Of a DNA stretch of 64,000 nt, positions 1 through 64,000 are shown one piece after another. The position numbers and the translations under genes were made by a program. Below the pieces are notes generated by a model. The model was not told the DNA's origin and searched no databases. It was given only the letters and a program-made list of their open reading frames with translations. The stretch comes from Hydractinia symbiolongicarpus (lineage: Eukaryota > Cnidaria > Hydrozoa > Anthoathecata > Hydractiniidae). The first letter of the stretch is position 1; each line of letters begins with the position of its first letter. The DNA is taken from positions 10,416,001 through 10,480,000 of the forward strand of contig NC_079882.1 of NCBI RefSeq assembly GCF_029227915.1. The letters run 5' to 3'.

Positions 1-124
1 GGCTTACTTTGTACTAAAACCAACTTCGTCACCAGATCTCTTTGAGAAAACCAATTATTGCAGATCATGACTTTACTCTGGTCTGGCTTTTTTAAACATA
101 TTATAACCGTGGGGTAAAGTGGTT

Positions 125-700
125 AGTGGCAGGAGGAGGAGATGGGGGGGCTCCCTCTTTCATAACTTGAATCAAACTTGGCACAGTTAAAGCACTTCTT
201 GTGACGTCATCGAAAGCTTAAAATTTGTCCAATTACTTTAGTCCTAGAAGGAAATTGAACATTCTGTTTGCAGTTTCTTATAGTCAAATAAGAGTTATAT
301 AGCTAATTAATTTTTTGTATTCCGTATGATGAAATGCAAAAAAATCGCTTGAAAATTCGTAACTTCGTAACATAACTTCACATAATGAATTTCTTGCAAA
401 ACTATAATGTAATTTTCAAATTTTAAATTTAACGGAAGTTATTTTGTTTTAACGTTTATAAGGATTCTATCGAAAAATTTAAGGTATAGTTTGGGGCAAA
501 ATAGATTTCCTCGACTGTGTGGGTATGGGACCTAAAGATTTGCCGGTATGTCGGATATACAACCATGAAATCTCAGTAAATAAATAGTTACTGCAACATA
601 CTATTGGTAATTTTATTTTAGGGGGTATCAGGTCAGGGGTTGAGGAAATAAGGACCTGAACCCACCTTCCGGACCGAACAGGGTTAAACTGCAAGTAGAA
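125..700 (+). repeat. Dispersed repeat family A, copy 1
   Basis: Shares ordered landmarks with 21760-22470 and 50430-50920: a G-rich run followed by CTCCCTC-like sequence, 'AATCAAACTTGGCAC', 'GTGACGTCATC', an 'ATTCTGT..GCAGTTTCT' block, a 'TTGAAAATTCG' block, and a closing 'GGACCGAACAGGGTTTAA'-like end. Divergence between copies is high and there is no coding capacity, so this looks like an old non-autonomous element. All three copies lie in the same orientation. Confidence 0.7.
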
Positions 701-769
701 GGGGGTAACGAATTATTCTTTTTGTTTAAGATCACCAGTTAGTTTGTCTTAGTGTAATTATTAATAAGA

Positions 770-833
770 GCGGGGTCCCGGCAAACGTCCTGTCGGCAAT
801 CGTCCTGTCCCGCTTCTCATATAAACAGCCCTT
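770..833 (-). repeat. Terminal fragment of palindromic element family B
   Basis: The reverse complement of this stretch (GGGCTGTTTATATGAGAAGC..., then GGACGATTGCCG and GGACGTTTGC) closely matches the left arm of the palindromic element at 43411-43617. Only one arm is present here, so it is a truncated or solo end. Confidence 0.6.
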
Positions 834-2999
834 TATTGTGTTTTTCGACAGAAATATTATACACACTAGTATTTAGTCCCGTGGAAAAATCCACTATAGA
901 TATAGAATAAAAAAACAGAGAAATAGTGAGAGAAATTAGCCATAAAATTCACTTGTTCCAAAGGACATGAAAGTTTCGATACGTGATAAAAACTAAAGTT
1001 TAATTTCAATTGGTACACTAGTTAACTCAACAAGCAGCATGCGATTTTGTGACAAGTAAGGAACATATGAGCCTGCATATTAAAGAAACTTTTACACTCT
1101 TTTGCATTTAAATGCAAGTTAATGGAGCTTAAAACTATCTTTAACTGTGAAATTGATTTTGCAACAACAATTTCAATATTTTTGTGAAGACTCATTTTCG
1201 CAAAAATTTATCTGTGCCAAAATTCTCAGAAGTTTCAATTCGCATAAGTTAATATTTGTGAATTTTTTTTTTGAAATTATAAAAGGATTTTTTTTGTCCA
1301 TATTTTTCTATGGCAATTACCTACTCCTGCTCAATAGTATAATATTATAAATTAAGTTGTTTTATGCTTGTTTTTTATGTTAAAATATTTAGATAAAAAA
1401 AAAATATCAACAACTAACAAGAACAAAATTTTCGAAACGAAAGTTTCTTGTTTTTATTCGAATGGTTTAAATATATTTTTCATTTCAACTTACAAAATGT
1501 TTGGGCTGTCCGCTAATTGGAGAGAAGAAAATGCCTACCATACCTACCATTTCGTGTAAAAAGTATCGTCCGCTTATTAATTTTATTTAGCCTCTTAGAA
1601 AGCTTTTTATGAGAGTTTGACAAGAAAAAGGCCAGTGAAAAAAATATTGTCGAGTAATTAAGGTGATAATTTTAGTCCCGCTAACTAGGGGTAATATTGT
1701 AATTTAAGAATATAATTATCTCCCTTCCTTAATTTGTTGAACTCTTTTTTAATTTTCTGATTTCAAACATGCTAGTGGAAGATGAGCGTTTGTATGAGAT
1801 CAGTTACAATAATGAGCTTAACGCTTCGTTGCACCGCAACTACATGCTGCATTCTAATTGGCTCTTTAAACGTTTAATTTATTTCCAATTCATTAGCCTA
1901 TTTGTAGCTCTGTTGCTATAGGTTAAAAAACATTCGATTCAGTAAACATACTTGCTGCAGTAAAAACTCATCTTCGGCAATTCGAAAGCTATGGAAAGAA
2001 TAATTTATATGAAAAATATATATTAAATATAGCATTAACTAGAATAATGTAATTAGCAATTAAGTAGAACAAACAAGAAAGGTAAGTTATTCACGGGACA
2101 TGCTATTTTTCACTTGATTTCTTTAGTTTTATGTCCGCATGATTGACCATGGTTATAGGTACCTAACAGTATGTAGTGCACAAAAATTTGAAGTCGACAT
2201 TAAAACGTTGTTCTTGTTACCTCCCAGTTATTTCGATAAATTATCATTTGCGCATTTGTTGCACGTAAACAAGAGAAACACAAGCAAATAGAACAGTTTT
2301 AACCCACCAGAATGCTTTTATTTTTACGCAGTACTATTTGTTTGCTGATAAGAAAACAGCTTCACCTCAGCTAACACACAAGTCTGATACCTGCATAGAT
2401 AGGTACAAATTGGTCTGAAGTAAATATTTTCTATACAGTGATCTTTCAGATTCTGGTCCATGTTTACTACGTTCAATGAACTTTTGGTACCAATCTGTTA
2501 TCCTTAAGTTTATTCATTGTCGTGAGGATTGATTTTCGCTATTTTCGCTAATTTATCCATATTCGCGAACATTTTTCTGCGTGAAAATTCTTGAAAATAT
2601 CAGTTCGCGAAAATAAATCTTCGCGAAGTTACTATAAAAAATTTTTTTGCTAAAATTAAATTGAATTTAAAACTAGTTTTTCTCGTATTTTTCATTAAAT
2701 TTTCCTTTTTGTAGTTGGTAAAAATAATGGCTAGCAGATACACGATCTCAATGTTTAGTCTGGCAAAAATTATAATTGCAAAAAAAAACTACTTTCATGA
2801 AAATAATTCTTTGTAAATAACGTTAAAATGGTTCATTCTCCAAAAAAGAATCTTCGCGAAGTAACTCGACATTGTGATTCGCGAAAATTATTCAACTAAA
2901 GGTAGCGGTGTAAGTTTACTTTTTAAAACAATGAGACTGCCAATGTTGGAAGAAAGCTTTTACCTGTAAACATACTTAGACAAGACATTCTTCTTTTAG

Positions 3000-5706
3000 A
3001 TGATTCTTCGGCACGGTGAAACTGCTTATCTTTTTTCACTTTTATTTCTACTTACTACTGTCCAAGGTATGTTAGTTTGCATATGTTATAAGCTTCGGAA
3101 ATCATGCAGTACAACAAATTTTTGTTACATTTAGTATCCGTAAGAATATCAGTATGAATTCTTCTCTTTGAAATTACTGTTCTTTATCAAATCGCATTGA
3201 CGTAAAATCTTTAATTTTAGTTCGTTCAGAGTTCGGGTGGCCAGCAGGTACATATGGTATGCCAGAACCTGCAACAGGTTGTCCAAATTTTGGCGACATA
3301 GCGTTTAAAAGAGGATATACTTATCACAACACAGAAGACGAACATCCTGCCAATAAACGATCACAAAATTATCATTTTGCAGGAAACTTTTCACAGCATG
3401 GTGTTCAACAGAGATTTTGCATTAAAGAGGAATCTCAAGGTTCTCCAGAAATTTGGCCTGAAGGAAAATACTGCCTATATAAAAAAGGTTTGCATTTAAT
3501 CAGTGCCTAAAATTTCCGTAAAAAGTTTATTTTAAAATCAGCGGTAAAAGGATCTGCACTGCACATCCGCTAATTTTAAAACTTAGACTTAATTTCTATT
3601 AGCACAATAAAAGGTAAAATTTGTCACAAGCTTTGTTTCGCAGTACTGGTTTAAATTTGGCACAGAATCTTTCTGATCGTTTTTACATTAATGCAACCCT
3701 TGATTAGAAGATGCTCTGCCATCAATGCACTCGTTAGAATACGTTGTCTAGTATTTTTTTCTTCCAAATTAACATGTGCAAAATTCAAACTGTGCGGAAT
3801 ATTGTATTTTAGAATGACTTTGAAGTTACAACCATAGTAGAAAAGTTACCTGATGAAATATGATCAAGAAATATTAGCTAAATCATATCTCTAAGCATGT
3901 AGCCGTAATGATATTCTCGCTTTTCTTTTTTATTAATAGGAGTTTGCCCTGGTGGGTTAGAAGAAGGGTATGTGAAGTGGGATGATGAACATGCAACATT
4001 AGATCAAGCCAACAAACAAGTTGGGGCAGTACCAGATGGAGACTACGATAAAAAACATACTACCTTGAAGTACTGTTGCAGCACGAAAGGAGACGCCAAT
4101 ACACCTATTAGTTTGCCCAACACGAAGCCCTTTTATTTAATGGCTTATGGATCACCACAGTGTCAAAATGTTGCAGGGACTAGGGTAGGTAAATTTTTAT
4201 ATTACAGACTTCGTAATGTATCACCAATATACATTAAGGGGAGAAATTTCAGCGAAAATTTAATTTCCCAAATCAAAAAAAAAAAGAAAAAAAAAAATTC
4301 GCGGGAATTTAAAAGATTTAATTTTTTTCGCGAGAATTTTATTTTGCGAAATAGCAAAAATTTAAATTTTTTACCAAAACTTTTTTTTGTGATTTCAAAG
4401 CAATCAAATTTTTAAGCAAATTAATTTTTGGAGTTTCCCATTATAATTAAGTGTGAATGACATTAAAGAAAAAAGGATACTTTTGGCATTGAAATCTGAC
4501 ATCAGAAAATTTTCTACGAATTTGTTTCGCGTATTACAGAAAATTAAATTTCTCGCGGGAATTTAATAATGCAAATTTGAAAATTTAAATTTTTGCGAGA
4601 ATTTAATTTCGCTAATTCCAGTATAATTTGTGGTAAATATTCCCCCCCGCAAAAAGTTCTTCCCGTATATTTCGTATGTTTATTTTTAATTTAAACTGTT
4701 GGAAAGACCAATATGTGTTTGCACAGAAAGTAAAAAACTACTCTTCAAATTATAAGGGGGTTGAAGACAAGTGTCTATTAAATAACTCGGCTGACGTTTA
4801 ATTATTTATATGTACAAATCCATCATTCTGATTGGTTAAAAATCAATCTGTTTCCCCAGCGCAAAAAGAAAGTTTAAATTGTTTTCGGCAAAGAGCCTTG
4901 TTTTAATGAGGATTTGCCATACACAGTTAAAAATTAGGTTAAAAGTGATTTTGTGACTTTCCTAAATTTCATCAAAGATAAACTATTAAAACCATCGTTA
5001 ACTCAGTAAAAAAGGCAACCTAGATCAGGGCTTGTAAATAATGTAAAAAACTTTGTTTCAGGCTTCTATGGAATTTATCAAATTTGATGACAATGACAGG
5101 GGAAGTGAAAATAAATTTGATGGTGCTACGCCATTTGGACCAAGTGAAGACTTGTTCAATACAAAAATATACTACTGTTACTATGAACCTGGAGAGGCGT
5201 CCACTGAAGATCTTGGAACAGGAAAGAAAGTTCTCGCTAAAGTAAGTTTTAAAAGCAGTTACTAGCAGATAAGCTGCTTATTCCTACAAAGGACAGGTGC
5301 AAACTCATTTCCATGAAATTTTTATGGCATGAATAATGAAATCTTTTAAGCAAATCAAAAGTTGGGCTTTTTTTAAGATTTATTTTGGGTTCATGTAAAA
5401 TTTAAGAAAGCTATTTTGGTTGCGCAAATAAAAGGAGAGAATAATAATAATGCAAAAATTAAATTGTTAGAATTAAAAAAATTATTACCTAAGTGTTTTT
5501 GACACTGAAATATTCTCTACCGTGTATTTATATTTCAGGATTATAAACATACGTCATCAGGTTTAGCCGTTTTGATTGGATGCGGTGTTGCAGGAATCAT
5601 TGTTGGTACAGCATCAATAGCGTTTGCAACGAAGCGCGTGTTAGGAGCCCGATCAAGAACAGATTTTGATTCAGCTGATATTGACCCTGTTCCAGATGCA
5701 CCATAA
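3000..5706 (+). CDS. ApeC (apextrin C-terminal) domain single-pass membrane protein
   Basis: Five exons: 3000-3066, 3221-3487, 3940-4184, 5062-5241, 5539-5706, all with GT-AG borders and matching phases; about 308 residues. Residues 1-22 form a signal peptide with a hydrophobic core (LFSLLFLLTTVQ). The mature part opens with the ApeC hallmark WPAGTYGMPEPATGCP (residues 29-44) and continues with ordered Cys/Trp motifs (WPEGKYCLYKKG, CPGGLEEGYVKWDDE, LKYCCS, PFYLMAYGSPQCQNV, KIYYCYYEPG) typical of the whole domain. After it comes a transmembrane helix (about 262-282, LAVLIGCGVAGIIVGTASIAFA), a short basic stop-transfer segment and an acidic cytoplasmic tail. Known family role: secreted or surface proteins bearing ApeC occur in marine invertebrates, and some bind microbial cell-wall components. 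A membrane-anchored immune or adhesion receptor is inference. The start is chosen because the first exon supplies both an ATG and a signal peptide. Confidence 0.86.
4240..4625. repeat. AT-rich TTCGCGAA-palindrome repeat in an ApeC-gene intron
   Basis: The intron holds repeated blocks of the type 'TTCGCGGGAATTTAA', 'TTTCGCGAGAATTTTATTTTG' and 'TTTGCGAGAATTTAATTTCGC' in both orientations, interrupted by an A-rich tract. The same flavour recurs at 2525-2890, 16070-16310, 22590-22880 and 24650-24730. Confidence 0.55.
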
Positions 5707-6940
5707 GATACAACTCCACAAATATGTACAATTCCGTGTCAATGTCTTACTTATTCACAAATACTGTAAATGGTAGTGTTTCGATTGTTTATGTCAACAC
5801 TCTCTATTCAATTCACTACAGGCTCTGCATAGCTTATGTCCTGATATCCTGTCCTATAGGAATTATGCAAAATACTGCTGAGACATTTTTCTTAGTAATT
5901 CGCAAATTAAAGCATATTAAATTTTAATTTCTTACATACCCACATTTCGCCTGACACAGATGTTGATTTCGTATTGAGAAGGCATGAAATATTGTCGGAT
6001 AATAGCAAATGCGATGTATTTTAATGATTCCCACGAATTTCCACGTACTAGTATGTGTTAGTATTCAATCTGTCGTTTATTAACCTTGTCCCGTGGGCTT
6101 GTGTTCTTTTTTTACATTTTAAAAGGACGAATCTATTTTCGGAAGCATCTCTAGGGACGAAGTTAATCACAAATATATAACAAATCGCATGTCGTATTCA
6201 TATGTGATCCCTTGTTCGTTAATTTTGTAAAGTTTTTACAACGGAAATTTTTCAATACAATTTTTATATGTAAACCTTTTATACTATACACCTGTAAAAA
6301 GTTTTAGAGAAAACTCAACTTACACAACGTCCTTCCTTCTTGTTACTTTCCTCAGTGGATACTGCTTCAACTCGCTATTAAATAGCATCAGAAGAGGGGG
6401 GGGGGGGGATGTTTAATAGTTTTTTGCGCATCGCGATTTCTGTTAAATTTATGTTAGGAAATTCTAAATTTGAAAATATTTTGTTAAACTAGGTATGGGG
6501 TAGCCACTGTTATCGGAGATAGACTTCAAGAGATTGCAGTCTGACATTTTTTTCAAGAACTAGCCGACTATCAGCTTTCTGTGTCTGTTTCTTTCTGTTT
6601 CTTTCTTTCTGTGTAATTTCACGTGTGGATGTATCGCAGGTTTTAGGATAACTGAATAGCAGATCTCACAAAGTGAAGCAGAGGTACCCTAACCCTTCCT
6701 AAAAATAGGGGTTAAAAAATAAAAATAAAACAATGATAATTATAAAGTAGATCAAACAAAAATTTACAACTATATATAATTATAATTTAAAAAAGAGAAT
6801 TTAATAACCAAATACTTTTTGGTAGAATTTCTGTCACAAAAGTACATTTAGGGGACTCCTATTCATAGCATCTTACGATTTATACCACAACAATCGTTTA
6901 ACAACAACTGACGTGTCATTAAGATCTGCATGGGTAATCA
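5707..6940. other. Intergenic region between convergent ApeC and WASHC3 genes
   Basis: Contains the 3' flank of the ApeC gene (an AATTAAAG/ATTAAA context near 5906-5922 could serve polyadenylation), a poly-G run near 6396-6407 and a pyrimidine-rich CTTT/CTGT tract near 6575-6612. No further gene is recognised. The two genes are convergent here, so both transcripts end in this interval. Confidence 0.55.
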
Positions 6941-9900
6941 TCAATCATCATCACTAAACGAAGATGCCTCAGAAGACGAATCTCTGTCATTGTCGTCATC
7001 GCTATCGTCACCATCGGACAGTGCGACAGCATCTCCGCCGTCGGATGGTGCGTCTGGGGTACTAAAAAATAAAACTTCAGTAACAAACGTGGGCAAAGTT
7101 AAGGTTTCAAACAGTCAAAATCTTTTATAGAACCACAGAACAAAACTGTTGCAAGAAATTCCCACTTACTCCAACAAATCTGCGTTAAAGCCCTCTGCTG
7201 CCATTTTACCTTTTACTGCAGAGAGTGGAACACCCTTAAAAGATTAAGAGATCAAGCAAATATATGTTTTTTTCTAACTGCGAAAAAATAAATAAATTGT
7301 TGAAACATACAAACGCCAACATCTTGAAATATTTCGCATAACGTGGGTCCTGTGATACAGTCATTTCTAAAAAATTTAAATATAGTTCCGTATTTGGGTA
7401 CTAATAACACGTTTTCAAAAAGTATAAATCTTTGCATATGTATAAAAAAATGATCGTGCCTTTCTGGAAAAATATCGAATAAAACACTGAAAGCTTTTTC
7501 CTTTTGTACTGCATTTTTTAACCTCTTTTTTCCGGGGCTTCTGGGTATTTTAGCACAATTTCTGAAAATTAATACACTATAAGTTGTCGTAAAAACACTT
7601 ACTGCGAACTTCCGGTTCCACTGCTAAAAAAAAAGATTTAGACACGTTAAGTAAATCATTTTTGTAGCAAATCTTAATAGAAGAGAAAAATATTTCACAC
7701 ACCTGCTTCAATCGGAACATTGTCATCATTCTACAAAAAAATAATAACATGATTATTAAGACTTTATCATAGAAACGACTTTTTGTTGGAAGAAGCAGCA
7801 AATAAAACCAACCTGAACCGGAGATTTCACTTCAGATTGTAAGTTTTTATTTGGTACACTTTCTTCATTAGTAACTGGCGCTGACGATACAGTTGTTGTA
7901 GATTCAGGTGCAGATATTTGATCCAAACCAGGAATTGAGGATAGCTGCAAACAAAGGTTTTATCAAAAATACTCAATTTCAAAACAAACAGCAAGACACA
8001 CAGCATAAATACACAGTGAAAATACAAATATCACGATATTGACACACTGCCGCACCTTGGCTTCTAGTATACTTAGTGTTATCTCCAGCCTTTGGATTTT
8101 CACCTGAAGATCCGATAATTTCTAGAAAAGATGAAATAAAGTTATTTACCATTCTATTAAAAATCATAAATCAACTAATTGATTTCTCACCTGCTCACAA
8201 ACTCCCGAAAATCTGTTCAAAAAACGAACAGTATGCGTCACGAAATGATTCAAAAATGCCAACGTTCGTTTGTAATTAATTGGAGGTGCCTGAAGAAAAA
8301 ATGCCGGAAAATTATGTCATGAATTAAATTTAGTAAAAATAATAAAAACATTTATGACTTGTCATATGGGTAATGTTGGGAAAATCCCTAAGGAAATCTG
8401 ATGACAGATTTTTTAGAGCAGAAAAAGTACAGAAAAAAGAAAATTACATAGTTATTTTGATGTTTTGCCCCTGCCTTATGGTGGCAACTAATGGATTGTT
8501 TTGCTTTTTAGAACAAAAATAACAACCTCTATTTTCCCTTGATATGTGTTTTTTCACAGATCCTCCTTGGTAATTTGCTTCATTAAGTTTCCTTAATAAT
8601 GTGTCTGCTTTTTGAGCAATAAAAAAGATACATTACAATGTTTTAGGAACATATCAATCATAAATAGGCTTTAGAAATAATTCCAATTGGTCTTGCATCG
8701 ACATAAACAAAACTGTGTATCGCACAACTAGGAAATTATATCCTATTTGTTTGTTTCTCAACCATTTGCAAATAAATAAATTGTCCATTTTATCAGCATT
8801 TTTTGCCACGTTGTTTTAACAGATGTACAGTCAAAACATAAAGTTCTGTACTGGGCAGAGTTACATCATTTTAGTGCTTAGATATGCACCTAAAAAGGAT
8901 GTTATACAATAGGTTACCTACAGGGTTTTCATCACACGTTTTGTTTTATTTTTAGCTACATGGGAGAGCTTATACATAGAAAATGTCAGGCATAAAGAAA
9001 TGATGGAATCAATGGCAGGCTTATACTTAGATGCGCTTGTATTCAGTTTATGATATTCTCTCTGCCCCTAGCCAGTCAGGGACAACCGCAAATTGAACTA
9101 TCACAAATTAGGATAGTAGCTTAGGTTAGCTAGAAGATTTTCCAGTAGTTAGGAGATCATCTCATATTTAGGAGATTAATTTTTTTCTTTTACCATATAT
9201 TGACAACCACGTCTCACCTCATCCTAACTTATCTTTTTTCCAAGTTTGGTTGCTCGTTCGATCATCCCTGTTCAAGCAGAATGCGAAACTAGAAATTATA
9301 CATCAAAAGTCTTTGAATCTGCTTATTAGGTAAGAATAGTATATTTAGGCTAAGCACAGCCATGTTTAAAATATGCAGCACAGGAACTTTAGCCTTTTTC
9401 CAGAAGCAACCAGAGCCGTGAAACAAAGGACCCGAAGCATGGGACATGTATTCTTAATCAAAACAAACTAAATGCTATATCTTCTCACAGCGCAAATAGA
9501 GAAAAATTTAAATTTTTACATTTTCTGTGGTAAGCCCTTTTGGTTCTTACAACTGCGTGGCAGGCAGAAACATTGTTGCGACTATGCAACAGAACAGCGA
9601 TAGGTGGCAAAAACAAGTTGATAGTCTAATTAGGACAGATAAATCTCCCAAATTGCCTATTGTAAACTAATTTGCAGTTATCCCAGACTAGCCCATCACA
9701 CCAAAGTATGTTAGTCTCTAAAGCATACCAGCAGATATATGTTGCTAGCATTTTAGCCATGGATAGTTATCCCAGGTATTACATATTGAAATAAAGATTC
9801 CATAACCTGATTTGCATAAGAAGGTGCTGTTCTGCCCGATATTAAACCCTGCCCTGATTATATACAGCAGCTTGCACTGGGTAAAAATAGGGCAGAAAAT

Positions 9901-10567
9901 ACATAATCAGGGCAACATAATCAGAACAGGCCGGCTTATTATTATGTACAACAGTTAAAAATATTATTTGACACTTATAAAAGGAACATAATCAGGGCAG
10001 GCTGGTTTATGTACGACAGTTTAATATCACTTGTTACTTAAAAAAATGCTTATATTATTTCTTACTTATTTTATAGAACGTAATCCACAGGATTCAATTC
10101 CTGCAAAAAATAAATGAGCCAACCAACCATTCGCAAAATCTACTTCCGTGACATTTAGTTACTTCATTCAAAGTATATTATGTTGAAATATACTCACAAG
10201 AGGAGTTTAAATTTAAAATTATGTCAAGATTTTTTCCTGGCTATGGCTAGTTTTCAATGGTGTTATATTCTGCAGAGAAAAAAAAGCACAAAATCTATCG
10301 TTCTGTAACAATCCGTCAATGTTTCAAAAAAATGCCAATCGCAGCCTGCCTTGCAGGCATTTTATAGCGATCATAATCTGGTCATCACAACATAAAAATT
10401 GAGGCCATAATTGGGCCATGCGTCCATAATCCCGGCTGTCCTGTTTTATAAACAGGCCGTTTGCGCAATCTGGGCACAGAACAGGTGCCAGCTAGCTCTC
10501 TACATTAAAAGTACATTACCTGAGCTAAATCTACTGCAGGGCCAACGATTGGTAAATCATCATCCAT
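6941..10567 (-). CDS. WASHC3: WASH complex subunit 3 (CCDC53)
   Basis: Nine exons on the minus strand: 10520-10567, 8191-8289, 8056-8121, 7813-7944, 7703-7730, 7603-7623, 7311-7366, 7170-7234, 6941-7061. Together they encode about 211 residues, close to the roughly 194 of the human protein. The order of conserved blocks is diagnostic: an acidic start MDDDLPIVGPAVDL, then KRTLAFLNHFVTHTVRFLNR, a coiled coil (LSDLQVKIQRLEITLSILEA) running into KLSSIPGLDQI, a Ser/Thr/Pro linker, DPRYAKYFKML, GVPLSAVKGKMAAEGFNADL, and an Asp/Ser-rich end finishing SSFSDDD. In known biology this subunit belongs to the WASH complex, which activates Arp2/3 on endosomes for actin-dependent sorting. Two exons are tiny (28 and 21 nt). 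Intron 1 is about 2.2 kb and carries repeats. The start ATG at 10565-10567 gives the family's acidic N terminus. Confidence 0.95.
9835..10030. repeat. Short direct and inverted repeats in WASHC3 intron 1
   Basis: 'GCCCTGATTAT' (about 9850) faces 'ATAATCAGGGC' copies near 9900 and 9990. A block beginning 'AACATAATCAG' and ending 'TATGTACAACAGTT' or 'TATGTACGACAGTT' occurs twice, about 75 bp apart. This looks like a nested or rearranged small palindromic element. Confidence 0.5.
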
Positions 10568-12801
10568 TGTTACAGATTAGGATTTTGAAATATATATATA
10601 CTTTTTAACGTGCAACGTTACAAAATAAAACGGCCGAACCGTTTTGGTTGGTCCGGGCAGGGTCACGAGTGAGTTAAAAGTGAAAGCAAAGTTGTTTGCT
10701 ATTTGGAATTATGACCAAGAGCTCTTAATCGAGTAATAAACGAAACAGGCAAAAACGAAGACGATGAATATCAATATTTTATTTAAAAAATATCGTACAT
10801 GCCGTGCCAATAAAAGTCATAGTTTTAAAACGACAACAAACAGAGGGTCAAAATAGTGATTTTCCCGAATCAACCATATTTTTTATGGTATGACTTAATT
10901 GGAATATAACTGGGATAGGAATAGGGCACGCCATCCAAATTTGCTAACAGTCGCCTTAAACAGGATGTTTTTCTTATTTGCATTTCTAGTAGACAGAACA
11001 GCTGTCAGCTATTTTGTCCAAATCATTCAACATGTTTTTGTGTTTTCTTAGTAAGGAGGCCGTTTTTTATACTAATGTCAAAAGTTTTGTAGAATTTGAT
11101 CAACTTTTATTAAATTTCCTAAAGCTTACCTTCCACTTAAAGGAGAACAAATGAAAATACTTACATTTGTCTTTTTGTACTAAAAACATTCTTACATATC
11201 CTAAAAACAACATGGCAATAAAATTTTGGGCTTAAGGTTTCTACAACAGGCCATATACTGGTTGGGACATTGTAATCCATTGAGACTTAGAAGGACATGA
11301 CTGATAGCCACCTGCCTGTGTGCATGGCACCATGTGATTACAAGTTGTGGGAACCTTTGTAATATAAGGCTACAACACAACCTTGGGGGCTGTGCACGTA
11401 GATGACAAGGTTCTATTAGCCTGATTAAAAGAACTAGATTGATGGCAACCTCCCTTCTGAGGCTACACAAGGTCATAATACAGCCTTTGAAAGCCTTTTA
11501 ATGTTGTTTACAAGTTATGAAGGAAAATTAATTGCGATGTATGCCAGAAGATGCCACTGGAAGGACTAGCCCGAACGCCTTTTCACAAATAAATTTTATT
11601 ATAGCTACCATTATAGGGTAGGCTAGTTTTAAGCATGTAGTTTGTATGGTACAACCTTTATAAGTTCTGATTCATTTAAGTGTCTTTTTCATTTTTGGGT
11701 TTAAATGTTTAATATGTTTTATATAGCTACTGGTTAATATTTGGCAATTGGCTGCATTTTAAAATGTATTTCAAAATAGCTATGTGATTTCACAGCTTTG
11801 TGGCTTCTTAGTTTGTTGCTTCATTGCAATTTAATGTCTTCATCTAATTAACAAAAAATAAGTAAACAAAGTTGTTGCATTAATCCATGAAGCCACAAAG
11901 CCAGCTGTTTTCTTAAAGACAAAAAGGGTTTATCCCATTATTTATTTATCTAAAATTTCCTATATATACTTAAAATCGGGCATCTAGTGATTTACGTCTC
12001 AATTTCCTGATATGTGTTTATTTCATTTGAATAATTTTCTGCGCTCTGTTTCATAGTCTAAATGATCTTGCAAACCTGTCCTAGATGTAGTTAATGACTG
12101 TAGCTATACAAAGCAGTCCTGTCATTGAGAAAGATTTATAAATTGAATTAACGAAGAGGACCTGACCTTGAAAATTTGTACTTAAAAAATTCTCAGCTTG
12201 TCTTGTCATAATAGTATATAATATATAAAATTATATTAAGTTATTATGATCGATGGCAGACTTTCTCTTCAGCATTTGTTTTAACCCTCCGATTTTGAAC
12301 AGCACACTCCCATCTTTTTTTGTTGTCCTGTTCAAGCAACATTTTACAGAAAAAGATTTATACAACATCAAGTCCAGTTTTAATTCGCTTTGCCAATTGG
12401 TTGCCCTTGTTAGTTGACACGAGTTACTTAGTGAAAAGTAAAATATTAATAATAATAAAAAAATAATAATAAAAAAAATAATAATAATAAAAATAATATA
12501 AAAGTATAATTTTTCTTGCTTTAATTTAAAAATTAACTACATTGGTTTTGTGTTTTCTTCTGCGTACATGCATTTTATGAATATCTAGAAGGTCTTTTGA
12601 CCCTCTAGATATTCAAACTTATTTTTTAAAAAAAAATTATCCTAAATGGCAAAGCTCAGTTCAGTTGCTGTATTTTCTGTCTGCATGGATTAAAAGTTAT
12701 ATATGAAAAGTTTTTGTTTGTGTAAGAGTTGGCAATTCTCTTAACTGAATGTATTTAATGTGTTTATAACTTTTGTAGAATTATATGTTAAAATTGCAAG
12801 T
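10568..12801. other. Intergenic region between divergent WASHC3 and CCDC34-like genes
   Basis: This 2.2 kb interval must contain promoters for both genes. It holds an ATAAT/AAT microsatellite (about 12446-12500) and a near-perfect hairpin at 12579-12614. A splice-acceptor-like 'CTTTTGTAG' ends near 12777, just before the CCDC34-like start, so a 5' non-coding exon may lie upstream. No coding gene was recognised; the minus-strand open frame at 11201-11476 resembles nothing I know. Confidence 0.55.
12446..12500. repeat. AAT/AAAT microsatellite
   Basis: Imperfect run of AAT and AAAT units in the shared upstream region of WASHC3 and the CCDC34-like gene. Confidence 0.8.
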
Positions 12802-15800
12802 ATGTCTTCAAATCTTCCGATTCGTGCATCATCTCCAATTGATGGCAAAACATTTGTTGTAAAAACTCTTCCTTCAGACTTCAATACCTCTGAAGATTTC
12901 CTTTTACAAACTGGTGAATCAACAAGATCATTACTGACACCACTATACGCAAGCAATTATGAAAGGTAGATATACCTTATTAAAATCCCTTATTATATAT
13001 AGATGATGAACTTATGTAAAAGAAACTTTATTGCAACGTCATATATTTTCTTTGAATTTAGTTTTGAAATGGAGGATTCTGAAAAAGAAAATAACTCAAA
13101 GAAAGATTTGTCAGTAGCTGATAGTAATAAAAAGAAATTGTACCATTTGGAAATGAAAGCTGATAAACACTCTTCAGAATCAAACAGAAGTTGGTCTTCA
13201 CGAGAATCATCAGTTAAGAAGAAATCTTTATCTAGCAACCCGTCATCAAACAGTAGGAATAAATCAAAAAGATCAGACTCCAGTTCATCATCTTCTTCAT
13301 CATCCTCGTCATCTTCCTCGTCCTCCGTATTATCATCATCAAGTTTTTCTAGTTCAACCAAATACTTAACAGATAACAGGTGATTTTCAATACATATTTT
13401 ATATATGAAAATAAAAAATATAAAATTTGCCCTGATGAAGTCTCGTAAGGGCGCGGAATATCTTTTTAAACTGTTATTTATTATTCATATAATACACCCA
13501 TACATAACCAAATTGGCTGCAATGTTTTATATTTTTTATATTATATATTGTATAATTTTTAATATTTTATAAATTGTTTTAATTAAAAATTGAAGGAGTA
13601 CTCTAACAGTTAAAAATTTACTAAAATAAAGGAACTCAAAAAAATATATACCCCTCTCCCTTTGATATGTATTTTTATAGCGTAAAAAGCATGCATTATA
13701 AGTACAAATTAAGATAGTTATATATGTAACTGCTTTGAACATGTGCAACTTTTTATTGTATCTTATGAAAAAGTTCATCCTTGAGGATGTACAAGTACCA
13801 TTAAAAAAATAAACTTTGGGGTCTGTTCCAATAGGAAAATCTTTTGGTTAACAAGAAAATGTTTAAGCGTGACAACTCCTGTTCATATGGAAAAGCAAAT
13901 TTTCTGCTTACCCAGCCCTAACTGATGAATGCTCTCTGCGTCGCAAGGAAATGTAGTGTTCAGTCATAATTTCTAACTAATTCATTTTTGTACGGTGACT
14001 GAAGATCACATAAATAAATTTTATGTTGCAAAACAATTTAAAATGTTTTTTCTTGTTTTTGCTAGTCCTTCAAAGTATTTCACTGATTTGAAGCTTAATA
14101 CTTGGGAGGAATGGTTAATGCATAAGGCTTTGTTAGACATACAAAAGTTAAACGTAAAAAAAGAAGAGAAAAAGAAGTCGCAGTTGGAGAGAATGAAAGA
14201 AGAAGAAGAAAAACAACGCAAGATAATCCTTGCCAAAGAAAATAGAGAGGAGTGGCTTAAGAATAAAATATATGAACTTCAGAAAAGGAAGAAGGAGGAA
14301 GATGCACAAATCGAGTTCGAGAAATTAAAGGTTATTTGTTATTCTTTTTTTTTAAGATAATAAAAATGATAAGGTTGTTCCTACAAAAAGAAATTGATAA
14401 CTTCTAAGTTTATTTTAATGAACCGTTTTTATAGACCATTTTCAGCGCGACGCAATGTTTTGATTTTATGTGTAGAACAATGGCCATGCGCTCACGTTAT
14501 TATTTAAAGCGTCTGCATAATTAGGTTTGTTTTCTTATTTCCTTGTTAGACAATACGTTGTATTTTTTATTACACTGAAAAAATAAAACTTACTCATATA
14601 TTAGACTTCAGAAAAACCAAATTCAGTTTTCTTTCTTCATTTCTTAAAATTTGTTAATAAAGGAATATTCGATTTTCTTGTGGTCCTTCTATTCTTGTGT
14701 ATCAGAATGTGCAGCACGCACATTAGGAACTGTTTAAACATTCAAAATTCGACTGTAATAGAAATTTAATCAAACATTTTAAGCTTTGCATACTTAATTG
14801 CATAACTTATACAAAAAATACTGCTAAGGATTAGGCTTTTGGACTGAAAATTTTATATAGTATGCATGTGTACCAGGATTAGCTTTTGATTGACAATTGT
14901 GATGTAAAAATTGGATGAAAATTGGATGGACACTTCGAAGTCACTATTATCACCAACAGGGGCAATGTATTGTTCATTATTCTTAGTTTGGACTATAAAA
15001 AAAGAAGAATAAATTAATAAATAAAGTTCTAAATTTCTTTCAATCTTTTGTAGTTAGTTCCTTATCCTTTTTCATTTAAACGTTTCCTTCCAACTTTTGT
15101 TTGTTAGGTTTTTTAGTTTTCTGATACCTTATGTTCTTGTTTTATTGTTGTTATTTATTGTTTTACTACTTTTTGATACGACCGTTTTCCATTATAACAT
15201 CGCTAGTCATGTTAATGATTTGTTATACATATGCTCGACATGCTCTATCATTACCATAAAATCTCTGAAAACACCAAGTTGAATTTTTTTACATCACTGT
15301 TAGTTTACGTTTTTAGGTTTTGCACTTCTTGTCCAGATAATGTTATTGAACGCCTCAAGGGTTTTGTACACGTTTTTTATATTATAGAAACAGCAAGAGA
15401 TGGATTTACTGGAGAAGAAATCAAGAGAACGATACGAAAAATGGCGTCAGGAAGTGAAAGAAAGAGATAAAGAAAAACGTGACCAAAACAAAATAGAAGA
15501 ACAAACACGACAAAAACAAATATTGAATAAAAAGCTAGCATCAGAAGAAGCTTACAGGGAATGGCTTAAGAAATCCAAGAAAAAGAAACGCCCATCACGC
15601 AACACGTACGGTTATTCAGAGGGCTCGCTCTTCAGTTATTACGACATGGGATCGACGCCTCCGCCGTCATATATGAACCCTATACCCTGGGTTGCCAATG
15701 TTACAAACAGTGCTAAAGATAAAAAGAATTTAAGACAAAAAGAATTTTCTTCACCACCCATGTTGTGGAAAGAAATAGAAGAAAGAAAAGGAAAACATAA

Positions 15801-15864
15801 CAGAAATTATTCAAAACAAAAACATGTTGTTTCCAAGCATTCTTGTATTAATGTTGCACCGTAG
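12802..15864 (+). CDS. CCDC34: CCDC34-like coiled-coil protein
   Basis: Four exons: 12802-12965, 13062-13379, 14066-14330, 15388-15864. Phases match at each join (2, 2, 0), giving about 407 residues against about 373 in human CCDC34. The N-terminal half is low complexity and Ser-rich, including a run of about 16 serines. The C-terminal half is a long charged coiled coil with three spaced EWL repeats (TWEEWLMHKALL, REEWLKNKIYEL, EAYREWLKKSKKKK), then a Gly/Tyr segment and PPPSYMNPIPWVANV. The repeated EWL motif and the terminal PxxYxNPIPW signature are what I associate with CCDC34. In vertebrates that protein is linked to cilia and sperm flagella, so the role here is inferred. The ATG at 12802 is the first in-frame Met, but an upstream coding exon cannot be excluded because an acceptor-like site precedes it. 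Confidence 0.75.
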
Positions 15865-18057
15865 TGCCTCGATTAAACCTTCTATCTTTTCAACACCTTG
15901 GTATCTTCTTTATAGATTTCGTGACAAAAGCCTCTTTTTTCTCAAATGCCAATTTTTCTCCTAAACACTTGTTTTGTTTACCGTATTTTCAATCATAATT
16001 CCTTTAACCATATTTTAAAGAAACTTGAGACTTTGCATTTTACGGGTGAAATCGAGAAATCTAATATAAAATTTATAAAAAGGCTTAAGTTTATCCCCGC
16101 AAAATTTCTTGAAAGGAACTATTTGCGGAAGTTAATTCTCGTGAACTTTTTTAACACTATGCTTTTCTTTTTAGTAGCCAAGATTTCATGCAATAAACTT
16201 TAACTAACTCTTTGAGTCGATTCAAAGTGTATTCATTTGTGCGGTTGCCGCCATTATAAAAAAAAGGTTTGTAAAAAAGGCTATTCGCGAAAGTTATTTC
16301 CCTTGATTTCGCGTGTTTTTCTTAATTACAAAGGTTTCTGCCTTTAAAATAGTTATTTTGATTAGGCACTCGGTATTTTATCGGAGCCATACGGTGCTTT
16401 AAAAATTGTCTTTATTTTGTTCATGATGTTGTTTTGCGTGTTAAATGTTTTTTAATAATCTTTGTTGTTATTTTGCCACTTACAGAATCACTTCCCGTTT
16501 ACCCAGGCAACGCGGACTTGTTAAAACTACATAAATTTATATCTACGGTTGTCTAAAATTTGTAAAACAAAAATTGAGAAAGGTAGGTGGGACAAAGTAA
16601 CCATTGAAATCCAAGAAATAAAGAAACAAACTGACTGTACAGATGCTTTTTGCATGGTCACATAGCCAACACCATTTTTAAAGAAATCGCGAGCTTAAAG
16701 TCTTTTCGCGGGGTCCCGACCCTGTTTAATATTTACTACTCACTAGTTAATATCCCAGATTGAAGAGGACTAGGATCAATCCAATCACACTTCTTAGAGA
16801 GCCCGAAAGGCGAATTTAACATCGGAAAATACGCTTTAGAAGAAGATGAAACCGTATCGTAGATTGTGTATTTTATTTTAACCCTACAAATAAGGTAAAA
16901 AATAGGCGTTTCTATTCTGTAATGATGGGTTGGGAAAGAAAATCATAAAATGCCTGCACTGAACATAAAAATTCTCATGCTTAAGTAATAAAACTTGACC
17001 TAGTTGTAGAATGACTTAAAACTTGCAGAGCTGACTAGGAATCTTTCTATTTTTTGGAAAAATCTTTTTGGTTAGCGAGATGTTGTAAGTCTTAGAAGTT
17101 TAGCTAATTATGCGGAATTATGAAGTTAGATGTTGAAAAACAATTGCGGATTTAAATGATAATCAGGAGTTTAAGAAACACAAAACTCAAGATGCCAAAC
17201 ATTTAAGAAACATTTCAAGCTGAAATGGATTGTTTTTCAAAAAACATTAAACCCGCCGGTTTCTTAAAAAATCAAAAGTACTATTTAGTAATACTTATGC
17301 AAATGCGTTTAAAATATTCAACTGAATAAGTGAAAACATATTTACATCACCACAATACCTTGATAAATCCCTAAAACAGCACCTCATTTATTTTAAATAC
17401 ATGATGTCATACATACATTAATTAGCATAACTATCAACTTCTCGAAAATCTTAAGAATCAAGAATTAGAGAGGGCGTTTACTTAGGAGGGAAATAGAAAA
17501 ATAAATAAACGCACTTTGTAGACACACTGTCATTTCATGCGTTATATCCTTGAAAACGAAATTAAAGAGAATGTAAAATTGATTTTATGATTTGTTTGAA
17601 CGCATCGTAATGCATGTGGGCAATTGAGGATTATTGAAAACAAAATTGCAGTGAGAATTAAAAACGAAATTGAAGGAATTTTGAATTTTATGATATATTT
17701 CAAGAGTTTTGGGAGGGCGCATATTAAATAAGGGGTGGGGGCGGGGCCTTTATGTTGACAAGCGTGTTCAGTCAAATCTTAAACTGCTTCCTACTTCGAT
17801 AGTTAATAAAAAAACATGGTCAGATATTGACGTGTCATAGCATGATATGCAATTTATTTTCAACAACATCGGTAATGATTAATGAGCGTCATTAGATTTT
17901 TTATTGTATTCTAATTATATACTTTTTGTCAAATAGTAATTACCATCGTCATTAAGGATGTCCACACTTTGATATGTTTTTTTTATTAAGACGAAGAAAT
18001 TTCTTCAGTGTTGAAAGAAAAATTTGTAAACAACGAAGAAAAAAAGAAAGTGCTAAC
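15865..18057. other. Intergenic region with TTCGCGAA-type repeat
   Basis: No gene recognised. About 16070-16310 carries AT-rich sequence with interspersed 'GCGGAAGTTAATTC', 'TCGCGAAAG' and 'TTTCGCG' motifs, as in the other repeat patches. The 3' flank of the CCDC34-like gene lies at its left end and the 5' flank of the GABA-B-like receptor at its right end. Confidence 0.5.
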
Positions 18058-18181
18058 ATGGAGGTACAATTTATGTTGATTATTTTTTTCAAATATCATG
18101 GATAGGGGATAAATTTTTGATGTAATTCGAAATCTCTTTCTTCTTGAAAACATTTTTTTTGATGAAATAAGATTGTTTTAG

Positions 18182-21181
18182 ATGGAGAAATGGTTCCTGC
18201 TCTTTATGTTTATCTCGACATCACATTCCGACGACAGACGCCCATTACGCTTTGCCGCATTGGTACCGGAATATTCAGTAGACAAGGGCTGTATCAACGC
18301 TTCCATTCATATGGCTTTTGAAGACGTTAAAAAGGCTACAAATCTGCTAAAAGTAAAGGGTAAAAACATTCAGTTTAAAGTAGTACCAGTCATACGAGCT
18401 GTAGAAGAAACGACCATTTCAGTGATCGACACACTGTTTAATTTGTATGTAAAAAACAAAATACCAGTGGTGGGGACAATTGGACCACCATTTAAAAAAC
18501 AAAACGAACTAGGAATGCATTTTACGCATGGATATTTTGAGCTGCAAGGATCATACAGTGAAGCACATGAACCAGTTGAAGATTACTTTGCTTTCTTCTT
18601 CAAAAACACCCCTTCTATCATAACAAGATTTGACGCCGCTCGTAGGCTGATAGACAATTACAACTGGACAAGGGTCGGAATATTATATGATCTTTCGGAT
18701 AAAACATATCGTAAGAATGTGGATAGCTTAAGAAAGGCAATGGACACCTCAACTGATAATAATAATTCTTTAAATATATTATTATATAATAGTATCTGGA
18801 GCGAACCACCCAGGTACTCTGTGTCCAACGAAATGAGACAACTACAAGAACTGGGGGCAAGGATAATATTAGCACTAGTGTCCGTCCCAGGTGCAAGGAA
18901 GATATTTTGTGAGGCTTACCTTCGACAAATGTACTCACCAAAAGTCACGTGGATACTATTTGAAACTCTTCCATCTGATTGGGCGTCGTCAAAATATGAT
19001 TCGATTATTGATGAATTTACCAACAAAAAAACGCGCGAGATTAGCTGTAACGAAGAAGAGTTGCTGATAGCTTCATATGGGTATATTTCTATTACAAAAC
19101 AAAAGGTTCGGAGGGATAAAGAGCAAACTATCGGTAATATGACCGGTAACGATTTCGTGAAACGTTTACACGACCATTTGGACGTTGGTGTTAAATGTCC
19201 AGACAACACTGCATACGCATACGACATGGTATGGACAATGACATTACTTTTTGACGACGCGCTTGCAAGTGGGGGGATAGCAAATAACGACATAGATTTT
19301 GAAAATGACAATGCCCTTAAAAGAGCCCGACGTATCTATATACTTTTGCGGGACCTCCCAAGGATAAAGTTTCAAGGAATTACTGGCCCTGTTTCTTACC
19401 AGAGAGTATTTAATGATAAGTCTGATAGGATTGGTCAGCTCTCTCTTTTTTCAAACAAAGAAACTTCGGTAATTATTGGTATGGATGATTTTACTAAAAA
19501 AAAACTAACAATGATTCCAGAGGCTACTAGCATCTTATTCAAAAATGGAAATGTTCCGAAAGATAAAGCCATTTATCTCAAAAAATTTGCGCATTTTGCC
19601 AAACCGTTACTCGTGACCATGTGGATCATTGCTTGTATTGGTATATTGATAGCCATTTCATTTCTGATCATTACACTGGTATTTTCTCAAGATAAAAAAA
19701 TGTCCATGCAATCTCCTGCAATCAACTGTGTGATTATATTTGGCAGTGTACTATGTTATTCATCTGTTATCATCTATGGACTTGACACTCGCTTCACGTC
19801 GAAAGAAAACACACATTACATCTGTTGGTCCTTCTTGTTTACATTATCAACTGGTTTTACATTGACGTTTGGATCGTTGTTTGCCAAAGTATGGCATATT
19901 TACAAGTTATATATGACACCAGAAGTTAAACTACAACGTTCAATGAAGGTGAGACCTTTTTATGTACTATTTTATTCAACTTATAAAAAACATATAATGC
20001 TTGAGCTTAACATAAGAGAAGAAATCTAATTCTTAATTAGTTAGTTTAATTATTTAATTGCAACTTTGTTTAGAGCTCCTCCGATTGGTCACTTTTTGCG
20101 ATCATTGGATTGTTTATCTTCATTGATTCGATAGCCTTGATCAACTGGGTTGAATTCTCCCCATTTGATTATGACATTCGTAACATCACCCAAGAGGAAG
20201 ATTTATTTGCAGATACAATAGAGATAGAGCAGATCGTTGGTTGTACCTGTAAATACGAAACTCAATTTACCATTGGAATGTATTGCTACAAAGGCGTCAT
20301 ATTGATTTTTGGAATATTTCTTGCATGGCAATCAAGAAATGCAAAAATAAAAATGCAAAACGAATCAAAACAAATCGCAATGGCGATTTACAATGTTGTT
20401 GCTGTTTCAGTTATTGGTGTAATCTGTGTGTCAGTGTTGGCAAACACCACTCGTCATCATGCAACATATGCTATTGTGGCTGTCTGCATCTGTATATGTA
20501 CCACTACAACACTCCTGTTGGTCTTTATACCAAAGGTGAGCAAAACATCCGAGGCAACTTTGTTGCATTTCACATAAGAAATTGTACTGTGTGGTCCCAT
20601 GTGTTATTTTCCATACAGTGAAAAATGCTGCACTTTTTTTGACTTTGTGAGATGTTACCATATGCAGGCCAATGTTCTATTTTATTTTAAAAAGGAAAGG
20701 CAATTTTGCAGCTTTTAACAAAAACGTTAAAGACATTTACCTTAACAGATTAAGTGGTACTAATTTTGTTTGTTTTCTGCGTTAGGTTCGGATGATATTA
20801 AATGCCACAGAAATAAACTCTGGAGGTAGCGACCAAAGCAGTGCGAATGAGCCAGAGGATAACTATCCAATGGGCTACGTGAATAGGAGCATGGAGAAAG
20901 ACAGCGATAACATGAAATCAGCATTTTCGACGTGTACTATGACATCAGATGTGTCGTCTGATCAACCATGCGGGTCACTTGATAGTTCATCTTTTGCAGG
21001 AGGAAGCAATACATCAAACAATGCATTTCTATCAAATTCAGTATTTAATTCGCCTCCGTCTTATAACGAAGAACCTAAACGGTACGTCGACAGTAATGGA
21101 TGCTTAGCTTCGGGAGTTTATGTGGGAACAATTGATGAAGAACCTGAAGGTTCCAATCCAGTTAACGACTCCACTGCTTGA
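18182..21181 (+). CDS. GABA-B-type metabotropic receptor (family C GPCR)
   Basis: Three exons: 18182-19948, 20074-20535, 20786-21181, joined in phase 0, giving about 874 residues. Order: signal peptide (1-16), periplasmic-binding-protein-like Venus flytrap (about 20-460), seven transmembrane helices (first at about 475-501; helices 4-7 encoded by exon 2) and a Ser/Asn-rich cytoplasmic tail (about 744-874). GABA-B landmarks include FAFFFKNTPS and NYNWTRVGILYD in lobe 1, and, in the membrane part, KMSMQSPAIN, a third helix ending FAKVWHIYKLY, and VEFSPFDYD. No cysteine-rich domain separates flytrap from membrane, which is the GABA-B arrangement rather than mGluR or calcium-sensing. The loop where GABBR1 carries its conserved serines reads VVGTIGPPF here, and no clear tail coiled coil is seen, so ligand and partner are unknown. 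An acceptor abuts the ATG; an alternative start 18058 with a 6-nt coding exon (18058-18063) is in frame. Confidence 0.88.
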
Positions 21182-21759
21182 GAAGAGAACTTATAAGAAG
21201 AAGTTGTAAATACTAAGACTGCAAATACTTGGTTACAGCGCTGCAAGGATCCCTACTTTAACAAATGTCCTCAATTATTACGAATTTATAGCACCCTTTA
21301 TGATGAAACGCCCCGAGGCGTGTAATTATAGCATTTGACATCAAGAGATCAATTTTATTTTATAGCGAAATTTAACGAAAACAAATGTCATTAGAATATA
21401 TATTCATATACTTCAGTTCGTTTATGTTTTTTTTTGTATAAGAGTAGGAGATGCGCGAGGGTGCAGCGTTGCGGTTTGGGGGTTTGAGTTTGACTAAAAA
21501 TCCATGCGAATATTAATTGTTGTGCAATAGAATAAAGTAATTTGGCGCAAGTTCAAATCCTTCTACAACTAACAAGGACAAAATAATAACACTGAGGGTT
21601 TAAGACAAAATATAGATTTAGAGTCTCAAACCTCCCACTCCAATTTAATTTCAAAACGTTGATAACGGATTAGTATTAAACAAAAAATATACGCTTCGCA
21701 AATACGTATTGAAAAACGAGAGATTTAACCTTTAGATTGTGTTTTTACCCACTTCGGGC

Positions 21760-22470
21760 ACTTCTCCTCCACCATTTTGAAATGGTTTTTCGTTTTCCTG
21801 ATTTTTTTGACGTCATTACATTGGGGGTTGGGGAAATCCGCCCCCTCAATAATTTTTTATAGGGTTGTTCAAATTAAATCAAACTTGGCACACTTATAGT
21901 ACGTCTTAAAAAGAACAAAATGGCAGCAATAAATTTTTGCTTGCATCAGCACATTTTCTGTGACGTCATCAGCTTGAAATTTGTTAAAAATTCCACTATC
22001 TGCTTAAAATTTAATTACTTTTGTTCCAGAGCGAATTTTTGCATTCTGTCTGAAGTTTCTGAAAGCTAAATAAAAGTTATTTAACATATTTTCCGGTTTT
22101 TACGTGGATCGCATCAAAAATTGCCTGAAAATCCGGGTTTTTTTTCGATTTTCGGGTAAACTCCGACAAAATCGGGGAATCGGATTAATTAAGTGTCCAA
22201 ATTATGCAAAATGATTCTTCTTAATAAATCAAAGTTGTGATGCAAGTTTTAAGTTTTGAGGATAATCCTAACAGAGACCATAGAGATTTTTAAGGGTAGT
22301 TTCGAGTAATGGCCAATATCAAGGCCTCTGAAAGGTTTTGGACCTAAACATTTGGCATGCAGGTGTCTAATAGATAAATATTGAAACTCAGAAGTTTCAC
22401 AGCCATATAACATAGCAATAAGAAGTTAATAAAAAAAACCATCAGGGGGGGGGGACCGAATAGGGTTTAA
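21760..22470 (+). repeat. Dispersed repeat family A, copy 2
   Basis: Matches copies at 125-700 and 50430-50920 in the same order of blocks, including 'AATCAAACTTGGCACACTTA', 'GTGACGTCATC', 'AAAGTTAT', 'TTGCCTGAAAATCCG', 'TTTGGCATGCAGGTGTCTAA' and a terminal 'GGACCGAATAGGGTTTAA'. It is the fullest of the three copies. Confidence 0.75.
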
Positions 22471-23143
22471 GAGCGCGCTAGCTATATGAAAGCGTTGAAG
22501 AATAGGGGTTTTACAGTCGCTATAGCCCCCTGTTTACGTTTCCAGAGACTTAATTTTAGATGAAACAACAGTTCAACGCTGAATCCAAACTTTTAATGAA
22601 TTCGTTCGTTAATACCTTGGGCATTAATTTTGCAAGAACTTATAAAGTAAAATTTAATTTTCTAGAAGTTGGCAAGTCCTAATACATTGCGAGAATTAAA
22701 TTTTGCGAATTTCGCGCTTCTTAATTTATACCGTTTTTTGAGGTAGTTTATGTTGGAGACATTAAAAAAAGACTGCTGAAGTTCAAATTCACATATACAT
22801 ATGTCGTTCTAGGTAAATCAAAAAAATATGAATTTCACGGTAATTAATTTTTGTGAAATAGGCGAAAACTAATTTAATTTCGAGGGAATTAAATAATTCC
22901 CTTAAGGTAGTGTTTCCCAGGAAGGTGACTCTATCTTGGAAAAAATCGCTTCTATCACACGGAAGTGACCGCTGATAAATAAACCACGAATAGGGACATC
23001 TACTGCTGCCTTCTTTGGTAGATTGGGAATGGTATTTCCTGACGTAGAGGTTTTTTAGGTACCAGCAAGTTTTCTTACGGCGCAGAGTGACAGCTAGATA
23101 CTAAAAAAAGTCTACCTTCTTAAGATCAAAACAATTCAATCCA

Positions 23144-23255
23144 CAAACTCGTCCCCAGGGTTTGTGTCCCGTGAGCCGTTATTACAGAGTGACCAACTTT
23201 TCGCCACTATCGACTTCTGCAACAAGACAAAATGCCCTGGGAACGAGGTTGATCA
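23144..23255. mobile_element. Small MITE with CTCGT(C/T)CCCAGGG inverted ends
   Basis: The left end reads CTCGTCCCCAGGGTTTGTG and the right end AAAATGCCCTGGGAACGAG, which are imperfect inverted copies about 105 bp apart. No coding capacity. Elements with CGTTCCCAGGGC ends are, to my memory, common in aquatic invertebrate genomes; I could not check this. Confidence 0.6.
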
Positions 23256-23775
23256 ATCCGCTCTTCACACAGCTAACAAGAGCAACGAGAGACAATACAA
23301 ACATTTATTCTCATCACATGCGAAGACATAGTTACAAAACTGTGACACTACTACGTTAAAATTAAAAAAATTGTATTCAATATATTCACAGTCATATCCT
23401 CGTCAAAAACAAGAATTTGTCGTTTACATTGTTCAAATAGAAATAAATGAAAAAATTTCAGTTTATAATTACATAATTATCAAGCCTAAAAAAAGAGTAC
23501 AGTATACCTTATCACAAACCACAGGTATACGAAGGGGCCTTCGTATTTTTATGGTTTTCAGGGTATGAATTTTTGAGTAAGGAGAAGTCATTTAATTTCC
23601 AAAGGCACACTCGACTTCGAGTTTGTGAAAATTCGAAAAAAATTTTTTTACTCATATTTATTTTTTTCACACACATTTTTGATTTTACCGCAACAACGCG
23701 GAAATGCACACGCGAAAATTATTACAAACAAGATAAATCTTATTTTTTTACAAAAAACACCCAAGCAAGAGTTAA

Positions 23776-26700
23776 CTAAGCTTCAGTTTCGTTGATTAGT
23801 CTTTTCCTTCGTTTTTTATGCTTTTTAGCTTTTCTTTTCATCTTCAGTGCTATATCGTTTTCACTATAGCCGCATCTTTTCAATAACTTTGTATATCTCG
23901 ATCTAAGGTCTGCTAGCAAAATCAACTCAGTGTTGTTTCTTGCATCAGCTTTCTTTACATTTTCAATAAAGGCATCCTTGAAGTTCTGAACTAGGACATG
24001 CATTCGTTCATAAATATCAACAGAAGTTTCAGGTCGTGCTAAAATATAATAAATAAATAAAATTAATCAAATATGGCGATACATGCAGGCGTACAATATA
24101 AAAAAATATTTAAAAGAAAGAAACCTCTGCATGACACAATATTTTGGGATAAGCCTTAAACAAGAAAGAAATAAAAAATAACTAAGTAGAGTTATTTTGC
24201 GCATCAGTGATACACAACCTAGATTCGATCAGCGGTCCTTACAAAGTGGGAAGGGGCAGTACTGGAAACTACAGACAAACTAGACTACTTGCTGCATGAA
24301 ACACTTCGTATGTCTACATTACGGTTGTGTTCTTCAACGAAGTAGTTTTAACGCGATCAAAGATCTGCACAACCACACGCTTTACCGACGGCATGTTTAT
24401 GATAATGAAAAAATTTGTCAAAATACGCCAATTTCAGTCCGCGATAAATTTAAACCATTTTAAATTTCAAATCATAACCATCCGCAAAATCTGTGCTTAA
24501 TCTATTCCTTAATAATCGAATATAATTTTAATCAAGAGTTTTTTTTTTAAAATTTAACCCAAACCAAAGTACATCATTTCAGCCAATCGGCAAATTGAAT
24601 ACTCCCTTTTATCTCTAAAATATAAATAGCCATATTCTGCCGAAATTTTAGCCCGCAAAGATTTCCAATACGAAAGATTTCTTTCGCGAAAGTTTCTACG
24701 GCGAAGCTTGTTTTACGAAAGTTACGTTTAAAGGTTTCGTTAATTACACACGAAATGAAACTAACCTTCAGGGTGGACCTTTCTCTTTCTAATCTTCCGT
24801 ATGATTGAAACGATTATACCCAAGACAGTCAGACCAATCATCATCTTGCATGCCATTATAATACGAGATTTGAAAAAACTTTTCGACAACAATTCAACGT
24901 CTGTTTTTGGAGTAGGCGGCTGTGAAAAGAAACGGTAGTATGACTACATTAAATATTAGAAACCCTCCTATGATAATTCCCTTCAATGTAAGTTTAGAAA
25001 AAGAAAGAAAAAGCAACAACTGAGGAATATACATACCACAATACGGCCAACAATTTCATCCACCAACATTTGAATTTGTGGCTTCGCAGCTGTTAAATAA
25101 CTTTCAAAGTCACCAGAAATAACTTCTAGCCCTCCAGATAAAACCAGGCCATAGCCAGAATTAGAATCAATAATCTTATGGATTTTTAGACTCATGTTAG
25201 TTATTCTATCTATATAACTACCAGCAGTCACTGCATCAATGAGTCCAACCTTAACTCTTTTATCAGCTACTGCAGAAAGAACTTGAAGTGTATTCTTGTA
25301 CGCATCATTCACTATAGCATTTCTCATCACAGCTAAGTTATATTCCCTGGACAGAAAGATGGCGGCGGTCTAATGCGAAAGAAAATTATTCCACGTGTGA
25401 TACAGACGTCATTCTAATCAGCTCTCTAATTAACAGAAACTTCAAAAAGGGCACTAATTAACGGACAAAAAATATCGCACCAGCAAAACCACGGTCGAAT
25501 TATATGGAATACTCTCTAATAAGCGGATAGCAATTAGCGGAGAGTGATTTTCGCTATCAGAAATCCCTTAAATTAGAAATCGGGAAAGAACTTTTTTTCT
25601 AACTTTTTACACTTATCTTTGTGTGACTTTGTTGCATTGTATTTTTTTCAACCCCCTTTAGTTTTTATTGGTGACCATAAATATATTTTATAGGTATTTC
25701 CAGATTTGTCGATTTGAGCATTTTTCTATGCACCTACACAAATCTGAAAAAAAATGAATCTCTAAACCAAATTGTAGAAAGTTCTTTAAAATAAATGAAA
25801 ACTGAAACGTGTGCGCTACTTCGAGATTTTTAAGCCCTCTAGATTCATTTACGCAAAAATATACACGCACACAAAAGTGGAAAACACAACAAGCGTATTG
25901 CTGACAGTTTCAGATTGAATCCCGATTACTAAACCTAAGTCAAAAACACAATATGGTACTAATTATTAAAAGATTGTGTTCTCACCTTTTCTCCATACAA
26001 TTTGATGTCTTCCTGTTGATTATTAACCACCATACTAGACGTGGCAACTGACAGGAAAATGTTGACAATAATTAAACCCGTTAACACCCAAACTAGCACC
26101 ATGGCTTTCGACAGATTCGTAGAAGGAACAATGTCACCATATCTACAAAAGAAAATCAAATGTTACCTTGAAAGCAGACAACTCCTTTTAAACATTTGGA
26201 ATACGTTGGTATTATATAAGCAGTGTAATTAACCTACCCTACGGTTGTCATGGTTATTACAGCCATCCAAACACCTCCAAGAAAACCAAAAATAGGATTA
26301 TGTAATTGGATATCACTTTCTGTCGAACCTTGCTCCTAACGTATATAATCAAAATATATTTATTCACAGAAGCTCATTGTTACTTATCCAGAATAATAGA
26401 TTACAGGCTACAGATCCTGCGTTAATCCGCGTTAAGCGTTCCTTCTACTTTTAATTCACCAAATGAAAGTCCATAATAAAATGTTTTCCACAATGTTATT
26501 AGACATATTTCACGAAAGAAATAAATTATTATAGTGTGAATTTTATTTGTAATGGAAACGTCCTCGTGCTAAATACTCAATAAGTTAAAAAACTCTGATG
26601 TCAGAAAAAGCGCGAGAAATTAACGCCATTTTAACGCCAGATGGTAACCAAGCTTTAGGAATTATAACCAATCAGGCCGAAATAAAGATACTGAAAATCT

Positions 26701-27572
26701 ACACCCATTCAAATAAACACACAGGCACAGTACTTTAAAAAGTAGGAAAAATATTCCTCTGTAGTCTTTGATTGGACGTAAAGCCCTCGTTTGCTTATTT
26801 CTAAATTAGGAGACATTCTGTCCCTCTTTTAATCAAGGCAAGTAGCTCACTCCACACTAAGAAAAAAATGTAGGCATTTTATAAGCGCCCAGGGCGTTGA
26901 CTTACAGTATATGTCAACCTCGTTTACTAAAAATGTGTTGTATTTAGAAGCCGCGAAAATTGGTTAAAGCAACATAGTTTTTAACAAAAACTCTGTAAAG
27001 AAAGCGAAATTGTGACATTTAAAAACTACTTACGGTAAACCAATAAATTATTCCAACAACACAGGAGAAGAGAACACCAATTACAACAATGGGCCAAGAA
27101 GATAAAATCTTCATCAAAAGTGCTTTGAATTCAACGACTTTCACTTCTTCATAGTAAACAACCATAGCACTCCCTTGTGATAACGCCACTCCCAAATATG
27201 GATAATTCCCCATGAAATTTGGCACATCAAATTTCCCATAAATAGGAAAACTCATGTGGGTAACTTCCGAGATGGCGACACGAACAGCAATCTCGTTCAA
27301 CTTCGACGGGTCGTGACCAGTGTAGGATCTGTTAAAATGGATAGTCGGATAGCGATACGTTCTACATTCTGTGCAGACTTTTTTGATTATGCCGGATATA
27401 ACAGTTGGAAATATGCCAGATATAACATCAGTGATGGTATGAACTCCCATATAAGGTTGTAGTTGAAAATAATTAGTAAAAATGTCTTTCGGACATTTGC
27501 AAGTTCCTAAAAAAGTGTTTGTAAAAACTACTAGGAAGGACAACACATTTATGCAATAACTTTGCCACACAA
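23776..27572 (-). CDS. Channel module: iGluR-like ligand-binding core with K+ pore (C-terminal exons)
   Basis: Six exons: 27034-27572, 26238-26335, 25986-26142, 25037-25369, 24766-24919, 23776-24038 (stop TAG 23776-23778). The first has a hydrophobic segment (SYCINVLSFLVVFTNTFLG), then an S1-like lobe ending VALSQGSAMVVYYEE, then M1 (WPIVVIGVLFSCVVGIIYWFT). The pore is FGFLGGVWMAVITMTTVGYGDIVP, split here as VWMAVITM plus the K+ filter TTVGYGD, followed by inner helix LVWVLTGLIIVNIFLSV. Exon 25037-25369 is an S2-like lobe (VKVGLIDAVTAGSYIDRI, YGLVLSGG). Then comes a last helix (IIMACKMMIGLTVLGIIVSI) and a basic, Lys/Arg-rich cytoplasmic tail. The order S1-M1-P-M2-S2-M3 with TVGYGD is that of GluR0-type, K+-selective glutamate-receptor relatives, unlike animal AMPA/NMDA receptors. 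The ligand is unknown. Confidence 0.85.
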
Positions 27573-30500
27573 CTTTTCTTCGAAAAAGAATAAAGCGGTG
27601 AAAAAATTATATATACTACTCACGGGCGTATACTGTTTTCGAAGGACCGCTGCCAACATCTGAATACCCAAAAATGTTGATCACGTAAAGAGAATATGCT
27701 TTCAGGCCTTTAAGAGTATAGTCAAAAGTGAATTTATCCACTGAAACGGTATAAATCTTTTCGGAACCTTCCACGACATCAACATCAGCCGTTTGCAGCA
27801 GTTCATATGTTATTCTGTAACCTAACATGTTGCTATTTTCTTTTTCTTCTGGTATTGCTTTCCATGTCAGCATAACCGTGTCAGTCGTGTAACGGTCGTA
27901 AACTGTGACTTCAGGTGGAATGACACCAGGTGCTAAAATTAAAGACATAAAATGTTTGAAAGAAACTTAAATTAACACTATTATGAGCTATCGAGACGGA
28001 TAATATGCATAAATTTTGAAAATGTACCTGATGCAGGTGTCTTAAAAATGACCAAATCGCTCGGCCCACATCCTGCAATAGTGTAGCCACAGATTTCAAC
28101 CCAATACAATGTGAATGGTCTTAAGTTACGTAATGTCCTTAGCAACATTGATGCCGCGTTCGTGTCAACTACAGGGATATCGCTGTAGTAAGGTCTATAA
28201 GTGATTCTGTAACCAAGCAGGACTCCGGGAATTTGCGTCTGTGGAATGTCATCCCAGCTAAGGTAGACAGTATTGGCATCAAGAACTTGATGCATAAAAT
28301 TAGGCGGTTTGATCCAGGGCTCTGAAAAAAAATATGAAGGTAAATCATAAAATACGAGTTTCACATGTTTTTTTTTAAAATGTATAATTTAAAATTTACT
28401 CCTAATAAACCATCTCCCTTTGCCTAAACAACTGAAAAAAAAACTAAATCAACTTTTCTAGTTTATATTTTTACAAACAAATGTTTACACCAACATACCA
28501 GCTTCCTTTGTTTTTAATTGCAACTCCTCTGTAGCAATACCCCTACCAGCGATTGTGGCTGCAGCTAAACGCAGTCCATAAGTTGTTGCAGGTCGAAGGT
28601 CGCGTAGTACAACGCTAAGGTTAGCTGATCCCATAATTTGCCAAGCAGGTGGGTGTTCAGAAACAACACGGTAATGAATATAATATGCAGTAATGTTACC
28701 ATTTAAATTTTTCTCTGGTATCTTTGTCCATGATACATGGATTGTGAATGGTGTGTTTGAAACTGCAGAAAACGATGGCGGATCAAATGGAACTAAAACA
28801 TGAATGAATTATTGATAATTCCCAGTTTAAAGAGAAAATGGTAAAGAGATCTATATGGACAACCCCCCATACCATAATCACTTGTAACGCTGATCGGTTT
28901 GACAGGCATCGAGTTGATCATTCCAACATAATCTATCGCATGTTGAATTTTTATCAGCTCCAATGATGGAATAGGAAAAAGATGCAACGAGAAGTTTGCG
29001 TTCACACTTCCTTTCCTAAAGTAAACACACGTAAATTATCTAGTCAAGTGTCAATGTTGATCAAATAAGAATATTTGTCCATGCACAAACAGAAACACTT
29101 ACCAAAATGCGTTAACAAGAACCTGATAAGTCACAACATCTGGTTTGCTAACTTCATGAATCTAGAAAAAAAGGTAAAGTTAAGACTGAAAACAAACTAA
29201 AGAGCAGGTGTGAAATCACTTTCGAAAACAACAACGTCATAATACGTCAACAAAAAGCTACACGTACGGCATCTGTAAGACGTCGCGATAAATTCATATG
29301 ACGTTGTGAGTGGCTATACACCAGACGATATTGCCAAACCTCTTCTAATAGTTTGACCACAAATGTAACTGTGGACTCTATGAAAAATATCTGATTATTA
29401 GCATGAAGGTTATGATTTGCTAACGGGGGTAACAATTTTAAAATCAACATTTTTTCTAAAAACTTGTATCATTTATACAAACGATGTTTTTAAGCGACTG
29501 TATCTTACTCGCACAAGTGATATTTTCATTGCATTTTATCATTTCAATCCGATTGCCAGGACATGGCGCGCCATTGTAAAGAGGAGCAGGATTGGTGCAG
29601 TACCGCCTTTTTAACATTACACCGCCCAAGCCACAAGGTTGAGTGCATTCTTCGAATTCGTACCAGTTACTCCACTTACCGTTAACTTAAAAAAATGCAA
29701 TAAACTTAACAACAAAACGCACGAACAAACGAACGAACGAACGAACGAACGAACGAACGAACGAACGAACGAACGAACGAACGAACGAACGAACGAACGA
29801 ACGAACGAACGAACGAACGAACGAACGAACGAACGAACGAACGAACGAACGAACGAACGAACGAACGAACGAACGAACGAACGAACGAACGAACGAACGA
29901 ACGAACGAACGAACGAACGAACGAACGAACGAACGAACGAACGAACGAATTACACAATTAGGTAAAGAAACGCACTTGGACATGGATAAGGATTGCAACC
30001 ATTAATATAATCCACACTGATGCCACCTGCACATTCTTTCCCGCCATAACGTGGCGAAGGTGAGTCACATGACCTTGTGCGAATTCGTTTGCCATGTCCG
30101 CATGATTTGTCACATTCACTAAAATTTCCCCACGTACCCCACATGCCATCAACTAAAAGCACGAGTGAATCAATTGAATGTAAGAAAAAAGGATTGGAAG
30201 TGTTATTAACAAGCACTACGACAAGAAAAAGGAACAGTACAATGATAACTTGAACTCCCTTCGAATTTCCAGTAACCAAATCCCTAAAACTTTCACTAAA
30301 AATAGGGGCATTTTCAAAATAAAAACAGGCGGAAAGAATTTAATGATATTTGAGGAGTTTGGATCCAGAGTTGAACTATCTCATTACGGTTCTTTGTCGA
30401 AATAACCCCCTGAAAAACAAACTGCTAAGAAAAAATATAAACAAACTTTTCTTTCAGTAAATTTCAAAGTGCATGATGCATCAACAAGGTCAGATGTTTA

Positions 30501-33500
30501 ATTTTTGTTTGATTAAAAAAAAAAACTCTAGCTGTTTTTGCTCTATCGAAGATTGAAGTCTCGGGAGTTTACTACTGAATAACCATTAGAAGGCTTCTTC
30601 TAAGAAGCAGCAAACAAAACTAACAGTATGTATACTAAAAAAAATCAAATACTTTGACAGATCTGCACATTGCAATCTGTTTCTTGCATCGTGTTATTGC
30701 ATTTTCCAGACTCAAGCAAACAGGTCCGATGCCGCTTTTTCACACCACCTCCACATGTCACAGAACACGTGCCCCACAACGCCCATGGCAACGTGTTGAT
30801 AGAATCTGAAACATTCAAATATAGTAATAATTAGCATTTGCAATATTTATTTATAAACTATTAAAAGCAAAAAAATCACCCTCCAACATTGAGGAATTCA
30901 TGAATTCATTCATTCATTTATTCATTCATTCATTCATTCAACTATTATTTCATCAACACAAAGATAATTAAAAGACAAGACAAAACAATATGTAATGTGT
31001 TCAAGATAGAAGCCGAAATTCTACTTTGTGATAAGGAAACACAAAATACAGAATGTGTACGGCGGACGAAAATGTGATGACCGGAATATATGGATTTGTC
31101 CAAGCTCTAATAACTAGTTTCTTAAATATTACCCGTATATAAACATCACATACCACTATCCAGGCAAGAACAAAGCCTTCTCTTATGTGGACTCAGTTGG
31201 TCCAACGCAGAACACTGTATCTTGTCAGGTACATTCGCGTAGCCCTCACATCGATTACTCTGCAGGTCATAAACAGGATCGATATCTTTTGAGTAGTTCA
31301 TCGATGGAGCGCTGATGTCACAAGTAATGTTAGTTTCTGATGTGTAATCGAGCACTTCCATTGCAGTCTTGTAAATGTTTATGGAGTTCTTGGTCAAAAT
31401 TCGGTCAACACATCGCAAAGAGGTATTTACAAAGGAACACGTTTCATCACAATCAACATTCGGCTGGGCTAGATAAAATCCTGCAAAAAAAAATATACAT
31501 CATAGTTCATTGGTACCACACAGGATGTCATCTAGAGTTCTACATAGCCATTGAGGACACATGAAACACCCAAACCGTTATTTTTGTTACTTGTTACTTT
31601 TGTTATAAATATTTTTTATAAGTAAAAAGATAAACTTTTGACAGCAAAAGATGAAAAGGGAAAATTAAAAAGTTTTTTGCAATAAAATTTAATTTAAAAT
31701 TTAATTGCTTACAAAGTTAACTGTTTTTGGCTAAAAAGTACAAACATTTATGAATGTGGAGACAAGACTAAAATGGTAACTCTCTAAACATGCCGAACTC
31801 TCCAACAGTGTATTTTTTTGCGTAAAGTGAAAGGTAAAAAAGTAAAACAAAAGAAACACGCAAGTTAACTTTTCAATATAAAATTCAAACAAGACCTTAA
31901 ACGGCAAAACAGGAGACACCGTTTCAGTACTGGAACAAATAACAAACAAATATTTGATTGGTGTGATTTTTATGCGATAAGCTTTAAATGCCGTACTTTT
32001 TAGGCACGAGTGTCGCAACTCGAAAAAGATGTTCGACAATTTTTTACGTCTTCCCAGTTTATTATTTTATGACAAAAATAGCGCTACACAATAGGACAAT
32101 TATCTGTCATTCAGAAAAATATACTTTTATTTCACGGTTTGGGAAATATAGAAAGTGTTCTCAACATGGGTAATAGGTGCTTCATGTATCCGTAGAAGGC
32201 TATTTTCTAATTAAAATTTCTTTTGAAATTCCTAATTCATTAGATAAAAAAGCTATTATTTTAGCAAAGTCCAGTTAGTTTTAAAAATTCTAACATCTTC
32301 TTGATTAATCCACCTCATTATTTTTCCTGACTTATACTTTAAAATGACAACAAAGGGACAATTATAGACGTAACTGCTTACCCTATTTTAAGAAAGATCT
32401 ACATTAAAAACCGATACTTTAGAAGGCACAAAATGTTTGACTATTTTTTAATCAAAGTTAACTTTGATCCCCTTTCCCGGTCGATTTTTTTTGTTTTCCT
32501 GGGAAACTTGAGTTGGTATTTACACCTTGGGAGGAGTGATATAACAATATATAATAATAATAAATAAAGACACATAATAACTCACTCTGGACAACTTCTT
32601 TTAATGCATAAATACAACTCACCAGGACAAGTGAAGTCATTGCAAGGTCTTAAGTCCACATCTGGTCCTGGACAGTCAGCGCCACCATATTTAGGGAAAG
32701 GTTCCATACACCATCTATGTCTTTTTTCAGTTCCGTTTCCACAGCTTTGATCACACACACCCCATTCAGACCATAACGTCCAATTACCATCGACTAAAAT
32801 AAATTTTATCTCATATTTCTACCTTAACAATTTAAATAACTACATATATATATATGGTGCAAAATAATGATATAAAGAATAGACACTGACCATAAATTCC
32901 TGTCTCGACATAAACACACGGACTTAACACTCCGTCTCCAACAGCAGTGTAACCCCGCACACAAACACTGTAATTGACATTTAGACCTAAGTCTGTTATA
33001 TTAACTGACTCTACATCGTTGCTTGGTAATACTTCGGTGACATTGTAACAGTTCTCGGATTTTCCACTTCTATTGAAACATTGCTCTAGAAGATCCACTT
33101 CTTGATATAATATCTTATAACCTTTCAGTTTCCCCTCATGAAACGATACATCAATTTTGTTGAATTGTATATTTATACCACTGCTGCTTATATTGTTCGC
33201 ATGCAAACCAGTAGGTGCCTTACTTGGAACTAAAATTTAAATATATATATATATATATATTATACTAATTATTTTTCGAAGTCTTCTTTCTAAGTCACAA
33301 TGCTCTATACATTGCAGTAGAGCAAAAATATATTCACTTTCGCCGAAAAAGATCACCTCTACTACTGAATATTGCATAATGTATTTATGCCCGGTGCTGT
33401 GTTCTACTACTGTTGTTTAACTACTGTTCTATGAATTGTATAATATGTAATACTGTACCCAGAAGATATAAAGAAAATATTTGTTTGTACTTAAAGTTTC

Positions 33501-36500
33501 ATGCTGCTGCAAGGGCAACAATAAGGATGATGACATGAAACTTAAATACAAACAATTATTCTGTTGTTTTCTTTATATCTAAATATAAAACATATTATAA
33601 GTCTCCTGGGTACAGTACCGGGCATATATACATTTTACCATTTTCAGTATTGAAGGTGATCTCTTAGTCGAAAGTGAAAACTTGGACCGAACGGGATTTG
33701 AATGAAATATAGATATACTAGTCGTTAGCCCGTGGAAAAATCCACGGGTTCGCCCGTCCCAGCTAAGCTACCATTTTGCGTGACAGACAGACGGACGGAG
33801 GGACGGACAGGCGTATACGGGCATTATAATATAGATATATATAATAATAATTATTATTATGATTGTTAAGTTTAAAGAAAATAAAGCTATAACCTATATA
33901 CAGAATACATACCATTTTCTGGTGTCCTGAATACATATTTTTGACTTTTAGGTCCTTCTCCAATCTTTGTTAATCCTGAAATCTCTATTTCGTAGTTTGT
34001 GTAGTTATCAAGCTTTTCAATGATCAAGGAGTGAGTGGAACCATCAACAGTAATAAACCTGCTCGTCGATGCAGCAAACGTTTCCCACGCATGATTCATG
34101 CGCGTATAAGATATGTTATAAGTTATTATTTCTCCTCGCTGCTGCATGGGAGCAATATTCGTCCATTCAATGGAAAGCTTGTTCTTCTCGTCAATTACAG
34201 TTTGAGTGCAGTTTGTAACTGATCCTGAAGGTGCTAGAAGTGAAACAAAATGCTTTCAAAATAAATTTTAGGAAAATATGTTTTGGTAATTTTATAATGA
34301 TTAAAGTTAACCCTATTCCTACCGGGACTTTTTGTCTCTGATTGAGCCGGGAAGGTGCACTCCCCCTCTCCTTGTAATTTCAATTGTAAGTCCTACTTAT
34401 GTTCTCTTAAATTTAAGAAAAAAATGTTCAAAATCCATAAAGGCGGTCATTGCCTCGGCCCTCATATATGCGCAGTCAAAAAGAGACTTTAATTTCACAA
34501 GAAACCGAAAGTACTTACGATAGAGCAAAGCACTGTTTTTCGCCTTAATATATGTGGTAAGTATATGTGATTATAACACAAAGAAAGGAAAAATATTAGC
34601 CATTCCGAATAAGCACCTTTCCGGCAGGAATACGGCTAAATAAGACACCAAAAGTTGAAGAAAAGTGGACTTACTCATTTCTAGTGTAGAAGCATTAACA
34701 GCTGTCAGGACACTGCATCCAGGATTATTGCAAGCTTGAACAAAGAAACTGTACACTGTCGCTGGAAATAATTCATCCTGCGTGAATTCAAACGTGTCTG
34801 TAATTTTGTAGTGGCTGATATTTCGCACTTTTAATTTATGATCTGTTTTATTTGCAAGGGTCCCGTTACCATACAGAAGAAAGTAATGAATGAAGCCATG
34901 CTTGTGCGCCGTTGGAACGTGTTGCCACGTCACCGTGACACTACTGCTCGATTTGGGCGTGGCAGTAAAATTTGCAGGGGGCAATGATGGTGCTAAAAAA
35001 AAAAAAAATTTAAAATACTTGAATTGGTTGTTTAATAAATATTTAGAGAGCGACTCTTAATAATAGAATAGTATCGCGTACAAGGAGCAAAAAATATAAT
35101 TAAACAAAGAAGATAAAGAAGATATAGCCTAAATTACCTTCTTCATCAGTCAACACATCTACTGGAAACGAAGATGGACCAGCTCCAATTTTGGTAAAGG
35201 CACTAACGGCAAATTTATATTCAGTATAGGGAAGCAAGCCATTCACAACGTAATAAGTGATTGTTTCATTAAAACGCCAGGCTATGTGTTTGTCTGCGCG
35301 TGAAAGCTTGTCGGTTATGTTATAACCAGTAATAATTCCATTGACGTGATCTGGATGTGGCAATTGTATTGTCAGCAATACAGCAGTTGAATTAAGTACT
35401 GTTGCAGTAACATTACTGGGAGGTCCATCTGGTGCTAAAAATGGAACATTTAACTAGGTGAATGTTAAATACTACATACTTTTGCATGCGAATCATATAT
35501 TTATGTTCATTATTCACTCATTCATACAAAAATAAAAGTAAAATCTTACTATCCTCGGCTGTCATTGCCCAAATAGACGAAGAGTAAGGACCTTTCCCAA
35601 CTTGATTTGAAATATAAATAACTGCTGAATAGTTCCAGTATTTCTTCAAGTGCTTATATTCAAATGAATTTGATAGGGTAATTAAGATACTGCTGGATGG
35701 TAGGTCTACTTCATCCAATGTTTTGTTTTGCGTCGCATGAATATAAAACGAAGTTTCGAGAAATACCACATAGAAATTTTGTAAATATCCCTTTACGCAT
35801 ACGTCGAATAAATTTTCCCATTTCAAGACTAGGGAAGTGGAACTGGTGTTTTCAAAGCTTGTGAAATTGGGAAAGCAGGTTGGAAGACTTGGCAAAGTTC
35901 GAATTGATATTGTTTTTTCATGTTTGGAACTGCAGTTCACTTGAGTGCATGCAGAAACTCGAAATTTGTAATATACAAATGAATCTAAATTTTTAATCGT
36001 GTAGTTAACTAAGGCAGCCGAAGAGGGTTGTGGTGATGTGATAAGGGAGCAATTTATTGAAACGTTTTTCATCATTTCCCAATAAGTTAGATTACTTAGC
36101 GAATGGTTTAGCAGAGGTGTGAATCGTTCCTTAACTTCATCAGCCCAATTTTCTGCATCAAATCGAACCACATAATGTGTGATAACTCCATCTTCCTTTC
36201 TAGTGTTTTTGATACCACCAATCTCAAGAATTACTGACGTCGCAGTGATATTGACGACGTTCAACACATCTGGAGCCATTTTTGGCACTAAAACGTTTAA
36301 GAAAATTTATATTATTTTACCTATATACCCGCCCGGTTACCCGTCCGTCCGTCACGCAACATGGTAACCGCAGTAGCGAAACACATAAAATGCAGTAACT
36401 AAAGGACGGTCAAACCCGATTTATCTACAGGCCACTGACTAGTTGAAAAATATTTTGTATAAATGATTATTTGATTGCAAGCGCAATTATTACCTTCCTC

Positions 36501-39500
36501 TCCTGTTGCAAAACATCTCTCTACATCAGGACCGTTTCCAATCTGGTTAAAAATATTCATCTTAACTTTATAAAACTCAAACGCTTCCAGTTCAATTTGG
36601 ACACTAGTTTCATTAGAAGCAATTGAATGATTTGCTGCTGTGAACAAAGCCTGAGGATAAATTGGCAAAATACTGATCAGATAGCCTGTAAAATTCCACG
36701 AGTTAATTTTTTCGATATCGTATATAGGTATCCATGTAATGTTGATCAATTTTGCAGTTATCAAAGATATGTCTTTTATTGTTGGTGCAATTTCTGGGTC
36801 TAAAAATAGATAAAACAGTGTTTTAAGACTAAAAACTTTCGTGAGCAGTAATTTTTATTAATATTGAGGAAAGTTTTTTGACGCAAAAAAAAAATTAGGC
36901 AAGCAACCTTCGGTGACAAAAAAAATAAATTAGGAACATTCAATAAAACAACATCAACAAAATCGAGGCATTCGATTTATTTAACAAACTTTTATGGTAA
37001 TCAAGTCAAAAAACTTGTTCACAATATTCATGACTAACATTTCATAATTTTTATTGGCTTTGCAAAATTTTCCGATCTCAAGATAAAACAGCATCAAGTA
37101 AGGAAACACACTCAGCGTAATAAAAATGCCAGCTTCTTCCGTCCATATAATCAGAAGCTGAAAGGGGTTTAAAGCAAAGAAAAAAAAGCCTTTCACAAAT
37201 AATAAAGTTGAAAACACACTTACACCATTCACCACTTCTAAAAAAGAAGACATCTGAGGCTTTTCCAAAACCAATAGGGTTGTATGTCTGAATGACAACA
37301 CTGTAATTGGTAAACGGTTTTAAACCAGTTATGAAAAAGGAGAACGATCCATTAATATCAGGAGATTCTATATGAAAGTAACGGTCATTTGTTAAGATAA
37401 CAGACTGGTTAAAAACAGTTGAATTTTGATACGTTGTATAGTCTGTAAAATCATCTGTTACTTCCTTCCAAAACACATAAAACAAAAGTGAAGGGCCGGT
37501 CCAATGGGATATGGCAAATTCCCAATCAACTTTGATTGAACTTTCATTCCAAGGAACGCCAGTTATATTGTATGGTGCAACTTTATTTTCTAAAATAAGA
37601 ATATAACAATAAAAAAAACTAAGAATATACAATGAATGCAAGATGTTATCGAATTAATTAATGAAAATTTTAAACATACTATCGGGTGATGATAAAAAAG
37701 TGGAAACACTTCGTTTCCCATATCCCCAATGTGTTAACGGCCACAAGGTTACTTCGTAACGACGGTATGTGGAAACATTTAAATAAAGTTCGTATTCTCC
37801 AGTGAAATATGTTAGCACTTCTTCGGTTTCATTCTCAGACAGATATTTTAGTTTTTTGAGCTTTATACGATATCCAAGATGGTTGCTTTCTTGTTGAGGA
37901 AGTCGATTTTTAATTTTAATGAAAGTATTGTTCGCCGAAGGAGAGAGCACTTCGAAATCCACTTTAGTTGCGACTGCAAAAAAAAAGATTTCTCATACAA
38001 GCCCATTTAAATGATTGAAATCTATACCAGGCATAATATTTCAGAGAAACATGTCAAAATAAGACTTGACGTCATCCATTTATCCACAAGCTTAATGTAT
38101 TTGCCAAAAATTTGACATTTCCTGAAATTCACGAACAAATATTTCTGTCATAATTTGGTCCAATTACATGGGTCATTATTCTGTTTGCAAATGCACAGTG
38201 GCAGTTGTTCTGAATGCTTTGTAACTATGATCAAATAATACTGAATTTTTTTTTTTGTTTGTTTGTTTTAAATAAGCTATTATCTATTACTCAAGTATAG
38301 TTAAAACATCCTATATACGGCTAAAACATTCTATCTATGACAAATGAGTGCTTAAGTACAGCTCATACATCCTATGTACGGCTAAAGCATTCTATCTATG
38401 ACAAACGAGTGCTTAAGTACAGCTCATACATCCTATGTACGTCTAAAACATTCTATGTATGACAAATGAGATTTTAAAGTAGCATGTAGAAATTTAAAAT
38501 GTAAATGTAGAATGTAGATTACTTTTTTGCAGCAAAGAATTGGCCAAAAAAATTATTTTTAAATTTATTTCTATACAAAAGCTTTGTATGCAGGGAGCAA
38601 AAACATATACCAAACATATTCCTATATTGTATTTCACCGACGTTAGTCTAGCTAAGCTACTGTTTATGCCTCTTTTAAAAATGCGAAAAATATAATCATA
38701 AAATATGACATATTTTTATATTTATAAAATCTAAAAACAATCATAAAATATAATCATTAAAATATAATCATAAAATAACGTAAAAGTACCTCCGACAACT
38801 GGCATCCAAGTATTTGTGTGAATTTTGAAAGAATAAAAAAAAGTCACTTCTCTTAATGCTTCTTCAGAAAAATAAGCTTCGTTTTCCAATCCAAAATATG
38901 AAAAAAACAAACTTGGGGTTGTTTTTCCTGAAGATCTATTAACAAAAAAGAACTACAAGATGCAATATATACAAAACACATTTCAAAAATACGTGTGCAC
39001 CATTTACAATTCCCATTTCATGGAACAAGCAAAAAAAGTGATTTTTTTTTACAATTTATTTCACTTACTGGAATTCTTGAATTTCAGCTCCAACAAAATG
39101 ATCAGTTAACTTTGAAAATGTATCGTTCAACTAGAACAAACAGGACATAAAAGATTACCTCTTGTGACATTCATTCGTAATGTCATTGAAAATAACATCA
39201 AAATTTTGTTTTTAACAGTAACAAGGATAAAAAAAGATTACGAATCAAAAACAAAACAGTTAAAGTAATTAAAAAGAATTAACCATTGCGATGAATCTTC
39301 TTTTGAGAAACTTTGCTTCACTAGTAGTGATGTCGGTATACGCCATCTTATATGCTTCGTCGTCAGGAATGTTTGTTGGTTCAACCAATAATCGAATTTC
39401 AACATATTTCCTTAAAATCTCCTGTTCACTTTCAATGGCTCCTGAACAGAAAGTCATGCAATAAATCCATCATCACACACTTATACCTGCAGTACTTTCT

Positions 39501-42500
39501 ACGGGGTTTTTTTTAAGAAGAAAGATTGCAATTAACATTCTGAGTTCAAATTAGCAATAATCTTAAACGAACATGCTATATCTAAGTAAAAACAACAACA
39601 AAAGAACAAACAAAAACAAACAAAATAAAACAAACAAACAAAAACAAATAAATACAAATAAACAAAATAAAAAAACAACCTCTAAGTATGTTATGATACA
39701 ACAATTGATTTAAATCCACACCATCTTGATTTGGTGTCACAGAAAATTCATCAATGCACACTTTACTAGTACCACGCAAGTACAGCTTACTCTCGACCTC
39801 CATACTTCCAGGTGTTGAACAGCTTATTGTATTCTCTTCTTTTCCATTTACATACAAAGTGATTTCTTGCCAATTACTTGAAAATTTAATCAAGAAATAG
39901 TTCCAATTTCGAATTCCAATATTCTCAATAGAATTGCGACAATTTTTAATCACAACATGCAATGCCATGGAATAATTAGATTGGCGCATTACACTAACTT
40001 TTATATTATTAAATTGGACTATATTTATTTCAGTATATTCGCTTTCTGTTGTTTGCATCGAAATTAATAACCACATTCCCAATGTGTATCCATTTTGACA
40101 TCCTGTCATGGCTGATACACAGCCATGAGTGAGAGATCCCACTAAGAATGTTTCATTCGCAACACAAATACCATTGTTGATAGGACTTGCAACAGACATT
40201 GCACCTGTGGTCAGGCTAAACCTTTCCTTTTCGCCAATGTGCTGGTCTTGAATATCAAAAGATACATAGGATATTGAATTCTTGTACGACGAAAACTGAA
40301 GAGCTACGCAGAAGAATACAAAACATTCCTAATAGTGTCAATTTCTTACAAAAATGATAGTCAAATGATGTACATTTATTTCAATGTTAAAGATCAAAAC
40401 ATTCGTTTAAGTCAGAAATAACTAAAATATAAACCTCCTTTTAACTTGGTTAACACAAATTTTATTAAAAACACAACCTGGCGAAAAAAGCCGATTTTTT
40501 TTGTTGATTATACATTTTAACTAGAAATTTTTGCTGACTTACTTAGATATGAAGGTCCATATCTTTAGGAAATAATAAGCAAAATTTATATCCCTTAATT
40601 AAATAATGCAACTGTTTGACCAATTGGAAAAAGTTGTTGCCACCTTAACCTATTCATAGAGGGTTTTTTTAAGGTACCAAATACCCTAGGACCATCTCAA
40701 CGAACTTTAGAATAGCTTCAGCTATGTGGCAGGAATAAATATGGCATAAAAAATTGATTGCTAAGTATACTTGATTTTGTCGCTGGCCTTTTTGACACGA
40801 GTGGTTTGATTTGGATTTTGTTTTTTAAATGGTTCCTAGGTTATTCCCCTTTATAATATGACCTTTTGGGACAATACAAAAGGTCATTAAAACAAATGCT
40901 CAAAAAATCAATTTTTATTTCCAGGAACTAAATCAAAACTACTACTACATGGACATTTTTAATTAACATTTGCCAAATAAAAATATATTAAAAGCAACCA
41001 AGTTTTAGCCCTGTTGAGGCAGTATTTTAGGAGTTATAACAATCCAATCACAGAATCATTCTTCTTCTGGTTTTTCTTAAGTGTAAATTTATAGATGCAC
41101 TGGACAGACACAAGTGAAAATGAAAGTTTATAATTCATTATTTAAAATGAACAAAACATTACCTCCACCACATGAAGGGTATATAAATCTTTTATTATTT
41201 TCTGGACAAATACAACCTCTGAAAAAAGGTATGGAGATACCACCATCCAAGCACGTTGACAAGTTAGTATGGTAGTATTCCTCTAAGGTAGAGATCGCCC
41301 AATCAAAGATAATCTCAAATTCCTGTATACTTAGTTTATTTTAACACTTGATACATACCTTGTCTGTTTGGGCAAAATTCCAGTTTTATTATTTCTTGTT
41401 TAGATAAACTTTTATTATGCATTTGAAAACAGGATAATGAGCCATGAAATTGTGTTTCTTTTGGACTTTTTCCTACATCAGCATCGTCTCGAGAAAAAAA
41501 TATTGGTGATGGGAATGGATCAAAGGCTTCTCTTGCCACAGGAAATAACAAATCCAGCTAAAAAAGTCATGTTTAGGTATTCTATATTCTTAAACCTATC
41601 ATGCTGTTGAGTTTTTGATTACCAACAAACAAAACAACGCAAAAAGATAAGTCTTTGATTTCTTGTTTACAGCTACCTTGCACACAGCTATTCAACTACC
41701 ATTGGACACAGCCTTCCGCATGGGCGCACGCCCTGGTGCTCCAATCCATACAACCCTTGTTTGGTGTCATATATGTACTTTACTTTAGGCACGAAAGGGT
41801 TAATTAAAAGGCTGATGCCTTTTTATTCAGAAAGTTTAAGTTTCTGTAATCATTTATAATCCTTACTTATTTTTACGCTACAGGCTATTTTAAACAAAGG
41901 ATAAATATAGCGGTATCCTTTAAAAAATTGTTTTATGTTGTTTTTTAGTGTATACTATTTTCACAGTGCTGACAATCGTATTTTTTGAGTTAAAAGGTAA
42001 GGACATTTTTATGGGCTTATGAATAGAATTTCGAACCAAAGCAATCATAATAAATTTTGTAGTGATTTTAGGAAGTTCTAATACTTTAATGCAATATATT
42101 AACCATATAATTAATGCAATATATTAACCATATAATTAATGCAATATATTAACCATATAATTAATGCAATATATTAACCAATAATGTTACAAAAACTGCA
42201 CTAAATAATTTCTTGTTCACCATCATATGTAATTTTTTAAACGTAATTATTTTTTATTCTTTAAAATTATATATCGAATTATTAATACCTTATTATACAT
42301 TATCATATATTAAATTTGATGAGATTTGAGGAGGAAGTCCAAATTGAAAATAATTAAAGAATTTTGGGAAGGCCTAGCAATCCGATTGATAGCTTCACAG
42401 AAAGAAACTTAATGCAATCGTTAGGTGGTTATACGTAGTAGATGTTAAAACTGAACTTACTACAACAAACAAACAAAAAAGCATAGACTACCTCATTGTT

Positions 42501-45500
42501 GAAGTAAAGCTTCATAAAACCATCTCCATAAATTAAACCAACGTACACTGGCGATTTTATGATAATTTCTGTCGCGCCAAAATGTTCAAGCTTTATGCCA
42601 TTAGTAATCACACTATAATAATAGTCAGTATACATTAACTGAAAAAAGCAAAACAAAATGGCACCATTTTTTATGGAACATATGATATTGAAGATACAAA
42701 AAAATAAGCTTGAAAAAAACTATTTTCTAGAAAATATCCAAATTAAGTGGACTTAAACCAGTTCGAGCTAACGCTGACTGAGAGTAAATTTTTACTATCT
42801 ATTTACATGTTTTCGTTTTACGACTTTTAGGTTAGTAGAACTTCAAAATAAGCATCTTTTTTGTTCCTGTTTTTATTACAGAGACTTGCGAAGCACAGCT
42901 AGTTGCCAGTTACAAATAAATCATTTTATATTATTATTTTGTGTTTAGTTAGTTACGCCGATACCAACTACAACGATCACTTGCCAACATCTTATTTGCA
43001 CCCGAGAAGTTTCAACTATTCGAAATTCGTTTTCAAAAACGAACTAGATTAATTAAAAATAATTGTTTTTATCGATTTTTACGTTTCATCTATGTTCCAT
43101 AAAAGCAGTGTTCACAAACTTGAACTAATTTTTTTCAATCTTATTCTTTCCCCTTCTTTGCTTTGCCGGTTATTGGTAATAATTACTTAATGATAATGTA
43201 AACACACTTAAACACTGAGAGTGCAAAAAATTCTCCAATTACAACGCTTATTTACAAAATCAAAAGATTCCTAGTTATTTTTTATATAAACTCGCCTTGT
43301 TTTTTAGTTTGAGGCAAGCTTTAAGAAGGAAAGTTTAATTGCCATTATTTGTCATTCTTGTTTTCTTCTGTTACATTGAACAGCTACCACAACTATATAG
43401 TTAAACTAGGGGGCTATTTATGAGAGACAGAACGGGACGATTGTCGGGAAGGGGACGTTTGCAAGGATCCTGCCCTCGAGATACTTTTTGCATATTTCAA
43501 TTGAAAGAAAAATCACATCCTGACACATTTTTTCTTCGTATATAAAGGCAGGACAAATTCCTGGCAAACGCTTTGTTCCGGTAATCATCCAATGCCACCT
43601 CTCATGTAAATAGCCTTAAACCTATTTTAAATTATATCCTTAAGATTTTTTTTAAAAACGTGTACACACTGGGGTTATGGAATTAGAAAAAGTTTTCGGA
43701 CCGGTTCAAGTTGATTTTAGTTTATATATACTTTTTCTACCTACGCATTGTTTAGCTACTTAGGAAAAATTGCTTAGTCATTGTTTACCTGGATAAGTTT
43801 AAGAAAATTGCTTATTTTTCCACACACTCAATGTCTGCTAACATTTACTTTTGGTATCACTATTCACTATTTATTCAATCCAAGTGAATTGTTCAGCAAT
43901 TGTGCAAAATTTTACAACTTCAGGGCAACTGTTAAATTTGATATTGTTTATGTAAATAAACTTTCAAACCAGTTCAAGTTAAATAAATTTCCCAACCATT
44001 CAAACTTAATTTTAATTTTTAAATTTACTTAAATTTGAACTCAATTTAATCTTTAAATTTAATTTAGTCATGTGTTGATAAGGAGGTACCACCTACCTTA
44101 TTTTCAACAAGTTGCCAACCAAGGAGAATTTTAATTTATTTTGACTTCCTTCAGCTCCCAATTTGAAAATTGTTCGTTCAGAAGTCATTTTATTTTCGGC
44201 AACCAAATGCAATAAAATTGAAAATCGATGTTTGAAGTTATATGTATCAGTAAAGTTGGGTGAATTTATGATAGCATTGCTATCAGAAAGGTGATCAATA
44301 TTACTATATAATGAATGTCTTAAAAAAAAATATTTATCCGAAAGAAAAACCGTTTGGATATGTTGGGCAGTCAGATCTAACCCTAAAAGTCCAAAATCTT
44401 TAAATGAGTTAAATGGATACAAAATTATTGGTTGTGAAAAATTTAAAGCTTTTAATCTCTCTTTGTAAGCAACAGTATCTAAAAAGAATTAAAAAGGCTG
44501 TTAGATCATGTCAATTTTTAATCAACCATTACTTTTGATTCACCAAAAATCATGCATACCTAACGTGTCAAATTCAGGGGTATATTCGTTATTAATTTGC
44601 ACGGAAGCGTTGTTCACGAACCCTTGAATATGATCAATTGCAATATGACCTTTGCTGCCAAGGTTATTAAATGTTGTGAATGTAATCTAAAAAATGTAAT
44701 CTAATAAATTACAAAAAGTTCCAGCTCGTTTTTTGGAATAGGAAAAATGACTTCAATTTCATTTAAGAATACACAGATTCAGTTCTACTACTCTGTTAAA
44801 TGGTGTGCCTCTTGACATCAACAAATGCGTTTTTGAATAGAATGTTTCTTGTAGTCTTATTTTCTTTCCCTACTCAAATACCTTATGTTTGGGTGAAGTA
44901 CCTTTGAAAGTGACATGTAGTACAAAAACTAACTAGTTACCATTTTTTTTTTAACAATAACAAAAACATTAGTTAGTGGAGTTCTTTTGATATAAAAGAT
45001 TTAGATATTATCCAAAATACATAAATATTTACCTGAAAAAACTCTCCCAGTCCTTCAATAGAAATCCACACTTGTCTCCAATAATTACCTTGTGAACCTT
45101 TAAAACGATAAATGAGCTTATCTAATATGGTTTGATGTTGCCACACAAACAATGTTCCAACATCAGGTCCAAACATGTAAATCCAAAACGATAAAGCTTT
45201 CATATTTGGTCGAAATATAGGTGAAGAATATATCATTGGAGAAATAACAGGTGAATATTTAGAGGGGAAAAAGATGTATGGATCTAAAAAAATAAGTAAA
45301 TAAAAAATATCGAATACGATAGAGCAAAATTGACAAACATAATTAAAACATATCACTAACTTACTATAGGAATTAATTCAAATTTAGTATATTTTTAAAA
45401 AATTATTTAAAAAGACATAACTAACTTTACTGCAGTTCCAAGAAGACTTACATTTATAGTACGTAAAATTATCATATTACTTACTAAAATCACGTGTTTC

Positions 45501-48500
45501 ATAGTATACAGCCAGTTGTGTCTCTCTAGCATTTATTCTAGCATTTCTAACAATGCCGTCATTTGTTTCCATTTGAATATGAAATGTGACAATGTGTCCT
45601 TCTCTCCATGTAGATTTTTGAGTAACAAATTCTATATGTGCTGTTACATCAACAGGATAACTGACTCCTTGCTCAAAATTACTAACATTACGATACAAGG
45701 GTTCAACAAATTCATAGTCATTTTCATTGGAAAATGGGAAGCACTTTGACGAGCCGAATTTGCTGTTTTGATTAAGATCTATTTTTAATGCGTAATGATC
45801 ACCATTATTTTCAATTGGTAAAAACTTCAAGAATGCATTTTTAATAACAGAATGCTGCGTAATATTCAGTTGGAACTGGAAAATACCAACTGAACTTTTA
45901 TCAGCTTGTACTCTTGGAAAGCCAGTACTGTTAGAGTCATAAAGGCAGACACCAGGAGAATGATAAATTGTTGAGTGCACTGGGGTTGATGTGGCAATTA
46001 AAAGTGTTTCTGGAACTAAAATTAAAATTAACAATACCCTTACTCATTGTAATAAGAACATTTTTTTGCAGTATTCTCATTCAATATATAACGCACAACA
46101 ACTTACCATCACACATGTATTGTGAAAGACTTGAGCAATCAACATCAACTAGGCCTCCTTTGCAATAAATACCTCCACACATTTCACTCGCTCCGTTTGG
46201 TTCACCAGAATACCATCCAAATGTAGCAGAACTACCATTGGACCACACAAAATTATTACCATCAACAGATGAGAGTCCAATGTAAGTGAAGAAAGGATTA
46301 GGGTAAGCCAATCTCATGATATGATTTAACATGCCTCTATCAATGTTTGAAACAAGATCAGCCTGCATAACTTGACATTCTTTTCTAGAGTCATCAAAAT
46401 TACGTTGAAGTGGTGATAGTTGGTATTTCGATGAGTATGCTGAAGAAAAAAAAAGGTGAATAGTCAAGTCTAAAGTAACAATTTAAAAAAAAGTTTTAGA
46501 AGTGCTATGCAAATCGGCATCATCTACGTAGGAAAAATATTTAAAAAAGAAATAAACTGCGTAAAGTTTGTGTAAAACAACACATATTTGTTTCTTCTAT
46601 TTCCCCTTTAAAAATGTTTTATTTAACAAAAACAAGAGACACCAAGAAATAAAATTAATTTTTTAGATACCTTGCTACTCAATGTTTTAAACTTAAATTA
46701 CTTTCAATTTTGTCAAATTTTAATATTTAGTCAAATTTTATTCGATTCGTTTTACATCGTTTTAAAGGTTCATTTTTTTAAAAAATCAAAATAAATTTAG
46801 CAAAGGGAGATCATCTCAATCCTAAATTAATAATCATTTGAAAAACAATGGTAAACAATAATCAGATTTTAACTTGACTTGCAGTAGGAAAAAAAATAAA
46901 ATCAGAAGAAATACCTTGTGAGAATTACAAAACATCTCGTCCTGGATGTCCATATAATAAAAATAGGGAACTTACTTTGCTGAAGTCGAGTGTGAAAAAT
47001 GCTGTTATCATCACTTTTTATGAATAAAATGTGATTATCATCCACAAAAGCATGATCCAAAGATGATTCACTAGTAATGTTTTGCCATTCTTCAAATTGG
47101 CGCCACACCCAAATCCCATCACATGTAGATATTACAATTTGTGTTTCGAATGCTTCCAAAGCTTTCAAACAATTGGATGGAAGCGGAGATGTTATAGTTA
47201 GTATACTATCATTGATTGGTACTTTTTTAATGGTGTTATCAGTTGTTGAATGAGCAAAAACAGCATCAGAATCATCCGAAGCACAAATAATATCAATATC
47301 AGCAGCAAGTGTTTTCATATTTTCTACAATTTAAAAAACCGTATTAATTTATTAATTAGTATTAATTTTAGAACATAAGTAACCCTTATAATCTCTCAAA
47401 TTTAAATCCAACGCTGGCAAAATCTTACTAATTTGTCATCAAAACAGTATCACTAAAGTTGAAGAGGGACACTAAGGTGTATCGAACATATTACACCAAA
47501 AAATTATTAGAGTTTTTTTTAATTTTTTTAAAAAACTTTTCGTTTTCTTATTTCCAGATATTTCCATTTAAAGATTTTCAGAATTTAGGGAATGCAAATT
47601 TCGATATAAGAAAACCCTGGGAGAAACCAGCTTCGCACCTAAGACCATCACCAGTTTATATTGCTCAAACTGTTATTGTTTATATTGAAATAATGGTGCA
47701 TATATGAGGTATTTAACTAAGTATCCATAACATTCAAAGAGCCACAATGTAAACACAAAAACCAAAGAAAAACCTTTACAACGTACATGCAACAGATAAA
47801 ATCAAAATCTACATAAAAAGCATTTTTATAGATTCAAAAAGTTCAAATAAAACACCACAGCCACAAATACTTTAAAACATGTATACATATTTTTACACAT
47901 CACCTATTTTCACAATTGCTGTGCAAAAAAGGGTCTTACCACTTGCAATTTTTTCTTTTCCACTCAGTGTATTGCTTTTAACACAAAAAATGTGGGTAAC
48001 TGTCACAGCAAACTGATTACAATTTTCATCATGCTTTACAGGAGTTCCATCTCCATGAAAATGCACGTCTCCATCAGTTCTTAATGTCCAAATGCTTCCA
48101 TTGCTGTCAAATTTGATTGCCTTAAGGTTCCCAGTTTGAGATGTATCAGGTTTCCAAGCACTCAGAGGCTGGGGTGGCTTACTATACAATTCCCCACTGT
48201 GTCCTATACAATACCACCATTTATTTACTGGATGTTTTTCAATTTTGACACAGGCTTCAGTGGCAACTTTACCAAATTTGTCTAAACAAGTAATTTATTA
48301 ATTTTAAGTATTTCATAACAAATTAAAATGTGTGCAACATTTCGTGTGGTATTAAAAATACACGAAACACTCAAATCGTTATTTTTGTCAAATTTCGGAT
48401 GTTTATATCATTGGAAAGGTTATAATTTATAAAAAATTTATTTTAAAAAAAATATATAAAAATTTGGCAGAAAAAAAGAGAAAGGAAAAAATATAAAAGA

Positions 48501-51500
48501 ACAAACCTTTCTTTTAAGTTATTTTCAGTAAAATTTAATTTATTTACAAAGTTTAAGCCTCGAGATGCAAAAACAACTCTTGTTCAATATAACCCTACAT
48601 TCACAAATGCTTGTACCTAAAAGGTATAAGCATTTGTATATGTGGAAAACTAAAAAATGTAAATGTTCTGGACATGCTCCAATGGTGCGTGTTTCTTCTT
48701 CAAAATGAATTGTTAAGATTTTTTTTACAGTATAAAGAATAAAAAAACAACAACATAAATTTGGAACTACACCTATCAAAATCAAGAAACTGTTTTAATC
48801 GAATAGATTTGAATGGCAATAGCATGTTTCTGGTCAGTAGCTATTCAATTAAACACATAGTCAAAAACATGAAATAATTAAGCTTCTCAAACTAGATGAA
48901 GCAACAAATTGTTTAAACATTAATTTTAGCGACATTGAATTAGGAGAAAAATAGTTTTAAAACATTTAGTACTTTTATTCTAGGAGTATTATTCTAGGAT
49001 AATCCCTAACTCCCTGAATGAAAAAAAGTTGACTTATATGGCTCCCACCTAGGACAACCCCCCTGGACAATTGCACCCACTAATTACCACTAAATGCTTG
49101 CTCCCTGGATTAAAAAGAATGTCTGCTTTTCTCAGTTGATCAACCAACAATTTGTTAAAAAACTGATACATTCTTAACTAAATATACTTTACAAGTGTAA
49201 GAAAACCGTCAAGCTAAGCTTTTTTAAGGCTATTTTACTAAAATATGGAGGGTAAAAATGTGATAATTAATGTTAAATGTCTTTTTGCTAAAACGCAATG
49301 TTGCACTACTTTGACTATATTATGATCATTCTTTGAGCTATGGTACACAATCTCATTTTTGTCTGATGTCAGCATTGTCTTCGGCCCTTTTGTGCCCCTA
49401 AACCCGTTTAATCAATATAAAAGCATCACATCACAGGTTGATGAACCATGGAGACAGTTACTTTCTATCAAAGACTGATGCTCTATCAAAATAATGCAGT
49501 CTGGTATAAAAGTTCTGGGAAGAAGATGATTGAGGATCAAAAATCGAATGGACTGAAAAATAGAGAAATAACAACAATTGCAAAAAAGATTAGAATAGAA
49601 CTTGAAGATGTGAGGATAATGGCAAAAACAGGTCAAGAAAAAAATAAAGAGAACCTTCATACAGAAATAGAATAAAAGGAAGAAACGATAAAAAAATTAG
49701 ACATCAAAAATATCAAAAGTTTGTAAGAAAAAAGAAAAACAGGATTAGAATTGCTCGGAAAGTGAAACATGTGAAAATCAGTTAGACTTTCGAAGGAGCA
49801 GCAGAAAGTGTAATTTGCTGATGAATGTGAATATTAAATGCATTAACATCGCTCTCAGTGAAAGAAAACATGTGAAATGTGAAAACCCCTGATTTAATAC
49901 CTGGAGATTTCAATATGAATAGTTTGAAGGCACCTTAATTTCTACTATTCATTCACTGAACTATCACTTGATTGTTCCTTAACCTACTCATACTATGGGT
50001 GGATTGATGTATCACATACATGCGTCTACTCATTTTAATGAGACTACAAGTTTCAGTTTTAAAATAACCCAAGTACATTATTCTGATCATAATGCAATTT
50101 CTTTACTATTTTGACATGCTTTAAATTTTGGTTCTTTATTTTGTTATTTATGTCATTCACATATTATTGAAACTACATCTACAATATGATGAGTATCATT
50201 TTGTCTAATTTCAAGGCGCATATTGTAGCTATGTTAAGATTTTATATTATTCATATTCTGATTATTGGCTACGTCACTGCTATGCCTCCCATTAAAACTA
50301 TGAAAAATCAGAAAAGAAAGTACTTTGACTTCACATTGAATACAGCAGAAAAAACAAGAAAAAGTGAAAAACATATTTTGGTGAACTACATATTTAAAAA
50401 ACATTCTGGTTATCAAAAAAATAACATATTATGGCAGGAGGGGGGATACCGTCCCCTCTCTTAATACTTTTTCATAGGCTTCTCCAAATTGAATCAAACT
50501 TGGCACACTTATAGTACGTTACAAAAAGAATACAATTTAAGCAATAAATCACAAGCTTTAAATTTGTTCAAAATAACACTTACTGCTTAAAATTCAATTA
50601 ATTTAGTTTTACATTCTGTTTAAAGTTTCTGAAAGCTAAATAAACGTTTTATTACAGATTTTCGGTTTTTACATAATTTTGCATAGAAAGTTGCAAAAAA
50701 TTGCCTGGAAATCCGTTTTTCCTTCGATTTTGGGGTAAAATTCGAGAAAATTGGGAAAGCGAATTATTCACATGTCCAAAACATGCAGAACGATTCTATT
50801 TGATGAAATTGAGTTGTGTTGTAAGTTTCAAGTTCTAACGATAATCCTAACAAGTTTTCTGAAAGGTATGGGGCCGAAAAATTTGGCATGCAGGTGTCTA
50901 ATAGATAAATATTTGTTTTGTACAAACATGCGAATTTCTAATTATTTATTCATAAACACAGTGGAGTTGCTATGTCATTTATATTCTATTCCAAGTTGTT
51001 GATATTTTGTTGTCCTGCTATAGTTTTTGTCTTACTTACTTACGTACTTATCTTACTTACTTACACAAGAATTTTCCATGTGCAAGTATTTTTGAGATTG
51101 AAATAGTCTACCTGCGATGAAGAAAATTCATCAACAGGTACATATCGCCAAACTTTATCCCAATAAATTTTTGGAAATGGCTGCTACCTTTTTTTAAGGT
51201 TTTGAAAAGCAAAGTCTGCAATGTTATCTTTTTATCTTAAGTAAACTGGGTTTGAAGTGGCGCCATTAATTACCCAATTTTACATCTGCATAACTTTCCT
51301 GTTTAACAGTAATTTCATGGTGTTAAGTAATGTGTCCTTTTTCAGTACATTTGTGTACGGTAAGCCAACAATACAATATGCTTGTTGTCTTCAATTCATG
51401 CGTTTCTGATAAATTTTACTCTTTCAAGTTTTTTACATTAATCACTTACTGTGTAATTCCTAAGAATAGTAGCTAAATTTATCGATAAATTAAACAAAGA

Positions 51501-54500
51501 AGATCCTATATATGAAACCGTTAGACAAGTTGTAATTCAATATGTATTTTTGGAAAAGGCAGTGAAATGATTGAAGGTTTAAGATTGTAATCAGATTTAT
51601 AATCGATGCAAATATCTTTATTTAAAGGTATCAAGATATTCTTTGTGTCACACTTGATAGTTTTTGTGTTGGATCTCATTGGAGGAGTGCATTTGGATCT
51701 TTGCTACACCCAAAATGACCATTGTATGTATGGCCTTTATCTGCTAACACGATCATAATATCATTATCCTTTTTCAATTTCAATAATGTCATGCATTTCT
51801 GTTTGGTTATGTTATCTCTAGTGTCTGCTTCTTCCTTTGACAATACTTAATTGTCTGCTCCACACTCGCAACAATTTCTCTAGTTAGTAAACTTGACACA
51901 ATAATCCATCCCTTTTAATAGAAAAATGTTCTTCTCTTGCTCTGATAGTTGTTTGAAAGAGATTTACATAATTTATTTCGATGTAGCTATGGCAATATTA
52001 TCAATAACCACTAGTCTATTGAGATTTGAGTAATTTCGGCACACAACCTTTTCTCTTTCTTGCAACTCCCATTGTGAATTATTATCATTTGATCGTAATG
52101 ATTACCGAAAAAACTGATTGTTCCCATTAATCTAAATCTTTGTATTTCTCAAATTATTTCTCTCCACATGCTTTTCAGCCCTTGAAATTAAATTGCTGAT
52201 TTCCAACAGCGTTACATTTCGCGATGGCAAAAATCTGCTAAGGCTGCTCAGTTCAATTTTGTTGTGCAACTTCTAGACTTAAGGTTACTGTAAAGGAAAC
52301 AATTATTTTTTTAGGTTTTTTGCAAAAAATTCATGACATATAGAAAAAAAAATTCTCTTTCCAATGACATATTTTATAGTCTATGAAAATATTTGGAACA
52401 TCCCTTTTTTCTGGAAAAAGCCTTTTTAGAGCTGTTATATCCTTCACACCTTTGAAAAAATAAGTGCAAAATGAGTTGAGCTTATTTTTTCTAAACATTA
52501 TGCATAATATGAAACTTCCGTATAAAAATATGCATATTAATATTTTTAAGATAGTTTACTTTCACTATCGAATTAAAAAAAATCAAAGTTAAGGAATATG
52601 CATATGAGCTTTCTCTTGTAAACCTGACTTCTGTCTATTTTTAATTCTGAACGCGTGCACGCATATTCAGCATAAAGAAAAAGTTCGCACTTCTATCATC
52701 TTTCTGCATGCTCAGTTCACACATTTTTATAACACCGCCGAAGATTTTTAAAAACAAATATCTCGTTAGTAAATTTTCATTCAGAAACAAAAAAACATAA
52801 AAAAAAATTATAAAAGTATTGATAAATTATAAGGGTTTTTCTGAGACTACGCATCAAGTGAGTTTTTTCCTTTACAGTAACCTTAACAACCTACTAATGT
52901 TCATTAAATTGTCCATAATTTTAATTAGTTTTTCAGGGTCACAAATTTAAAGCGCTATTTTATTTTAGCATAACGTTCAAGGTAGCTGTCACAATGTGGC
53001 TGTAAAGGTAAATACAAAGCAGATGTTTGAAAGTTTTCTTTGAAACTTGCAGACTCAACTTCGCTTTAATTTCCACAAAAACCTTATGAAAGTAATGTCT
53101 TATTTGGGCTGAATTTATTAATTCAAGACTGCTGATGAAAATTATGAGGCGTAATGTGCGTTGTTTCCCGGCATTTAAGGACATTAAAATTAAATTTAAC
53201 ATAAAAAGGGTGTGCCTTGATTTTTATCAGAGAAGGCAAAGTGATGTTGTGAGCTGAAAATTTTAATACTTTTAAAGTGAAGAAAATCTAATGAAATACG
53301 GCTTTTACAAGCAAATTTAAAGTTAAATTAAATCACTAAGCTTTGGGCTATGTTAGTAAAGTTAGTAAAGTTAAAAACTGTTACCAAAACAACAACAAAA
53401 AATTTTTTATAGTTTAATGGCATTTTGGAGAAGTCATACAGCAACTTGCATTTTTTGTTCTATGAACTGAGACAACATAAAGAACAATACTAATGCATCC
53501 TTTGCCTATACTAAAATGTCTTGTCAAAATATATATTGAAAACCACCATTATGTGAACAATTATTAAAATGGCAAAGTCACTTTGAATTCTATAAAAATT
53601 GTTAAAAGGACAACAATCGTACAGTACAGCGGAAGTGATAATTAATGGAATAGGCAAGACCTAATAAATTTAAATAAATAAACCTTTTTTGTTGAAAAAA
53701 TAAAATTGATTAACAAGGATGAGTTGTTATTTTTATGAAAATAAATTGAGATAATTTTTTTTGTCATATTTGTGATCAGAATGAGTTTAACGAATATTTA
53801 CAAATCCACTATAATATTTATGTATGTCTTGCTTTATACATGCCTAGAGTATACTGGGTTCGTAATAATACAAAAAAAACTTTCTCTAGATTTACCTTGC
53901 CCATAGTTTTAAATATAATATTTTCTTTTGATGACTTACATGTAACAGGGGGAAAGCATGAATCATATGTTTCCTTGTCCACAGCAGTAGTCGATATACT
54001 CTCCATATCTACAAAGCAGTAACATTCCTTGGTATCCTTTTTATATGTTGCTCCATTAACAGTGCCATCCAACTCAAACTGATGCTTACAAGTTCTTGCA
54101 CAATCTGATCTCTTTACAATATTGGGAAAAAGGACTTTGGTTCCACCAACTCCATTACCCGGCAACCAGTCGCAGTCATAAGTAACCTTGACATCTAAAA
54201 AACAAACAGTTATTTAGCATTAAAAATATGATATTCAATTTCTTAGTAAAAACATTTACCTAGGTATAAAAACTTTCCTACCATGGTTTTAAAAGACCAT
54301 GTTTCAAATAAACGCCTTCTTCCATTAGACACCAACGCTCTAACTTTTAAATGTTTTTTAGAAAATGGCCATTTCAAATACATGTTTATTTGAAACATAG
54401 GGCATTTCCACAAATTTTTAAATGTTAATGTTATGAAAGTTTATTATGTCTATCAAAATATTTGAAAAGAATATGGGCAAAGGTGATGCCATTATGTGAC

Positions 54501-57500
54501 AATAATTACACTAATATAGAACATATTTTTAAATGCCTTTTGTTTTCAGATGTATTACGCAAGTAGTAACATGGTACATACAAAAATGTTCCTTTTCAGT
54601 ATTTGATTTACCTGTAAATATACTACAGAATTTTAAATAAATTTCTTGGTACATCATTAGTAAGGCATAACAGATACTGCATTGGTTATTTTGCTAATAA
54701 TCATCCTTACCTTTATAGTGCAAGTGTGTGCTCACGTCATAGCATGGTCCAGTCATTTTGTCATGATCAGAACATCCGGTAAACAATTTCCAACCTTTGT
54801 TTTCTACATGTTGATCATGTTGTTCAGAGAATGTTATTGTGGCTAAAAGAAAATTTCAAAACATTTATTCTATTCTATATAATTGCAATACAGAGCGTAT
54901 ATAGTATGTGTTGTTGAGAAGAAAAAAACTACTTTGTTTTGTACTTAAAGTTTCATGCCGTTTACCTGACAATCCTCAGCAAAACAAGTGTTTACAATAA
55001 AGTTCGTTATAAAATTTGTTGTAGCGAAATTTATAACAAACTTTATTGTAATTTAATTTTAAATTTTATAATACATCTAAAAGAACATAAAGCAGAAAAA
55101 TGACTTCAGAAGTGCTTTAATGCTAGTTAAAGAACTGTCAAAGAAAAATATCCTGACATGTATGCAAACATTCAGTGATTTATTTTCCTTATATCAGGTG
55201 AAAGACAGAGAAACATGAGTTTTACACCGTGCATGCTTGCAGTCAGATTACACGAATTATTGGTTAGTCTAACAAAATCTAATTCAAAGGTAGAAATTAA
55301 ACTAATGACTAGGGTTTCTGCAATTGCATGAATTACCTACATCTTGTCAAATCAAACTTTAAATAATGACAAGTCCAAATATTATTTTAATACCTGCATT
55401 AGAAAGAATATCCCTGTCCATACTCACCATTGAAAAACACTTCTTCAATATCGTGTTTAGATAATGAATGTCTCCATATTTTCAATCCATGCATTTTTAA
55501 ATTGTAATAAGATACAAAGTACCGATAATATGGTGAACCAATACAGAGAAAGTTTGTTTCAAAAGGAACATCACTAGCATAGTTCTTAATTGCATCAGTT
55601 AGAGCTGCCACAGTGGCAACCAAAGTGGTATCTTTATACAACATCATTTCCTTAGATCGAACATTCAATGTTAATGTGAACAAGTTCCATACTTCATAGT
55701 CAGCTTCAATATATCCCATATAGGTTTGTTTATTGGTTTGTAGTGAAGCAATTAGTTTTAGTTTTTCACCGTAGGATATGGAAAACTGAAAACCTTTTCC
55801 AATTGTTGCATATTGTGTCTTATGCAAGCCACTGGATATAAAAGCAAATTCTGGATATGCTCTTTTGGGAACTAAAACAATAAAAAAGTAAAATTATATT
55901 ACAGATAGCAGACGCTATCTAATTGCTAGGCAAAATATTTTTACTACTGTTGTCAATTTGAAGATTTTTACTACCTTCACAAACGACACCAATAGGTCCA
56001 CCTGTATCACAGTTTCTAACATCTATGACACCATTATGGTTGGCTGACCAACAACCACTTGTTTCGGAGACTTTATATACATAGTCATAAGGTGAACCAT
56101 CTAGGGTAACAAAGTCACGAATCCCAAGCCAAAAATTATGAGGCACCTGCAACTCATCCACACTACGTATTAAAGATGTCATCAATAAAGTTTCAAGTCT
56201 ATTGTGAAAAACAGGTAAATTATATCCAAGCTTCTGACAGTATGATGCAGCATCTGCAAATTTCATTGACTCTGTGGCAAAATGATATTTTTGTTTTGCA
56301 ACTAAAAGTAAATAAAAGCAAAAATATATTCATATCAGAGACAATTTAAAAAATATAAGACCAACATAAAAAAAGAACGGAGGTGACAATGACGTTCAAG
56401 TGTGTCTAAAATTTTTGTGCCAAATATATCACATTATTAGTTTTTACATTTTACACTCACTACAAATGTACTAAAAAAATCCACAATAGCAGTTTTAGGC
56501 AAGAAGAAGTTTGCTTACAATTGTATGAAGTATTGTTTCAAACACATAATGCCCCTTTTAATTAAAAATTTGTTATTTGAAAAAGAAACATATATAATTC
56601 GAATCCAACTGCTGAAAATTGAAACTCTTTTCGAATTCAAAGGAGTCAGTGTGCAAAGATTGTCGGAGATGCAAGAAAGAATTATTACAGAAAACTTGAC
56701 GTGTCGAAAGTTCAAGACAACAAAGCATTTTGGAAAATCGTGAAACCAAATTTTTCTGAGAAAGTAATTAAGGAAAATATAACTTCGTTAGTCAAAGATG
56801 ATGCTGTTTTACAAAATAAATTTAAAATTGCAAATGTCATAAATGATTTTTTTGTAAATATCACAAAATCAATGGATATAAACAACATCCCTGAAAACAA
56901 TCCAGGAACAGCGGATGATTGCTCTCCTAGGGAGGTTAATGCAATTATTTTAAGTATCAAAGAACATCCGAGCATGAAAAATATCAAAGCGAAACTCTGC
57001 AAAAGTGCTGGCATGGACAAAATGAAATTCTGTCATGTTTCTTTTGAAAAATTAAACCTTTGTATTGGTTCTTCTCAAAGCTCACACAAATGTTTTTGTT
57101 AAGCAGTCGAGTCACTGTTCTAATGACTCAGTAGATAGGTGCATCTTTCCTGAGTCTTTGAAATTTGGGGATGTGTCTCCAATCTACAAAGCAAAGTCTA
57201 GGGTCTGCAAAGAAAATTATTAGCCAGTTAGTAAACTGCCAAACAAGGCTAAGGTTTTTAAATAAATTTTATTTGAAGAGATTAGTGAGTTCATGGAGGG
57301 GAAAATGTCCCCTATTTTGTCTGGTTTCAGGAAAGGATACAGTAGCCAACATGTTCTTTTAAATCTAATGTGCTTTCTTTAAGAAAAATTAGATTCCAAA
57401 AAGTGTGTTGCTGTCTTGCTCATGGATTTAAGCAAGGCTTTTGACTGTATTAGCCACAAACTGCTTATTGCTAAGCTTCATGCTTTTGGATTTTCTTCTA

Positions 57501-60500
57501 GTGCATTATCCTTTATTTGGAAGCAGCGCTTTCAGAGTTAGGTGTTAATGGGGTTTTTGGTAGAACATTTTCTGGTGTACTCTGGGGTCAATTTTGGGTC
57601 AGTAACTGTTAAACATATTTTCAAATGATTTTCTTTTTCAATATGAAGTTTGCCCTGCTCTGATATTCTAGTGCGTAACTATGCTGATGATAATACTTTT
57701 TGTGCATCAGCTGAAACTTTTAATGAAGTAAAATATATGTTAGAACAACTTTTTAGGTCAGTAGCTTTATGGTTTTCCGATAATGGCTTGCAATTAAACA
57801 CAAGCAAATGCGATTTTATGATATTCAGAAAACCAGAAAGTCCATAAATCCGGCATTTGAATTCAAATGGGGCAATTTTATCTACATTCAAATGTGTAAA
57901 GCTTCTTGGTATTAAATTTGAAAATCAGCTTACTTTTGCAGATCATATTAACACACTGTGCAAAAGAGCTAGCTGCAAATCTAATGCCCTGAAAAGAATT
58001 TCCTAGATTGTTGATAATAAACAGAAAAGTTTATTATATGCAACATTTATAGCATCCGAGTTCAATTATTGTCCTTTAGTCTGGGGATTTAATAGCAGGA
58101 AATCTATTTCAAAGGCGGATAGAGTTTTAAAAAGGGCAAGGTCTCAGTCCAAAGTGGAATCCACTCCTTCTATAAAAAGAATTCATATGCAACATTGTAG
58201 ACAATTACTGAAAGAGGTCTACAAGACGAAATAGAAAATGAATCCTTCCTGCATAGAATGTGTGTTTCAGTTTAGAAATGATACTTGGTATATTTTAAGG
58301 TCATCAAATGCTTTAGTTAGATCTAGCATAAAATCTTAAAAATATGGGCTGCAAACATTTGGATATATAGCCTCTCACGGAATTCTCTACCAGATGATAT
58401 GAAATCTGCAGTCTTTTGTTAACTTCTGTAGAGTTATAGGCGAATTTTTTTTTCCAATGCAAATGTCGGATCTGTGCAGAACACAAATTTAATTCGGGAT
58501 TTATTTAATTTTTGGTTTAAACAGTCCATTTTAATTAGACTTAATAGATTAACCACCTTCTCCAGTATAGTCTTTCATGTTTTCGGCCAAATTAAGCTTC
58601 CTGATTAACTCTACTAGAGTAATGGTATTTTATTATTATATTTTATTAGTATATTATAAATATTTTGTACATTATTGACTATAGATAAAGGAATCTATCC
58701 ATCCGTCTATATTTATCTACATGCACAAGTGATATAAAAATTATGCAGAATCAGCACTATTTTCGAGCTAAAGACCACAGTAAAAGAGTGAATTTCTCCT
58801 TGAAGGAAAAGAAGATCCCAGTTATAGGGTCGTCAGCAAAAAATAAGAGGCCTGGGACGAGCGAATGAGTGACATTTTGGCAAAAACATTTATGTTAGTC
58901 AATTCACCTATATTATTATCTATGCAATAACGAAGTTTGAATGTCAAAAGGTTGGTATTACTTAAATATGACGTCATAATTTATGCAACATAATTAAAAT
59001 CAGAATTCTTTAAATGTTAATATCTTGAGAACAAAAAGAGTTTTTTCAAAAAATTTAAAAAGACATGTTAACCAACTTTTTAAGCTCTATAATAGTCCAA
59101 CATCATTTTTTATACCTCGAGTTCCCTTTAACATCCTTAAACATAATTATGTAAATCAGAAATTTGATCCCTGCAAACTTACCCCTGCTTTTTCTGCAGT
59201 GATAATGTAACTTATGTAAATGTGAAAATAAAAAATAATTAGCAAATTACTACTGATTATTCAAAGATATAAGAAAATAAAATAAGCAGTTTTGTTGAAA
59301 ACATTGTTCATTTTACTTAAACGAAATGCTAACCCCTTATACTGTTAAGCCCTAGTTATACCTTTATCATGTTTCTCAAAGTATACAAATCTGAGATATA
59401 AATTTTCAGGCTGTTTATATACCTATACTTAACATAATAAAAAGCTAACACTCTTTATTGTTACTTAATGTTGTACCTGCCACCTTCTATTATGTTTATT
59501 GCTGGTAATTTCTAATTATGGAAAAAAATACCTGGAATTTACAGACATTTTTATGCTTTCCTCCACATAGCTAATAGTATTACAGTGGACGCTCTATAAC
59601 TTTTTATATGGGAAGTTGTTTTATTTCGGGTGTTTTTTATATATTGGCTATTTAGCTTTGATCTATGTTACTACAATCCATTGTGTAATTTGTATTTAAA
59701 AGAAACAGAGACCATGCTTGTGAAGTTTCAAAACAGATATACAGCCCTGTGATTCAAAAATACCGAAAGTCGGCACAATAGCATTTGGCGGCCAAAGATC
59801 GGCTAAATTTTGCAGGCCTACAATGATAATAAGGTTGGCAAAACTGATTTAAAGGCACTTCACAGTTCAACACGCTATATTCTTCCTTACTTTGGGGATT
59901 TCAGTTACAAAATTTATTGTAACTAATATCCTTTGTAGACTCGTTATTCTTCCTATTCATTGACGACTTTGATTTTGTTTTCCTTAGAGCGGCAAAATCT
60001 ATTTTTCAAGGTTCAAAATAATAAAGTGCGGATTCTTTGTAAGATTGAAATAGAGTGAAGTGGATTTTCTTTGTCTACAAGAAACGATGTACTAAAAACT
60101 TAAAGGTAATTTTTTTTCCCTTTTCTCAGGTCAGTTCTGCTGATTTTTTAAAAAGTTTTCTTGGCATGCCTATCTTGGTACAGATATAGGGCGGCATAAA
60201 AAGCTGTCACAGGGCAGTACAATGGATCTGATATTTTAATCAATCATGTGAGGTCCTTACACAAGTCATAATATCAAAACGGATAAATAATGCATTCGAT
60301 AAACAAAGTGCAATGCAATTGAGACATTTAACCTCATCTATAGTATCAAAACAGAGATAAACAGTGTTAACAAACAATACATGTATCATTTAATTCGCAT
60401 TGGAATCATCTAAGACACCTGACAAAATAACGTTTTTATGTAGTTCTAATTTAGTGGGTGCTGAAGTTATGACAGTTTGAGTAATACAGAGTCACTTATA

Positions 60501-63500
60501 AGAATAGGAAATTTTCACAGTGCAAGAGGAACCGCTAGAGTTGAAATTATATTTGTTTTAAATTACTATGATGATGACCTATCTATATAAAAGAATTCTT
60601 TTTTGACCTATTCCTTTCACTTGGATTGACTTAAAAAATCGTAAAAAAAATTGAAACATTTTTTGGTTAACCGTCTTTTGCACTATTTACCTGCACAAAA
60701 AATGCAGTTTGACTCATTTTGGTCTGAGGTGTGCCCTAGATCTCAGGTATATACAGTTAAATACATAGGACACTGAAATGATCCTAATTTACTGTATTGG
60801 TAAAAAGCGGTAACAATAGTAAAGTATTGCATCCAAATACAAAAAACTCTACATCAAATATTCTTCATTTCAAGGAAAGTAAAAAAACTATTTTTAATGA
60901 ATCAATATATAACAACTTCTTTGTGGAATACAAAAAATTATTAATACAATATTATTAACACTTCAGATATGGTGGGGCATTATAGTACACTTAATTTAAC
61001 ATATGGTGGGGCATTATAGTACACTTAATTTAACAATGTGTTGAGTCCAACCTGAGATGTCTAAATAAATTTTGTTTATCCCTAAAGCTGTTTTCCATTT
61101 AAGTAATTTAAGGGGGTGTAATTTACAAAAAGCAACATGGCAGTGGTTAATGAGTTGTTTTTACTGAAAAGAAAATACTTTTGGTAATGATCCCTTATAA
61201 AAACTTGAATAAAGAATAGATAGATGTTTGCATCTTGAATAATGAGTTGCTAACGTAAAATTAATTTTAATGCTTAAAAAAAGTACTTTAAACCATCACA
61301 AAGGTAAAAAAAAATTGTTTTAAAAACTTCTTGAATCCTATGTACTACCACTTTCACATTAGATTTGCCACTGCTGTAACTTAAATCTTCTCCCTATCTT
61401 TAATTTACAATTACAATTACAATTACAACTAGTCTTTGTTACACTTGCTCAACCATTTTTAAGTTCAAAACAAAACTGAAGTGTCACACATCACCCGCTT
61501 TAAAAAAAATTAAAAAAAGTTCACAACTTACATTCGATGTTGTAAACAGATTCATTTCTGGGAACATCATATGTAAAATTAAACTCGGAACAAGACGCTT
61601 CATTATCAATCAGGTCAACACTCTTGCCATGTATTGGACGTCCTCCCTCAGGATACAAACATTTGTTATTTTGATGTTTAATTATTCCATTTATGTGAAC
61701 TGAAAATGATTCTGTGCAAAACTGATTAAGAACAAACTTATCCACAGACCATGTTAAACAATGTCCAGTATTCACATGCACTAAATAGCCCCTTGTTGTG
61801 AAGTAAAACATGTCTTTACAGGATCTATCAAACTTCAGCTCTTCAGAAATAATTGATAGACATGAGCAAAATTTCGATGAACATTTTTCAACAATGTATA
61901 TACCTGGCATTTTCTTTCCTAAAAACAATGAAACATAAGCAAAAGACAATGGAAATAGAGCTTATGAAAATAACAACTAAATATATCACACAGATTATTA
62001 ACTGATAGTTATTTTCAACCAGTTTTAGAGGAAATCTGCAGTGCTGTATGGCCAAAAACCTTTATGACAAACTTTGGACAGCATGATATAACTTTAAACC
62101 TCATAGCAACCATAATGGTAGCTATAAATGTAAATTGTTATAACGTAACTACATACATACAGACTTAAAAATCAAGTTGCAGTAAATCTAAAATCTTGAA
62201 ACACTCTGCCAGAAAAACAGCAAACGTTGATAATTCAAATCATTGTTCGATTCTTGACAAAGAATAAACTTTGATTTAAACAATGTCCTAAAAAAATCTA
62301 TATTTTGTTTTTCTAATGTTTTGTTTTCTCTTTGCATTTGCATATGTATTTGAAAAATCCAAACAATAAAATTTAAATCAAACCTTTTCTATTTTTACAA
62401 CCTTGCCGCAAGTAAATCTTTAAAAAATAACCCTGGTTACAAACTGAAACAAAATAGCTATCAGTTAATAAATACAATATTAATTATTTATCTACGTCTT
62501 CCAAAAAATATTACCCTTAGTCAGTATATCAACATTTGGTACTATTTATTTGTATAAATAGACATAACAGTTTATATTGTATTAATATACCTTAATTCAT
62601 GATATTTTAGTATAATTTTAAATTTTGTCAAAGGCGAAAAAATGACAAAGTAAGGAGGACAGACGAATGATGACATTTGAAAAATTATAATAATGATTGA
62701 TTTGGTGAGGCAAAAAAGTACTGTGAAAACTTAATTTGGCTGTTTCATACTATCGAATATTTACACACCTTTAAAAAATAAAGGAAAACAGTACGCTCGG
62801 ATGCAAAAAGGGAAGAGAGACAATGTCCAATTTGATATTTTGAATTTCACAGTCATACACATTTGTAAGGACTTTTTTTAAGTTGTGTAATTTTGAGATG
62901 GTTGTGTAGATGAGAATAGTCATAGAGTATATATCGAATGATTTTAGACAACTATTGAAACAATGATATCAAACGTAGTATTCTGCTTAGGAATTTAGGT
63001 AACATTTTTGGTCGAAGAATATGACATGCATGCAACAGATCAATCACACTTGCTAACAATGGTATGGTTTACTGAATCTTTGGTTTTCAATTCAAACAAT
63101 ATAAAAGAACACAAGAAAGGTTAGCTTCCTTAATGTTCCGGAAGAGATTGGTAATTCAGACTGAGATAGATATTTCACCTCAAAAATGAAAAAAAAATGT
63201 CTGACCAAGAAAAGTATATGATAACAGGCAAGCTGGTAATCTCCCAATGGGTTTTCACAATTTCATTGCATTGTTGCTCTTGTTAGGACCTTAAACTTGC
63301 TGATGAACAGATAAAAATGCCGAAGGGTAATTATGTTACCAACAATGACAAAGAGTAAAATCTCCAAAAAGTTAACAAGGACTATAAATGATGTGTAAAA
63401 TAAGATAATGTACAATATGTGTACACCAATTTTTGCACAAGTGCGCAAGGAATTAGATTTTTTGTGAAACAAATTGTTTGTTTCTCAACTTTGCTTGAAT

Positions 63501-63996
63501 TAAGGCACTCACATATATACACAAAAAAGTTATTTGGTATAGTATGCTACCTTACCCCATCCAAGCACATCAACACAAACTTGACCATCATTATCAGCAT
63601 TTCCGGATGAGTAAAGATCTTCACTGTTCCATATGTGTATATTCTCATTTTCTTGAAAGTATGTTGGTTTACTCTGCATAATGATTTCTGATGAATTTTT
63701 ACTGTAGCCAGTTAGGGTAAAGGCCTTACTGCTAGTGAGAAATTCATTGTTAAATGGCAGCAGTGGTCCCAAAATAGTATTATTTTCTGTTGTGATATAA
63801 GTGGTTATTTCATTAGGGTAACTGTTACATCCAAAATTGCTATATGGTGCAGCTAGTGAGCATCTTATTTGTCCACTTTTATGTACCAGTTTAAATGCAG
63901 TTATTTGATAAAATGTTTGCGTGGAAAATACTCCTGAACTACCACCAAAACAAATAGGCTCACTATTCAATTTCAGCCATGAATCCTCCAGAGAAA
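23776..63996 (-). CDS. Giant multidomain receptor fused to an iGluR-like K+ channel (5' partial)
   Basis: Read as one minus-strand gene of about 45 exons and about 4,150 visible codons, continuing beyond the right edge: the first visible exon (63556-63996) has an acceptor AG at 63997-63998 and no start codon. From N to C: unnamed beta-rich domain, ricin-B-like, C-type lectin, LamG-like, PAN/WSC-like Cys modules, tectonin-like repeats, second C-type lectin, beta-sandwich exon, MAM, two LamG-like, SEA, nine FN3, TSP1, Cys-rich, three TSP1, SEA, three FN3, then the channel. Nearly all domain borders are phase-1 introns, and the reading frame carries through every junction except one LamG junction (44.1 to 42.6 kb), where two donors are possible. 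No internal exon offers a start ATG with a signal peptide; the hydrophobic segment at the channel's entry begins with a GTG-coded Val in the middle of an exon. Predicted topology: very large extracellular part, channel at the C terminus. That it is one transcript is inference; a split into two or more genes remains possible, notably across the long introns at 48-54 and 56-61.5 kb. Exons are given under the module entries. Confidence 0.6.
27624..28792 (-). CDS. Three FN3 domains next to the channel (exons of the giant gene)
   Basis: One domain per exon, all phase 1-1: 28499-28792, 28028-28321, 27624-27932. Each shows the FN3 pattern of an early Pro, a Trp in strand B (IHVSWTKI, VYLSWDDI, VMLTWKAI), a GYRITY-type Tyr in strand C, and the L-rich tyrosine corner (LRPATTYGLRL, LRPFTLYWVEI, LKAYSLYVINI), ending with a G-x-GPS-type loop in the last two. 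They form the stalk between the second SEA domain and the channel. Confidence 0.85.
28873..29419 (-). CDS. Second SEA domain (three exons of the giant gene)
   Basis: Exons 29268-29419, 29103-29161, 28873-29015, phases 1-0-2-1. The sequence has the SEA layout: a beta strand (IESTVTFVVKLLEE), helices (MNLSRRLTDAIHEVSK), strand VVTYQVLVNAFW and then KGSVNANFSLHL. GSV sits where SEA domains that self-cleave have their G-SVVV site, so autoproteolysis is possible though the motif is not the canonical one. Its place just outside the membrane-proximal FN3 stalk matches SEA domains in other adhesion receptors. Confidence 0.7.
29509..32793 (-). CDS. Four TSP1 repeats plus one Cys-rich domain (giant gene)
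   Basis: Exons 32623-32793 (TSP1), 31154-31480 (Cys-rich), 30653-30805, 29976-30152 and 29509-29685 (TSP1), all phase 1-1. TSP1 signatures are WTLWSEWGVCDQSCGNG, WALWGTCSVTCGGG, WGTWGNFSECDKSCGHG and WSNWYEFEECTQPCGLGG, with six-cysteine spacing. The W-x-x-W motifs could be C-mannosylated. The 327-nt Cys-rich exon begins GFYLAQPNVDCDETC and ends RRLCSCLDS. This LCxC-ended module is, as I recall, often found beside TSP1 in marine invertebrate proteins but has no name I know. The intron between the last two TSP1 exons carries a GAAC microsatellite. Confidence 0.88.
29728..29949. repeat. (GAAC)n microsatellite, about 54 units, in an intron
   Basis: A pure four-base repeat from about 29731 to 29948, preceded by degenerate units. 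Because four is not a multiple of three, the repeat reads through as NERT on one strand and SFVR on the other, which produces long artefactual open frames. It lies between exons 29976-30152 and 29509-29685 of the giant gene. Confidence 0.97.
30900..30940. repeat. ATTC microsatellite
   Basis: Short run of ATTC units with an interruption, in the intron between the Cys-rich and second TSP1 exons. Confidence 0.75.
31560..31820. repeat. Degenerate dispersed repeat, copy 1 (partner at 48355-48730)
   Basis: Both stretches run through the same series: 'ACAC(C/T)CAAA(C/T)CGTTATTTTTGT', an AT-rich tract, 'AAAATTTAATT', 'TACAAAGTT', a 'CATTT(A/G)T' plus 'TGTGGA' block, and an 'ACATGC..AACTCTCCAA' or 'ACATGCTCCAA' block. 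Divergence is strong. This copy lies in the intron between the first TSP1 and the Cys-rich exon. Confidence 0.45.
32891..37973 (-). CDS. Array of nine FN3 domains (giant gene)
   Basis: Eight exons, phase 1-1: 37680-37973, 37224-37589, 36494-36799, 35550-36287 (two domains), 35138-35434, 34675-34992, 33913-34233, 32891-33229. Each domain shows FN3 features: a strand-B Trp or equivalent (KVDWEF, INITWIP, VLKWEN, VTVTWQHV, LSIEWTNI), a tyrosine corner (LKPFTNYSVVI, LLPYTEYKFAV, LDNYTNYEIEI, LGLNVNYSVCV) and a GxG near the end (IGFGKAS, VGKGPYS, IGAGPSS, IGEGPKS). Many N-x-S/T sites suggest heavy glycosylation. Fibronectin III arrays usually act as spacers or adhesive stalks; no RGD was noticed. 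Confidence 0.85.
33332..33680. mobile_element. Palindromic MITE-like element in an FN3 intron
   Basis: The left arm starts 'TTCACTTTCGCCGAAAAAG' and the right arm ends 'CGAAAGTGAA'. Further in, 'ATGCCCGGT(G/A)CTGT' and 'TGTACCCAG' recur inverted, and the core arms carry 'AGATATAAAGAAAA' and 'TTAAAGTTTCATG' facing their complements. The whole is about 350 bp, long-armed, non-coding, and lies between exons 33913-34233 and 32891-33229. A related fragment ('GTACTTAAAGTTTCATGC') is at about 54948. Confidence 0.75.
33720..33835 (-). repeat. Repeat with CCGTGGAAAAATCCACGG palindrome and GACGGACGG tract
   Basis: Contains the perfect palindrome CCGTGGAAAAATCCACGG flavour (CCGTGG/CCACGG around AAAAAT), then a GACGGACGG tract next to 'TTTTGCGTGAC'. 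An inverted related copy lies at 36305-36378, and a half palindrome ('CCGTGGAAAAATCCAC') at about 879-895. Confidence 0.65.
36305..36378 (+). repeat. Inverted partner of the 33.7-kb GACGG repeat
   Basis: 'CCGTCCGTCCGTCACGCAA' followed by 'CATGGTAACC' is the reverse complement, with divergence, of the block at about 33765-33800. It sits in the intron between FN3 exons 36494-36799 and 35550-36287. Confidence 0.55.
38293..38470. repeat. 61-bp tandem repeat, three units
   Basis: 'CTATCTATGACAAA' recurs at 38331 and 38392, and as 'CTATGTATGACAAA' at 38453, giving a 61-bp period. Each unit also has 'CTCATACATCCTATGTACG' or a variant. It lies in the intron between the first SEA domain and the first FN3. 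Confidence 0.9.
38790..39441 (-). CDS. First SEA-like domain (three exons of the giant gene)
   Basis: Exons 39284-39441, 39069-39130, 38790-38935, phases 1-0-2-1, which is exactly the phase pattern of the second SEA domain at 28873-29419. The sequence has KYVEIRLLVEP, a helix with TTSEAKFLKRRFIAM, then LNDTFSKLTDHFVGAEIQEFQ and SLFFSYFGLENEAYFSEEAL. The site where GS would be cleaved reads FFSYFG, so this copy probably does not self-cleave. The shared intron pattern supports duplication of one ancestral SEA module within the gene. Confidence 0.6.
39680..41216 (-). CDS. LamG-like (concanavalin-type) domain with Cys-rich lead exon (giant gene)
   Basis: Exon 41163-41216 is only 54 nt and encodes GCICPENNKRFIYPSCGG; the acceptor used is the second of two adjacent AGs, because the first would break the cysteine pattern. 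Exon 39680-40303 then gives a jelly-roll domain: VSFDIQDQHIG, CQNGYTLGMWLLI, WNYFLIKFSSNWQEITLYVNGKE (split around W-x-x-I-x-L-Y-V-N-G) and KLYLRGTSKVCIDEFSV. The LYVNG and IDEF motifs are those of LamG_3/pentaxin-like domains. Confidence 0.75.
41359..44478 (-). CDS. LamG-like domain (three exons of the giant gene), one unresolved junction
   Basis: Exons about 44097 or 44120-44478, 42492-42638, 41359-41557. Content: YPFNSFKDFGLLGLDLTA, HRFSILLHLVAEN, IFKLGAEGSQNKLKFSL, then YVGLIYGDGFMKLYFNNE and FHGSLSCFQMHNKSLS, the run of a concanavalin-like fold. The strong donor at 44095-44096 (exon end 44097, phase 2) does not fit the next acceptor: the joined codon is followed at once by a stop. A weaker donor (GTTGGC, exon end 44120, phase 0) keeps the frame and the fold. 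A missed small exon is also possible. Confidence 0.65.
42086..42181. repeat. 25-bp tandem repeat, four units
   Basis: 'GCAATATATTAACCA' starts at 42091, 42116, 42141 and 42166, a strict 25-bp period with almost no divergence. It lies inside a LamG intron of the giant gene. Confidence 0.95.
43411..43617. mobile_element. Palindromic MITE-like element family B
   Basis: The left arm GGCTATTTATGAGAGACAGA... and the right arm ...CTCATGTAAATAGCC are inverted copies extending about 60 bp each, both including a 'GACGTTTGC' or 'GGCAAACGC' block. It is non-coding and about 207 bp. The end at 770-833 belongs to the same family. Confidence 0.7.
44560..45283 (-). CDS. MAM domain (two exons of the giant gene)
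   Basis: Exons 45033-45283 and 44560-44686, joined in phase 0. Typical MAM features are LSFWIYMFGPDVGTLFVW, a strand with KLIYRFKGSQGNYW followed by RQVWISIEGLGEFFQITF, and the closing GHIAIDHIQGF (consensus G.IAIDDI). MAM domains mediate adhesion in many receptors. Confidence 0.85.
45485..46015 (-). CDS. Beta-sandwich exon, possibly CBM96/DNRLRE-like (giant gene)
   Basis: A single phase 1-1 exon of 177 codons. Visible features are GIFQFQLNITQHSVIKNAFLKF-type alternating strands (a DNRLRE-like 'FD/FQL ... A-x-L-x-F' start), a run of amphipathic strands (HYALKIDLNQNS, SYPVDVTAHIEFV, HIVTFHIQMET), and TQLAVYYET at the end. The family call is tentative. Two cysteines and several N-glycosylation sites fit an extracellular location. 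Confidence 0.5.
46107..46439 (-). CDS. C-type lectin-like domain 2 (giant gene)
   Basis: A phase 1-1 exon of 111 codons. Landmarks are CQVMQADLVSNID (strand and helix after the first Cys), FTYIGLSSVDGNNFVW, FGWYSGEPNGASEMC with an EPN triplet that in Ca2+-dependent lectins favours mannose-type sugars, and VDVDCSSLSQYMCD at the end. The second Ca2+ site motif WND is replaced by VDVD, so sugar binding is possible but unproven. Confidence 0.85.
46976..48281 (-). CDS. Tectonin-like beta-propeller repeats (two exons of the giant gene)
   Basis: Exons 47940-48281 and 46976-47323, both phase 1-1. Repeats have the tectonin flavour: KWWYCIGHSGELYSK, LKAIKFDSNGSIWTLRTDGD, FAVTVTHIFCVKSN, and in the second exon DGIWVWRQFEEWQNI and HAFVDDNHILFIKSDDNSIF. 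There are too few blades for a closed six-bladed ring, so the propeller may be degenerate. The upstream junction (from 53940) crosses a 5.7-kb intron and gives a Tyr codon. Confidence 0.6.
48355..48730. repeat. Degenerate dispersed repeat, copy 2 (partner at 31560-31820)
   Basis: See the partner entry for shared blocks. It lies in the long intron upstream of the tectonin exons. Confidence 0.45.
49885..50115 (+). pseudogene. Endonuclease fragment of a non-LTR retrotransposon
   Basis: With frame breaks, the plus strand reads LIPGDFNMN, then PTHTMGGLM and VHYSDHNAISLLF. These match the GDFN, PTH-x-GG and SDH motifs of the EEP endonuclease domain of LINEs. Stops and a truncation show it is dead. 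It is antisense in an intron of the giant gene, about 6.5 kb from a dead reverse transcriptase, and may or may not come from the same insertion. Confidence 0.6.
50430..50920 (+). repeat. Dispersed repeat family A, copy 3
   Basis: Shares 'AATCAAACTTGGCACACTTA', 'TAGTACGT', 'TTTCTGAAAGCTAAATAAA', 'TTGCCTGGAAATCCG' and 'TTTGGCATGCAGGTGTCTAA' with copy 2 in the same order. The copy stops sooner than the others, after 'TAGATAAATATT'. Confidence 0.75.
52283..52882. mobile_element. 600-bp MITE with perfect 17-bp TIRs and TTAA flanks
   Basis: The left end is GGTTACTGTAAAGGAAA and the right end is its exact reverse complement TTTCCTTTACAGTAACC. Both ends are flanked by TTAA (52279-52282 and 52883-52886), the target duplicated by piggyBac-type transposases. 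The interior is AT-rich and non-coding. It is intact-looking, hence relatively young, and lies in an intron of the giant gene. Confidence 0.85.
53940..54842 (-). CDS. Two Cys-containing exons, PAN/WSC-like module (giant gene)
   Basis: Exons 54711-54842 (44 codons; KGWKLFTGCSDHDKMTGPCYD) and 53940-54194 (85 codons; YDCDWLPGNG, RSDCARTCKHQFELDG, NGATYKKDTKECYCF, YDSCFPP), both phase 1-1. The second has the C-x3-C ... NGATY ... CYC layout of Apple/PAN or WSC domains. I cannot decide between these. Confidence 0.6.
55428..55871 (-). CDS. LamG-like domain near the N-terminal part (giant gene)
   Basis: A phase 1-1 exon of 148 codons with a jelly-roll pattern: KGFQFSISYGEKLKLIAS, YEVWNLFTLTLNVRSKEM, MLYKDTTLVATV, NFLCIGSPYYRYFV and HGLKIWRHSLSKHDIEEVFF. 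The last strand, G-L-K-I-W and a helix starting 'L-S', is the end typical of concanavalin-like LamG_3 domains. Confidence 0.7.
55975..56301 (-). CDS. C-type lectin-like domain 1 (giant gene)
   Basis: A phase 1-1 exon of 109 codons with KFADAASYCQKLGYNLPVF, a helix with TSLIRSV, HNFWLGIRDF (the WIGL-like core), a variable loop lacking EPN or QPD, and GCWSANHNGVIDVRNCDTGGPIGVVCE at the end. Ca2+-binding residues are largely absent, so it may be a protein-binding lectin-like fold. Confidence 0.8.
56520..58640 (+). pseudogene. Degenerate LINE reverse transcriptase (Jockey/CR1-type)
   Basis: The plus strand carries, in several frames, VQDNKAFWKIVKPNFSEK (upstream linker), VSPIYKA, SGFRKGYSSQHVLL, LMDLSKAFDCISHKLLIAKL, NYADDNTFCASAETF with the YADD catalytic motif, and LGIKFENQLTFADHI plus FNYCPLVWGFNSR from the thumb region. 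Stops and frameshifts (for example near 57222, 57380 and 57540) show it is dead. It lies antisense in the intron between the ricin-like and C-type lectin exons of the giant gene, which is about 5.2 kb long. Confidence 0.88.
58641..61531. other. Intronic region between LINE relic and ricin-like exon
   Basis: AT-rich, with the 34-bp tandem duplication near 61 kb and a short ACAATT run near 61408-61428. No coding exon on either strand was recognised. Confidence 0.5.
60967..61034. repeat. 34-bp tandem duplication
   Basis: 'ATATGGTGGGGCATTATAGT' followed by 'ACACTTAATTTAAC' is repeated exactly once more, starting at 61001. It lies in a long intron. Confidence 0.95.
61532..61918 (-). CDS. Ricin-B-like beta-trefoil domain (giant gene)
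   Basis: A phase 1-1 exon of 129 codons. Features are CSCLSI, FYFTTRGYLVHVNTGHCLTW, VLNQFCTESFSV, INGIIKHQNNKCLYPEGG and VDLIDNEASCSEFNFTYD. The recurring 'G-x-I/L-x-H/V ... C-L' pattern is that of trefoil repeats in ricin-type carbohydrate-binding domains. Here it is a binding module only; there is no toxin catalytic chain. Confidence 0.65.
61919..63555. other. Intron between the first two visible exons of the giant gene
   Basis: AT-rich intron with no recognised repeat or gene. The open frame at 63263-63472 is hydrophobic AT-rich sequence without family resemblance. Confidence 0.5.
63556..63996 (-). CDS. Unnamed extracellular domain, first visible exon of the giant gene (5' partial)
   Basis: A phase 1-1 exon of 147 codons, preceded by an acceptor AG at the very edge of the window. 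It contains ICFGGSSGVFSTQ, FKLVHKSGQIRCS, YSNFGCN, ILGPLLPFNNEFL, FTLTGYSKNSSEI, IHIWNSEDLY and DNDGQVCVDVLGW. I recall related sequences ('LxGYxxNSPEL', 'IWYGEDL', 'DNxGxxCxDV') in many cnidarian secreted or receptor proteins, but I know no family name. The donor used is GTAAGG at 63555-63550, which keeps phase 1 into the ricin-like exon. Confidence 0.6.
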
Positions 63997-64000
63997 CTAA

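Follow-up and report, generated by a model that had tools for sequence, protein, structure and literature searches.

Does a single gene of Hydractinia symbiolongicarpus join a giant ectodomain of adhesion modules to a K+-type channel, or are neighbouring genes being read together? Adhesion and transmitter reception usually fall to distinct receptor molecules, whereas at this locus a GluR0-like K+-type core caps a matrix-type ectodomain. GluR0-type receptors pair an iGluR-like ligand core with a K+ filter. Sequence and prediction together describe the product of one gene, a single-chain membrane protein whose length the relative P0017 puts at about 4,800 residues. Its predicted ectodomain of about 4,350 residues contains discoidin, C-type lectin, LamG-like, MAM, SEA-like, FN3, and TSP1 modules. 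Three FN3 modules join it to a predicted GluR0-like core with S1/S2 lobes, M1, a TTVGYGD pore loop, M2, an extra M4, and a basic tail. The window below is the whole 64,000-nucleotide stretch analyzed.

Gene Model

The minus-strand exon chain from 64000 to 23776 splices into one frame and represents most of one giant gene. The model was obtained with a purpose-written gene finder (codon usage and splice signals) and then curated by hand on the sequence. Its 45 exons span 40,225 bases, of which 12,405 are coding, and give 4,134 residues and a single terminal stop. The preliminary description had proposed about 45 in-frame minus-strand exons, running from an edge exon to the TTVGYGD channel and encoding one protein of more than 4,000 residues. 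The present model confirms both points; the channel exon start given there, 27572, was replaced by 27506, which the relative's protein fits instead. About 700 N-terminal residues (P0017 residues 1–707) lie beyond the window edge. Exon ends 46015, 39680, and 30152 were set after P0017 was seen, and all other ends were fixed earlier. The 44 introns comprised 33 of phase 1, 7 of phase 0, and 4 of phase 2; a majority of phase 1 is expected for shuffled extracellular modules.

At one setting, the finder scored 822.6 for the real strand (uncurated 51-exon chain), compared with 112.5 for the opposite strand of the same stretch. First-order Markov resamples scored 54.9–71.0 in all eight cases. The real first 700 bases were grafted onto these controls so that a chain was able to start. 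Because the candidate exons also served to train the codon table, the score is biased toward the real strand, and the independent evidence of P0017 therefore counts more than the finder scores. Extra small exons arising from a low intron penalty were dropped; none of the 15 peptides tried occurred in P0017.

Other elements were observed around the gene. Pieces of a Class C GPCR gene lie on the plus strand at 18182–20577 in two open frames (Pfam ANF_receptor 64.9 bits, 7tm_3 68.5 and 81.6 bits), and the 3′ ends of this gene and the giant gene face each other. An AACG array of 58.5 copies (29716–29949) lies in the intron 29975–29686 between TSP1 exons; several of its reading frames are open and would give TNER/FVRS repeats, yet it is intronic. 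A retroelement-like remnant occupies 56623–58234 on the plus strand within intron 61531–56302, with RVT_1 at 22.6 bits (57647–57844), under the cut-off of 29.6.

P0017 and the Continuity of the Gene

The contig that encodes P0017 (4,841 residues) is 14,678 bases long. We read this contig as an assembled transcript free of the introns, because the 14,523 coding bases required fit within it, whereas the window uses more than 40 kb for most of the equivalent coding sequence. From residue 708 to its end, P0017 and the window model were identical in 3,824 of 4,138 columns with 7 gap columns, and none of the 44 exon junctions had a gap within about 5 columns. P0017 comes from a close relative or variant, not necessarily of the same species. 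Its sequence opens with MANGAIADTQ and shows no evident signal peptide, unlike P0018, whose start is hydrophobic; the 5′ end of P0017 is probably incomplete.

The reading of two or more adjacent genes merged into one was suggested by the long introns at 48–54 and 56–61 kb, the second with the retroelement remnant, inside which the preliminary description had feared transcript breaks. P0017 spans both, as well as the junction from FN3 exon 27624–27932 to the channel exon that had also been in doubt, and it crosses all 44 junctions in one frame. In a limited scan, eight candidate signal-peptide-like starts with a phase-1 donor were detected; none began within the two long introns, and three began in exon 61918–61532. 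The first Met of the open frame of the channel exon falls inside the S1 lobe. Merged genes would need a misassembly of P0017, which is unlikely given five more fused proteins from named cnidarians. Separate genes were rejected on the span of P0017, and we regard a merger as extremely improbable.

Modules of the Ectodomain

The Pfam scan was run on ten pieces of an earlier curated version of the protein. Lectin_C (two pieces), MAM, fn3, TSP_1, Ion_trans_2, and Ion_trans exceeded the curated cut-offs, while Laminin_G_3, SEA, and Lig_chan were below them; ten fn3 and four TSP_1 stretches individually passed E 0.5. Of the modules described previously, lectin, MAM, TSP1, and FN3 were thus recovered by the HMM scan, and the LamG modules appeared only as sub-threshold Laminin_G_3. 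Positions below are on the minus strand, from the N- to the C-terminus.

The first exon in the window (63556–64000), cut by the edge, has no Pfam family and is 85.8% identical to P0017 across the exon. The exon at 61532–61918, placed by the Pfam scan and the P0017 alignment, likewise has no family above cut-off. The first C-type lectin exon (55975–56301) gave Lectin_C 23.3 bits against a cut-off of 22.6. It is followed by a LamG/ConA-like exon (55428–55871; Laminin_G_3 17.3 bits, under the cut-off of 27.6). Two exon pairs, 54711–54842 with 53940–54194 and 47940–48281 with 46976–47323, were assigned by the same scan and alignment and carry no Pfam family. The second C-type lectin exon (46107–46439) scored 37.9 bits. 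The exon at 45485–46015, without a Pfam family, was taken from the P0017 alignment, which also set its start at 46015. The MAM module (exons 45033–45283 and 44560–44686) was well above its cut-off (50.3 against 26.4 bits).

A LamG-like module (44097–44478, 42492–42612, and 41359–41557) reached 14 bits for Laminin_G_3, under the cut-off, and its exons match P0017. The short Cys-rich exon at 41163–41282 was labeled EGF-like by eye and is placed by the P0017 alignment. Another LamG-like exon (39680–40303) gave 17.5 bits, also under the cut-off, with its end at 39680 set from P0017. The first SEA-like module (39284–39441, 39069–39130, and 38790–38935) scored 19.3 bits, under the SEA cut-off of 26.4. 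About nine FN3 modules follow in eight exons (37680–37973, 37224–37589, 36494–36799, 35550–36287 with two modules, 35138–35434, 34675–34992, 33913–34233, and 32891–33229); Pfam detected seven fn3 stretches, and the other two were assigned by module length and phase. The first TSP1 module (32623–32793) was recognized as TSP_1. Next to it, alignments show a Cys-containing module (31154–31480) common to Rhopilema P0013 and Hydractinia P0018. TSP1 modules 2–4 (30653–30805, 29976–30152, and 29509–29685), also detected as TSP_1, are 98.0, 98.3, and 91.5% identical to P0017, respectively, and the start at 30152 was taken from P0017.

Stalk and SEA-Like Module

Between the last TSP1 and the channel, the window protein, P0017, P0018, P0013, P0014, and P0019 have a single SEA-like module followed by three FN3 modules, and the stalk of these six ends in TCxCP. 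P0020 has FN3 modules only, no SEA, and ends in TCRCH. In the window, the alignment of the relatives places this second SEA-like module, with a GSVNA site, in exons 29268–29377, 29103–29161, and 28873–29015. The three membrane-proximal FN3 modules (28499–28792, 28028–28321, and 27624–27932) correspond to three fn3 stretches.

Among P0017, P0018, P0013, P0014, and P0019, Pfam reported SEA in three of five rows (best E 2.2e-05); it was not found in the P0017 row. A GS[VI]xA sequence occurs at the aligned place as GSVNA (window, P0017), GSVIA (P0018), GSIVA (P0013), and GSVMA (P0019), and is absent there from P0014. The predicted model of the module was unusable (pLDDT 41.8). When the SEA rows were used as a profile against the PDB, three matches appeared, none significant: 1ivz (E 0.14), which we take to be a SEA domain; Lmo0753 (0.7), presumably not one; and ADGRF1 (0.89). 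According to the available text of PMC6954182, ADGRF1 has a SEA domain, and those SEA domains of adhesion GPCRs that cleave themselves carry GSVVV or GSIVA as their motif.

Channel Core: Filter, Fold, and Pocket

The channel exon (27034–27506) holds the TCKCP junction, the S1 lobe, and M1 (27034–27090), as judged by the P0017 alignment, the predicted model, and hydropathy. The K+ filter TTVGYGD (26133–26248), split by intron 26237–26143, lies in the Ion_trans_2 match (46.8 bits, cut-off 22.5). The end of the filter and M2 (26046–26102) are in exon 25986–26142 (P0017 alignment, hydropathy). The S2 lobe (25037–25369) carries an invariant Asp at 25235–25237 in the alignments and the model. The end of S2 and an M4-like helix (24806–24862) follow at 24766–24919, as indicated by the model and hydropathy. 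The last exon (23776–24038; stop 23776–23778) encodes a basic helical tail, cytoplasmic by topology, supported by the P0017 alignment and the model.

TTVGYGD in a two-helix pore matches the T-x-V-G-Y-G filter, and TVGYGD is intact in the window, P0017, P0018, P0019, P0020, and P0014. The predicted core is like a periplasmic binding protein, with S1 and S2 split by the pore. M4 after S2 was visible as a hydropathy peak at 4016–4034 and as a helix in the predicted model. Of 23 ten-residue blocks of the lobes, 19 were predicted at pLDDT 75–89. Alignment A3 has 23 invariant columns, and 11 of them fall in the lobes as we assigned them. Lig_chan (cut-off 30.8 bits) gave 26.6 for the window, 23.1 for P0017, 29.1 for P0013, 36.2 for P0019, and 38.7 for P0001, and was not listed by Pfam for P0018 and P0014. 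ANF_receptor was not listed by Pfam for the window pieces, P0017, P0018, P0019, P0013, or P0014.

In the fold comparison, 1ii5 (GluR0) was the first VIA-align row, and the GluR0 core tied with ordinary amino-acid-binding proteins. The PDB profile search with the group rows alone matched only in the pore, not the core, in the best 60 of 262 rows. Adding three GluR0-like comparators put 2pyy in first place (E 2.9e-16), so this link leans on the comparators.

In such pockets an S1 Arg binds the α-carboxylate of the ligand, and an acidic S2 residue forms the amino-group site. Eleven rows (window, P0001, P0003, P0005, P0006, P0013, P0014, and P0017–P0020) were aligned with GluR0-like P0007, P0009, and P0010, which are bacterial by our reading of sequence and Pfam. 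The S1 position is R in all three comparators and in none of the 11 group rows, where it is F, F, Y, Y, Y, S, Y, F, F, Y, and K; the alignment around it is divergent and could be some columns off. A scan of S1 for TxxRE or TxxxRE found the motif in 3/3 comparators and 0/11 group rows. At the S2 Asp position, D is found in the three comparators and in all ten group rows that carry a residue, P0014 being gapped at this point. With both the S1 Arg and the S1 motif absent, a plain amino acid is unlikely as the ligand.

Fused Relatives in Cnidaria and Stand-Alone Channels

Protein searches covered three length classes with queries of 594, 1,921, and 4,139 residues, the channel being the scored region. 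In the 594-residue class, where scoring was limited to the 7,995 candidates sharing most words, there were 12 matches: six of this channel group, three GluR0-like, and three plant K+ channel proteins. The 1,921-residue class gave four, two of the fused kind (P0013 and P0014, Rhopilema esculentum) and two weak matches carrying PF00027 (P0015 and P0016). All four in the 4,139-residue class belong to this group: P0017, P0018 (4,833 residues, H. symbiolongicarpus LOC130655923), P0019 (2,641 residues, Nematostella vectensis LOC5515526), and P0020 (5,535 residues, Dendronephthya gigantea LOC114531613). P0018 aligns with P0017 over nearly its full length at 31%. The named relatives are gene predictions, as far as their names tell, and are on file as uncharacterized proteins.

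These searches returned fused relatives in Hydrozoa, Scyphozoa, Hexacorallia, and Octocorallia, and these matching proteins indicate that the odd adhesion–channel fusion is real and old. As it is found in four groups, it probably predates their split. Absence outside Cnidaria is weak evidence at a search scope of three length classes. In a tree of 15 rows, from which P0014 was excluded for its incomplete S2, the fused rows cluster at 72/52, which is weak and not significant; the tree fits one fusion or several alike.

Stand-alone channels of 481–533 residues without the ectodomain were P0001 (Pocillopora) and P0002–P0006, with a hydrophobic leader seen by eye at the start of P0001, P0003, P0005, and P0006. 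Their sequences indicate that the channel core can exist without the ectodomain. Among the families listed for P0014 (LOC135684291), CUB occurred in two stretches and no lectin was present; its S2 is cut short and M4 is missing, which may reflect an isoform or an error in the gene model. Filter variants were seen in otherwise similar channels, THGYGD in P0013 and TVGFGD in P0005.

Proposed Mechanism and Alternatives

Four chains would assemble into a K+-selective pore. Its clamshell would be set by what the ectodomain binds or by pull on it, and not by glutamate, given the loss of the S1 Arg. Cleavage at GS[VI]xA may occur in the SEA-like module that precedes the three membrane-proximal FN3 modules; the outer part could then either stay attached or be released, as happens in adhesion GPCRs and has been proposed for polycystin-1. 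Channel opening would release K+ and damp the activity of the cell when contact is made or lost. Taken as a whole, a tetrameric K+-type channel controlled via the adhesion ectodomain is our best explanation of the sequence and the model, and we put the chance that it holds at about even. Points against it are the Lig_chan scores below cut-off in the window, P0017, and P0013 and missing for P0018 and P0014, the listed PDB profile matches confined to the pore, the tie of the GluR0 core with amino-acid-binding proteins, the SEA score below cut-off in the window, the lack of the GS site in P0014 and of SEA in P0020, the stand-alone channels, and the status of the named relatives as apparent gene predictions. 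The earlier idea that one protein could link matrix, glycan, or cell contact to K+ flux is supported. More tentative, and rather doubtful in its full form, is a separate animal channel class old in Cnidaria: an adhesion-gated K+ channel whose GluR0-type clamshell would be driven not by a transmitter but by a possibly self-cleaved ectodomain of several thousand residues as it binds matrix or glycan, so that contact would hyperpolarize the cell.

The retained S1/S2 fold and S2 Asp would also suit a K+ channel that opens on binding some small soluble ligand, not a plain α-amino acid, the ectodomain merely positioning it at matrix or cell contacts. Stand-alone relatives without an ectodomain should still gate, which fits such a ligand, and the loss of the S1 Arg in all 11 rows speaks against it; we consider this explanation unlikely, if a serious competitor. 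A degenerate pocket could equally belong to a pore that is constitutively open or regulated from inside, with the ectodomain as an anchor and the core as a structural relic, and the helical tail does align among the window, P0017, and Hydractinia P0018. The lobes, however, are still well predicted in most blocks and hold nearly half of the invariant columns, so that a relic appears decidedly improbable. The replaced filters of P0013 and P0005 would suit an adhesion receptor no longer conducting, but the filter of the window protein and the five relatives named with it above is intact, leaving that reading very little probability. Control of the channel via the ectodomain remains the preferred reading.

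Literature and Significance

Among the literature matches listed (titles and starts of abstracts), no protein of this kind was described. The available parts of the animal iGluR surveys PMC6307864 and PMC12226733 report no cnidarian K+-filter receptors, and the main text of PMC6307864, as far as available, has zero occurrences of GYG, GluR0, 'K+ select', and potassium. K+-filter receptors in animals are described only from a rotifer in the available text of PMC12332018, PMC11479355, and PMC12226733. The sequences of the relatives are already on file; as far as could be found, the class itself is new to print.

The fusion occurs in animals with simple nervous systems, in four cnidarian groups. 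If the channel were gated by contact, it would couple adhesion directly to membrane voltage, and the K+-filter receptor type would have a wider history than one rotifer. Contact gating is addressable in Hydractinia and Nematostella, whose predicted genes are on file.

Comparison with Known Systems

GluR0 (Synechocystis Slr1257) and bacterial-type GluR0-like channels share the two-lobed core around a two-helix TVGYGD pore, and GluR0-like P0007, P0009, and P0010 turn up in the same match list as the window channel's group. Compared with GluR0, the window protein adds an M4-like helix and tail after S2 and a giant ectodomain in front, and lacks the pocket Arg. The metazoan iGluR classes (AKDF, NMDA, epsilon, lambda) share the S1/S2 core, pore loop, and M4. 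In metazoan iGluRs the N-terminal domain is of ANF type and most pores are non-selective. The rotifer receptor AvGluR1 (Adineta vaga) is described as having ordinary iGluR architecture in the available text of PMC12332018 and PMC11479355 (reference to Janovjak 2011 in PMC12226733). It has no adhesion ectodomain, and its core was solved with glutamate (4io2).

The adhesion GPCRs GPR110, GPR116, and GPR126 also have a very long modular ectodomain; theirs includes a SEA domain and a GSVVV or GSIVA motif (PMC6954182, available text), comparable to the SEA-like module of the window protein. They carry seven helices where the window protein has a pore. The polycystin channel fold differs from the GluR0-like fold. 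GPS, PLAT, and PKD families were not listed by Pfam for the window pieces, and the C-terminus has three hydrophobic helices and a pore loop, not the 11-helix part of polycystin-1. Polycystin-1/polycystin-2 differ further in GPS cleavage and in having two subunits; the likeness drawn here is one of architecture. Like the window protein, polycystin-1 has a giant ectodomain with a C-type lectin; it is cleaved outside the membrane and controls a cation channel (PMC7728438, available text). In that system the channel opens when fragments of the ectodomain that include the C-type lectin are applied, and such fragments are proposed by the authors to arise from cleavage (PMC7728438, available text). 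By analogy, polycystin would be the nearest working parallel for control of a channel by its ectodomain.
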